In this document: positions 1-64,000 of the stretch, piece by piece
Layout of the letters: every line of letters starts with the position of its first letter
How positions within the stretch are numbered: position 1 is the stretch's first letter
Origin: Arenicola marina
Lineage: Eukaryota > Annelida > Polychaeta > Arenicolidae
Direction: 5' to 3'
DNA: 64,000 nucleotides
Assembly: GCA_964019135.1 (NCBI GenBank)
Contig: OZ025260.1
Location: forward strand, 29,816,254-29,880,253
Notes under the pieces: generated by a model
Database searches by the model: none
What the model was told of the DNA's origin: nothing
The model's input: only the letters and a program-made list of their open reading frames with translations
Made by a program: the position numbers and the translations under genes

Positions 1-299
1 TGTATGAATAGTCTGTTGCTTTAAGAATTTATAGCATAGACTACTGCCTTTAAGGTTGGGGGCACATTTTTGGTGTTATTTATTAGGTATCTCATTGTAC
101 CAGTGTGCACTATTATCATTTAATGAGTCTATGCCAGAGTAAAGATCCGGTGTACATATAGATTTGTTTACTTTTATGTTCTCTTTGTACCTGCCTTCAG
201 AAGAAGATGTAAATAAATGCCGCCAATGGTGGGAGACTGAGATTATCTTTGTCAATAGTTGTTTATTATGTTATTTCTTTTCCATTTGGAGGAATCATT

Positions 300-780
300 G
301 CAGCTGATACACTGAAGCTTGGATCCTGTTTCGTTGATGAAGGGCTACCTCCATGACCAGAACGTTTCCATTTGCCTTTGCATCACATCACCGTCCTTTG
401 TAAAGTGCAAGTGCAAGATATCGACAGATCTCGACAAGATAGTCTTATGGCAATATATTGTTTTTGGTCAGCAAGGGTAGTACAATTCCCATGGAGGCAG
501 GCCACAGTGTTCAGGTCAGCTTATTTATTTAACGGCGATGTATATACATGCACTTCCATTAAATGGAAATTATTTACCTTTTATCATTACATATTTTTTT
601 TCAAAACCGTCTTATGGACAATCATTTTATACGGGAAAAGGATGTCACGAATTATTGTTCCCGGCATGTACGTTGGTAATTTACGTTATTTTGAGTTCGT
701 TATTAGCTTTTTCTCATTATACTTCCTTCACAAGCCTTATTTCATGGGACACATACAACCCTTTTTCTCGATAAGAAAGC
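300..780 (+). repeat. Repeat block a, copy 1
   Basis: This matches 17415-17880 in the same direction: CAGCTGATACACTGAA, GCACAAGATATCGACAGATC in variant form, GACAAGATAGTCTTATGGCA, TTTAACGGCGATGTATATAC and CTTCCATTAAATGGAAATTA. Short open frames across it share no recognisable domain, so it is treated as noncoding repeat DNA. Confidence 0.8.
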
Positions 781-1009
781 CTAAATCCATTATCATGGAG
801 TATCTTACGACAACGTGACAGCCGACAGAGGGATTGAAATGTTCGTGCTGCTGATAATCATAGAAGCACAAATGGAAGTAGATTAGATCCCCCGAAACCA
901 TGCTCCACTTTACGACGTGCGCGCTACCTGGTGAGCGACCTCTACCATTGGACTTCCGGCTTGGGATCTCCAGTGTTATTAGCATGGAACGATCTCTAGG
1001 GTGCTGTAC

Positions 1010-1325
1010 GGGGATGTGTCTAGAATTACTTCTAGCTAGATAGAGGCAGTTCAGTGGCGCTCTCTGATGAAATGTCTCTGGGACTATACCTCCTTACCGC
1101 GGGTCGTTCGTCGGCTGCAAATGGGAGAAATCACTGTCTGGGGACCGAATCAGCGCCCGGATGTGGTTTTCCATGGCCACGTGATTGCCTCTGATTCCCG
1201 CCGTGGCCACTCAACGTCACTTTTTTGCGAAGGTTATTTTCTCCGAAGTACGGATCTACAGCCATCAAGGGGTTGGCTTCGTGTTCTGATGACCCGGTCA
1301 GTGGCCAGGATACCCATCAAGTTCG
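1010..1325 (+). repeat. Repeat block b, copy 1
   Basis: This matches 21880-22180: CAAATGGGAGAAATCACTGT, ACGTGATTGCCTCTGATTCC, GAAGTACGGATCTACAGCC and GATGACCCGGTCAGTGG. Open frames here and in the sister copy do not agree in frame, which argues against coding. Confidence 0.8.
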
Positions 1326-1639
1326 GGGTATGGCGCCAGGACAAATGTGACAGGCGGTGACCATGCGTGAGGCGTCCTTAACACTGTCATCCTGTCGGCG
1401 TGGGTACAGTGCACACGACGCGAACAACTAATGAGGAAAGGGACAGAACAGAAGGCCCGACAAGCACAGGGCCTCGAGGGCCACAACACGTCGACACAAG
1501 GGCAGGGGCAGCGCATCTCTATGCAAGTATTGTGGGATGGTGTAGCCAACATTAATCTGAAGCATGCGGTCGTGGTAAACCTGATGAATGGATACTTTTT
1601 TCTTATGTTGGTTTGTTTGGTTTGTTAAGGTGAAATTCA

Positions 1640-2000
1640 GCGATTTTCGTCTTATGTCGGTCTGTTCGGTTTGTCTGTCTGCGTGTCTGTCTGTCTGTAA
1701 CGCAATGCATTATCTTTTGAATGTCTTAAGATATCGACTTTCAAAATCACGCCAAGATGATGAATGGCCATCGTCAGACTGAGTTAGATGATGTAGGTCA
1801 AAGGTCACAGGAGAGGATTTTGGCGGGGAAATGGTCTCCTCAATTTCTCCATGAAGGGGACAAGTCAGACAAACGGCACCTTTGGTGAAACATGACGTTA
1901 GTATTTAGACGCAAAGTACTTTTGATCAAGGTCACGCATCCAAGGTGAAGGTCACAGCAAGGTCAAGGTCACGAAACATGTTTTTCCGTGTAACTCTGTT
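1640..2000 (+). repeat. TGTCTG-led interspersed repeat, tentative
   Basis: TGTCTGTCTGCGTGTCTGTC then TGTCTGTAACGC leads into a stretch with several AAGGTCA words (AGGTCAAAGGTCACAGG, AAGGTGAAGGTCACAGCAAG). Repeats of this wording are, from memory, common in marine invertebrate genomes. No second copy is seen here. Confidence 0.35.
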
Positions 2001-2984
2001 AATATTTTGTCTACAGATTCGCTGTTTGTTTGCGACTATGCTTCAGACAGAGGAGCAAACGCCTTATTGACTCAGATTTTACCTCACATTTACAGCTTTT
2101 GAGTTTATGGATGACTCATATGTGATGGAATATGGACCCATATTACCGGCATCATGTTTGCCAAAAGGCATCAAAATCAAACCAGTAGTTTGGACGCTAG
2201 CCAATAATCCCACTTTAACATGGCCAATCCCATTATAAAGCCTCGATACGCGAATGACTGACAGCGTGGTGACGTTTCGGCCAATTACCCGGTCTATATT
2301 GCATGTACATAGTCGCAGTCGGTTCAAGTTGTACTTATCACCTCGATTTTCGTCTTTGTGCTTGACAATCTCGTTATCTTATTGACTGGCTTGTCTCGCC
2401 GGCAGACAAATGTTAATGACAGAGGGTGGCCTCATTTGAGGTCCCTGCATGTTATCAAATCGTGTGTGGGTGGTGGGTGAAAAAGTGAGCATTCTTGTGT
2501 GGTATATGTTCAATATTACGACAATGCTTCAGTTGCGTTTTTTTTTCATTTGACATGATAAACATGTTCAAAAGACTTAACGATGTTGACTATGAACATT
2601 TTTTATTTTAGAAAATCTTAAATGGGTATCTTTAACAATTATGTCTGTCATTAAATGCATCAATATGTTCGTCCGTTTTCCCCCGTTTCATTGTCATGTC
2701 TATCTAATTGCACTAACGTGATGCTAAGCTTGTCCTGCCTTGTTTTCTGTCCCTCGTTTCATTAACGGCTTAACCTCCGGGGACTGTCTCGGCTTCCGGA
2801 GAGTGATTTCTCTCACTGGCAGCAGTCGGACGACCAGTGGTCAGGAGTTGTATTCATAATGCAATACCGTAAAATTGAGACTTCTGTACATTTTAGCGAA
2901 GAAACACAATGTTAGATCGACATCACAGGATGTGCTGGTCAAATTGCTGGTGAAATTAAACAAAGTGTAGCACATGGATTAGGA

Positions 2985-3262
2985 GGCTGTTATGACGTCG
3001 TCCTGTTTGGGTTTCTGTTAGACCCGCCGTGTGACAGGGGAAGGAGATAAAAAGAACGTAAACCCGGTTTTTGAAGGAGAGTCTTATTACCAAAGCTAAT
3101 CCATCAGGATTTTCTTCCAGTTACGACGTGCCGGCCCCCTGGTGTGCGACCTCTGGTGCTGGACTTATTTATGGTCTCATGGGGCGGATGACGTCACTGA
3201 GTCTTCCACTAGGACTCCCGTTGAGGCTCTTTGTTTTAGTCGTATCTTCCTAGTTGGCATGC
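2985..3262 (+). repeat. Repeat block d, copy 1
   Basis: This shares with 15150-15410 the landmarks GTCGTCxxxTTTGTTTGGGTTT, TTATGGTCTCAT and TTGGxxxGCAxxCACTGAA. It also shares with 21165-21325 the text ATTACCAAAGC. About 900-985 has a related ACGACGTGCGCG...GTGAGCGACCTCT segment. Confidence 0.65.
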
Positions 3263-3274
3263 ACTGAACCCAAT

Positions 3275-3420
3275 ACGGCGCTTTTTTTAAACAATTTATT
3301 GGCTCAAATAAAAATACATACATTCGAAGAATGCAAACAAACATCTAACATACAAAGTTCACATTACACGAGTATAATAGGTAGAGTACAATAATTATAA
3401 TTAATTAATTCGGCGCTTTT
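3275..3420 (-). repeat. Possible retroelement 3' tail
   Basis: An A/T-rich stretch (CAATTTATTGGCTCAAATAA on the + strand, then TACATACATTCGAAGAATGC) interrupts block d/c sequence. It resembles the 15636 tail in style. No target duplication was defined. Confidence 0.3.
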
Positions 3421-4245
3421 AATGGCCATCAGATGGTCATGGAGCTGTCTCCAGCCACGCGTTCCGTAACATGACCGACATGTTATATCCGGTCATTTTG
3501 CGTCGCTAGAATTTGCTCCTTAAAATAAAGGTACAAATAAAATGTCTTTCAAATTACAAGATACCCACTTGTGTTTTTAATTTGACGCTGGCTCACTACA
3601 TCAGTCGGCTGTTATCCAAATGAGGTCATAGACTATGCTTCTGGAACTATTGCATCAACGGTTGCTTGCTGGTTTTTGGCTTTATTAGAAAATGGTTCAG
3701 TCAGTCAGAAGATATTCTAAAAGACAAATGACCGTCTGGATGCCGACATCTACGCTCGCTACATTTAAAACACAGACAGAAAGAATCGTTCTCTATTTCC
3801 CATTTATGACTTAATATGACCTCATAAATTGGTTTCGGTCCCTTAGTAGCGCATCCAGGCGGCTTCGCAATCCTTCAAGGATATCCACAGACCTATCAAG
3901 TTATAGGATTTGTAAACTGGCTGAGTCTGATTGGCAGGCGATTATAAAAGGAGATTATAATAATCGCCTACTTGAGATGAGATATTGCTCCGTATTATGG
4001 CGTGGCAATAACGTCAGCTATTATCACTGGCTATATATATTAGTGGTTATATGTATCAGTGGTTATATATATATCGCAGTTATATATCGCAGTCCAGCGA
4101 CCAGGACACATAAAGCCATAACCTAATAGTTCATACGCCAAGAAACTGTTTGCGCTATTGTTTGAATAAACTGTAGCCAAGCGATCTAGTACTGCCTTGT
4201 GTGGTGAAACATACCGCCATTATGGCGAACGTTTGTTCGATGTGA
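3405..4245 (+). repeat. Repeat block c, copy 1
   Basis: This matches 19625-20530: GTACAAATAAAATGTC, GATATCCACAGA, TGATTGGCAGGCGATTATAA and TTGCTCCGTATTAT. It ends in TATATAT-rich CAGTGGTTATATAT units. A shorter third match lies at about 11455-11560 (CCCATTTATGACTTAATATG). Confidence 0.8.
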
Positions 4246-6104
4246 ATCTTGCGATGTGTATAGTGATTGTCTCAAATGATGATGGTAAATGGGGCAGCGA
4301 AAAGAATAATGCCGGGACCCTCACGGCAAGTCGTGTTCGTTGTGTTGTTGTGTATGAGTTTCATGAAAGTGTGTATTAAATGATGCAAGTACAGTATGTA
4401 AGACTGTGTTTAGTGTTGTGACTGTGTGATGCGTAATTTTTAAGTACTAGCGCATGCAGTGTATGAGTAGACACGCTTTATGTTAAAGTGTATGGTGGAA
4501 ACAGCTACTATTGCGGACTAAATGAAACCTTAGTGCGTCCGAAAAACTTATCGTGCATATGAAGACGATACTACTTTTTGAGGCACTTTGATCCCGGTAA
4601 GAACAGACCCAACGGCATATTATGGTACGTCATTAAATAAGGAACTGAATAATATATACCGCGTAAGAGTAAATTTATGGTTTTCCACAAGCATGGAAAG
4701 AAACGTCAACCGCAAAATCTTGTAATTATTGACGTTCAAGTTGAATGCTTAGATGAATTTAACATGTTGGGTTTGCAAATTATTAATAATATGAACAGCA
4801 CAGTCATATATATCTTAACGATATATAATCAATTCATTCAAGTCTAAGCAAATTCAATAATCATACTGAACCCGATTGTAAGTAAGTATACTTAATGTAA
4901 AACTAAAGTTAGATGATATTTCCCGTTTGCAAAAACTAAAACTTTATCAGATATTATAGAATAATAATCTTGCCATGTATTTTTTGCAGATTTCCACAGT
5001 CATACAAGATACACACACAGAACACCAGACATGAGCACCTAGTTTATACCAGTAGAGTACGCGACTAATATGCCAAAAATTTAACATTGTATTATTAAAA
5101 TTGTAGACGCATATCCAGCAACCATCAAAATAAATACAAAATACAATTGTTATTCATGCCACTTTTTAATTTCACTGGACAGGTGTCATCGGGCTGCTCA
5201 ATTTATGACAACGGCTACTTATTGTTGCAAACGTTTCGTTTCGTTTCCAGTACTTTACCGTGATATAATATTTATTTTACCACAAATAGTTGTTAATTGT
5301 TAATAAGTATCAGCTTGGAATATTGCGCCTGCTCGTACTGTTTGGTCCAATATATATCCAGAAAAATAAACAAATAATACTATCAGCTAAAGTGGTTTTT
5401 AGGCGTCGCCCGCTGTTATAAATTCCCATTTTTGCTTCCAGACGATGGGTCAACATGACCCAAGTCACGTACAATGTCCATGGTAACGAGGGGGAAACCA
5501 TAAGTCATATAGACGTGGCTGTTCCCAGCACACGACGTCATCATTTATTAAACAATCTGACATTAGGCGAGTCATGAAACCCAGCCCCGATGGGTGACAT
5601 GGTGGCATGGTGTGATGGGGGGGACACGGTTGTTTAGGGTTCTTGATGCTTTCCATTAATGTAAATATATTCTTATTTGTGTCTTTTCCACTTTCTTTGT
5701 GCTTCTTTCTATATTCAACAGACGCTAAGTTCGTGTTTTTACCTCCTATATATGGATCCGGCGTTGGCGCATCTCTCGTCAGCTCTAATACATTAGAAAT
5801 AAGTCCGACAGGACCTGCAATATATGAATGTCATTGTTGATCTGTGCCAGCCATTGTATTATATCAAACAATTCGCGCATAATTGCATCGCATAAAATAG
5901 CCGGGGATAGCACCTATCAAAAAGGCAACTCAATGCCATGTGTCCCGGGTTCCGACATCTATATCCACAAGCAAACAAGGTCTAAATAATACATATTGTT
6001 CAGCACCCGCTAGTCACAATCACGGAGTCGTTTCATTATCCATAATGCGCAGAAACAAACGCCACGCCACAAATCAATTGTTCACTTACCATTTTCACGC
6101 TATA
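4246..6104. other. No gene recognised
   Basis: This is A/T-rich single-copy-looking DNA. Short open frames (for example 4197-4379 and 5643-5840) have no domain, no splice-linked partner and no match elsewhere in the window. Nothing else is supported. Confidence 0.5.
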
Positions 6105-6107
6105 TAG

Positions 6108-6126
6108 GTAGGTAGGTAGGTAGTTT
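6108..6126 (+). repeat. (AGGT)n microsatellite at the LINE 3' terminus
   Basis: TAGGTAGGTAGGTAGGTAG marks the 3' end of the LINE at 6105-9370. On the element strand it is (CTAC)n after AATAAA, as in LINEs that end in a short simple repeat in place of poly(A). Confidence 0.7.
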
Positions 6127-6896
6127 ATTTGTCAAAAAGGCCATCAGGCCCATGGGACATAACAAGGAACATAAAGACATTTGACACAAACTAATACATT
6201 TTCCGTGTTCTTAAATTTACGGCTGCGCACGGACACGTTTTTCTAAAGTGTGCACAAACATCGCTCATTTTCTTAGGGTTACCATATCTCCACTTGACAT
6301 CAACATAATAAAGTTCTCGTATGTTGGGGGTTTCCAAAAAGCGTTATCTATATATAAAAGTCTGATATCCATAAACTTCGGGCAACACAATAACACGTGG
6401 CATTCATCTTCTATAACAACGACATGTCTTACCGCACAGTATTTACAAATTCTGTTTTCAAGTAACGTTCCATCACCACGACCTAATTCGATAGAGAGGC
6501 TATGAGCTGAACATCTAAAACACGAAAGAGATTTTCTAAGTTTAGCAACATTTACTCTGAGTAAATATACTTCAAAGGAGAATTGGTCCTTAAATGTACA
6601 AAATACACTAAGGCGACTTTGATCCCTAACCTTCATATACCACTCTTCAATAAAACGGGTTTCTAATCTCTGGTTTAGCTCAGCAATAAATAGACTTTCG
6701 TCATATACTGATTGGTTTATCCATACATCATTAAAATCATATTTAGACAACAGAGCCTTCACTGAGCTAGCCCAGGATGATCTACTTTGATTTTCAAATT
6801 CTTTAAGCATGTTATAACAGCCTTTGACATACCTATTATTTGGCATCCGTAATATCTTTAACCAGTACTTAATACACTTAACATTGTAAATTTTTG

Positions 6897-9278
6897 CTAA
6901 GGGTAACCTGCCACATTCCCTAATGCTGCGGCGTCCGATGTTGACCTGGGCAGTCCCAATAATCTCTTACAAAACCTAACTTGGACTTTCTCGATTTCCT
7001 TATACTCTTGATAACCCCAGATTTTGGTTCCATACGTGAGAATTGGCACGATAATTCTATCAAACAAAGTAAATGCTGCTTCTATAGGTAGACCGTTAAG
7101 TTTCTTATCAAGCTTGTAGATAGAGGCCAATGCTCTGTTGGCTTGACCAGTCAGTGTAGAAACAGCCTTCGACCATCTAAGTGTGGTAGTTAATACCAGG
7201 CCTAAATATTTATACGACGATACAACTTTTAGCCGTTCACCATCGAAAAACCATCGTTCATTTGCTTTAACTATTCCTCCTCTCCGCAATACCATTACTT
7301 GCGTTTTGTTCATATTCACTTTTAAACTCCACTTCTTACAATATTCCTCTAAGATGTTTATCGTTTGCTGCAGACGTCCTACAGTATCCGCGCAGTTTGC
7401 TAAGTCGTCGGCAAACATGAGTGATATTATGTTTGGGGCATCATTGCTTACGTAGATACCTGGGCAGTTAGAATTTGATACCATGGATAAATACTCTTCT
7501 ATATATAAAGCAAACAGCAAGGGACTTAACATACAACCCTGTCGTGTTCCGATTTTACACTGAAAATAGTCTGTCAAACTAGAATGAGTCTTAATACACG
7601 ATTTCAAGTTAGCGTACATATCGCGAATAACCGTCATTATATTACCATGAATACCTTTACCTAGTAGACTAAACAATAACAGACTATGAGGCATGCTGTC
7701 GAACGCCTTTGAAAAATCAATAAATAGGATATAACATCTGCCTTTCTCTTTCGTTACATACTTTTGAATTATGGACTGCAAGACAAATATTTGATCACAA
7801 GTCGAATATCCTTTTCGATATCCCGCCTGCTCTTCTGACCGTAGCTCGTTTTGGTCGACCCATATATTTAATCTCTCGTTGATTAATTTAGTGAATAACT
7901 TACTGGGGGCAGACAGTAAGGATATACCTCTATAATTTCCCATATCAGACCGTGATCCTTTCTTATGTACCGTCAATATGGGGGCTTTACACCAGTCTTT
8001 CGGAAATTTCCCCGTTTTTAGTATCAGATTAAACAGTCGAACAAGATATGGTAACAACAGTTCGGCAACCCCTTTCAGCAATTCATTCGGTATTCCATCG
8101 TAACCTGCAGCATTGCCGTTGGATAAATGTCGTATACAACCTAGTATTTCCTCAGCATCAAAAGCTCTATTCAGATGATCTCTTTCCAAACTTCCTTCCT
8201 GTTCAACATCACACTTAGTACATACATCATCATGATCAGCTAGGCTGGATAAAACCTCTTCCAAAAAAATGAAATCTGTTTTCGCAGTCGGCACATTTAA
8301 TAACTTCGCGAAGTATTCTTTCCACTCCTCAGGTTTTATAGTAGAACTACTCCTACTGTTACTGTTCAATCGCTGGATACAACGCCAAAAGGTAGTACAA
8401 TCGGTAGAGCTATCTATCAACGACTGCTGTAAGACTCGTGCATGTAGTAGCTTTTTACCTTTACAAAGGTTTTTAAATATTCTTCGAGCTCCCTTATATT
8501 CCCTAAGATGATCTTGCGAATTTGAACCGCGAAAGAGGTCCAGCATATCTAGCTTGTGTTGCTTTGCTCGACTGCAATCTGCATGCCACCATTCAGGCTG
8601 ACACTGTTGTACGCTTACTCTCATTGTAGGCCTGGCTGGTCTACGCATCGCACTCCCACTGAACTGCAGAGTATCGACTATCAGTTTGACAAGCTCGTCT
8701 GTGTTAATTGTATTGCAATGTTTATTAACTATGCGTTCAAACTCACTGTCCATAGACTCTGAAACATGCAAACTAAATTCTTCAGAGAGATCGGCATTCC
8801 ATTTAAATATATCGTGAGACTTCAGACTTGTTGTCATGCACACTCCAGTTTCGCTGTCATCCATATCTACGATGTCACATCGAAATATGCAACTTATAGG
8901 GAGATGATTTGTTACCCAGTGTGTATCTGGTTTCAGCACTTCAAATTTGACTATCGAATTAAACATATCACTTGAGGCAATAATATAATCTACGATACTA
9001 CAACCACTTTCTGTCATGTTAGCAATTTCACCGTATACATCACCTTGGCATCGACCATTTAATATGTGAAGATCTAGCGCTATGGATAATTGAAGTAACG
9101 ACCGGCCGAAGTTATTTACTCCTTGGTCTTTTGATGCACGTCGGATGTCGAAGTCATCACTTCTATACCGCTCCATGTTAGAAATATGTTTCACAGTATC
9201 ATCAATGTAATCGTTTTCTAATCCTATTCTCGAGTTCAAGTCTCCCATGACGACAACCTTATCATTCGGATACCTCAC
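6897..9278 (-). CDS. LINE endonuclease/reverse transcriptase open frame (about 793 aa)
   Basis: This is an uninterrupted stretch of about 2.4 kb for target-primed reverse transcription. Endonuclease residues are near its start, with GDLNSRIG at about residue 12. The reverse transcriptase spans about residues 410-690 with the catalytic Asp of FIDFSKAFD and FADD. The GTG at 9278 is not a real start, because in-frame sequence continues upstream. The long open frame points to a fairly young insertion. The endonuclease N-terminus was not found intact. Confidence 0.85.
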   Translation of the reverse strand: MRYPNDKVVVMGDLNSRIGLENDYIDDTVKHISNMERYRSDDFDIRRASKDQGVNNFGRSLLQLSIALDLHILNGRCQGDVYGEIANMTESGCSIVDYIIASSDMFNSIVKFEVLKPDTHWVTNHLPISCIFRCDIVDMDDSETGVCMTTSLKSHDIFKWNADLSEEFSLHVSESMDSEFERIVNKHCNTINTDELVKLIVDTLQFSGSAMRRPARPTMRVSVQQCQPEWWHADCSRAKQHKLDMLDLFRGSNSQDHLREYKGARRIFKNLCKGKKLLHARVLQQSLIDSSTDCTTFWRCIQRLNSNSRSSSTIKPEEWKEYFAKLLNVPTAKTDFIFLEEVLSSLADHDDVCTKCDVEQEGSLERDHLNRAFDAEEILGCIRHLSNGNAAGYDGIPNELLKGVAELLLPYLVRLFNLILKTGKFPKDWCKAPILTVHKKGSRSDMGNYRGISLLSAPSKLFTKLINERLNIWVDQNELRSEEQAGYRKGYSTCDQIFVLQSIIQKYVTKEKGRCYILFIDFSKAFDSMPHSLLLFSLLGKGIHGNIMTVIRDMYANLKSCIKTHSSLTDYFQCKIGTRQGCMLSPLLFALYIEEYLSMVSNSNCPGIYVSNDAPNIISLMFADDLANCADTVGRLQQTINILEEYCKKWSLKVNMNKTQVMVLRRGGIVKANERWFFDGERLKVVSSYKYLGLVLTTTLRWSKAVSTLTGQANRALASIYKLDKKLNGLPIEAAFTLFDRIIVPILTYGTKIWGYQEYKEIEKVQVRFCKRLLGLPRSTSDAAALGNVAGYP

Positions 9279-9370
9279 TTTGATATCTATAATTTGTTCG
9301 TACAGTATTTCTACCCCATTTTGCTCATGTACTATAATTTGCTCTATAATTTGTTCGTACAGTATTTCTA

Positions 9371-10282
9371 CCCCATTTTGCTATATACCTCTCTCTAGTG
9401 GTTGTTCCTTCCTTAGTTTTAGAGAGTGTTTACTGGGGACCTTCACTTCAAAGATCTTGAAAATATTATTTTCAATATTGACAATCATAGCTACGATGGA
9501 TTTGCTAATTATGCTAACGTTGTTACGCCCGAAAAGTATAATTATATATGTTCCATCGACATTTTCTATATTTGTTTTAACTAACGCTCTGTTCAGGTTT
9601 TGTATTTGTTTATGTGTATATGTATATACTTGCGCTTCCAACTGCCGCTTGTGTATCCCTGCAAGGGGTGGGGTTGCATAGCGATCTCATCAAAATAATT
9701 CTGATCGCCATATATATATTGTTTAAGGCATATACCTGTTTGCATTATTCGGAGAGCTTGCGGCGAGGCGTGTAAAGAATGACAAATTCATCTTGGCGTG
9801 TAAAGATCTTAATAGCTAAAACTAATAATCTAAGTAATGTTGAATATATCTATATACCAAAGAGGGCCTGATTGTTCAGTGATAATCCTGTGTCAGGGTG
9901 GGAGGTAAAATGGGAGAGTCCGCACGATCCGGTCCTGACGGAGTGAGCAGTGGCGTCCGGATCCAGTGCCTGCCTGCGTGGTCGGTCGGCCGAGCTGGTG
10001 ATATTCGGCCAATCGAAGCGTCCGCTCTGGCGTTGTCCACAGGGATTGGATAGTGCGCTTCCATGGGCAAATGAGGTGCACGGCGTGGTGAGGAGGGAGC
10101 CGCGGGTAAACCTAGGGTTAGGGGTCAGACGAGGGTTATCAGAGAGGAGATAGGGTTGGAGCGGAAGAGGGTGAGAAGCACCGCTTGCCTTGATAATGCC
10201 CTCTAACCACCATTCGCAATTAGTACATCATTAAATGATGTTATGATTTGTGTGGGTGGCCTAAGCTATAGCGACTATATAA
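9371..10282. other. No gene recognised; possible LINE 5' flank
   Basis: A minus-strand frame at 9641-9381 adjoins the LINE but shows no endonuclease motif, so it is not assigned to it. The 9890-10150 stretch is GC-richer, with overlapping short frames on both strands that share no family features. Confidence 0.45.
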
Positions 10283-10497
10283 GGGTCTGGAAGGGGTAAA
10301 CGGCAACACGCGACACATGCGAGTTTGAAAAAACGAAATTTGACACTGAGAATATAAAAAAAGCGCCCGACACAGATAGTGGCATTTTAGAAAAAAATAA
10401 TAAAAATCGACATTCGATACTGCAAATTTTGAAAGAACGACACTGGACAATGGACACTGGAACACTCCACTCCACTCCACTCCACTCCAGTTAAAGG
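10283..10497. mobile_element. Short TIR element, TGTCGATTTTTC family, copy 1
   Basis: It begins GGGTCTGGAAGGGGTAAACG and continues CAACACGCGACACATGCGAG. The inside is A-rich with CGACATTCGATACTG. It ends in a run of ACTCC repeats. It is the reverse complement of the right-hand part of the copy at 57546-57783. Confidence 0.65.
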
Positions 10498-11454
10498 GTA
10501 AAAGTAAAAGCTTTCGTCGTGTTTTTAACTTAGAGCTAAAAACTCATTCTCCTTTGAAATGAGAATGAGCGGTATTTGCTACTCGAGTTTTGTTTCAAGT
10601 AATGCAATAGTAACTATTGTTAAGGGCTTGTTAAGTTTAAATACTTTGCCTGTTGGAGAACAGTAAAGTCCATTAAGTCATTAGACCGGCGTTAATGTCA
10701 GTCGTATTAGAGATTTAAGTAATGACTCCAGAAACATCAAAGACATTGGGCACTACTTTGGTAAAAGATAACCGGTTTTTCTTCTCCCTCTCTTTACATT
10801 CACGAGAATATTCTGGATATTCCGCACACATATTGATTAAGCAATCCATTCTGTCGGGGAAGGAAAAAAACAGAATGTCACACCAGATCATCAGCCCAGG
10901 AACAAACACAATGACACAGAGATGGATCCACGGTAGGCACATGGTTAATGTTACCGCCTGATCAAACGTTCTGCGTCTACACAGGGCAACATCACGACAT
11001 CTGTCGTGTGGTAATAATGCCACTGCAATAACCTATTCATTATTACCCTCTGGGAAGCCGTTTTATAAGCTACAAAACCGAATGATGTAATAAATGATGT
11101 ATTAAACAGAGCCCACTAGCGGCCTTTGTTCCTTGATAACCTGGCTACCAGACAAAGAGAACTGACGCATCACGAACCAGTTGTTTGGTCCTGTCTAATA
11201 TATGTTATTTATTCCCTGGCTTTTTGTTTTCACTTGGCTTCCATGCGCTGTAGGTATGTGGGTTTGGTAGAGCTGGTTGGCATGTGGCCGAGAGGCATGG
11301 ACATCATCCACAGTGGCGCTAAACGTGACAAAAATAGGTTTAGCAATAGGATCGCTATAACCAGTAGCAATTGTGGCATGTTCTTTGAAATGTGATACTT
11401 GTATTTGAGTTGTCAGTGAACAGTCTCATTCGAGAGAATCAGCAAACTCGGCTG

Positions 11455-11565
11455 CCCTATAACACCGACAGAGATAGTCTTCCTTCTTTGCCCATTTATG
11501 ACTTAATATGACGTCATATGTTTATTATGATCTAATGGCAGCGCCACCAGGCGGCATCGTCGTAT
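11455..11565 (+). repeat. Repeat block c, partial third copy
   Basis: CCCATTTATGACTTAATATG, ACGTCATA and CCAGGCGGC appear in the same order as at 3795-3870 and 20010-20070. The flanks do not match, so only the core is supported. Confidence 0.6.
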
Positions 11566-11874
11566 GGGTCCCGTATGTTTTTGCTGGGTCAAATTGGCAC
11601 GTGACAATGTCACATTGTTCGTAACTCTTTGTGATGAGGCCTCATTGGTACGAGAATCATAGCAATAACCATTTCTATTATTACAGCGAATCGATGTGAA
11701 TATGAAGGTAAGTCAGGAAGGAACGGCGCACCACGGTGTCGTTGTCCATCAGTGAGCTATCACAGATCAGGGTATCCTTTCACATGATCTCGTAAATTCT
11801 CCTCGTAAAATCTATAATTGTTATTGTCGGTCGGAAGGGGAATGACAAATGTATACCCATTAATCACTGTAACA

Positions 11875-11970
11875 CTTACTTCCGTTGCTCGCAAAGTTAC
11901 GATCAGTAGTTAAATTAGCACGTAAAAGATACGGTCACGAGCTCGTAACTGCTGGTGAAACGATCCCCAT
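11875..11970 (+). repeat. Repeat block e, copy 1
   Basis: Matches 21710-21812: TGTAACACTTACTTCCGTTG, TTACGATC, CGTAAAAGATAC, ACGAGCTCGTAACT and GTGAAACGATCCC. Short palindrome-like CACGAGCTCGT lies at its centre. Confidence 0.7.
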
Positions 11971-12842
11971 GACACGTAAAACGATAACGTTATGGTTCAT
12001 ACGCCGACCCCAGGGTTTGATAAGTGGTAAACGGAAACAAATTTGATGCGTACCTCTGTGTGTTTTGTTGCATTATGACTGACGAGACAGTTCCGTGGCC
12101 GAGCTACTTTTCACAGGGAAATTTATACTGTTTCCGCGTTTCGATTGCTTGAGGATACTAAAATAAGAACCAGACCAACTCGTAATGACGTGTTTGCTGG
12201 ACACATTCATGTAGACGTTTATACATAATGATGCTATATTCGATGTCCTCCTTCAACACACGAGCATTGTTCATTCAGAATCCTATTAATATCCAACCTA
12301 GGACGCTCACCACTCCACCAATGAGGTCCGCCCGCCAGCAAACATCATCCATCTCCCAAGGAAGATATTGTTCACATTTTTACCAGATTTCTTTTCCGTC
12401 ATCGAATCTGTGTTAAATTGGCATGCCACACCACGTGACTATGTCTCGATGTATTAATGAGTTATTATCATGTATGAGCGGCAACACGCCAGTGGTTTGT
12501 CGGTATAATTGATGCGGAAACTCGTGACGGAGCAACATAGCAATATGGCTGCATTTTTCAATCATGCATGGTTGTCCGCAGAAAGTGGAACATTTTGATG
12601 ATAACTCTAGATGTTTACACTTCCTCGGCAAATAGAGTCATATTTTGTTGGCTTGGTCACCCCATGTAAGGTTCGTTCTTACGTAACCATTGACACTGCG
12701 AGCAGACAATTTATTGTTGATGACGTTGTATTACGTGATACCACAGGAAAACACCGACACAACACATCAGCACATTTAGCAGTGAGGCCGTCACTTCCTG
12801 AATATAGTGGGTTTAGCCGATGTTTTGTGGGTAAATGTTGAT

Positions 12843-15010
12843 TTTTTTTTTTTTTTTTTTTTGGTAAAATCGTTTATTTCGAATCCAAACAGTTGTGGGT
12901 ACATAGCAGCCATACATCTGACATATAAAACATTAGTTCGCAGCAAGTATATATTTAGGTATAATCTGACAATGTTGTCAAGATACTAATTTACTAAATT
13001 GTCGCTAAGTGCTCTTGCATTCTATATAATGTCTCCCTCGATTCTGTACTAAGTATATTCTTATATATTAATGATCGATAGTGCAGTTCTCTTCTAAGGA
13101 AAGGGACAGTTTCGCTCCAAGTTCTTGATTTCTGTTGGGCGTTGCATACCAGCCATTCCTTATAAATAAAATAGGTCATAAGTGAGATAATAAAATTGGT
13201 TGTTGTACTCTTGTCCCCTAATACAACATTATGTAAACAAATATCAATTTTTAATACATCGGCAGCACAAGACCATATTTTCTTTGCATGCTTACACTGG
13301 TATAGAAGGTGCCAGATATCTTCCTCGGTTCCGCATATTTGACAACAATCGCTGCTGGCTTTCCCCCATTTATACAAATTTTTATTACATGGGAGTATTA
13401 GGTTTAGTATTTTGTATCTGAATTCTGCAAGTTTAAGATCTTGAATCTTTACTATACTTCGTTCATATACATCAGAAAACGTGATTTCTTGATCAGAAAA
13501 CAATGTACTTAATTTCCCTTGCGCTATAGGTTTTTCTGCCTTTCTACGTAATAGTATATTATAAAACCCTTTACATTTGAGCTTTGTCAACTCCGTTATC
13601 ATATCTGGGTTGGGGAAAAATGTCTTACTGTTCGTAGGTACATGATCTCCTATTAATGCAATATATGGTCTTAGCCCTTTCAACAAAAGTGTTATATCAT
13701 GATACATGTTTGCTTTTCCTAGCGACAATCCGTGAATATACGCCTGAGCCAGTGATCCAGCGACAAACTGCAGGTGTCTTATATGAGTTATTCTATATTC
13801 GATAAAGTGCTTAATATATAAACAGCGTTCCTTATTCTTTACATCGGTGTAGGAAAAGTTGTGATTTCCCCAGATAGCTTGGTTTAGAACTTCATCCTTA
13901 TGTTTTGGTTTCATTGGTTCTTTCAGCTTACTATAAGCTATAATAATTTCTTGATAAAATAATGGCAAAGACATAATAATAGGCAAACTGCCAGCATTAA
14001 TATGAATGAAATCCAAACAGAGGAAGCGTGGTCCTAAACTATTCAGGTACATCCGAGATAGAAAGTTCCAGTTATCAGGTTCACTGGTAATCCGTTTAAC
14101 CCATGAGGATTTTATGGCATTAATATGAGATTCGACGTCTATCATGTTGACACCACCTTGAGTGACAGGCTGTATCAATACGTTGCGCTTGATGCGATCC
14201 CGTGGTCCCCATATAAAACCATAGAATATTTTGTTTAGCTTCTTTATAATCCCATCTGGAATCGTGCAATGTGTAGCTAGAAATGTGATTTTAGGTAGCG
14301 TGAGTGTTTTGATTATCAGAACCTTGCCAAATATAGTTAGGTTCCGTTTTTTCCATACATTTATCTGTCTTTGAATATCATTTAGTTTTTTTGTCCAATT
14401 AAGTTGTTCACATTTTACTTTGTCATGGCCGACATATATGCCTAGACATCGTATTGGCTCACTGGAGAACTGAATCCCGTGAATAATTTTATTGCTATCT
14501 TTTTTACTGTCTAAATGTACACCTATACATTTGTCTTTGTTGAGCCGTGGTCCTAGGACTTTACTAAACTCATCAATTTCATAAAGGGCTATTGGTATTT
14601 GTTGCTCATTTTTCATGAAGAGGATACCATCATCGGCATATTGAGTTATTTTCAGAATGCATCTGAGATCATTAAAGTTAATCTTAAGACCCTGAAAATC
14701 CTGGTTTTGTTTCAGTCTTGTAGCTAAAATTTCTACAACTATATTAAACAGTAAGGCAGATAGTGGACAACCTTGTTTTACACCTCTGTTTATATTAAAC
14801 GACCGTGATAAATGTCCGTTGTTTTTTATGCGAGCAGATGGGCGGGAATAGATGGTTTGTACCCATCGTATGAAATCAGGCCCGAAGTTAAACTTTTGAA
14901 GTATTTGGAACATAGGAGCCCACTCCACCGAGTCAAAGGCTTTTTCAAAATCCAAAAATAAAAGTATACCATCTCTTTTACGCCTTGCTGAGTGTTCTAT
15001 GAGTAATGTT
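12843..15010 (-). mobile_element. 5'-truncated L1/Tx1-like LINE with poly(A) tail and 13-bp target duplication
   Basis: GGTAAATGTTGAT lies at 12830-12842 and again at 15011-15023. On the minus strand the element ends in a poly(A) run (the T run from 12843) and is cut off at its 5' end inside the reverse transcriptase. The open frame carries LFLDFEKAFDSVEW, GVKQGCPLSALLFNIV, YADDGILF and LNKDKCIGVHL. The C-terminus has WKKRNLTIFGKVLIIKTL, FIWGPRD and a zinc motif CQICGTEEDIWHLLYQC. These wordings fit the L1/Tx1 group. The frame is open from the truncation to a stop at about 12994. Confidence 0.93.
12994..15000 (-). CDS. LINE reverse transcriptase, C-terminal two thirds (about 650 aa or more)
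   Basis: The frame is open from the 5' truncation (TLLIEHSARRKRDGILLF just before motif A) to the stop. Motifs A (LDFEKAFDS), B (GVKQGCPLSALL) and C (YADD) are all present, so the reverse transcriptase is missing only its N-terminal fingers. The TTG at 14955 is not a true start. No internal stop is evident, which fits a recent but dead-on-arrival insertion. Confidence 0.85.
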   Translation of the reverse strand: MEHSARRKRDGILLFLDFEKAFDSVEWAPMFQILQKFNFGPDFIRWVQTIYSRPSARIKNNGHLSRSFNINRGVKQGCPLSALLFNIVVEILATRLKQNQDFQGLKINFNDLRCILKITQYADDGILFMKNEQQIPIALYEIDEFSKVLGPRLNKDKCIGVHLDSKKDSNKIIHGIQFSSEPIRCLGIYVGHDKVKCEQLNWTKKLNDIQRQINVWKKRNLTIFGKVLIIKTLTLPKITFLATHCTIPDGIIKKLNKIFYGFIWGPRDRIKRNVLIQPVTQGGVNMIDVESHINAIKSSWVKRITSEPDNWNFLSRMYLNSLGPRFLCLDFIHINAGSLPIIMSLPLFYQEIIIAYSKLKEPMKPKHKDEVLNQAIWGNHNFSYTDVKNKERCLYIKHFIEYRITHIRHLQFVAGSLAQAYIHGLSLGKANMYHDITLLLKGLRPYIALIGDHVPTNSKTFFPNPDMITELTKLKCKGFYNILLRRKAEKPIAQGKLSTLFSDQEITFSDVYERSIVKIQDLKLAEFRYKILNLILPCNKNLYKWGKASSDCCQICGTEEDIWHLLYQCKHAKKIWSCAADVLKIDICLHNVVLGDKSTTTNFIISLMTYFIYKEWLVCNAQQKSRTWSETVPFLRRELHYRSLIYKNILSTESRETLYRMQEHLATI

Positions 15011-15149
15011 GGTAAATGTTGATACTGAACCCAACGCAGAACAGAAATGAAGCTATAGCATCAATATGAGGCATGAGGCATATGTCTGAGTATATTTACT
15101 TTGACCGTGAGTGTCCCAATCTCGATCAGATCCTGTAGTGAATGTACAT

Positions 15150-15410
15150 CCCTATTGTGATGTTTTCATGTCGTCAGATTTGTCTTGTTTGGGTTTTCGT
15201 TTGAGTCGTCGTGCGATTGGCGAGGGAGAGGAAGGAAAGGTCAATCCACCAATGCAAACACGGCAAAACCCTGCCCCAGTTTACGACCTGCACGCCCCCT
15301 TGTGTGTGACCGTCGGCTTGAGACCCCGGAATGATTGTTTATGGTCTCATTATGGCTCTCTTTCATTTAGTTTCACCTTCTTGGTGGGCAATCACTGAAA
15401 TCCGACGCCC
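15150..15410 (+). repeat. Repeat block d, copy 2
   Basis: This is a diverged copy of 2985-3262: TGTCTTGTTTGGGTTTTCGT, GTCGTGCGATTGGCGAGGGA, TTACGACCTGCACGCCCCCT and TTTATGGTCTCATTATGG. It lies just beyond the L1-like insertion. The original block may have been continuous with the 12781-12842 flank. Confidence 0.65.
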
Positions 15411-15635
15411 AATCGGACGCTTGTTATGATTGCCATATGAACAGGAAGCGATCTTTTGCTATCAATAAATATTCTTTGATCTTATTTTTTGATTGATAAC
15501 TTTCATTCGGCAACGCGATTTATAATGAAATTGTGCGTTTGTAACGTGCCGAGTGTGTGGAGTGTTGTAGCATGTTCATTGTAGCGTCTTACTTATCATA
15601 TCAAAATGTACCCCAGCATTACTATCATTAATTCA

Positions 15636-16150
15636 ATTCAATATCATTTATTTGAGCAAGACCGAATACATACAGTCAAACGTAAAATACAAAAAAAACG
15701 CGAACACTTAACACATTTTTACTCTGGAGACCACGAAGGTCGCTAGCATAGGAGCCACAAAAATGTGTAAAAAAAATCATCGCATAATCATAATGGAACA
15801 AGTACGGGACAACTTAAATGGAGTCATATTGCACTTATATGTATGTAAATGTAGGAATCCGGGGAGAAACAGATGAAATATTTACACATAGCACATTTCT
15901 AGAGATATATAAAACAGGAGAAGACCTCTAATAACCTAATAATTTTTGCAAATATAACAATGAACTTAATAACATTCAAGTGAATATCTGTCGACTAAGA
16001 TTCGTTTGATATATTTTGAAATTTAGTTCTTGGCATCCCTTCTATTTTGTGACAAGATTTCGAGTTCGGTAAAGCAGACACAAGCAGTTGACAAAAGATG
16101 CCAATACGCATTTTCATGATTTAATTGACATGTATTCAACCACGCTTCAT
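15636..16150 (-). repeat. Probable LINE 3' end fragment
   Basis: On the minus strand it reads GGCTCCTATGCTAGCGACCT...TCGGTCTTGCTCAAATAAAT and ends GATATTGAATTGAATT. An AATAAA followed by a short (TTGAA)n tail is typical of some LINE 3' ends. No coding part is visible. The upper boundary is a guess. Confidence 0.4.
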
Positions 16151-19100
16151 ACAATGGCATGAATGACATCTTCAGTCCAGGCCATGACCATGACTAATCA
16201 TGTCATTTCACCATTCATTCTTTAGAATACGACCCTCGCTCTTCAGACAGCAATAACCACTTCTGTCCTAATAAACTCTCCCAGAGTGCTGGATTCTCAG
16301 CAGTAGCATAAAACTATATGAAAAGTGTCCTATGATATTAAGTATCGCCAAATAAACTTAATATTAATACCTATGTATCAAACTCAAGATTCAACCCCAA
16401 GGACAATGATTGCTATACTAGCGTCAATGGCGGCATGCACAAGCAGCACCAATCCCTCGCCCTAAGCCTGCACTTAAGGGCTAGAGCATACAATACGATG
16501 TACCTCAGGGGCTACTGTGCATTAAAAGATAGGCACGGAGGCCACCGCATAGTAAACGATAGACACCACATCCCAAGGGCCCGGGGAGGGGGATGGGGAA
16601 CTAGATAGAAAAATATCAGGGGGTACCTATCCAAGTAACAATTGTATTCTTTATCATACAGAACTGTATAATATTAGGACCCACCCACGTACCAGCTGAG
16701 AAACGTGCACGATTGTGGCAAAATATAATATGCCGAAAATCCTCGGATTACTGCAGCTTGAAAATTGAACCGACCCATTGGTGTACCAACTGCCCCCCAA
16801 AGTAGTCACATACAAATTCTAAAAGGACTTAATTTAGGACCCATCGGCGTACCAAAAGGCAAGAAATTCCAGCGGCAACTCTCCAATAGTCAATTACATT
16901 GAGATACCCCCCCCCCCAACCCGGCCCAAGGGGCTACGCGGACTAAAAATATGCACCACATCCCAAGGGGCTACTAAAGTATATATTGCGATATATGTGG
17001 CGATGTATTCAGTTCTAAAACTGAAATGGTAAAACATACTCAGCCGATATCTATACTCAGCCATCGGCTGTCTGTATCGAGGAACTATGACGGCTATCAA
17101 TATATAATGGTCGAATGCCGGTTGTTTGCATTATATGATAATCGCTCTGCCAGTCAGATGTCTAATTCCAGGTCAGATCACATGTTTCCAATAGCAGTAT
17201 CATTATGCTGATCCAATTGTAAGAGGTAAAACATACCAACTAAAAGTACGTACAACAGAATAAATTTCCATATTTCCATCAATAAGTTAGAATGGATTCA
17301 TATTAATGGAATGTAGGAAGAGACATAAACACGCAAGTCCCCCGTGGCACCACTGTCTCCCGTGGCACCAGTCTGTCCCCCGTGGCACCACTGTCTCCCG
17401 TTGCACCACTCTTTACAGCTGATACACTGAAACTTGGATCCTGTTTTATCGGTGATTGGCTACTACCAGGACCAGAAGGTTTCTATTTGCATTTGCATCA
17501 CATCAACGTCTTATGTAAACTGCCAGTACAAGATATCGACAGATCTCGACAAGATAGTCTTATGGCAATATAGTGTTGTTGGTCAGCAAGGGTAGTACAA
17601 TTCCCATGGAGTCAGGCCACAATGTTCAGGCCAGCCTATTTATTTAACGGCGATGTATATACATGCACTTCCATTAAATGGAAATTATTTACCTTGTTTC
17701 ATTATTTTTTATTTTTTTTCAAAACCGTCTTATGGAGAATCATGTTATACAGGAAAAGGATGTCAAGAATTATTGTTCTGGGCTTGTACGTTGGTGATTT
17801 ACGTTGAGTTCGTTATTAGCCTTTTCGCATAAAATTTCCTTCGCAAGCCTTATTTTATGGGACACCGTCTCATGCCGCATGACAAAATCCGTGTCATGCT
17901 TATTGCCTGATACTTTATAATCTGGGCGAATGGTGCCGACAACCAGAATAGTGGCGTCCGGTATGATTGTAATTTATACTTTTGCTGAACGACCTGTTTT
18001 ATTACAGCAAGGTGCAGCACATCACTTTCTTCGGATGGACACCAATTAGGTTCGCTTTATTGCTTGGAGCCAAAAACATTACGGTCTAATTGCCACCTGA
18101 GGCCACCCGTGGATTAGAAAGGACGGCAATGGATCAAACGGCGCTGGGTCTGGCGGGAAAGGTATCATTGTGCGGGGACAAAACTTCCAAATGTGGTCTT
18201 AGAAAGAGAGACGCAAGGAAAGGGAGAGTGCGGGGTGATGGTGGAAGGGGAGTGGTAGGGCACCGCTGATACAGGGAGGGGCATATCAGGTGAAGCGCCT
18301 CAGAATCACCGCAGTCATCATTTAACGAGGTAGACGCTAATAGACAAAGGGGATCTACATGGAGTCCTCTCCCGTTGGGGCTCTCCTCCTTACACTTTTA
18401 TCACCCGATATAATCTCTATGACAATGGCATGTTCGGCATTTTGCAGATGGTTATATAAACTGACCAACAGAAACGTTGTACGGTGAATTTGAAATTCAT
18501 CATGGTCGTAGCAAATTGGATTCTACTGAAGGAAAACTAGGACATGCCGAAGGTTGCGCATATTTATCGCTCGTGTCTTCGCCTCCAGTTTGTCCACCCC
18601 CCTAGTCTCTCTGTTCACTAAGATGGTACATCAGACAAATTGTTCAACTTAGTTAATGTGTCCTCTTTTGCCAGCGTGTGGATACATAGTTTATTCATGT
18701 TGATGGAATCACATCGCCATCAAACTAAGATGGACAATAACTGAACGTCGTGGGTGAACATTTTGACCAGCGACCCTTCGTTGTCCGGATTAGAGCGCAA
18801 TTAGCCGGTATCAGCAGAAATGGAAGCCATTTACCGTGAATGACCGCGATTACCCAAGACTGAACGAGATAAGCTGACATTGGGTGCCACTGGATACTAA
18901 CTGAACCATACCATTGACTTAATGTTGGAGCTAATGGATTAATGTGCTCAGCGTCAACCATATTTTCTTTTCTTGTGTGCAGAAAAAGGAGCCCAAAAAA
19001 CACCCAACTATGCGCTTTGGAGGAACAAAGAGAACGGACACATCAAGATCCTATTGGGTCTTGTAAAATATATTTATTATTTATTCTCATCATATTTATT

Positions 19101-19624
19101 CCCATTGGGTACACATAGAAAGTAGTAATGTTCAGATACGCCCGTTATTTCAGTTTGAGTATATGTTTAACAATGGCGCTAAACGATACATAAGAAGATA
19201 TATCTTTTTCCAGCCATTTGGGTCGCGGAAACCCCAAACCATTATGTCGGATGTTCATTGAAATGAAGAACCACAGCAAAAACTCCATAAAACTAAGATA
19301 CATACGCAGATGTGTTTAATTATAAAAAGTCAAGCGCAAATGGTTGTAGGCCGATGTCTATATGAGGCCATACATTGGATGCTTCTGAGAGCTTTAGCGA
19401 CCACGGTGGATTGCTGGATGTCTGTTGATGATGATTGTTGTGTACGTAGTTAAGTCGCCCTGCACGGGGGAATCGGCGGTAGTTTTGTGCGACTTTATTT
19501 GCTGATGATGGTTAGCAGATGACACGAACTGGCTTTTTGTGATGGGCTCTGTGGGATGAATACAGTAGAACCATACAAAGTTGACAGTACAAAAAGAGTA
19601 CAATAGTAATAGTACGATCATTAT
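16151..19624. other. No gene recognised outside block a
   Basis: 16380-17000 holds repeated short phrases (AAGGGGCTAC at four places, CCCACGTACCA and CCCATCGGCGTACCA), a loose degenerate repeat. 17880-19620 is unremarkable. A 92-codon minus frame at 18725-19003 has no domain. Confidence 0.45.
17415..17880 (+). repeat. Repeat block a, copy 2
   Basis: This is the second copy of 300-780, with many substitutions and small indels. Long identical runs such as GATATCGACAGATCTCGACA remain. It is preceded by three short repeats of CCCCGTGGCACCACTGTCTC. Confidence 0.8.
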
Positions 19625-20530
19625 AATTAAATAATTCGGCTCTTTTTATGACCGTCAGATGGTCAAAGGTGCTGTCTCCAGCTACATTTCCGGTAACAGA
19701 ACCGACATGTTTATCCTGTTCACTTCGAGACTCTAAAATAACGGTACAAATAAAATGTCCTTAAAATAAAAATATATCCACTTGGGTCAAACAATTCGAC
19801 GATGATCGTTAAATCATTCGGTTGTCGCCCAAATGAGACCATCGATTAATCTTCGGAAACTATAGCATCAACGGTTGCTTGCTCGTTTTTTGCTTTGTAT
19901 GGTAATTGTTCTGTCAGCCTGAAGTCACATTCTAAGAGACAAGTGATTGTCTGGATGCCAACATCTACACTCGCCGCCTTTATAACACAGACAAAAATAA
20001 TCGTTCGCTATTTCCCATTTATGACTTGATATGACGTCATAAATCTGTTTCGGTCTCTTCGTAGCACAACGAGGCGGCTTCGCAGCCCTTCAATGATATC
20101 CACAGATCTATCAAGTTATAGGAGTTGTAAACTGACTGAGTCTGATTGGCAGGCGATTATAAAAGGAGCTTATAATAATCGCCTACCTGAGTTGCAATAT
20201 TGCTCCGTATTATTGAGTGGCAAGACCGTTAGCTAGCATCAGTGGCTATATATTTCAGTGGCTATATATTTCAGTGGCTATATATTTCAGGGGCTATATA
20301 TTTCAGTGGCTATATATTTCAGTGGCTATATATGTCAGTGGTTATATATATCAGTTTGTCATCAAAATGGCAATGTTCGCAGTCCAGCCACTAGGACCAT
20401 AACCTATAGTTTATGCGCCAAGGATCTAATTCCGCTATTGTTTGAGGACACCACAACGAGGAGGCAAGCGACCTAGCAGTGCCTTGGGTGATGGCATAAA
20501 CCACCACCACGGTCGATATTAATCTTGCGA
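19625..20530 (+). repeat. Repeat block c, copy 2
   Basis: This is the second copy of 3405-4245. The shared landmark GAGTCTGATTGGCAGGCGAT is kept exactly. It contains the expanded 16-bp array at 20236-20358, which is only a few units in copy 1. Confidence 0.8.
20236..20358 (+). repeat. 16-bp tandem repeat
   Basis: CAGTGGCTATATATTT repeats with a 16-bp period (20240, 20256, 20272 and on), about eight units. It lies at the end of block c copy 2. Confidence 0.9.
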
Positions 20531-21164
20531 TGCGTATATTGGTTGTCTCAAATTTAGAAATTTCCTTTTATAAACATGACAGATTGTTAACAATCGTCTG
20601 GCTTTAAACATATTATTACAAACCTCATGCTTTGCGACAAAATTTAGCAGTAAGGCTATGCACCAGCATGAATCAACGAGCGGTGATATTCCTAACGTCT
20701 TTTGCCTTGTCTGTCTTTCCTAAAAAAAAAGGATCCTCAGCGCCACGTTTTTGTGTGTTTTTTTCAGTATCTGGATGACCAGTGTCCATTGCTTTTTGTT
20801 GTCTTTCCATCGCGATGAATCCTCAGCTGTTGGCGACCCTTTCATGTCGGACGGGTGCCGTGACATGTCACGAATTACACCATTTACCCTGGAAAGTTGG
20901 CCTCTCCTGTGAGGACATGTCGCAGAATGTGAACTCCCATAACGTTTATCTTCATCAGCTCTGGATCAAACAAGGCTTGACTGATGGCGTTAAAGACCTC
21001 CACCTGAGTCCATGGACAGACGCGTGGCCGTGAAAGGGGGGCGGGGGGGGGGGGTGGGGGGTTAAGGGAAACACCCTCTAGTCCGACATGACCTGCCGCA
21101 GACAACAGATGTTAGATCTGCATGACGGGGTATGGGGGTACCATTGATAAGAGAATCGTCAAAG

Positions 21165-21325
21165 GGCGACATAAGATTTGTGAGGGTTTCATGAAGTCCG
21201 AATGTTGTCCCATTTGGTTGCTTTCGAGATACCGCGCGATTGGCGAAGGAGGGAGAAGTAAATGAAGCCGCGTATATGGCAGGATACCCGTATTACCAAA
21301 GCAAACCCAGGCAAATCCAGTTTTT
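21165..21325 (+). repeat. Repeat block d, partial copy 3
   Basis: CGCGCGATTGGCGAAGGAGG matches 15208-15232, and ATTACCAAAGCAAACCCAGG matches 3087-3110. The rest is interrupted by an A/T-rich stretch from 21325. Confidence 0.55.
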
Positions 21326-21709
21326 TTCTTGTTTTAGACCATTCATTCATAATCATAACAAGGTAAGATACAAATGCACAGTCGAATAAATATAAAATAA
21401 TTAAATACGGTATAGGACATGCAACGCTTAAAAAAAGTGATGATCATAGTGAGATAAATGTTTGATCTTGCCTTCCGATTAATACATGTATTGGGCAATA
21501 CGATGTAGGTATCTTGTATTAAGTATATGCAACTGAACATGCACATTTCACTAAGATCTCGTCACTTTTGCTCGTCAGATTAACAAATTGAATTGCCGGC
21601 CAGAAGAGAACTGAAAAATGTTTAATTTATGATAAATATGTGGCAAACATGATCTTGAATATTATGGGCAGAAAATAAATCGCACGAAGATGGCTGCACC
21701 CCAATAATC

Positions 21710-21812
21710 ACAGTGTAACACTTGCTTCCGTTGCTCGTAAAATTACGATCTGTCGTTACCTTGGCTAGCATGTAAAAGATACAGTTACGAGCTCGTAACT
21801 CTTAGTGAAACG
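21710..21812 (+). repeat. Repeat block e, copy 2
   Basis: Diverged second copy of 11875-11970, in the same direction. It sits just before block b copy 2. Confidence 0.7.
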
Positions 21813-21879
21813 ATCCCAAGTCTGGACGCATGTTTCATGCCTATATGCAGTACTTTCTCTGAACTTTCTCTAGTGTTGT

Positions 21880-22180
21880 GGGGATGTGTCTAGCATCGCC
21901 GACAGTTCAGTGTCGCCCTCTTGTGGGATGTCTCTGGCACTATAATTCCTCATCGCTGACCCCTTCGTCGGCTACAAATGGGAGAAATCACTGTCCGCGG
22001 GCGAGACAGTGCCCGGATGTTGTTCTCCATGACCACGTGATTGCCTCTGATTCCCGCCGAGGCCACTCAACGTCACTTCGTCGCATGTTAATTTCTCCGA
22101 AGTACGGATCTACAGCCGTCAAGGGGCTGGCTTCATGGCCTGATGACCCGGTCAGTGGTCAGGATACCCATCAAGTGCAA
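21880..22180 (+). repeat. Repeat block b, copy 2
   Basis: This is the diverged second copy of 1010-1325. It lies after block c copy 2 here but before block c in the first set, so order has changed between sets. Confidence 0.8.
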
Positions 22181-23439
22181 TGTCCCGGGTATGGCGGCTG
22201 GCTGGTGACATAATGAGTAAATGGACAAAACACAAGGCCCGGAATCATAGAGCCTAGGGAGGGGCCCCAGGTGAAATAACGCGCCGAAACAAGGAGAAAG
22301 GTTAGCACATATCTATGGAAATATCGTCTGATGGTGGAACGAACATTAATTTGAAAGATGCGCCTGGGGTAAAACTGATTCATTGGCTTCTTATATATTA
22401 TACAACAGCAATGTAAATGAGAAGCAGAAAGGCATAAGCCTGGGCCAGCCTGGAGCAGAGGGAGGGGGGTGGAGAGGGGCACATCAGGAGACCGGAGCAA
22501 CAAACAACGTGCGTAATAATCATATGATATAGACAAGAACAAATGTAGAATAATTTATGGAATTGTCATCTGCAAACTTATATTTCGGTTGAAGTAGAAA
22601 AGTTATTTCTGCTTCATCTCGGAATTTAAAAAGTGAATCTTTATATAGATACTGTCGCCGCTCAATGTATAAACTTATAAATAAGTGAAAATAAATTATT
22701 GACTCTCATCATGAGAAATATATATTTCATGCCACCTTGACCTTTAGCAATTAGAATATGTATGCACAAGCAGATTTATTTGAAAGATTGCTGGGCGAGC
22801 TCGTTTTCCTCATCCTTTGTACCTGTACTTACGATAGTCACAGAGGAATACTGACCAGATGATCCGCGAATCAAAAATAAAGTTAATGGAAATATATATA
22901 GGCGCAGTGTGCATATATTGTCATAACGCCATCGTATAGTGTCTGTCGTGGTGTTTGGTCACCCGTTGCAATGTTTTCTGGAATTGGTTGCTCTATTTAT
23001 TTATCCAATGTAGTCACCTTTCCCACAAATTTTGTTGGAGGGAGGGATCCGGGGCAAAAGGAGCACTGAGTCAAATTCCGATTGGTTATGCTGAGCTATT
23101 AACAAGTAGCCAATAGAATGGAACAGTTATTACTCAGGGTGCAGTCCATGGACAATGGAGTGACAGCGCTAACCCGCATACAACACCACTAACCCTGCTA
23201 TATGGTACCTCTCATACAACATGCCTCGACACATAACTTTCACCAATCTCAGTGCAAACCACACACAAGCCATGCAGTGTGTGGTTCATGAGCAACCCCC
23301 CTCTGTCTGTACCCTTCTGCGTCAGTGTCCAGACACCTTGTACACTTAGAGACATGAAGCGTTGTGTTGGAGTAGGCGGGGGAGTCACGGGTGGTCTAAG
23401 GTGTTTTGGGTGGGTATATGGTGACATGATTTGTAGGCG

Positions 23440-23548
23440 ACGTGGCATGAGAAGGGAAGAGAGGAGGTGGAGGAGGGAGGCGGGATGGGGTGGGTGAAGG
23501 ATGGTGGCGGGAAGGGGGTGGAGGAGGGAGAGGGGGGTTGGAGAAGTG
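23440..23548 (+). other. Purine-rich, G-rich tract
   Basis: About 110 bp is nearly all A and G, with many GGG runs (GGAGGCGGGATGGGGTGGGTG, broken only by single pyrimidines). It could form G-quadruplex or triplex DNA. Open frames on either strand here have low complexity and are not believed. Confidence 0.6.
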
Positions 23549-23999
23549 TTAAGAGTGACAACTTGATCACGTCTGGTCACGTGGTCCCTCGACTCGCGGT
23601 CAATATTTGAATACACTTGAACTGGAATCTTTGTTTAAAGGGACGTATGCGCATATTAACACAATATGATGCTCTCCCGTGAATCGGTTCTAGAGATAGG
23701 GACGCAATAGATTTAAGATCTATCATTGTACTTTTAATTATGTTTATTGAGTCGATGGGCTGAAATAATGTAGAATGTAGATGTAGAAATAAATAGGTGA
23801 CACTGAATGAAGTCAGTGTCAACTTTTATTTGTCAATCTTGATAAAGGTCATAAAGGTAATGTTTTATTCCTACTTGATCTTGTGATCATTCATCTAATA
23901 TTGAACGGCAATAGTCTCCGAATAGGTCAAACGTCGTTTTACGTCAATCTGAAAACTTATGGTTTGCAAATCTCTCGTCAATATCTCCTTGTCAAATTT

Positions 24000-24235
24000 T
24001 TGCCAATATCTCATCCATAGTTGCTTGTCAACCGTTTGTTAATCTCTCATCCATATCTCCGTGTCTGAGGTTTTTCAATCTCTCATCCATATCTCCGTGT
24101 CTGAGGTTTGTCAACCTCTCATCCATATCTCCTTGTCTGAGATTGTCAATCTCTCATCCATATCTCCGTGTCTGAGGTTGCCAATCTCTCCGCCATATCT
24201 CCGTGTCGAAGGTTTGGCAATCTCCCACCCTCCAC
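24000..24235 (+). repeat. 35-36-bp minisatellite
   Basis: TCTCATCCATATCTCCGTGT followed by CTGAGGTTTGTCAACC repeats. CCATATCTCC falls at 24051, 24087, 24123, 24158 and 24193. It has no splice site of either CWH43 gene nearby. Confidence 0.9.
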
Positions 24236-25014
24236 CGCGACATATAAGGGGTCGCTATAGCCAATCTTCAGCTAATTTATCGGGTGAAAAGGAAATGCGT
24301 TTGTGCTTCATTTCTGCACATGAACGCTAAACTGGGCCAAGGCACCTGCCGGAACAATAAAATGGGGTTAAAGGTCAGAAGGCGCGAACCCACAACCTGT
24401 TCATACCGAGAAGAGATACGTAAATATAAATTACCGCCCCTCCCTCCCCCCCCCCCCCCACCACCACCCACCACCACCACTACCACCATCCGCAACTCCC
24501 ATGCATGCACAACGCACGGTCGAAGGTTAGCCTCACTCTGACATTAAACAAATAGCGAGATAGCGAAAGACAAATCTTATCTGATTGCCTCCGCAGAGTG
24601 AGTGTATGGCAAGCGGAAACAGCACAACCCTTTTACTTACTTGTCGTCGCCAATCACCTTGGATCATGGTTGCGTACCCTGGTGCATGGTGCATGCCGAA
24701 CGAACGAATGATCGGACGCCCCCTAACGGATGAGTGTGTGATACCCTAATTAAACGAAGTGATATATTCTACTAAATTAAAGCTTTGACCGAATACCTAG
24801 CTCGAAGGGTTCATCAAAAGACGCGACTGAAGGAGGATATCTCAGTGCCAAAACATCTCCTGGCCAGGGCACACACACCGTAACCCATTTACGGGACCAA
24901 GCCATTCTCCCGTCTTATGACCACTCAGCGACATAGATACATGATATTATCCCATTGGTCGCCCATACAAGTGAAGTCCACTATCCACAAGCGGCAACCG
25001 CGCCTCCCTTGGGT

Positions 25015-25365
25015 CCCCCACCCCCCCCCCCCCCCCCCCCCGCCTCTTCTCCCGGAGACATATCAACGCGACATCTGATCTGCCTGGGCAGGTGGGGCTT
25101 TGTATGTACCCTCGACCAACAGGGCTAGGGTAAGGGTTATACGGAGAAGGGGGGGGGTATTCGGGGGGGGGGGCTTCCGCACAGTGGGGGAGGGGGAGGA
25201 GGTGGGGGGCAAGGATCGGCATACGGTCAGCAACCAGCGCGGATATCGCGATAAGCTCACTCACCAATCAATCACTATGGATACTGACCCCCCCCCCCCC
25301 ACCCTGCCCTCAGGCCTTATCGGCCACCGCACGCACCCGACCCCCCCCCCCCCCACACCCCTCTC
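25015..25365. other. Cluster of poly-C and poly-G runs upstream of CWH43-A
   Basis: Four runs of ten or more C or G lie within 350 bp (about 25019-25041, 25146-25172, 25290-25300, 25341-25354), 200-550 bp before the start codon. Similar runs recur at 16905, 24448, 26091, 30885, 31470, 46327, 52045, 57556, 59680 and 63748. Run lengths may be unreliable in the assembly. Confidence 0.6.
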
Positions 25366-25554
25366 ACTCCACCCCACTTTCAATATTCTAAGTACCGGTC
25401 ACTCACTGTAACGTGCAGTCTAGTCACTTATCTAGTCCGCTCCATATCTCCGACGATAGAGGGTTAATAAAAGCGAATGACAACAAGGCCCCCCCACGTG
25501 TTGTAGAGTTCATTTTGCCAGAAATAGGGTTCGATCCCCCGCGGAGCCAACGTC

Positions 25555-25621
25555 ATGGCGGACAGGACGCAGCAGGAGGAGTCCTTCGGATACCGACAGC
25601 TCTGTCGGGAAGCCATTCTGG
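25555..25621 (+). CDS. CWH43: CWH43-A exon 1 (start codon)
   Basis: The ATG sits in GTCATGGCG, a fair start context, and is followed by 22 codons and one base before the donor CTGG|GTAAGA. The peptide starts [10 protein letters not shown] and ends LCREAILG, which lines up with the LWREILLESLLG start of vertebrate CWH43. Its last base completes the split Gly codon opened by GA at exon 2. No promoter element was identified upstream. Confidence 0.82.
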
Positions 25622-28600
25622 GTAAGACGTGATGGCAATCGGTTTTGCCTGTCGCCCATCAGCGGTGAAGATAAAACGATATGCTATGTCCATTCGTTGC
25701 TCAGCTGTCAATTACGTCCAATCACTTAGCTTCATTTTACGTCATAGGGGTCTAAAAGCGGAAGGGGGAGTCGTGTCCAGTGTCGATTTGGCTAAATTCT
25801 CAGTGTCGAATGTCGATTTTTCACGACGTTCAGTACAGTTATTTTCTAAAATGCCACAGTCTGTGTTCGATGTCGCTTTTTCAGATATGCCTGTGTCGTG
25901 TGTTGTCATTTACCTCGTTCCAGACCATTCGTCATTCATCTCGATATTATAACAATATTGCGCCTACGAGCCATGTTACCCAACAAATTTAGTGTTTAAA
26001 AAACAGATGTGGTTTCAATCAAAAAAAAATATTATGAATAAATGTGACTTTATGAAATACTTATATGAGTCATTGGCAACCGGCAATCCGCCCCCCCCCC
26101 CCCCTTCCCTCCGCCACCCACCTCCCACGCCTACTTACCGAATCGAATGGGTTTTGTAGGATTCGTCTTCTGGAGCCTGTTCCAGACCCTGGCGCCCATG
26201 ATCTGGTTCTACCCCCTCAACGCCATGGAGATCTCTGGATACGAAGTCTTCCTCCTGCTCCTGTACAGTCCCTGCATCATGGGCATCCGGCCCCTACGCA
26301 GTCTGATCCAGACGAGAACCGGACTCGGTCTGTTCCGGATCGCCGCTCTGGCCTCGCTGGGATCCTTCCAAGCTCCGGATACACTGACACGTCTGGTCGT
26401 CTTGGCAACGGGATGCTTCATGGTGATGGTCGTCTTCACAGCCAGTCTGTGGAGCGAGTCAGCCTACCAGAGGTAACCTGGAGCAGCTGGGAGACAAACC
26501 CACGACAGAGGTCACAGGTCACTGTTGAGGCAGAGGTCAACGGTCATTGCAAAGGCAGAGGTCAAAGGTCACTGCTAAGGCTGAGGTCAGAGGTCACTGA
26601 TGAGGCAGAGGTCAAAGGTCACTGCTAAGGCTGAGGTCAGAGGTCACTGATGAGGCAGAGGTCAGAGGTCACTGCAAAGACAGAGGTCAAAGGCCACTTC
26701 TAAGGCAGAGGTCACAGGTCACTGCTAAGGCAGAGGTCAGAGGTCACTCCTGAGGCAGAGGTCAGATGTCACTGCTGAGGCAGAGGTCAGAAGTCACTGC
26801 TGAAGCAGAGGTCGGAGGTCACTGCTGAGGCAGAGGTCAGAGGTCACTGCAGAGGCAGATTTTAGAGGTCACTGCTGAGGCAGAGGTCAGAGATCACTGG
26901 TGAGGGTCTTGCTGTCCAGAGATCTTTTTAGGTTTCAGCAGTCACGAAACTGCTATTGCATGTGGTTGGTTGGCATGTATTACCGTAAATATCTATGTAA
27001 ATACGTTTTTGCATTATTCATACAGTGTCACTATAATACAATTTCAATCCTGTAGCACACGATATAGAAATTCACGAAACGATGGTTTTTGATAATAGGA
27101 TCAGTAATCACACAACATAATTGCAATCAAACCTTCATTTGCGAACATTATCATAACTGGAAGAGTTAGTAGAAGTTATAGTCCTGGATTCTTTGATATA
27201 TGGTTTCATAAGTTATTCAACAGGGATGACATCCATGTAGCAAGCAGTCACATGTTACAACAGCCATGTTATAAGCCTGCCGCTAGTTTATTTATAAGAC
27301 GACTCTAGAGTATTAAGCTTTTGGGTCTACATACATTGTCATCTACTTCAAAGGCGAATAACCAATCATGTCGGAAAGTCAAAAAATATATTCATAATAG
27401 TAATAATAATAATTAAGTTATTGTGTGTACATAAATTGTCATATACTTAAATGGCAATCACATGGGAAGATTAAATCTAGTAATAATAATAACCGTTCAA
27501 TGCACTCATCTACGATCGCTCCACTTAAGGCGATATATGCCACATCCCCTTGGCACTCAGCAGGCCACTGTTTGTTTTACTGCCACAGGCGGCTCACCTT
27601 CTGGGGTCTAATGCTGGGCCTCTCCGCCTTCTGGTCCAGTCGAGTCTGGCTCACCTCCTTCGTTCCCACTTGGTGGAGCCACCAGTCCAACGCGATCTGC
27701 ATTGCCATAGCAACGCTGGCGACAGTAGATAAGATCGCATCAGGTACCACAGAATTGTTGTGGAATTATTTTATGTTTTCTCAAGGACCAGCTGCTAATT
27801 GCTTTCAGAATAGTGTTAGTTGAAATATATATTTATCTGATGCCCACAATAATTCTGCTCGGTTCTTGGTTACTTCCCGCCGAAACCAAGACGAAAGTAA
27901 TAATCCATACTAGCTCTACCATGGCTTCTGATAATATTACCCACAGATATATATTTATGTCGATACTATTATCATGATTGTATCGCTTTTGATTGTTTTT
28001 ATAATCGTTTTATAGTTGTTATTATTTGCTTTAATTAATATTCCATTTATTATTATTGCTATTATTATTGTAATTGTTATTTTCATATTTTCTCTTATTG
28101 TTGTCAATATCGATATTATTTTCGCTATATTGCCGTGAAGGCGAGGATGGACTGAAGAAATCAAAACAACAAGGACAACAAACAACAGATAATCCAAGAT
28201 GGCTGCCTGTCAGTATCGGGGCCGGAAGTTTGCTCTTCTTGACTCAGTGGATCTACGGCGAGGTTTCCGTGGTAACGAGATGGACCGTGGGCCCCTACCC
28301 CGACACCGGACCCATGCCCTACCCATGGGGGTAAGCCACATCGAATAGTTAATGACTTTATTCCAGACTAGCTCCGAAAACATAAAAATGCCGTTTGCAT
28401 AGTAATCACATTGTATATTCATATGTATATATATATAAGATAACAAAGTTTTATTTAACGTATGTATGTAAAAATCAACAATAAACATCAGCACAAGTGC
28501 TCTTGACCGAAAATATATATATATATTAATTTATATATTCGCTAGTCGCAAAATGCTACCCTCAATGGCATAATCTAGCCCCTAAGTCAATTACATCAGT

Positions 28601-31600
28601 CGAAGGTTTAAGTTTTGTCTTTTCCCGTGTCAACCCGCGCTGTTAATGTCACCCCCAGGGCGCTGGTGATGGTGTGTCTCTTGCTGGGGTTCATGGTCGG
28701 GTCCCCCGGGTCCGGCCAGGGCCGCCTCCTCCTCCTCTGGGTCCTGGGGGTATGTGCACTCCTGGCGCTCTACTACCTCCACACCTGGGCCGCCTTCACA
28801 GGTCAGTCTCGCGGGAACGTGGGCCAGCAGCTGGGCGACACCTAGCGGCGAGATGCGCAAGTGTCACCGTCTCCTAATGGCCGGTTCCCGGCCCGGGCGA
28901 TAATCAAGAATTATGCTGACTAATACCGAAACTGGCGCTTCATTACGCTTCGCTCATGCATTACGTTGTCGTACTTGGTTTGACAGCTGTGTGTCGCATT
29001 TTCTGAAGCTTCCTTCGCCAGGCTTGATCCATATGTCCACAAAGTTGGCCTTAACTACCAAGCCAAACCGTTTTTAATATTTCACCGTTAAGTTTCACAC
29101 TCGTCACTGGAATTAAGTGACCATTCACCATTATTTAACAAAGGCCGTGCTCGATCTTTCAGGCGGCTGCATATTAGCGGTGGTCACAACGTCCTTGTGG
29201 CCTGTCATGGCCGAGCGACTGACCACGTGCCCGCCTGCGCGCGCCATGGTCGTCATGGTAACCACGTGGATAGTGCTGATCCTGCATGAGATATGGACGG
29301 TGGCCTACAACTTTGTGCCCGGGGGGACGGCTACGAGGGAGCACACCGACCACCTAATCGTCCTTGTCATGGCCGGCATCGCACTGGGACTATTTGCAGG
29401 TCCGTCTTCATACGTCTGGGGTCGTATCGTCACTTAGACTACGCCACTAGACTTAGCGCTATATATTATGTGATAATACGCTCGTGAGTTAAGCACGAAA
29501 AGTGCGTTTTCGTCTTAGCCTCACTAGCTCGTTGTGGTGGTGCTCATGATTAAACAATCGTCTTCAATATAATTTTAGCACTTTCTTAATTCAGAAAATC
29601 CATATCTTGTATGACTATTTATGTATTTTGAACCTGAAAATCGCTCGACAAATCTTGCGCTTAGCGCTAAGTCTTGTGGCGTAGCCTAAGGGGCGATTAT
29701 GAATACGGCCCCAGTTCTCTTAACAGTCAGATTTGGTTTTTCTTTTGTATGAGTAGGGAGATCGCTAATCACATCGAACTGGCGCTATTTGCAGGTCCGT
29801 CTTCATACGCCTTGTCTCAAGCTCAGTCAGATTTGAGTTTATTTGTGTTGGGGGTTATGGAGATCGCTTATCACGCTAAACTAACTGAACGTTTTGGCAA
29901 GACGTTATTCGCTGCAGAAATTGTTAGTGATGTATTACGGTAACACTATTGATGGCCATATGGCATGTAAGCTGCCAGTCGGTCAGGAACATGTAACTGA
30001 TGATTGGCTACAGATAGCATACCCATACACTAATCGCTCCCTGTAAAATACCGGGTTGTCAAATGTACATGACCTTGCGGATGACATCCTAAACTGTGTG
30101 CGATGTGGATTAATATAACTTTATTTTTCTCTCAAGCAGGAGTCCCTACCCGAAGTCGAAAACTTGATTAAGGTTACGAATGTATTCGTCTCCCAGGCGG
30201 GAGTCCGTCCCCGAAGTCGGAAACTTGATTAATGTTACGGATATATTCGTCTCCCAGGCAGGAGTCCGTCCCCGCAGTCGAAAGCCCCAGGGGTGAAGGT
30301 TGGCATTGGGTCGATGCCCAAGACTGTCGCCGTGCAATGTGAGTGTCGTACCCACCATCACTTCACCTCACTGCTGACATCACGCCACAGGCATGATTGG
30401 TTGTATATTCAGGACGCCTTAACCACTCTTGGCCATACCGCGTCAATCGGAGAAGGAAAGGAGAGTGCAGCCATGTCCCCGGGGGGAACCCCCTACTCTT
30501 TGCGAAGAAGCACATGGAATCTTTATCCTGTGACCACACAGACATGGCCACATCAGGGTTCGAACCATCGACCCACGTACCGTTAGGCTGTCAGGTGGCC
30601 AGAGCACTCAAGGCGAGCGTTCTAACCCACTGAGCTATCGGGCCGGTCCCCCAAAGGCATGGAATAACGTAATGGTCTGGAGACGGTCGGCCAACCGTAT
30701 TAAATGGTAAACACAATCCGACTGTTCAGCGAAAATATATCACGAGATAAAACGATGATTCAGAAGAAGCCTCTTGGGGTACACTGGTTATACAGTCGTA
30801 TCTTAGAGGACTCCCCACTCCGGTCAACCTCATTGGCCGGAACGTATGAACGGGTTTATGGTCTATAGCATTCTAGACTCCCCCCCCCCCCCCTATTGAG
30901 GCCGGCGCGATAGCTCAATGGGCTAGAGCGCTCGCATTGAGTGCTCTGGCCACCTGAGAGCCTAACGGCACGTGGGGCGGTAGTTCGCGCCCTGCTGTGG
31001 CCGTGTCTGTGTGGTCGCAGGATAAAAATCCCGTGTCGTTCTTCGTAAAGAGTATTCGGTTACCCGCGGGGACATGGCTCCACTCTCCTTTCCTTCTCCC
31101 ATTGACGCGATATGACCAAAAGTGGTTATAGCGTCTTAAATACCCAACCAACCAACCAACTCGCCTCTTGGCCAAAACGTTTCAATGACGGGTCAATGAC
31201 GCAATCACGAGATGGCTAGTTCTATGTGATTGTCAAGACTGTGTGCATTGCCAATAGACTCTGAGAAAATGCTTACTTTAACTAGTGAGTATCATTAGTT
31301 AAGTTGGTATTTGCAAGAACCTAAGCTGAACAACTTTTGTCCAGCAGGCTCTGGCTGTGGCACAGTGTATCACAGAGTAAGTGTGAAACCCATTAATTCA
31401 TCTATTAAAACAACAACAAATATATACTTATCTCTCCCTTTGATTGATATATACTGTAGTGCCCCCCGCCCCCCCCCCCCCCCCCCCCACCACTCGCCCC
31501 GCCTCTCATACACATACTCAGAGATGGTGTGATTCTACCTTTCAGTGTTTCTGATCATTCTGCTGCTGGGACTGGGGGGCTTCGTCTACCGGGCACCTCG

Positions 31601-34600
31601 ACAGAAGGTCACATCCCCAATACAGGTAGAGAGGGCAGACTGTCAACACACGTAACACTGCCGCCTGCTCACTCACAGGTAGAGAGGGCAGACTGTCTAC
31701 ACACGTAACACTGCCGCCTGCTCACTCACAGGTAGAGAGGGCAGACTGTCAACACACGTAACAGTGCCGCCTGCTCACTCACAGGTAGAGAGGGCAGACT
31801 GTCAACACACGCAACACTGCCGCCTGCTCACTCACAGGTAGAGAGGGCAGACTGTCAACACACGTAACACTGCCGCCTGCTCACTCACAGGTAGAGAGGG
31901 CAGACTGTCAACACACGTAACACTGCCGCCTGCCCACTCACAGGTAGAGAGGGCAGACTGTCTACACACGTAACACTGCCGCCTGCTCACTCACAGGTAG
32001 AGAGGGCAGACTGTCAACACACGTAACACTGCCGCCTGCTCACTCAAAGGTAGAGAGGGTAGACTGTCAACACACGTAACACTGCCGCCTGCTCACTCAC
32101 AGGTAGAGAGGGCAGACTGTCAACACACGTAACACTGCCGCCTGCTCACTCACAGGTAGAGAGGGCAGACTGTCAACACACGTAACACTGCCACCTGCTC
32201 ACTCACAGGTAGAGAGGGCAGACTGTCAACACACGTAACACTGCCGCCTGCCCACTCACAGGTAGAGAGGGCAGACTGTCAACACACGTAACACTGCCAC
32301 CTGCTCACTCACAGGTAGAGAGGGCAGACTGTCAACACACGTAACACGGCCGCCTGCTCACTCACAGGTAGAGAGGGCAGACTGTCAACACACGTAACAC
32401 TGCCGCCTGCTCACTCACAGGTAGAGAGGGCAGACTGTCAACACACGTAACAGTGCCGCCTGCTCACTCACAGGTAGAGAGGGCAGACTGACAACACACG
32501 TAACACTGCCGCCTGCTCACTCACAGGTAGAGAGGGCAGACTGTCAACACACGTGACACAGCCGCCTGCCCACTCACAGGTAGAGAGGGCAGACTGTCAA
32601 CACACGTAACACTGCCGCCTGCTCAATCACAGGTAGAGAGGGCAGACTGTCAACACACGTAACACTGCCGCCTGCTCACTCACAGGTAGAGAGGGCAGAC
32701 TGTCAACACACGTAACACTGCCGCCTGCTCACTCACATGTAGAGAGGGCAGACTGACAACACACGTAACACTGCCGCCTGCTCAATCACAGGTAGAGAGG
32801 GCAGACTGTCAACACACGTAACACTGCCGCCTGCTCACTCAGAGGTACAGAGGGCAGACTGTCAACACACGTAACACTGCCGCCTGCTCACTCACAGGTA
32901 CAGAGGGCAGACTGTCAACACACGTAACACTGCCGCCTGCTCACTCACAGGTAGAGAGGGCAGACTGTCAACACACGTAACACTGCCGCCTGCTCACTCA
33001 CATGTAGAGAGGGCAGACTGACAACACACGTAACAGTGCCGCCTGCTCACTCACAGGTAGAGAGGGCAGACTGTCAACACACGTAACACTGCCGCCTGCT
33101 CACTCAGAGGTACAGAGGGCAGACTGTCAACACACGTAACACTGCCGCCTGCTCACTCACAGGTACAGAGGGCAGACTGTCAACACACGTAACACTGCCG
33201 CCTGCTCACTCACAGGTAGAGAGGGCAGACTGTCAACACACGTAACACTGCCGCCTGCTCACTCACAGGTAGAGAGGGCAGACTGTCAACACACGTAACA
33301 CTGCCACCTGCTCACTCACAGGTAGAGAGGGCAGACTGTCAACACACGTAACACTGCCGCCTGCTCACTCACTGGTACAGATGGCAGACTGACAACACAC
33401 GTAACACTGCCGCCTGCTCACTCACAGGTAGAGAGGGCAGACTGTCAACACACGTAACACTGCCGCCTGCTCACTCACAGGTACAGAGGGCAGACTGTCA
33501 ACACACGTAACACTGCCGCCTGCTCACTCACAGGTAGAGAGGGCAGACTGTCAACACACGTAACACTGCCGCCTGCTCACTCACATGTAGAGAGGGCAGA
33601 CTGACAACACACGTAACACTGCCGCCTGTTCACTCACAGGTAGAGAGGGCAGACTGTCAACACACATAACACTGCCGCCTGCTCACTCAGAGGTACAGAG
33701 GGCAGACTGTCAACACACGTAACACTGCCGCCTGCTCACTCACAGGTACAGAGGGCAGACTGTCAACACACGTAACACTGCCGCCTGCTCACTCACAGGT
33801 AGAGAGGGCAGACTGTCAACACACGTAACACTGCCGCCTGCTCACTCACATGTAGAGAGGGCAGACTATCAACACACGTAACACTGCCACCTGCTCACTC
33901 ACAGGTAGAGAGGGCAGACTGTCAACACACGTAACACTGCCGCCTGCCCACTCACAGGTAGAGATGGCAGACTGTCAACGCACGTAACACTGCCGCCTGC
34001 TCACTCACAGGTAGAGAGGGCAGACTGTCAACACACGTAGCACTGCCGCCTGCTCACTCACAGGTAGAGAGGGCAGACTGACAACACACGTAACACTGCC
34101 GCCTGCTCACTCACAGGTAGAGATGGCAGACTGTCAACACACCTAACACTGCCGCCTGCTTACTCACGGCAGACTGTCAACACACGTAACACTGCCGCCT
34201 GCTCACTCACAGGTAGAGAGGGCAGACTGTCAACACACGTAACACTGCCACCTGCTCACTCACTGGTACAGATGGCAGACTGACAACACACGTAACACTG
34301 CCGCCTGCTCACTCACAGGTAGAGAGGGCAGACTGTCAACACACGTAACACTGCCGCCTGCTCACTCACAGGTACAGATGGCAGACTGTCAACACACGTA
34401 ACACTGCCGCCTGCTCACTCACAGGTAGAGAGGGCAGACTGTCAACACACGTAACACTGCCGCCTGCTCACTCACATGTAGAGAGGGCAGACTGACAACA
34501 CACGTAACACTGCCGCCTGCTCACTCACAGGTAGAGAGGGCAGACTGTCAACACACGTAACACTGCCGCCTGCTCACTCAGAGGTACAGAGGGCAGACTG

Positions 34601-37600
34601 TCAACACACGTAACACTGCCGCCTGCTCACTCAGAGGTACAGAGGGCAGACTGTCAACACACGTAACACTGCCGCCTGCTCACTCACAGGTAGAGAGGGC
34701 AGACTGTCAACACACGTAACACTGCCGCCTGCTCACTCACATGTAGAGAGGGCAGACTGTCAACACACGTAACACTGCCACCTGCTCGCTCACAGGTAGA
34801 GAGGGCAGACTGTCAACACACGTAACACTGCCGCCTGCCCACTCACAGGTAGAGATGGCAGACTGTCAACACACGTAACACGGCCGCCTGCTCACTCACA
34901 GGTAGAGAGGGCAGACTGTCAACACACGTAGCACTGCCGCCTGCTCACTCACAGGTTGAGAGGGCAGACTGACAACACACGTAACACTACCGCCTGCTCA
35001 CTCACAGGTAGAGAGGGCAGACTGTCAACACACGTAACACTGCCGCCTGCTCACTCACAGGTAGAGAGGGCAGACTGTCAACACACGTAACACTGCCGCC
35101 TGCTCAATCACAGGTAGAGATGGCAGACTGTCAACACACGTAACACTGCCGCCTGCTCAATCACAGGTAGAGAGGGCAGACTGTCAACACACGTAACACT
35201 GCCACCTGCTCAATCACAGGCAGAGAGGGCAGACTGTCAACACACGTAACACTGCCGCCTGCTCACTCACAGGTAGAGATGGCAGACTGTCAACACACCT
35301 AACACTGCCGCCTGCTTACTCACAGGTAGAGAGGGCAGACTGTCAACACACGTAACACTGCCGCCTGCTCACTCACAGGTAGAGAGGGCAGACTGCCAAC
35401 ACACGTAACACTGCCACCTGCTCACTCACTGGTACAGATGGCAGACTGATAACACACGTAACACTGCCGCCTGCTCACTCACAGGTAGAGAGGGCAGACT
35501 GTCAACACACGTAACACTGCCGCCTGCTCACTCACAGGTACAGATGGCAGACTGTCAACACACGTAACACTGCCGCCTGCTCACTCACAGGTACAGATGG
35601 CAGACTGTCAACACACGTAACACTGCCGCCTGCTCACTCACAGGTAGAGAAGGCAGACTGTCAACACACGTAACACTGCCGCCTGCTCACTCACAGGTAC
35701 AGATGGCAGACTGTCAACACACGTAACACTGCCGCCTGCTCACTCACAGGTACAGATGGCAGACTGTCAACACACGTAACACTGCCGCCTGCTCACTCAC
35801 AGGTACAGATGGCAGACTGTCAACACACGTAACACTGCCGCCTGCTCACTCACAGGTAGAGAGGGCAGACTGTCAACACACGTAACACTGCCGCCTGCTC
35901 ACTCACAGGTACAGATGGCAGACTGTCAACACACGCAACACTGCCGCCTGCTCACTCACAGGTACAGATGGCAGACTGTCAACACACGTAACACTGCCGC
36001 CTGCTCACTCACAGGTAGAGAAGGCAGACTGTCAACACACGTAACACTGCCGCCTGCTCACTCACAGGTAGAGAGGGCAGACTGTCAACACACGTAACAC
36101 TGCCGCCTGCTCACTCACAGGTAGAGAAGGCAGACTGTCAACACACGTAACACTGCCGCCTGCTCAATCACAGGTAGAGAGGGCAGACTGTCAACACACG
36201 TAACACTGCCGCCTGCTCACTCACAGGTAGAGAGGGCAGACTGTCAACACACGTAACACTGCCGCCTGCTCACTCACATGTAGAGAGGGCAGACTGACAA
36301 CACACGTAACACTGCCGCCTGCTCAATCACAGGTAGAGAGGGCAGACTGTCAACACACGTAACACTGCCGCCTGCTCACTCAGAGGTACAGAGGGCAGAC
36401 TGTCAACACACGTAACACTGCCGCCTGCTCACTCACAGGTACAGAGGGCAGACTGTCAACACACGTAACACTGCCGCCTGCTCACTCACAGGTAGAGAGG
36501 GCAGACTGTCAACACACGTAACACTGCCGCCTGCTCACTCACATGTAGAGAGGGCAGACTGACAACACACGTAACAGTGCCGCCTGCTCACTCACAGGTA
36601 GAGAGGGCAGACTGTCAACACACGTAACACTGCCGCCTGCTCACTCAGAGGTACAGAGGGCAGACTGTCAACACACGTAACACTGCCGCCTGCTCACTCA
36701 CAGGTACAGAGGGCAGACTGTCAACACACGTAACACTGCCGCCTGCTCACTCACAGGTAGAGAGGGCAGACTGTCAACACACGTAACACTGCCGCCTGCT
36801 CACTCACAGGTAGAGAGGGCAGACTGTCAACACACGTAACACTGCCACCTGCTCACTCACAGGTAGAGAGGGCAGACTGTCAACACACGTAACACTGCCG
36901 CCTGCTCACTCACTGGTACAGATGGCAGACTGACAACACACGTAACACTGCCGCCTGCTCACTCACAGGTAGAGAGGGCAGACTGTCAACACACGTAACA
37001 CTGCCGCCTGCTCACTCACAGGTACAGAGGGCAGACTGTCAACACACGTAACACTGCCGCCTGCTCACTCACAGGTAGAGAGGGCAGACTGTCAACACAC
37101 GTAACACTGCCGCCTGCTCACTCACATGTAGAGAGGGCAGACTGACAACACACGTAACACTGCCGCCTGTTCACTCACAGGTAGAGAGGGCAGACTGTCA
37201 ACACACATAACACTGCCGCCTGCTCACTCAGAGGTACAGAGGGCAGACTGTCAACACACGTAACACTGCCGCCTGCTCACTCACAGGTACAGAGGGCAGA
37301 CTGTCAACACACGTAACACTGCCGCCTGCTCACTCACAGGTAGAGAGGGCAGACTGTCAACACACGTAACACTGCCGCCTGCTCACTCACATGTAGAGAG
37401 GGCAGACTGTCAACGCACGTAACACTGCCGCCTGCTCACTCACAGGTAGAGAGGGCAGACTGTCAACACACGTAGCACTGCCGCCTGCTCACTCACAGGT
37501 AGAGAGGGCAGACTGACAACACACGTAACACTGCCGCCTGCTCACTCACAGGTAGAGATGGCAGACTGTCAACACACCTAACACTGCCGCCTGCTTACTC

Positions 37601-40600
37601 ACGGCAGACTGTCAACACACGTAACACTGCCGCCTGCTCACTCACAGGTAGAGAGGGCAGACTGTCAACACACGTAACACTGCCACCTGCTCACTCACTG
37701 GTACAGATGGCAGACTGACAACACACGTAACACTGCCGCCTGCTCACTCACAGGTAGAGAGGGCAGACTGTCAACACACGTAACACTGCCGCCTGCTCAC
37801 TCACAGGTACAGATGGCAGACTGTCAACACACGTAACACTGCCGCCTGCTCACTCACAGGTAGAGAGGGCAGACTGTCAACACACGTAACACTGCCGCCT
37901 GCTCACTCACATGTAGAGAGGGCAGACTGACAACACACGTAACACTGCCGCCTGCTCACTCACAGGTAGAGAGGGCAGACTGTCAACACACGTAACACTG
38001 CCGCCTGCTCACTCAGAGGTACAGAGGGCAGACTGTCAACACACGTAACACTGCCGCCTGCTCACTCAGAGGTACAGAGGGCAGACTGTCAACACACGTA
38101 ACACTGCCGCCTGCTCACTCACAGGTAGAGAGGGCAGACTGTCAACACACGTAACACTGCCGCCTGCTCACTCACATGTAGAGAGGGCAGACTGTCAACA
38201 CACGTAACACTGCCACCTGCTCGCTCACAGGTAGAGAGGGCAGACTGTCAACACACGTAACACTGCCGCCTGCCCACTCACAGGTAGAGATGGCAGACTG
38301 TCAACACACGTAACACGGCCGCCTGCTCACTCACAGGTAGAGAGGGCAGACTGTCAACACACGTAGCACTGCCGCCTGCTCACTCACAGGTTGAGAGGGC
38401 AGACTGACAACACACGTAACACTACCGCCTGCTCACTCACAGGTAGAGAGGGCAGACTGTCAACACACGTAACACTGCCGCCTGCTCACTCACAGGTAGA
38501 GAGGGCAGACTGTCAACACACGTAACACTGCCGCCTGCTCAATCACAGGTAGAGATGGCAGACTGTCAACACACGTAACACTGCCGCCTGCTCACTCACA
38601 GGTAGAGAGGGCAGACTGTCAACACACGTAACACTGCCACCTGCTCAATCACAGGCAGAGAGGGCAGACTGTCAACACACGTAACACTGCCGCCTGCTCA
38701 CTCACAGGTAGAGATGGCAGACTGTCAACACACCTAACACTGCCGCCTGCTTACTCACAGGTAGAGAGGGCAGACTGTCAACACACGTAACACTGCCGCC
38801 TGCTCACTCACAGGTAGAGAGGGCAGACTGCCAACACACGTAACACTGCCACCTGCTCACTCACTGGTACATATGGCAGACTGATAACACACGTAACACT
38901 GCCGCCTGCTCACTCACAGGTAGAGAGGGCAGACTGTCAACACACGTAACACTGCCGCCTGCTCACTCACAGGTACAGATGGCAGACTGTCAACACACGT
39001 AACACTGCCGCCTGCTCACTCACAGGTACAGATGGCAGACTGTCAACACACGTAACACTGCCGCCTGCTCACTCACAGGTAGAGAAGGCAGACTGTCAAC
39101 ACACGTAACACTGCCGCCTGCTCACTCACAGGTACAGATGGCAGACTGTCAACACACGTAACACTGCCGCCTGCTCACTCACAGGTACAGATGGCAGACT
39201 GTCAACACACGTAACACTGCCGCCTGCTCACTCACAGGTACAGATGGCAGACTGTCAACACACGTAACACTGCCGCCTGCTCACTCACAGGTAGAGAGGG
39301 CAGACTGTCAACACACGTAACACTGCCGCCTGCTCACTCACAGGTACAGATGGCAGACTGTCAACACACGCAACACTGCCGCCTGCTCACTCACAGGTAC
39401 AGATGGCAGACTGTCAACACACGTAACACTGCCGCCTGCTCACTCACAGGTAGAGAAGGCAGACTGTCAACACACGTAACACTGCCGCCTGCTCACTCAC
39501 AGGTAGAGAGGGCAGACTGTCAACACACGTAACACTGCCGCCTGCTCACTCACAGGTAGAGAAGGCAGACTGTCAACACACGTAACACTGCCGCCTGCTC
39601 ACTCACAGGTGGAGATGGCAGACTGTCAACACACGTAACACTGCCGCCTGCTCAATCACAGGTAGAGAGGGCAGACTGTCAACACACGTAACACAGCCGC
39701 CTGCTCACTCACAGGTAGAGAGGGCAGGCTGTCAACACACGTAACACTGCCGCCTGCTCACTCACATGTAGAGAGGGCAAACTGTCAACACACGTAACAC
39801 TGCCACCTGCTCACTCACAGGTAGAGAGGGCAGACTGACAACACACGTAACACTGCCGCCTGCTCACTCACAGGTAGAGAGGGCAGACTGTCAACACACG
39901 TAACACTGCCGCCTGCTCACTCACAGGTAGAGAGGGCAGACTGTCAACACACGTAACACTGCCACCTGCTCACTCACAGGTAGAGAGGGCAGACTGTCAA
40001 CACACGTAACACTACCGCCTGCTCACTCACAGGTACAGATGGCAGACTGTCAACACACGTAACACTGCCACCTGCTCACTCACAGGTAGAGAGGGCAGAC
40101 TGTCAACACACGTAACACTACCGCCTGCTCACTCACAGGTAGAGAGGGCAGACTGTCAACACACGTAACACAGCCGCCTGCTCACTCACAGGTAGAGAGG
40201 GCAGACTGACAACACACGTTGTGAACCTAACGGGGCAACGGTGATACATCATAACGTAAACATTGTGAACTATTAACAGGATAGGACAACAAGACACATG
40301 AGGGTATGCCATAGTATTTCAAGTGAACGTTATGATATTACAAATGCACGTCATATGGGATTTCGAATGAGTAATCAGTATAAGTATTTTGAGGTCAACA
40401 CGTCACTTTGCCGTTTGCAATTGAATTATCTTACACCAACTTGCTTAATGAACCATTTCCCTTGCTCATTGAAACTTCCACTCATTTCATATAAATAATG
40501 CCGTACCACTTTGCATAAGAGATCGACTTCCAATAACACACGGTCCCACACTCCGAGCCCCGCCCACGCTTGAATCCTTTTTCGTTGATTGTGAGTATGA

Positions 40601-43600
40601 AATTGTCAATCATAGCTGATGGTAGGTACGAGTGACAAGCACTCATCTCCGAAACTGACAAGAAAGTGACATGCTGCTTTGTTTGTCGGTCTTGTTTGTC
40701 GGACTTGTTTATCGGACACAACGCACGTGGAACACCTTCTTGGCTCCAGGACTGGATAAAAGCAAAAGTGACGTCAATGAATGACAGGTTTATTATGACT
40801 AGACTCCATTTACTTCCAGGTACATCCGAAGGCTGACTTCAGCGCGGCGGTATGGGCGTACCACTTCGGGTACGACAACCACGGGTGGCCCAGCATGGAG
40901 CGAGCGTCCCAGCTTCTGATGGACACAGGTCAGGGTGCAGGACACAGTGAGAGAGCCACCAGGGAGGTGGGGGCGTGGGGGGGGGAGCGTTTATCACTTA
41001 GGGTACGACAACTAAGGTGGACACAGGTAATGATTTCTTCCATAATAACCATTGATGCAACATCTACATACTACGTATCTATAACCTATTGGCGCCGAAC
41101 CCTTAATTTACATAACATACAATGACCTAGTTTCTTTTTACGCCGCCAGGGGCCGATGTGATAGCGCTTCTGGAGAGTGATGCGTCTAAGCCGTTCCTAG
41201 GCAACCACGACCTGGGCCAGTGGCTGGGGGAGGAGATGGGGGTCTACGTCGACTTCGGACCCTCCACGCGAGACCACACGTGGGGGTAATGACCTTGACC
41301 TTCGTTACACATCCATAACATATGAAACCGTAACAGTATTAGCTTAGATTAGGTGACCCAGCTCGATGGCATCCCTCTCAGGGAAAACAATTCAGGTTTA
41401 AATAAAGTGTTTTTTTAATTAGTTCAGGCTGTCCGTGCGCTTGTTTACATTTTGTTGAAATAGTAACTTTAACGTACGTTCGCGTCAAAGATGCTATTAA
41501 TTAAATACGGTTAGCTTACACAAGATCTATCAAACATTGATATGACAGTATTCATTATATGATTGATAAACGCATAGACATACTCATAGACATACCCGTC
41601 GAATATAGCCAATATTTCTCAGAATTAGTAATTAAAGCGCAATTTCCTCAATGCTTTTAATTATTTGTTTCGACTTCAGGACGCTGCTTCTCTCCAAGTA
41701 CCCGTTCGTCAAGTCCAAACACTTACTTCTTCCGTCTCCCAATGGTAAATATAAAGGAATTAAGTAATATTAAGTGTTATATTAAGTTTGACTAATCGGA
41801 CAAAGCACTTTCAGCAAGGGTTGCGATAGATTATGTTCGTCAGTTGGAAATGAGGCTGAAGAGATATTCTGGCAAGAACATGGAAAGATATTCTGATCCC
41901 CTCCAAACAAATCTGATTTTAAAAAGACGATTAAGTGACGTTGTATATATCGTGAATACAGAACGTGTATCTTTATTGATCGGGATTCATTTTGACATGT
42001 TTATAGCTTGCTTAACGAATTTTATAAAATGTCACTGTTTGAATTCTTCAATCATTTGAATTGGTTAGTTTAAACTAATTCGAGATCGTATTCAATGTTA
42101 TCCATTAGCACCGCCGACTCTTCACTGACCCCCAACAACGTGTCACTGACCCCCACCACGTGTCGCTGACCCCCACCGCGTGTCACTGATTCCCGCTACG
42201 TGTCACTGACCCCCACCACGTGTCACTGACCCTCACCACGTGTAACTGACCCCCACTACGTGTCACTGACCCCCGCCACGTGTCACTGACCCCCCACCTC
42301 GTCTCAATGACTCCCACCACGTGTCACTGACCCCCACGACGTGTCACTGACCCCACCACGTGTCACTGACCGCCCCCCCCCCGACGTGACACTGACTCCC
42401 ACTCCACGTGTCACTGACCTCCACTACGTGTCACTGACCCCTGCCACGTGTCACTGACCCCCACCACGTGTCACTGACCCCCACCACGTGTTCTGTTGCC
42501 AGGGGAGCTGGCTCCGGCTATCACGGCCACGGTGAATGTGACTGGTCTGCTGGTGGACGTGGTCGCCACGCACATGGGCAATGACTGGGATGACCTTGAC
42601 CGCCGTCTCCAGGCCAAGACGCTGGCCCAGGCCCTCAAGGAGGCGTGAGTACACAGACAGGGAACCAGCGTAATGCTATAGCCTCGCTGCCATAGTCAGG
42701 AGAACCAGCCTAGCTACCAGTCATGTAGGAGTGTAATATAACTGCTATATTGCACTCTTTGACCTAGTCCCCAAGCCTAGATAGATATGAGGCCAAGCCT
42801 GCTACCCCAGCCAAGCTTCTGCATGGTCCTTGACCCACGCTAACATAAGAATAAAAATACCTAAGTTGTGAAACAATTTATGGATATTTTTATCATTATA
42901 CATCAAATAAATGTATATGTGTATCTCTCATAGCAGCATAATACGCCGATGTTTCTGTACTTGGTTAGATGTATCCCTACAATTAACTTACCATTTAAAA
43001 ATTAAGACTAAATGATTACATTTAATGATGTTAATGATAATTAACCTCAGCTTTACTTAGTCACCACTGTTAAAGCGTCAAGTTGTCACTAATGGTTAGC
43101 CTCTACATGGGACCTGATATGGGGCATTATCTCCCAAAAAAATATTCTGGATAAGAAAGTATAGGGACATTACATGTATCAACTGAGCAAAACTACATTT
43201 TTCTTCAGTGAGAATCCCGTTGTGTTTCTCGGCTACGTGACCTCTAAGCCATACACGAGAGACTATATGACCTTGATCAAAGATGGTGACGTGGAGGATA
43301 TTGATCCAGCAGACCGGAAGCGGTTCTGCGAGTACATTCTCTACAGAGGGTTAATCAGGTAAGCGGTTCTGCGGGTACATTGTCTACAGAGGGTTAATCA
43401 GGTAAGCGGTTCTGCGAGTACATTGTCTACAGAGGGTTAATCAGGTAAGCGGTTCTGTGAGTACATTCTCTACAGAGGGTTAATCAGGTAGGCGGGTGTC
43501 CAAAGGGGTTAATGAGGTAAGAGGTTCTGCGAGTACATTATCTAAAGGGGCTAACGATGTAAGTGTTTCTACGGGTACATTCTCTAAAGGAGTTAATGAG

Positions 43601-45194
43601 GTAAGCGGTTCTACGAGTACATTCTCTTAAGGGGTTAATTAGTTAGGCCATTCTGCGAGTATATAATTAAAGGGGTTAATGAGGTAAGCGGTTCTGTGAG
43701 TACATACTCGAAAGGGGCTAACGAGGTAAGTGTTTCTGTGGGTACATTCTCTAAAGAAGTTAATGAGGTGAGCGGTTCTACGAGTCCAATCTCTTAAGGG
43801 GTTAATTAGTTAGGCCGTTCTGCGAGTATATATCTAAAGAGGTTACTGAGGTAAGCGGTTCTGTGAGTACACACTCGAAAGGGGCTAACGAGGTAAGTGT
43901 TTCTGTGGGTACATTCTCTAAAGGAGTTAATGAGGTAAGCGGTTCTACGAGTCCATTCTCTTAAGGGGTTAATTAGTTAGGCCGTTCTGCGAGTATATAT
44001 CTAAAGTGGTTAATGAGGTAAGCGGTTCTGTGAGTACATACTCGAAAGGGGCTAACGAGGTAAGTGTTTCTGTGGGTACATTCTCTAAAGGAGTTAATGA
44101 GGTAAGCGGTTCTGCGAGTACATTGTCTAAAGAAGACATTGTCTCGGACATGGTATCGTATGGTTATTTAAATCACTGGCGGGTCCAAAAATGAAATGCA
44201 CCTTTTACCCTTATTCAGATGATAAGGCCAGGTATTGGTGACATTGTTTCATTAATTGGAGTTTAAGCCTGTAGGGTTACATCGTACCATCCATTCTGCC
44301 AGCAGAGGGAGCTCCTTCCTCATATATAGCTTAAGCGCAACGCCCTCTGCCGTCAAATTGCGTACCATCTTGACTACATTACAAAATATAGTTGTCACGA
44401 CTATCGTTAATCCAGTGCTGCCGATACACATTTGACCTTGACCTTTGCCCGGCTCCCTAGGCTGGGCTACGCCCGGGTGTCCCACGGCGGCTTGAGCGAC
44501 ACCGAGGTCCAAATGGCCAAGTTCAGGATCCCGGAGGATCCAGACAACTACCGGAACAACGAGGTGGTGGTTACTGATCCGGAAGACCCCAGGATTGACC
44601 CTGCCGTATCCTTCAACCCCAAGTAAGGTTCTGGGAACGTCTTCATCAACCACACTTTGGCTATGGCGAATCAACGGCGAACTAAGTCAAGAAAAGTATT
44701 AAAATGATATGGATTATGAATTTGTGACCGTGGATACCACCACAACGAGCTGGTGCGCCTCTGGGACTTCACCACATTCAATATAATATCATATGAATAC
44801 TGACCCTGCTGCATCCTCAGCCTCCACACTCAAAACGTCGTCAAAAACGTCATTGTCAAGTCATAACGTCATAGTCAAGTCATAACGTCACAGTCATGTC
44901 ATAACGGTTATATTTATAAGGGTCGAAGCGTATTACTCTCGCCTTGTAACCTAAAGTTGGCTGAACAAAGATATGTCGCTCTTGATTCGTAAACTGCGCG
45001 TTACAACCCTTAAGGTATCGATATATAAATAATGATTGCTGACTTTTATTTTATTTTGAGTTTTATTTTCCTTCAGGTTTGGGGATTTCTATCCCGGGCA
45101 TTACATGCCGTGGACACATCATTATCATATGCACACGCCCAAATACTTCGTCTCAAAGCAGTCGCCCAACACGCGCAACAAAGGCGCCTCCTGA
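25555..45194 (+). CDS. CWH43: CWH43-like protein, copy A (complete, 14 coding exons, 688 aa)
   Basis: The family (CWH43/PGAP2-interacting protein) remodels or handles the lipid part of GPI anchors in ER/Golgi membranes. Exons are 25555-25621, 26160-26472, 27589-27743, 28141-28330, 28659-28801, 29163-29399, 31546-31625, 40820-40928, 41150-41285, 41680-41744, 42503-42644, 43209-43358, 44461-44622 and 45077-45194. They total 2067 nt in one frame, and every intron is GT-AG. Residues about 23-390 are hydrophobic and form the PGAP2/Frag1-like multi-span half. Residues about 396-665 form the EEP-like domain, with LLESDASKP (E440, D442), [16 protein letters not shown] (H522, N525), FLGYVTS and RLGYARVSH. 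The length is close to the roughly 700 aa of vertebrate CWH43. Introns carry splice-edge minisatellites, and the exon 7-8 intron is 9.2 kb because of one. The gene converges on a paralog at 47711-59046. The identification rests on recalled motif similarity to human CWH43; no search was run. Confidence 0.93.
25747..25926. mobile_element. Short TIR element, TGTCGATTTTTC family, copy 2
   Basis: This lies in intron 1 of CWH43-A: CCAGTGTCGATTTGGCTAAA, CAGTGTCGAATGTCGATTTT, AAAATGCCACAGTCTGTGTT and the end TCATTTACCTCGTTCCAGAC. The ends are worn compared with the 57546 copy. Confidence 0.65.
26160..26472 (+). CDS. CWH43: CWH43-A exon 2
   Basis: The acceptor is TTTTGTAG and the donor is CAGAG|GTAACC. 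The exon encodes [19 protein letters not shown], then ISGYE and [13 protein letters not shown], and ends SESAYQR: the first membrane spans of the PGAP2-like half. In paralog B the same stretch is cut by an extra intron after SFQ. A 25-bp minisatellite follows the donor. Confidence 0.92.
26495..26905 (+). repeat. 25-bp minisatellite after exon 2 of CWH43-A, rich in AGGTCA
   Basis: The unit is GGCAGAGGTCAGAGGTCACT followed by GCTGA, about 16 copies with a 25-bp period. Each unit holds CAGAGGTCA, echoing the exon 2 donor CAGAG|GTAACC just upstream. Many units form AGGTCA-N-AGGTCA, the DR1 layout bound by nuclear receptors of the RXR/HNF4/PPAR kind. Whether that matters is unknown. Confidence 0.9.
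27589..27743 (+). CDS. CWH43: CWH43-A exon 3
   Basis: The acceptor is CTGCCACAG and the donor is TCAG|GTACCA. The exon encodes [20 protein letters not shown], then TSFVPTWWS and ATVDKIAS, matching the vertebrate stretch RIWYTSLNPIWS...ATLDRI. Confidence 0.92.
28141..28330 (+). CDS. CWH43: CWH43-A exon 4
   Basis: The acceptor is CCGTGAAG, with a weak pyrimidine tract, and the donor is GGGG|GTAAGC. A polar Lys/Gln-rich linker leads into [20 protein letters not shown] and GPMPYPWG. This matches the family motif [17 protein letters not shown]. Confidence 0.9.
28659..28801 (+). CDS. CWH43: CWH43-A exon 5
   Basis: The acceptor is CACCCCCAG and the donor is ACAG|GTCAGT. The exon encodes two hydrophobic stretches, [14 protein letters not shown] and [15 protein letters not shown]; the second holds the conserved YLHTWAA motif. 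GC content is high here. Confidence 0.92.
29163..29399 (+). CDS. CWH43: CWH43-A exon 6
   Basis: The acceptor is GATCTTTCAG and the donor is GCAG|GTCCGT. The exon encodes [30 protein letters not shown] and REHTDHL, then a hydrophobic span ending LGLFAG. The family hallmark FVPGGxxxRExSD is kept with T for S. The donor edge is copied once more at about 29788. Confidence 0.93.
29435..29688. mobile_element. MITE-like element with about 28-bp terminal inverted repeats
   Basis: The left end TAGACTACGCCACTAGACTT then AGCGCTA is mirrored by the right end, whose reverse complement begins TAGGCTACGCCACAAGACTT. It is 254 bp long with no coding capacity and lies in the CWH43-A exon 6-7 intron, between two copies of the exon 6 donor edge. 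Target duplication is not clear, and the superfamily is unknown. Confidence 0.7.
29786..29818 (+). repeat. Extra copy of the exon 6 donor edge of CWH43-A
   Basis: CTATTTGCAGGTCCGTCTTC, then ATACG, at 29789 repeats the exon 6-intron junction at 29390-29414 exactly. Flanking bits (AGTCAGATTTG, GGAGATCGCT) are also duplicated about 100 bp apart. It looks like a two-copy start of the arrays seen at other donors. Confidence 0.75.
30131..30292 (+). repeat. About 61-bp minisatellite in the CWH43-A exon 6-7 intron
   Basis: There are two and a half copies of CAGGCGGGAGTCCGTCCCCG, AAGTCGGAAACTTGATTAA and TATTCGTCTCC. GTCTCCCAGG recurs at about 30188 and 30249. It is not linked to a splice site. Confidence 0.8.
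30399..30650 (-). repeat. tRNA-derived SINE (about 250 bp)
   Basis: On the minus strand it starts GGCCCGATAGCTCAGTGGGT (box A-like) and has GGTTCGAACCC (box B). A family body with GGCCATGTCTGTGTGGTCAC and CGCAAAGAGTAGGGGGTT follows, and it ends GGCGTCCTGAATATACAACC. Four further copies or pieces lie in this window. Confidence 0.88.
30901..31160 (+). repeat. tRNA-derived SINE, same family, plus orientation
   Basis: The head is GCGCGATAGCTCAATGGGCT, box B is worn (GTAGTTCGCGCC), and the body has GGCCGTGTCTGTGTGGTCGC. It ends in ATACCCAACCAACCAACCAA, a short simple-repeat tail. It is in the same intron as the 30399 copy but opposite in direction. Confidence 0.87.
31546..31625 (+). CDS. CWH43: CWH43-A exon 7
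   Basis: The acceptor is CCTTTCAG and the donor is CAATACAG|GTAGAG. The exon encodes [20 protein letters not shown], the last membrane span, then KVTSPIQ. It ends in phase 0. The last exon bases and the donor are the seed of the 53-bp array that fills the next intron. Confidence 0.9.
32590..36163 (+). repeat. Higher-order copy 1 inside the 53-bp array (about 3.5 kb)
   Basis: The order of variant units here is repeated at 36131-39598. Landmarks are the CATGTAGAG/GACAAC units, the CTCAGAGGTACAG units, the short unit at 34168 and the GATGG runs at 35690-35990. The offset is 3541 bp before about 33850 and 3435 bp after it, because copy 1 holds two extra units (106 bp). Only a few single-base differences were noticed. 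Confidence 0.85.
36131..39598 (+). repeat. Higher-order copy 2 inside the 53-bp array
   Basis: This is the second copy of the 32590-36163 block, with the same sequence of variants. For example, a 180-bp stretch at 39350 is the same as at 35915. It lacks two units present in copy 1 and has a few substitutions, such as GTACATATGG for GTACAGATGG near 38870. A recent unequal crossover or replication slip is the simplest cause. Confidence 0.85.
40820..40928 (+). CDS. CWH43: CWH43-A exon 8 (start of EEP-like domain)
   Basis: The acceptor is TACTTCCAG and the donor is ACAG|GTCAGG. The exon encodes [20 protein letters not shown] and then [15 protein letters not shown]. It matches the vertebrate stretch IWPFRFGYDNEGWSSLERS, where the soluble C-terminal domain begins. 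Confidence 0.93.
41150..41285 (+). CDS. CWH43: CWH43-A exon 9 (catalytic-type ESD motif)
   Basis: The acceptor is CCGCCAG and the donor is GGGG|GTAATG. The exon encodes [41 protein letters not shown]. The Glu and Asp of ESDAS are the probable metal-binding acids, by analogy with EEP enzymes. The exon differs from copy B at 5 of 45 residues. Confidence 0.95.
41680..41744 (+). CDS. CWH43: CWH43-A exon 10
   Basis: The acceptor is CGACTTCAG and the donor is AATG|GTAAAT. The exon encodes [20 protein letters not shown], matching LSRYPIVKSEHHLLPSPEG of the family. It is 65 nt in both paralogs. Confidence 0.94.
42110..42492 (+). repeat. 20-bp minisatellite abutting the exon 11 acceptor of CWH43-A
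   Basis: The unit is CACGTGTCACTGACCCCCAC, about 19 imperfect copies. It ends in ACCACGTGTTCTGTTGCCAG, the acceptor of exon 11. Most units carry the E-box core CACGTG. Confidence 0.92.
42503..42644 (+). CDS. CWH43: CWH43-A exon 11
   Basis: The acceptor is TGTTGCCAG and the donor is AGGC|GTGAGT. The exon encodes [20 protein letters not shown], then [16 protein letters not shown]. The His and Asn of THMGN resemble the EEP NTH-type motif. A 20-bp array abuts the acceptor side. Confidence 0.94.
43209..43358 (+). CDS. CWH43: CWH43-A exon 12
   Basis: The acceptor is TTCTTCAG and the donor is ATCAG|GTAAGC. The exon encodes [36 protein letters not shown] and LYRGLIR. The 3' end of this exon and its donor are amplified in the minisatellite that follows. 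Confidence 0.94.
43320..44135 (+). repeat. About 42-43-bp minisatellite seeded by the exon 12 end of CWH43-A
   Basis: The first units copy exon 12 almost perfectly (GCGGTTCTGCGAGTACATT, CTACAGAGGGTTAATCAG|GTAAGC). Later units diverge (TCTAAAGGGGTTAATGAGGT) and form a four-monomer, 167-bp higher-order unit at 43681, 43848 and 44015. Nearly every unit keeps AG|GTAAG. Read-through from the exon meets TAA at once. Confidence 0.93.
44461..44622 (+). CDS. CWH43: CWH43-A exon 13
   Basis: The acceptor is GCTCCCTAG and the donor is CCCCAA|GTAAGG. The exon encodes [37 protein letters not shown] and the end SFNP. It matches the vertebrate [20 protein letters not shown] almost exactly. Confidence 0.95.
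45077..45194 (+). CDS. CWH43: CWH43-A exon 14 (stop codon)
   Basis: The acceptor is TTCCTTCAG. The exon encodes [20 protein letters not shown], then PKYFV, where human CWH43 ends PKYFL. Thirteen more residues, [13 protein letters not shown], precede the TGA at 45192. That extension is absent from copy B. The stop codon lies inside the first unit of a tandem array. Confidence 0.92.
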
Positions 45195-45760
45195 TTGGCT
45201 GACTACAATCTACGGAGAGAATGGTGCCTCATGATTGACTGACTACAAACTACAGAACGAATCGAGCCTTCTGATTGGTTGACTGCACAGTACAGAGAGA
45301 ATGGTGCCTCATGATTGGTTTACTGAAATTTACTGAGAAAATGGAGCCTCATGATTGGCTGACTACAAATAACGGAGAATGGAGTCCGATGATTGGCTTA
45401 TTACAAATAACAGAGAGGATGGAGCTTCATGAATGGCTGACTACAAATAACGGAGAATGGAGCCCGATGATTGGCTTATTACAAATAACCGAGAGGATGG
45501 AGCTTCATGAATGGCTGACTACAAATAACGGAGAATGGAGCCCGATGATTGGCTTATTACAAATAACAGAGAATGGAGCTTCATGATTGGCTGACTGCAA
45601 TCTACATGGAGAATGGTGCCCCATGATTGGCTGACTACAACTACAGAAGGAATGGAGCCTCCTGATTGGTTGACTGCACAGTACAGAGCAAATGGAGCTT
45701 CATGTTTGGTTGACTGCAAACTACTTAGAGAATTTTTTTCCTGGTTGGCTACCAACTATA
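45190..45760 (+). repeat. About 40-bp minisatellite starting at the stop codon of CWH43-A
   Basis: The first unit contains the gene's own end, GGCGCCTCCTGATTGGCTGA. It is repeated as GGTGCCTCATGATTGACTGA, GAGCCTCATGATTGGCTGAC and so on. In the middle the array shifts to a 76-bp higher-order form, with TGAATGGCTGACTAC alternating with TGATTGGCTTATTAC. Many units carry ATTGG, the inverted CCAAT box. It should lie in the 3' untranslated region. Confidence 0.9.
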
Positions 45761-47289
45761 TAGATAATGCTGCCTGTTTGATCGAAGCACAGCTATTTTA
45801 GAAACCCGCAGTATGATTGGTTGATTACAACATACAGATAATTACTTCATGTAAATATAGTGAAATACCGACGTAAAACAGGAAGGCGGGCTATACGCGG
45901 GGAAACACTAGTTGTAATTATATGCAGGTCACTTCATCAAAATAATTGCAATAAGATCCTAACGTCAATTATGTGCGTTCACACAATCAATTGATAGCGC
46001 TCAAATTTGCTCACTGTAATATGGAATATGTATGTTTTGTATCATTTGTATTTGTTTTAACTGTAACCATGTTTCCATAAAATAGATGCGTTTACAAACA
46101 TGTATTGTTTTAATTATTATTCCCAGGACTTACAGACATCAGGCGCCAACAGCCTTTACCAATAGAGCCACATTACATAGTTAAACAAGAAGAACAAAGA
46201 GACGACTTTTTGTAGATTTTGTTTTTTATTGTCCATGATAAACTGACTGGATAATGAACAAATCAGCTAGACGACAGTACGGCTTCATACCATCACTATG
46301 ACGTCACCGACAGATAGAGTACCAGTGCCCCCCCCCCCCCCCCCAACAGATCTCTTCAAGAATCTAGGATACGCGTTGGCTATTCGGCATGTCACTCACG
46401 CACAATACAATCAAACCATGTTGGTGGCGTCGTTTAATTCTACATCCAAACCAACCCTTCATGTAAACTATGATGGAAATATGCCTTTGACAATATGGAG
46501 ATACATCATGTAGATAAGAACCGATTCAACCTCGTTATCGCGAGGTTTATAACGCTTGCCACATATTCATAATATCAAGGTTATTACAGCTCGAAGAGAG
46601 AATCAAACAAACAGGCGATCTGTAGATGTAAACACAACACAACTAAGACCTCTAACAAAAGGACAGTCATACGTGACCTAAACGCCAGGTAACACAAACG
46701 TCTAAAACAAATTACCATAAAGAAAGTCTTGAGCAAACTGCGTCGCAGTAAGCACCTTCGCCTCTGTTTGATATTCTGATATTAACTATCATACGGCCAA
46801 GCCCAAAACTAAAAGTCCGTGATATTAAACTTTGAGTGAGTATTCCGTTTGAGTATCTCGACACGAATGCAAAGTCAGTCAGTACATAGCTAAAACAAAG
46901 GCGAGACAACATATTGGAAATCGGTCACACCGTAAGGAGTATTATGTGGTGTACTACAAAGAAATACCAGAAGAAAACAACTCTTCAACAGAAGAAGTCA
47001 GGTTAATTCAATGAGTCCACATCAACCAGTTAGAGTTTCACTCATGAGAAATTCACTGACGAGAGTGCAATGGAATGGAGTTCCGGTATTTATGTGACGT
47101 CACGTCATGTAATTGGTGAGAAGTCATGCAATTATGTGACGTCACGTCACCCTGACATACAGCTGTATGCCGTCATACAAAGCACTTAATTAATACAAAA
47201 CTTGAGTATTCAGATGACGTCACAAAGAAATAAAATGACATCTCTTTCACTGTAGAAAATACTTGAAAAAAGTCATCATGATAAGCATT
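45761..47289. other. Convergent spacer between the two CWH43 genes
   Basis: It should hold both 3' untranslated ends. No strong AATAAA close to the copy A stop was found; ATAAAA occurs at about 46077. Isolated TGACGTCA sites at about 47095, 47140 and 47214 precede the main array. A poly-C run lies at 46327. Confidence 0.45.
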
Positions 47290-47713
47290 TGTATGACGTC
47301 ACACCAGGAATCAACCGTATGACGTCACACCAAGAATCAACCGTATGACGTCACACCAAGAATCAGCCGTATGACGTCACACCAAGAATCAGCGGTATGA
47401 CGTCACACCAAGAATCAGCCGTATGACGTCCCACCAAGGATGACGTGTATGACGTCACACCAAAAATGATTTGTACGACGTCACACCAGGAATCAACCGT
47501 ATGACGTCACACCAAGAATCAGCGGTATGACGTCACACCAAGAATCAGCCGTATGACGTCCCACCAAGGATGACGTGTATGACGTCACACCAAGAATGAT
47601 TTGTACGACGTCACACCAAGAATGACTTGTATGACGTCACACCAATAATCAACCGTATGACGTCACACCAGGAACCCTTGTATGACGTCACCGTAGGAAT
47701 CACTATGACGTCA
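47290..47713 (-). repeat. 25-bp TGACGTCA minisatellite at the stop codon of CWH43-B
   Basis: The + strand unit is GTATGACGTCACACCAAGAA followed by TCAGC, period 25 bp. More than a dozen units carry the palindrome TGACGTCA, and others carry CGACGTCA or TGACGTCC. On the coding strand the gene ends CCG TGA CGTCA, so the stop codon itself opens the repeat. A larger five-unit pattern appears twice (about 47345-47475 and 47500-47600). Three more isolated TGACGTCA sites lie at about 47095, 47140 and 47214. Confidence 0.93.
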
Positions 47714-47792
47714 CGGTATGAAGTACTTGGGTGTACTCATGTGGTACTGGTGCTCTGGTGCCCAGTTATGGCCCTGTTTGAAAGAACCGAAC
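47711..47792 (-). CDS. CWH43: CWH43-B exon 14 (stop codon)
   Basis: On the minus strand the acceptor is CTTTCAG. The exon encodes [20 protein letters not shown] and then PKYFIP, followed by TGA. It closely matches the human C-terminus FGSYKEGHN...HMNTPKYFL. The TGA is the first half of a TGACGTCA that opens the 25-bp array. Confidence 0.93.
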
Positions 47793-50700
47793 CTGAAAGT
47801 AAAAAAATGTTCGCATCAAAAACTTTCAGGCAAACATTTCACAATTGATACACGAAAAAAAAAGTAATACTTTAATAAACACATTCAAGAATCGCGCTAA
47901 GATTATCATATTATATCCTAAAAGCTGCTCATACAGCGAGTTGGCACTAAAATAATGACTTTTGAGAATTTTTTGGAAAAAAACATTATCTGCCTGTGAA
48001 TGTCAACTCTACGAAATAAATAGATTATCGCATTTACAATGGAAAATAATGACAGCGATACCCGAATTTTGATGACGTAGTACACAAGAAAGTCACTTTT
48101 ATCAACTGCGATAACTACACGCTTGTAACTCGCACCAGAGTGACGACTACGGACTGCTGTACCTGGAGCTAAAGTGAACCTCTTTGGAGACCTTGTCTGG
48201 ATCAGTCACCACTCTCGAGTTGTCCTGGAGCTCCTCGCCATCCTTCGGGATCCGGAATTTGGCCATCTGGAGCTCCGTGTCGCTAAGACCCGCGTGCGAT
48301 ACCCGGGCGTAACCAAGTCTGTAACCATGGGAACGCTCAGGGTGTCAATGCTAATAATGCATTAGCAGTTTATGTTATCGAACCTCTCTTTTTCAGTCGA
48401 GTGAAGCCAAACAAGGAGAGGCAGTGTAAGAACGTATGATTAGATGTAGACCTTGGGCTGCTGGTTATACTCATATTATCCGCCCCTGAAGGACCAGTAA
48501 TAGCACACACACACACATCAATCTATTTCAGGTTGAGATACAATTGGTTAAAGCGTCCTGAAAATACAACCAATTAACCAAACATCAGTGTATTTCAGGT
48601 TAAGATATCTATTGCGCCCCGGGTTAAGTGGTACGACCGTGCTGCGGTGTTCATCAAACTGTCGATACACATCTCTTGGGGTAAACGGACAGTTGTTCCA
48701 GACCTTAAAAAAGCAAAACAATTAAACTGTTTTAGTTGATAATTTTCAACAAGTTTGTCGGGACAATACATTTTGTTGTCATAGGGACGGCACCCACCTC
48801 TGAAGCCCCCTGTACATGATATATTCACACCAGCGTTCCTTGTCCGTCGCGTCGATATCCTGGACGTGACCTTTCTGGGTCAACTCCATGTAGTCACGGC
48901 TGAACGGAGCGGAAGTGACGTAACCAAGGAAGATCACGGGGTTTTCTCTGTGTAACGAAAACAAGACTTGTTTGTGGAGTAGTCTTGAGTAACAGTAATA
49001 GTATATTGGTCAGCGATACAGCCTTGCATGTCAGCCCTACAGCCATATGGGTCAGCGCTACATCCCTACGGGTCAACGCTACAGCCTTATAGGTCAGCGC
49101 TACAGCCTTATAGGTCAACGCTACAGCCATATGGGTCAGCGCTACAGCCTTATAGGTCAGCGCTACAGCCTTATAGGTCAGCGCTACAGCCTTATAGGTC
49201 AGCGCTACAGCCATACGGGTCAGCGCTACAGCCTTATAGGTCAGCCCTACAGCCAGATGGGTCAGCGCTACAGCCTTATAGGTCAGCGCTACAGCCTTAT
49301 AGGTCAGCGCTACAGCCATATGGGTCAACGCTACAGCCATATGGGTCAACGCTACAGCCTTATAGGTCAGCGCTACAGCCTTATAGGTCAGCGCTACAGC
49401 CTTATAGGTCAGCGCTACAGCCATACGGGTCAGCGCTACAGCCATACGGGTCAGCGCTACAGCCATATGGGTCAACGCTACAGCCTTATAGGTCAGCGCT
49501 ACAGCCATACGGGTCAGCGCTACAGCCATATGGGTCAGCGCTACAGCCATATGGGTCAGCGCTACAGCCTCAGCGTCCATAATACCGCCTGGCGCAAGTG
49601 GTTCCATCAACCTTAAGATTATATCCGTTAACTCCGTCAAGTAAACCTGGCGTCACGCTCATCTCCGTTAGCATTACGCCCATCTCCGTTAGCCTTACGC
49701 CCATCTCCGTTAGCCGCACGTCCGTCTCCGTTAGAATTACGCCAATCTCCGTTAGCATTATACGCTTATCGCCGTTAGCCTAGCCTTACGCCTATCTTCG
49801 TTAACCCTACGCCTGCCTCCGTTAGCCTCACGTCAGTCTTCGTTAGCCTTACGCCTGTTTCCGTTAGCCTCACGCCTATCTCCGTTAGCCTTACGCCCAT
49901 CTCCGTTAGCCTCACGTCCATCTCCGTTAGCTTTAAGCCTATCTCTGTTAGTCTCAAGCCCATCTCCGTTAGTCTCACGCCTATCTCCGTTAGCATTACG
50001 CCTATCTCCGTTAACACTACGCCCATCTCCGTTAGCCGCACGTCCGTCTCCGTTAGCATTACGCCCATCTCCGTTAGCATTATACGCTTATCGCCGTTAG
50101 CCTAGCCTTACGCCTATCTTCGTTAACCCTACGCCTGCCTCCGTTAGCCTCACGTCAGTCTTCGTTAGCCTTACGCCTGTTTCCGTTAGCCTCACGCCTA
50201 TCTCCGTTAGCCTTACGCCCATCTCCGTTAGCCTCACGTCCATCTCCGTTAGCTTTAAGCCTATCTCTGTTAGTCTCAAGCCCATCTCCGTTAGTCTCAC
50301 GCCTATCTCCGTTAGCATTACGCCTATCTCCGTTAACACTACGCCTATCGCCGTTAGCCTTGCGCCTATCTCCGTTAACTTTAAGCCTATCTCCGTTAGT
50401 CTCACGCCTATCTCCGTTAGTCTCGCGCCTATCTCCGTTAGCCTTACGCCTGTTTGAGCTCCCCCGCCAGGTGTCGCGCCTGCAGATCGCGGTCCATGAC
50501 GTCACGGTCGTTGCCCATGTGCGTGACGACCAAGTCGACGAGTCGTCCTGTCACGTTGACAGTGGCTGTCACGGCCGGCGCCAGCTCACCTGCGACACAC
50601 AGACAGACGTGACAGAGAGCTGCGACACACAGACAGAGTGACAGAGACCTGCGACACAGAGACAGAGTGACAGAGACCTGCGACACACAGACAGAGTGAC

Positions 50701-53700
50701 AGAGACCTGCGACACACAGACAGAGTGACAGAAACCTGCGACACACAGAGTGACAGACCTGCGACACACAGACAGAGTGACAGAGACCTGCGACACACAG
50801 ACAGAGTGACAGAAACCTGCGAAACACAGACAGAGTGACAGAGACCTGCGACACACAGACAGAGTGACAGAGACATGCGACACACAGACAGTGATAGAGA
50901 CCTGCGACACACAGACAGTGACAGAGACCTGAGACACACAGACAGAGTGACAGAGACCTGCGACACACAGACAGTGACAGAGACCTGCGACACACAGACA
51001 GAGTGACAGAGACCTGCGACACACAGACAGAGTGACAGAGACATGCGACACACAGACAGTGACAGAGACCTGCGACACACAGACAGAGTGACAGAGACCT
51101 GAGACACACACACAGTGACAGAGACCTGCGACACACAGACAGAGTGACAGAGACCTGCGACACACAGACAGAGTGACAGAGACCTGCGACACACAGACAG
51201 TGACAGAGACCTGCGACACACAGACAGAGTGACAGAGACCTGCGACACACAGACAGAGTGACAGAGACCTGCGACACACAGACAGTGACAGAGACCTGCG
51301 ACACACAGTGACAGTGATAGAACTCCAAAACCCCAAAAGTACATTTACGCGAGAAGACATTTCACGCTGACATAGTTTTGCATTTATTGGAAGCGAGCGA
51401 ATCACAAACACCATACAGATAAAGACTATTATAGGTTCAATGTAGTTTCCCACCTGACTCAACAGACCTGTGCGTATAGAAGTAAATTTAAGTATCCGTG
51501 TTTACACAAACAACACCACTTACTCACACGGGTCGAGTGTATGACTTACCCATAGGGGATGGCAGCAGATGGTGCTTAGACTTGACAAAAGGGTACTTCG
51601 AGAGAATTAAATTACTGAAAAATAACACGGGAAAATGTCAGGAGAACTACAAAAAAAGTTGACTTAGTAGCGTATATGACATAATGCATATAGTAACGAG
51701 CCAAAAGCCCATGCAGGCATTTTTCAAATATTAAATGTCACTGTTCCTTGTGAGATAATAGCAAGTAAATATGTTCCACTGCCGAGTCCTCGCACGCCAC
51801 CTAGCGAACAAAGCAGGAAGTACTTCCCGGCTAGTGTCAGCACCGTACTGAACACCCCCGCCACCCACACCGGCCGCCAGACGGCGCCACCACTCACCCC
51901 CACGTGTGGTCCCGCGTGGAGGGCCCGAAGTCGACGTACATGCCCAGCCTCTCCCCCAGCCACTGACCCAGGTCGTTGTTGCCTAGGAACGGCTTGGAGG
52001 CGTCGCTCTCCAGCAGGGTGATCACATCGGCGCCTGGAGGGGCGAGGGGGGGGGGGGGGGAGGGGGAGGGGGGGGGGGGAGTGACACGACATTAGGAAAC
52101 AGCTGGGAAGTGATGTGGAAGGAGGGAGGTAGCCATAGAAACATATCAATATAACAATTGTATGAGAAACTAAATCTGGACTCTTTTATGGGTCAAAAAC
52201 AAATAATTATAGTCTCAGAGTGAAGTTAATACCGGTAATAACGCTTCATAAGAGCACCGCGCGTCTCGAATATGTTCAACCCGTGACAGTCATTGAATCC
52301 AGGACGATATCGGACCTGAGTCGTTCATGAGTTGGGCTCCCCGCTGCAGACTGACCCTCCCCTCTCTCCCCAGGTTGTCATAGGGTTAGGGTTAGTGACA
52401 GATGACATCTGACCTGAGTCGTTGATGAGCTGAGCACCCCGCTCCAGACTGACCTGAGTCGTTGATGAGCTGGGCTCCCCGCTCCAGACTGACCTGAGTC
52501 GTGGATGAGCTGAGCACCCCGCTCCAGACTGACCTGAGTCGTTGATGAGCTGGGCTCCCCGCTCCAGACTGACCTGAGTCGTTGATGAGCTGAGCACCCC
52601 GCTCCAGACCGACCTGAGTCATTGATGAGCTGGGCATCCCGCTCCAGACTGACCTGAGCCGTGGATGAGCTGAGCACCCCGCTCCAGACTGACCTGAGTC
52701 GTGGATGAGCTGAGCACCCCGCTCCAGACTGACCTGAGTCGTTGATGAGCTGGGCTGCCCGCTCCAGACTGACCTGAGTCGTTGATTAGCTGGGCTCCCC
52801 GCTCCAGACTGACCTGAGTCGTTGATGAGCTGAGCTCCCCGCTCCAGACTGACCTGAGTCGTTGATTAGCTGAGCACCCCGCCCCAGACTGACCTGAGTC
52901 GTTGATGAGCTGAGCTCCCCGCTCCAGACTGACCTGAGTCGTTCATGAGCTAAGCTCCCCGCCCCAGACTGACCTGAGTCGTTGATGAGCTGAGCACCCC
53001 GCTCCAGACTGATCTGAGTCGTTGATGAGCTGAGCACCCCGTTCCAGACTGACCTGAGTCGTTGATTAGCTGGGCTCCCCGCTCCAGACTGACCTGAGTC
53101 GTTGGTGAGCTGAGCACCCCGCCCCAGACTGACCTGAGTCGTTGATGAGCTGGGCTCCCCGCTCCAGACTGACCTGAGTCGTTGATGAGCTGGGCTCCCC
53201 GCTCCAGACTGACCTGAGTCGTTGGTGAGCTGGGCTCCCCGCCCCAGACTGACCTGAGTCGTTGATGAGCTGGGCTCCCCGCTCCAGACTGACCTGAGTC
53301 GTTGATGAGCTGGGCTCCCCGCTCCAGACTGACCTGAGTCGTTGATGAGCTGGGCTCCCCGCTCCAGACTGACCTGAGTCGTTGATGAGCTGGGCTCCCC
53401 GCTCCAGACTGGGCCACCCCTTGTTGTCATAGCCGAAGTGGTACGTCCAGATGGCCGCTGTGAACGTGTCCTGGGGGAGGGGGAGGGGGAGGGAGGGGAG
53501 ACGTATAAGTTAATGTTTAAGGAACTTTCGCCCTCGGACTCCATTATTATCCGGTGATGTCGTTTTCCGAGGACATTAACTTATGTAAAATCCACGTCTT
53601 TATGACTCAAACACACTACATTACAGAAAAATAATGTCGTGAGAGAACAATGAAGTGACGTCATCAGTGGATTTTACATCAACATCAACAACATCATGTA

Positions 53701-56700
53701 AACAATCGGGCCATCCTCGATCTTATCGTCCATCAAATCCGTTGTTGAACCATACGCTAGGCAGGAGTAATACGTGAGCTATACAAAAGTCAAAAGTTCG
53801 AGTTCTGGCACATCTATTTCCTGCAGTTTACTTTGTTAGGCTTTGGTTACAGTTATCCATCTCTCGTCCTTGATCAACTCGTGTTGTTTGGCACATAGCT
53901 TTGTGTATTAGAGATATTAGTGCGCCAACTAGCGCTGAGTGGTAAGACGACAATGACGATACCTTGTCTGGACGGGAAAACTGTTGCCGTGGAAACCTCG
54001 CCGCAAACCCTCCCAGACCAATCATGACAATCAGCAACAGCACTGAAATCAGATCCCTAAGTAGTGATTAATATCATCTTGTAACTATGACAATACATAT
54101 ATTGATACTATAAATATCAGTATAAATATCAGTATAAATAAGAATAATCAATGATTCATTCTATTATTCCAAACACGGCAAGACTCCTATAGCAGAAGTC
54201 TCCAAAATTCCCTAGTCAACCATTACCGTATTTGCCTGTGTAAAAGCCATGGCTGGTGTCTCCAGCGAGAAATTATCGCAAAGATGAAAATAAGTGGAAA
54301 ATATGTTTTACAAAATTGGTCTCGCGGTTGCCATGGATACCTAGACTGGTCTGTGTAGATGGCGCCGTCTTGGCGGGCGTTCCGTATTCTATGAAAGCGC
54401 TGTGAGACTTCTGCTCCGGGCCGGGCTTCCCTGTATGTGGCAGACAGACACAGAACACTGGGATACAAAGAGATGAATGCTGGGCGGACATAGGACCGGC
54501 ATTAGGTGACGAAGTCACAAAAGCGCGCTCAAAAATACATTTATTAGAACTATTGATGATCTCTTGGCTATTATTTTATTTAATCTTGGCGGCCATCTTG
54601 AAAAATGGCGGCCATTTTATATTATTCCAACGAATTCTTAGTTTGCATTGTTCAACAGGTCAAACTGCAAAAGTACTTACAAATTCGTACAATAATCTCT
54701 TGGAACGATTTTATTTTATGGAATTTTTTTGGTTATCTTGGCAGCCAGTCTCTTGTGTTCCCTGTCTCACTCACCTGTCAATATGGCCGCTTCTATACAA
54801 ATCATGACAGCCGCTGACAGCCAGTCGCTGACAGCCAGTCGCTGACAGCCAGCCGCTGACAGCCAGTCGCTATGTTCCCTGTCTCACTCACCTGTCAATA
54901 TGGCCGCTCCTATACAGATCATGACAGCCGCTGACAGCCAGTCGCTGTGTTCCCTGTCTCACTCACCTGTCAATATGGCCGCTCCTATACAGATCATGAC
55001 AGCCGCTGACAGCCAGTCGCTGTGTTCCCTGTCTCACTCACCTGTCAATATGGCCGCTCCTATACAGATCATGACAGCCGCTGACAGCCAGTCGCTGACA
55101 GTCAGCCGCGGACAGCCAGTCGCTGTGTTACCTGTCTCACTCACCTGTCAATATGGCCGCTCCTATACAGATTATGACAGCCGCTGACAGCCAGTCGCTG
55201 TGTTCCGTCACAATCACCTGTCAATATGGCTGCTCCTATACAGATCATGACAGCCGCTGACAGCCAGTCGTTGTGTTCCCTGTCTCACTCACCTGTCAAT
55301 ATGGCCGCTCCTATACAGATCATGACCGCCGCTGACAGCCAGTCGCTGTGCTCCCTGGTGAACTCTCCGCCGGGGACGAAGTTGTAGGCCACAGTCCAGA
55401 CCGAGAAGAGGACCTGCACCAGCCACACGGCCAGGGCCAAGGTCAAGGTCTTGACGGGCGGGCAGAGCGTCACACGGTCTACCATCTCGGGCCAGATGGA
55501 CATGGTGTACACCGCCAGCACCAGGCCCCCTGTACACAAACAGTGTACACAAACAGTGTAAACAAACAGTGTACACAAACAGAGTATACAGTGTACACAA
55601 ACAGAGTATACAGTGTACACAAGCAGTGTACACAGTGTACACAAACAGTGTACACAAACAGTGTACACATCGTATACAAACGTTGTACACCGTGTATACA
55701 AACGTTGTACACCGTGTATACAAACAGTGTACACAAACAGAGTATACAGTGTACCCAGTGTATAAACAGTGTACACAAACAGTGAACACAAACAGTGAAC
55801 ACAAACAGTGAACACAGTGTACACAAAAAGTGTACAACGATAAGGGGGGGGGGCAGAACACGTCGATTAGTAAGTTAATCTCAACTTAAGAATTAAGATC
55901 TAGTGATTCTTAATGTTGCAGGCGTAATTTGATATAACTTTAATCGCTCAAGATATTTCTTTCTATATATATGCCCAGACACCTGGCTTGTTATACCATT
56001 TGACTTCTCAGTTACATATGCAACTGGCGTAAAGATAGCTGAGATAGTAATTCCACTCATCTTACATGATCAGTAAACCAAGCAATCAAACTACAGTATT
56101 ACTGTGACATTCAAACAACTGCTACGTGAAACCTAATTAAACTAATTAACCCCTAAGGTAAACCCGAAGGGCGCCACCTACCGGCAAAAGCTTGCCACGT
56201 GTCCAGGTAATAGAGGGTTGCCATGGCGACGGCTCCGACCGCCCACCAGATGGGGCTGCGCACCAGGCGGTGACATATGGAGAGCTCCGTGCCGAGCCAG
56301 AGACACAGCAGGACGGCCGCCCTGTAGACACGGGGAGAAGGTCAAGGCCGTCCGGAGTACGAGCAGGGCTGGGTTGTGATGGGGGGAGGGGGGAGGGCAA
56401 GGTGGGGTGAGGAAGTCATATAAATACGATTTTATCACCAGGTAGGGCGAGGTGCCTGTGTACTCACCTTCAAGGACAGAGCATGGGGCCAGTGTACTCA
56501 CCTCCAGGGGTAGGGCGGGCGGTGGGGTCTGTGTACTTACCCCCAGGGGTAGGGCGGGCGGTGGGGTCTGTGTACTCACCCCCAGGGGTAGGGCGGGCGG
56601 TGGGGTCTGTGTACTCACCCCCAGGGGTAGGGCGGGCGGTGGGGTCTGTGTACTCACCCCCAGGGGTAGGGCGTGGGGCCGGTCTCCGGGTAGCCTTTCA

Positions 56701-59046
56701 CCGTCCAGCGGGCGAGCAGGGACACCTCCCCGAAGACCCACTGCGACAGGAACAACCAACTGCCGAAGCCGAGTCCGGCAAGCACCCAGTTGGGCGTCAC
56801 CACGCAACCTTTTGACCTTGGCTTCTCTCGCTGCTGTTGCTCGGGACTTTGGTGATCTAAAACAATAATTGCCCATATAGTACTTGGTCTCAATACCACC
56901 ACGCTATGACATCCCACAGGACATGCCTTTCATATTTAGCTTAGACATTTACTCCTAAGGGTGCGTTATGATCACCTACATCAGTACATGTGTGCAGCTC
57001 TAACCCTTACACACGTTAGAATACGAGTGCACTTCACCATGCAACATGGGATGAATCATTTGTACTTAGTAGTCAATAAATAACGACGGTGCAAATGTAG
57101 TTAACCATGGAAGAAATTCAAGAATATCATAAAACAAAAATTAAGCATTAACGCAGAGTCCTGCAAGGAGAGCGGCGTGGAAGCACAAGAAATTCAAGAA
57201 TGTCATAAAATTAAAATAAAGCAATAACGAAGGGTCCTACAATGACAGCGGCGCGGAAGAATATGGAAGAAATTCAAGATTATCATAGGAGCAAAATAAA
57301 GTAATAACCAAGCATCCTAACCAGTGACCTCACCGCTGGTTATTTTGTCTAGCGTGGCCACCACGGCGAGCGCTATGACCAGCGAGTTGGTGCGGGCGCT
57401 CCACCACGTGGGCACGAAGCTGGTGAACCACACCCGGCTGGAGATGAAGGCCATGAGTCCCAGCAGCAGACCCCAGCAGGTCTCCGCCCTGCAACACCAC
57501 ATCGTGTATTAATTACAGCGTGTGAACCTGGCCTGTGTGATATAGGGGTCTGGAAGGGGGGGGGGGGGGTCCAGTGTCCAGTGTCGATTTTTCAAAATTC
57601 TCAGTGTCGAATGTGTCGATTTTTTTTTTTTTTTGGCTAAGTTCAGTGTAGTTTTTTTTCCTATAAATCTGTGTCGATGTCGCTTTTTTTAGATCCTCAG
57701 TGTCGGTATTTGGGGGTCAATGGCGAATGTCGATTTTTCAAACATGCCTGTGTCGCGTGTCGCCATTTACCCCTTCCAGACTCCTTGATATATTGCTACT
57801 GTCCCTCATACAGCAATATATTCCCTGAGAAAGTTTTAGAATCTTTTGAAATTAAATAATGTATTTAGGTTCCCATCATGTGAATATTATCAACAGGAGA
57901 TCCCACTTTGAAATTTATCTCGCAACATACGTTATCAATCCTGGAGATTTATGCAATGCTGTAGTGTAGCACAGCAAACCATGGAAAACCAATAGAAAGA
58001 GACCGCATTGACATCTTCACTAGGGCAGAGATATACAAGGAACTATATTAAAAAGGTGATCATTATGTATAATGCGACAGCCATTTACAACAGATAATTA
58101 ATCATATTTTATGATCCAAGAAATAAATATGTATCTGTATTTGGTATAATATGTACGGTATATAGATGGCTAGTTAAATGGCTAGTTAAATGGACTGACC
58201 TCTGTCTTGGCCGACCCCACAGGGTGACAGTGAGTAGCAGCATGGCACAGGCACAACCCAAGCTCAGAGTCACCAGGCGGCTTAACGTGTCAGGGGCCTG
58301 GGGAAATCATTTATACACAACATAATCTCACTAAGTGCTACCACACAAATATGGACAAATTGGTTAACTAAAAAAAAAAAAACACATATATCAATCTTGT
58401 GAAGAATTCCCTAGATTAATGAATAAAATAGTGGTTGGTTGTATATTGAGGAAGCTTTAACCAATTGTGGCCATATCGCGTCAATAGATCCGCGAAGAAG
58501 AGAGAGTGGAGCCATGTCCCCGCGGGTAACCTCCTACTCTTTGCGAAGAAGGACATGGGATCTTTATCCTGCGACCACACAGACATGGCCACAGCGGGGC
58601 TCGAACCTCCGATCCACGTGCCGTTAGGCTCTCAGGTGGCCAGATCGAGCACCCAGGGCGAGTGCTCTAACCCACTGAGCTATCGGGTCGCCCCCACATC
58701 AAATAGTGAAGTCCATTGCAGTTTAAACTCATACCGGTAAATAGAACTAATTACACGATGGATATTTAGTACTACAGTCATAGCTTTGACACCTTGTATT
58801 GTATAGGCAGTGTGAATGTGGCTGCACTATATACCTGGAAAGAGGCGAGGGCGGCGACAGAGGCCAGTCTCAGCATGGCCGTGACGACCGGGGTCTGACA
58901 GAGCCTCCACAGAGGGCCTATGGACAGCAATAGCGGACTGAAGAGAAAGACGGCAAAGGCCTCATACCCCGAGATCTCCAGCTCGTTCAGCGGGTAGAAC
59001 CAGATCATAGGCGCCAAGGCTTGGAACAGGCACCAAAAGGTGAAAC
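47711..59046 (-). CDS. CWH43: CWH43-like protein, copy B (exon 1 not secure; 648 aa visible)
   Basis: This is a second GPI-anchor-remodelling family member, convergent with copy A. Exons in gene order are 59046-58835, 58297-58200, 57488-57334, 56856-56658, 56321-56182, 55529-55293, 54042-53963, 53470-53374, 52033-51898, 51614-51550, 50589-50448, 48947-48798, 48318-48163 and 47792-47711. After two leading bases they give 1947 nt in one frame, including the stop. All junctions are GT-AG, and no internal stop was seen. The membrane half ([13 protein letters not shown] to [12 protein letters not shown]) and the EEP-like half ([44 protein letters not shown]) are both kept. Exon 2 opens in the same codon phase as in copy A, so a first exon must lie above 59046. 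A weak candidate is 59733-59721 (ATG, four codons, then G|GTAAAT). The coding sequence looks intact, so this is probably a working paralog and not a pseudogene. Confidence 0.91.
48163..48318 (-). CDS. CWH43: CWH43-B exon 13
   Basis: On the minus strand the acceptor is GTTACAG and the donor is CTCCAG|GTACAG. The exon encodes [30 protein letters not shown] and KEVHFSS. Confidence 0.94.
48543..48574 (+). repeat. SINE tail fragment in the CWH43-B exon 12-13 intron
   Basis: GGTTAAAGCGTCCTGAAAAT followed by ACAACC matches the 3' end of the SINE family (GTTAAGGCGTCCTGAATATACAACC). Only about 30 bp remain. Confidence 0.6.
48798..48947 (-). CDS. CWH43: CWH43-B exon 12
   Basis: On the minus strand the acceptor is TTACACAG and the donor is CAGAG|GTGGGT. 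The exon encodes [36 protein letters not shown] and MYRGLQR. It is closer to the human wording ([14 protein letters not shown]) than copy A is. Confidence 0.94.
49010..49575 (-). repeat. 21-bp minisatellite in the CWH43-B exon 11-12 intron
   Basis: The + strand unit is CAGCGCTACAGCCTTATAGGT, about 26 copies, with variants CCATATGGG and CCATACGGG. A period divisible by three and no stops in most frames give long open frames on both strands (for example 49028-49582 and 48894-49640). These are artefacts of the repeat. The array ends about 60 bp before the exon 12 acceptor. Confidence 0.93.
49640..50447 (-). repeat. 21-bp minisatellite seeded by the exon 11 donor of CWH43-B
   Basis: On the coding strand exon 11 ends CAGGC|GTAAGGCTAAC, and the array repeats ATAGGCGTAAGGCTAACGG with variants GGCGTGAGAC and GGCGTAATGC. 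There are about 38 units of 21 bp, so the donor-like GGC|GTRAG recurs throughout. A 322-bp higher-order duplication is visible: the stretch from about 49779 matches that from about 50101. Confidence 0.92.
50448..50589 (-). CDS. CWH43: CWH43-B exon 11
   Basis: On the minus strand the acceptor is TGTCGCAG and the donor is CAGGC|GTAAGG. The exon encodes [20 protein letters not shown] and [16 protein letters not shown]. One Asp of the usual DDLDR is replaced (DVMDR). Arrays overlap both the acceptor and the donor. Confidence 0.93.
50585..51312 (-). repeat. 24/28-bp minisatellite seeded by the exon 11 acceptor of CWH43-B
   Basis: On the coding strand each unit reads CTGTGTGTCGCAGGTCTCTG then TCACTCTG, and the true acceptor is TGTGTCGCAG|GTGAGC. 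The 3' splice site, including its pyrimidine tract, is therefore copied about 26-28 times just upstream of the exon. Units are 28 bp, with 24-bp variants lacking GAGT. Open frames of 250-300 codons across it are repeat artefacts. Confidence 0.93.
51550..51614 (-). CDS. CWH43: CWH43-B exon 10
   Basis: On the minus strand the acceptor is TTTTTCAG and the donor is ATGG|GTAAGT. The exon encodes [20 protein letters not shown]. It is 65 nt, as in copy A. Confidence 0.94.
51898..52033 (-). CDS. CWH43: CWH43-B exon 9 (catalytic-type ESD motif)
   Basis: On the minus strand the acceptor is CCCTCCAG and the donor is TGGGG|GTGAGT. The exon encodes [28 protein letters not shown] and [13 protein letters not shown]. 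The Glu and Asp of ESDAS are kept. It is 136 nt, as in copy A. Confidence 0.95.
52320..53412 (-). repeat. 40-bp minisatellite seeded by the exon 8 end of CWH43-B
   Basis: On the coding strand the unit is CAGTCTGGAGCGGGGAGCCC then AGCTCATCAACGACTCAGGT. It copies the last 36 nt or so of exon 8 ([12 protein letters not shown]) and its donor TCAG|GTCAGT. There are about 27 units. The unit is free of stops in all three frames except in variants reading GCTAATCAAC, so some downstream donors could in principle add codons. Confidence 0.95.
53374..53470 (-). CDS. CWH43: CWH43-B exon 8
   Basis: On the minus strand the acceptor is CTCCCCCAG and the first donor is GACTCAG|GTCAGT. The exon encodes [20 protein letters not shown] and then [12 protein letters not shown]. 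The codons from SLERG onward and the donor form the unit of the 40-bp array, so the true exon end could be at any of many equivalent donors. Confidence 0.9.
53963..54042 (-). CDS. CWH43: CWH43-B exon 7
   Basis: On the minus strand the acceptor is GATTTCAG and the donor is GACAAG|GTATCG. The exon encodes [20 protein letters not shown] and QFSRPDK. It is 80 nt, exactly as in copy A, but its donor carries no array. Confidence 0.91.
54765..55335 (-). repeat. 75-bp minisatellite copying the 3' part of CWH43-B exon 6 and its donor
   Basis: CCTGTCAATATGGCCGCTCC recurs at 54774, 54891, 54966, 55041, 55144, 55217 and 55292; the last is the genuine donor. Each unit carries about 64 nt of exon ([20 protein letters not shown]) and GTGAGTGAG of intron. 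Spacings are 75 bp except where AGCCAGTCGCTGAC is further multiplied. Read-through gives TGA directly after the donor. Confidence 0.93.
55293..55529 (-). CDS. CWH43: CWH43-B exon 6
   Basis: On the minus strand the acceptor is TGTACAG and the donor is GACAG|GTGAGT. The exon encodes [44 protein letters not shown] and IGAAILTG. Arrays touch both edges: a 13-bp-type array at the acceptor, and a 75-bp array copying the last 64 nt or so plus the donor. Confidence 0.93.
55530..55840 (-). repeat. TGTACACTGTTTG-type minisatellite abutting the exon 6 acceptor of CWH43-B
   Basis: On the + strand it is a run of CAGTGTACACAAA (13 bp) mixed with CAGAGTATACAGTGTACAC. On the coding strand the last part-unit becomes the acceptor TTTGTGTACAG. 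Open frames here, such as 55285-55824 minus, join the array to the real exon 6 and are not separate genes. Confidence 0.9.
56182..56321 (-). CDS. CWH43: CWH43-B exon 5
   Basis: On the minus strand the acceptor is GTCTACAG and the donor is GCCG|GTAGGT. The exon encodes [20 protein letters not shown] and then [12 protein letters not shown]. It has D where copy A and vertebrates have H in YLHTW. Confidence 0.9.
56440..56665 (-). repeat. 39-bp minisatellite copying the exon 4 end and donor of CWH43-B
   Basis: CAGGGGTAGGG recurs at 56505, 56544, 56583, 56622 and 56661, always 39 bp apart, plus one worn unit near 56460. On the coding strand each unit holds CCCTACCCCTGGGGGTGAGT, that is PYPWG and the donor. 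Units are nearly identical, which suggests recent expansion. Confidence 0.95.
56658..56856 (-). CDS. CWH43: CWH43-B exon 4
   Basis: On the minus strand the acceptor is TGTTTTAG and the donor is TGGGG|GTGAGT. A Gln/Arg/Lys linker is followed by [30 protein letters not shown] and [10 protein letters not shown]. The exon end and donor are repeated five times in the 39-bp array downstream. Confidence 0.93.
57334..57488 (-). CDS. CWH43: CWH43-B exon 3
   Basis: On the minus strand the acceptor is TGTTGCAG and the donor is AGCG|GTGAGG. The exon encodes [34 protein letters not shown] and ATLDKITS. It is the same length (155 nt) as exon 3 of copy A. Confidence 0.93.
57546..57783. mobile_element. Short TIR element, TGTCGATTTTTC family, copy 3
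   Basis: The ends are GTCTGGAAGGGG and CCCCTTCCAGAC, a 12-bp inverted pair. The inside has four TGTCGATTTTT-type runs and GTGTCGCGTGTCGCCATTTA. It has no coding capacity and lies in the CWH43-B exon 2-3 intron, so both paralogs carry this family in a 5' intron. Confidence 0.7.
58200..58297 (-). CDS. CWH43: CWH43-B exon 2, second part
   Basis: On the minus strand the acceptor is TCCCCAG and the donor is ACAGAG|GTCAGT. The exon encodes [20 protein letters not shown] and then TLWGRPRQR. It is collinear with [15 protein letters not shown] to SAYQR of copy A exon 2. Confidence 0.9.
58433..58695 (-). repeat. tRNA-derived SINE in the CWH43-B intron between the two parts of exon 2
   Basis: It has the same body as the 30399 copy, with GGCCATGTCTGTGTGGTCGC and CGCAAAGAGTAGGAGGTTAC on the minus strand. 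The GCTCAGTGGGTTAGAGCAC head is near 58680. An insertion of about 9 bp separates it from the others near 58643. Confidence 0.87.
58835..59046 (-). CDS. CWH43: CWH43-B exon 2, first part
   Basis: On the minus strand the acceptor is TTTCAG and the donor is TTTCCAG|GTATAT. The exon encodes [30 protein letters not shown] and AALASFQ. It ends in phase 0 at a position where copy A has no intron. Confidence 0.91.
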
Positions 59047-59095
59047 CTGAAACATATACATCATGTATATATATATATATATAAACATAAGTTTG

Positions 59096-59304
59096 GGTTG
59101 TATATTCAGTACGCTTTAAATAGTCCCTGGGGGTGTATATATAACCCCCTACTCTTTGCGAAGAAGGACATGAGATCTTTATCCTGCGATGACACAGACA
59201 TGGCCACAGCGGGGCTATCGAACCATCGATCCACGTGCCGTTAGGCTCTCAGGTGGCCAGAGCACTCAAGGCGAGCGCTCTAACCCACTGAGCTATCGGG
59301 GTAG
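59096..59304 (-). repeat. tRNA-derived SINE with an internal deletion, upstream of CWH43-B exon 2
   Basis: The tail GGTTGTATATTCAGTACGC and the tRNA-like head (TAGCTCAGTGGGTTAGAGCG on the minus strand) are both present. About 50 bp of the middle is missing compared with the 58433 copy. Confidence 0.82.
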
Positions 59305-60651
59305 ACTAAGTTCAGCGTTTGTTTCATGCGGTGGAGGGTGGGGCCGCGATACCAATGTAACCACTATTGTAAGAATAAGATTAGGAATAAATTAGATTTA
59401 GTTATAGTCACATAGTGAAATAAGGTTGTGTGAGGTTTCATGTGGTAGGGCCCGGTTATAGCTTTGAATCCAGTGGTGAGCATGCAGGTATATAGCTTTG
59501 TTTTCAGTGGTAACCAGGTAATAGGCCGGCGGGCCCATCACCTTGGTGTATGCAATGTCTACAGCTGCCGCCGCATATGGTGAGTCCAGCCAGATAAAAG
59601 GCCGCTCGTATCCAGTAGCCTGTATGCATTCAGCTTGTGAAAGGCTACAATTGTAAATTCTATGTCTCTAGGTGGGGTGGGGGGAGGGAGGGGGGGGGGT
59701 GCAGGGGCAGGGTCATTTACCAGCTGTGGACATGTCCCTCAAACAAGCTAAGCTGTCAGCCTTGCTCACATTGACCTCCACATGAAACGTTCTTTATTTG
59801 AATGTGTGTATGAAGGGCAAACAGCGAATTTGTGCAGTACCTTTTCAGTTGGTTTACACTGCCGTAACTATATATCTAGGTACTTGGTCCTGAACAATTA
59901 TGCTGCCATATAGTCTATGTATGTTTTACTTAATCCATTTATTTGGGTTGTAGAATATAGCAGTTATTATATTAATTCTTTTTTTTTTCCTTGACATTGA
60001 TTTTGCCAAGGGCCTTTGTGAGATTAATTAATAACTGCACCACTAGCTGAGTCAAAACAATATAAATTTATATTTTTTGTGTTAGGTTCAAAGATCAGGA
60101 ACATATAGGAATGTCTTAGCTCTCCCTATCAGTGCTTGCTTCCCCAGGCAAGGTCTTCAACTTTGTAACTCTTCAATGTATCAAAAATACAGCCTCTTTC
60201 ATAATTTTCCGCCTATGTCATCCAAACGTTTTTGAAACAAATCATTAATAGAATACATCTTGTGATAATTTTTTCGTGAAGTGGATGTTATGAAGATTTG
60301 TGTGAATACAGGGCCTGCTGCACAGTCCCCTGTCCAGAAATGTTGTACCTTCCCATGGATGTTGTTATTTCAAATATATATTTTGCAAATATGTGAATGC
60401 AGATTATCAGAATATCCTTAGTACCACTTGAATGATATGAATAGGCAGCAAATGACCAGAGAACAACATTTTCTAAAGGCACAAAGGTTAAGAAATGGTA
60501 TCTTTTGGTATTACAGTTGGCATCTTAGAACAGCTAGGGCTCAAAACCAGCATGCCTTCCCACAGTTAACAAACTCTTTTCACTTATCTGACTATATGTA
60601 ATTGTTGAACCTTTCTGAAAATAATCCTGATTAAGTAAAATATTGTGAATA

Positions 60652-61512
60652 CAGTAATTTCCGAGGTATATGTCGCACCGGTGTATAAGTCGCACCCACC
60701 GATTTTGAGAAATATTGAGAATTGAGCTGTATATAAGTCGCACTGATGTATAAGTCGCACCTACGGTGTGAGATTTGCCTGCGCTTTGAAGCACTATGTG
60801 CATGACACTGCAGTTGAAATTGCGTTATATCGACTTGTGAATGCTATTTATATTACCATATATGCCCACTTTAACCATTGCCCATAGTTTAATACAGCGT
60901 TCACACCAAAAGTGGCTTCCTGTGCTAATTTTTGTTATCAAAGGCTGTAAGAACAGATGGACCTGTGTTTCTTCGATATGTACTCGGAGCACAGTTTCAG
61001 CGGCACCGGCTGAACACCCCGCTGCTAACAGTCAACCAAAAGAGCAGGGCGAGTCAATTGTCGTATTGTTTATACAGGTGGTTGGCGCGTCGCATGGTCA
61101 GTGAAGCCATGTGGCATTGGAGGGGGTGGAGTGAGGTGTCAGTCATCGTCGGGGCCCTTGTGCCCAATTTTGACTTGACTCAGAGTGGCGTGGCATGGCT
61201 CGGGAAGCAGCATTCAATGGTCTTAACTTGATACAGTTAGCTGCCGTCTTAGACAAATTGGGACAGACAGAACCTTAATAAACGTGTCGGTGCAAATGGG
61301 CAGTGGAACCACGCCAGAGTAATTTGCTTCTTCAGCCGGATGGGACTTATGATAGGTGGCGACGGTGCATCAGCGACTTCCGATCTCCCGGCCAGCCAAG
61401 TTGGTTGGGAGAGGGGAGGAAGGGGGTTCTGAGAGACAACTTCGACTTGAGCCATATATAAGTCGCACCAGTGTATAAATCCCACCTCTCGGACACGAGG
61501 AAAATGGTTTAC
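60652..61512. mobile_element. Probable pogo/Tigger-like DNA transposon remnant
   Basis: The left end, after a TA, reads CAGTAATTTCCGAGGTATAT then GTCGCACCGGTGTATAAGTC. The right end carries the inverted match CACCAGTGTATAAATCCCAC with CTCTCGG. CAGTAATTTCC next to TA is the style of pogo/Tigger ends. Open frames inside (60932-61231) show no clear transposase motif. The right boundary is approximate. Confidence 0.5.
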
Positions 61513-64000
61513 TTAATTGATATCACTGGGAAGAGGCTAATTAAGAGACTCTACTTGGCAGTCTGGTATGCATGGAATATAGACAAAAGAAATCTTGCAT
61601 GATTCAAGGACTGATTCTTATTTGTATTTAGACTTCTTTAGTTTGGGCGGGAAAGAGCTTGATATACAACTTTAATTATTACCTATATATAGTGATGAGT
61701 CAAACAATTCCCACTACCCTTGGTTAGAGGGATCACCCCTTTAGCCGTAAAGATAGCCATAGAGAGGTCCACTCCAGCTGAGGATCAAACTGGCCCCCAT
61801 TACATATACAATACTGATCATGCAAGAATAGAGATGAGATCAGCTTACATATTACTCCATTACTTATACCTTATTATTATTATTTGCTTATCATAATACA
61901 TGTTGTGAGCTCTAATATATGGAAGCTAGATCAATAGTTATCTTGATTTCAATAAATAATCTGCATATAGCTGACCTGCTGCCTATTGCTTCGGTTGAAG
62001 AATTAAGTGTTTCACCAGACACAAAGCCTTCGGGTTGTGGGCTTTACCACCCACTAGGTTAAGAAAGAAGTCTAGCCAAAACAGCTGTGAACAGCATTAA
62101 TGGAATTTGACTTTATGTGATAACCTTTGCTTCTCCATCCAGTCTGGAGGTGACATTCAAAGAATGACAGATGCAGTGGTCAGGTAGATAGTAAGTGCTA
62201 TGATGTGTAGCTTTGACAACCAAGCCCCCTACACTAGGGTATTTAAAATATGTACCTTTTTGTCAAAGATATATGATGTGTAAAGCTCTGATATCAAACC
62301 CACCACCAAGGTGAAGGTTTTGAATAGCAAAACACTTTTCTTATCAGGAGAAAGGGACTCAAAAAGTATTGTACTTTTCAACACCATTACCATGGTGGTG
62401 GTTTTGATGTCAGAGCTATATATGATGTGATGACTGATGTTTGGGGGTGGGGCAAGGTGGGAGTCATGTTCCTAGATCACGAAGAATAAATTTCTTTTTT
62501 TTTCCCAGGTCACAATGAATAAAAAAAAAAATTTTTCCCAGGTCACAATGAATTAAAAGCAGAACTCTCTGCATGCAATGGAAGGACGAATACACGATTG
62601 ACGATTTCCAGATTCACCCTCCACCCCCCTAACTATAAGTTGTAGACAAGTTAGTCCTGCAAGCAAGCCGCTGTGGCTACCACCAACAGTTCCGCGACTG
62701 GACCCATATCGGAGCAGACTACATTACATTACATCTATGGAACTATAGACAAGTGTGAGCAGCCAGGTCAGTGAGCGCATTTCTTTGGTACCCCGGGTGT
62801 ATCCCTACGGTGGACCGAATATGCACATTACGCATCGGTTCATGGTCCGACACTTCTTTCACCCGGGTATGGATGCGTGCGCATGCATTCGGTATGCCGA
62901 TGTGCCCCGTTCTAAACAGCACGGGGCATTTGGGAGAAGATGGCGGCTAATTGAAATGTAATGAGAGTAGGTTGGTTCCAGTGCCTTAATGTGAACCGGA
63001 TGTGAACGGTGTGTGCATTTGAAGCCATTTCATTGGAAGGCATATCCCTATCGGCATACTCGGAAGTTTCCTGTCACGTGTTGCGGGCCCTGGGCGGGAT
63101 ACCGAACCTGGCCCAAAGAAATGCACCCAGTCGGGCCAGTGCCAGTGGGTGAGCAGGTGAGGCCGGGGGTGTGTCGGCCGGGCAACAACCATCTTACCGA
63201 GCACTGTCTCTCGCACACAAACTCTGAAACCGTCCATTCTGTTGTTATCTTGGTCGACAAACGCTGTCAAAGTAGATACGGCTGGCGATCGTTGCTCGGA
63301 TGTACATCTACATGCACTGTGTCATGTTTATGAACATCGGAAGTAGTTTAGTTTCACTCTTGACAGCCGCGGTAGCAACGTCACTAATGACCGAAAACAA
63401 CGTGTGCAACCGACATTCTGCTTACAAACGTTTGCGGCCGCTGCACGGCGCCACTGCATGTTTTCTGTCTTATATACGAGTCCGTTATGAAACACTGCCA
63501 CCACTTACCCCGCATTTACCTCTCTTTTGGTGAGGACACACCTCGAAGTACGAAATAGGTAACGCAGGAATACACAAGAAAGCCACACTTTCGCACGAGA
63601 TGCATCAGTTTGGCCAAGACAGACAAAGTGTATTCATACATTATTATTATTATTATTATGTTATCAAGCAGGGCGCTTTAACCTCGGTAGGTAAAATGGC
63701 GACAATGGAAAGGGACAAGGTAGAGAGCCAGGCATGTGTCGATGGTTGGGGGGGGGGGGGGGAGGGGGTAATTGGTCTTTGCAAAACAAGACGGAAAAAC
63801 AAAGAAAAAAGACAAGCCTCGGTTTTTGCAACATCTCTGGGGCACGGGTAGATACCCAATCTTTAAAGTGTCTTGGTTTTTCGTCAGTCCCTTCTGAAAA
63901 CATGTTTACTTTGTATCTGATTGCATTGACCACGTTAGGCCTACTGTTGTCTTTCCCATTATTTCTTTACTGACCTCGCGCAGTTGACCGATAGTAGACA
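61513..64000. other. No gene recognised at the right end
   Basis: A GC-richer stretch at 62760-63300 with short open frames and AGATGGCGGC (YY1-type word, about 62938) could be near a transcription start. No exon can be defended. 63688-63712 encodes MATMERDK before a GT, but has no support. Confidence 0.35.

Follow-up and report, generated by a model that had tools for sequence, protein, structure and literature searches.

Two adjacent CWH43/PGAP2IP paralogs (genes A and B) of Arenicola marina carried ten minisatellite arrays within 1 nt of an exon edge or stop codon, one of which (B stop) reached its edge through extension by hand. These arrays are probably mirage-type minisatellites that would have arisen as edge-straddling duplications, been tolerated and then expanded, with part of their excess at edges having ordinary causes. 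The genes lie in a window of 64,000 nucleotides, the whole stretch of contig OZ025260.1 that was analysed (Table 1).

Arrays at the exon edges of two paralogs

Exon models of both genes were built on hand-placed anchors. All modelled introns were bounded by GT..AG and the joined coding sequences of A and B were open (B, without exon 1, encoding 648 aa from exons 2a, 2b and 3-14), consistent with predicted regular splicing despite the decoy splice sites of the arrays. Pfam detected the three PGAP2IP (CWH43) domains in A as well as B, among them the nuclease-like domain (E = 1.1e-95 and 3.8e-101, respectively). The two products shared 382 of 637 aligned residues (60% identity), and the genes were convergent, tail to tail. 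Relative to A, gene B contained an extra intron (58298-58834) that split an exon single in A (A2), apparently representing an intron gain or loss between the paralogs.

Arrays with a TRF score of at least 100 were collected from the genes and their 3' flanks, and merging of overlapping rows by hand yielded 16 arrays. Four weaker arrays (TRF score 50-99) were kept outside the main count; adding them gave 20 arrays, eight of which overlapped coding sequence. Gaps to the nearest edge were taken from TRF coordinates and signed, negative values indicating overlap with coding bases.

Table 1. Genes, tandem arrays, edge copies and reverse-transcriptase ORFs in the window
Feature	Position	Strand	Gap (nt)	Description
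Gene A, CWH43/PGAP2IP paralog	25555-45194	+		14 exons, 688 aa; exon models and Pfam
Gene B, CWH43/PGAP2IP paralog	47711-63237	-		exons 2a, 2b, 3-14 at 47711-59046
Probable exon 1 of gene B	63198-63237	-		
Array, A intron 2	26506-26905	+	+33	25 bp; begins 33 nt past A2 donor; off edge
Array, A intron 6	30128-30283		+728	off edge
Array, A7 donor	31622-40219	+	-4	53 bp x 162; begins 4 nt within exon A7
Array, A11 acceptor side	42122-42491	+	+11	20 bp; ends 11 nt short of exon A11
Array, A12 donor	43318-44132	+	-41	43/42 bp; unit with about 41 nt of exon A12 end and donor
Array, A intron 13	44846-44906		+170	off edge
Array, A stop	45186-45733	+	-9	40 bp; begins in last 9 coding nt, stop codon included
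Array, B stop	47291-47716 (TRF 47291-47674)	-	+36 (TRF)	26 bp; hand extension reaches stop codon
Array, B intron 11	49004-49570	-	+56	21 bp; 56 nt from B12 acceptor; off edge
Array, B11 donor	49653-50451	-	-4	21 bp; begins 4 nt within exon B11
Array, B11 acceptor	50588-51308	-	-2	29 bp; acceptor-like units (pyrimidine-rich plus CAG); ends 2 nt within exon B11
Array, B8 donor	52409-53411	-	-38	40 bp x 25; unit made of the last 38 nt of exon B8 and GT
Array, B6 donor	54808-55357	-	-65	75 bp; unit with the last 60 nt or so of exon B6 and donor
Array, B6 acceptor	55531-55836	-	+1	13-bp type; 1 nt from acceptor
Array, B4 donor	56484-56673	-	-16	39 bp; unit with the last 16 nt or so of exon B4 and donor
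Array, B3 donor	57106-57319	-	+14	76 bp; begins 14 nt past donor
Single diverged A6 donor copy	29772-29812	+		23 nt exon plus 18 nt intron; 37/41 identical; 372 nt from donor
Probable remnant copy of exon A8	40992-41028	+		+63 in intron A8; donor-like end, internally deleted; interior score 33
Two reverse-transcriptase ORFs	6900-9377 and 12997-15060	-		RVT_1, E = 2e-35 and 7.9e-26

By TRF coordinates, coding sequence was overlapped by eight of the 16 arrays, and by nine with the B stop array, whose first two units, diverged from the consensus (identities 0.73 and 0.69), were followed by hand to the TGA. Four of the 16 lay off edge. The initial annotation had claimed at least ten arrays at exon edges; exactly ten were found, one by hand extension, and at two of the twelve edges it had named the array lay further away (A2 donor, 33 nt; A11 acceptor, 11 nt). 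The B3 donor array was absent from its list.

Units spanned the exon-intron boundary at the donors of A7, A12, B4, B6, B8 and B11, and marginally at acceptors (B11, 2 nt). Self-alignments demonstrated that the donor units of A12, B4, B6 and B8 were exon-derived, containing 16-65 nt of true exon end and the 5' splice site in register. Overlap of at least 16 nt was confined to donors (four of six overlapping donors); it amounted to 9 nt at the A stop and to 2 nt or zero in the three acceptor arrays, and TRF detected no array at the start codon of A or B. Such a pattern, with deep overlap at donors and stop and little at acceptors and starts, would follow from use of the first donor or stop encountered.

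Unit sequences differed from edge to edge. Comparison of A with B revealed no convincing similarity between units at the exon 11 acceptor (P = 0.055 and 0.36) or at the stop (P = 0.34 and 0.32), and common ancestry of the A and B arrays was thus unsupported in the two pairs compared. Within B intron 11, the pair of 21-bp arrays showed no clear relation (P = 0.085), and the A2 edge resembled the A2 array unit weakly (P = 0.02). The B8 array started at an exonic CAG and finished at the CAG of an intronic GTCAG; these ends would be compatible with slippage between 3-nt repeats, to judge from this one case. The 162-unit array at 31622-40219 repeated itself internally at offsets of 3435 and 3541 bp, with exact matches of 1194 and 1280 bp.

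Edge enrichment relative to chance placement

Under an insertion-point null, which takes no account of unit length, 0.07 overlaps were expected against the eight of 16 observed. The main null used windows of unit length at any position not wholly coding, B intron 1 included, with a GC tolerance of 0.08 and substitution of the gene-wide value for introns with fewer than 10 matching windows. Against nine observed overlaps, uniform placement predicted 1.73 (P = 7e-6), GC-matched placement 2.58 (P = 1.2e-4), same-intron placement 2.58 (P = 1.5e-4) and same-intron placement with GC matching 3.94 of 16 (P = 3.9e-3), the rise from 1.73 to 3.94 being due to unit GC and intron length. A strict set of seven overlaps, from which the B stop and B11 acceptor were omitted, gave P = 0.06 against the same 3.94. 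The earlier judgement that the pattern was too regular for chance was somewhat overstated, given the rise in the null expectation, although nine overlaps still exceeded 3.94 (P = 0.004). Within 15 nt of an edge, 12 arrays were observed and 5.56 expected under the strictest null (P = 3.5e-4).

Changing the tolerance of the same-intron, GC-matched null to 0.05 gave an expectation of 4.05 (P = 0.0043; strict set, P = 0.068), and a tolerance of 0.12 gave 3.41 (P = 0.0014; strict set, P = 0.030). Without B intron 1, the GC-matched expectation was 3.29 (P = 8e-4), and for introns alone seven of 14 arrays overlapped against 3.06 expected (P = 0.012). All enrichment P values are optimistic because the window was selected for a pattern that stood out.

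Coding sequence had a GC content of 0.596 and noncoding sequence of 0.415; the nine overlapping arrays ranged from 0.436 to 0.705, all above the noncoding value. The edge excess has an ordinary component: units exceed the noncoding average in GC, exons hold most of the local GC-rich DNA, and introns are short. Composition and intron length together accounted for part of the excess, under half of the nine overlaps, and GC does not obviously explain the arrays that come within 5 nt of an edge (donors A7 and B11, acceptors B6 and B11). The leftover excess, about two-fold, may reflect a real bias of birth or retention at edges.

Decoy splice sites and edge copies outside the arrays

The decoy GT was intact in 158 of 162 A7 units, 24 of 25 B8 units, 15 of 18 A12 units, 30 of 37 B11 donor units and all B4 (5/5) and B6 (7/7) units, as was the decoy AG in 22 of 25 B11 acceptor units. 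Variant frequencies at the decoy dinucleotide and in the rest of the unit were, respectively, 0.019 and 0.021 (A7), 0.020 and 0.051 (B8), 0.083 and 0.122 (A12), 0.095 and 0.092 (B11 donor), 0.060 and 0.047 (B11 acceptor), 0.000 and 0.045 (B4), and 0.000 and 0.129 (B6, whose units were poorly cut). The decoy sites showed no special conservation, as 32-82% of unit dinucleotides in these seven arrays equalled or exceeded the decoy GT or AG in conservation. In A12, B4, B6 and B8 the GT was nevertheless less variable than other parts of the unit, and the decoys may be under weak selection.

Copies of edges were also sought in 26 introns (A intron 7 in part), with a threshold that required the best of 60 shuffles to be exceeded by more than 4. 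Donor copies passed it in seven introns (A6, A7, A12, B4, B6, B8 and B11) and acceptor copies in three (B6, B9 and B11), the B9 hit looking like a poly-C tract. A donor copy of A13 fell just short of the threshold, with a score of 25, and was left uncounted. Exon-interior scores other than that of the probable A8 remnant were 11-25, with the exception of exon B8 (36), where the tested stretch overlapped the repeated part.

Origin of the arrays and relation to known systems

According to the explanation favoured here, a short tandem duplication would have straddled an exon end or stop codon. Use of the first donor or stop met would leave mRNA and protein unchanged, so that the duplicate would be tolerated and could expand through unequal exchange or slippage; duplications entirely within coding sequence would be removed. 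The persistence of the edge excess after matching, the presence of several arrays flush with an edge (at most 5 nt away) and the differing units, which lacked convincing similarity in the two A/B pairs compared and thus indicate several separate births, would also suit a transcription- or splicing-linked process (R-loops, nicks or pausing at the exon-intron junction) that starts tandem duplications at edges. Such a trigger is considered unlikely: arrays occurred at both stop codons, which are no splice junctions, and the six array donors did not differ significantly from the 20 others in GC (P = 0.56), GC skew (P = 0.35) or donor strength (slightly higher; P = 0.085), in a comparison of low power. 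It is similarly doubtful that the boundary itself promotes birth, with constrained transcribed ends (donors, acceptors, stops) as mutational starting points here; if it did, exon edges would be nurseries for minisatellites and would supply new introns.

Edge arrays might also be longer-lived rather than born more often, if a selected, intact anchor copy kept seeding new copies. The three units next to the exon copy were 0.95-0.98 identical to it in A12, where later units fell to 0.56-0.84, and fully identical in B8; in B4 identity decreased with distance (rho -0.95, P = 0.051, five units). However, later B8 units also reached 1.00, and identity was not significantly related to distance from the exon for A12, B8, the B11 donor, A7 or either stop. 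A significant trend at the B11 acceptor was probably a unit-cutting error and was set aside. This lack of a general gradient, which also ruled against polar growth from the exon, makes continued seeding from an anchor rather improbable. That some arrays are assembly artefacts is very improbable, in view of the many different units, the internal divergence of the arrays and the published arrays of like kind in other genes, although internal repeats of the A7 array were 99.7% identical (offsets 3435 and 3541 bp). These near-identical repeats indicate either that the array recently expanded in large steps or that it was misassembled; the copy number of the arrays may be wrong, their existence hardly.

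The arrays belong with the mirages of amphioxus, a comparison already drawn in the initial annotation and borne out by the available portions of two reports (PMC3087553; PMC3902484). As described in those portions, mirages in the globins BflGb6 and BflGb9 can duplicate both 5' and 3' boundaries, in units of about 150-160 bp, and those of Adh3 have units of 10-72 bp and show somatic instability (Canestro 2002, via PMC3087553). They were reported not to disturb regular splicing, although decoy sites could be used, and were proposed as a route of intron gain (PMC3087553). A deep acceptor mirage has been reported, which counts against a strict polarity rule, and the acceptor mirage described in BflGb6 overturns the earlier suggestion that acceptor versions may be new (PMC3087553). 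Both systems consist of minisatellite-like tandem copies of donor and acceptor boundaries, many units carrying AG or GT. In contrast to amphioxus, two adjacent paralogs here combine ten arrays that lie no more than 1 nt from an edge; one of them comprises 162 units, and both stop codons carry an array. Lancelet PGBD5 contains 60- and 108-bp repeats that span 5' as well as 3' splice sites, with Adh and TnC as further examples; its 108-bp unit is triplicated, whereas arrays here had 3 to 162 units (PMC3902484, in part). In human segmental duplications, internal tandem repeats at exon-intron boundaries were proposed to form novel introns (PMC2812944, in part); these are likewise minisatellites at boundaries of paralogs, but with repeat-retaining alternative transcripts reported. 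The sections available of PMC4284660 and PMC2632668 contained no mention of edge-anchored tandem repeats; the latter reports that tandem repeats at the VCBP locus have a density in line with that of the amphioxus genome elsewhere.

Among the matches listed from open-licence literature (titles and abstract starts), none concerned a genome-wide edge test, stop-codon-anchored arrays or a like density. The kind of array is already known, and these paralogs are an unusually dense new example of a phenomenon otherwise described gene by gene in the literature found; the stop-codon-anchored arrays are a possible extension of mirages. For a genome-wide test, the example sets a null in numbers, based on GC and intron length, that has to be beaten. 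It also predicts a polarity, with overlap deep at donors and stops and slight at acceptors or starts, and adds material to the intron-gain model of PMC3087553.

In the flank at 1-25 kb, Pfam was applied to the two longest ORFs, both reverse transcriptases and probably of LINE type; no comparison gene was recognised by eye among the remaining ORFs. A dispersed element recurred at 30900-31130 (A intron 6), 58450-58690 (B intron 2a) and 59130-59300 (B intron 1). From motifs seen by eye it is presumed to be SINE-like with tRNA-like boxes; ARAGORN detected no tRNA in it. Units of the B 3' array (47291-47716) carried TGACGTCA, which overlaps the B stop codon and which we take to be a CRE-like palindrome, and motifs like TGACGTCA recurred in the intergenic stretch near 47100-47230.
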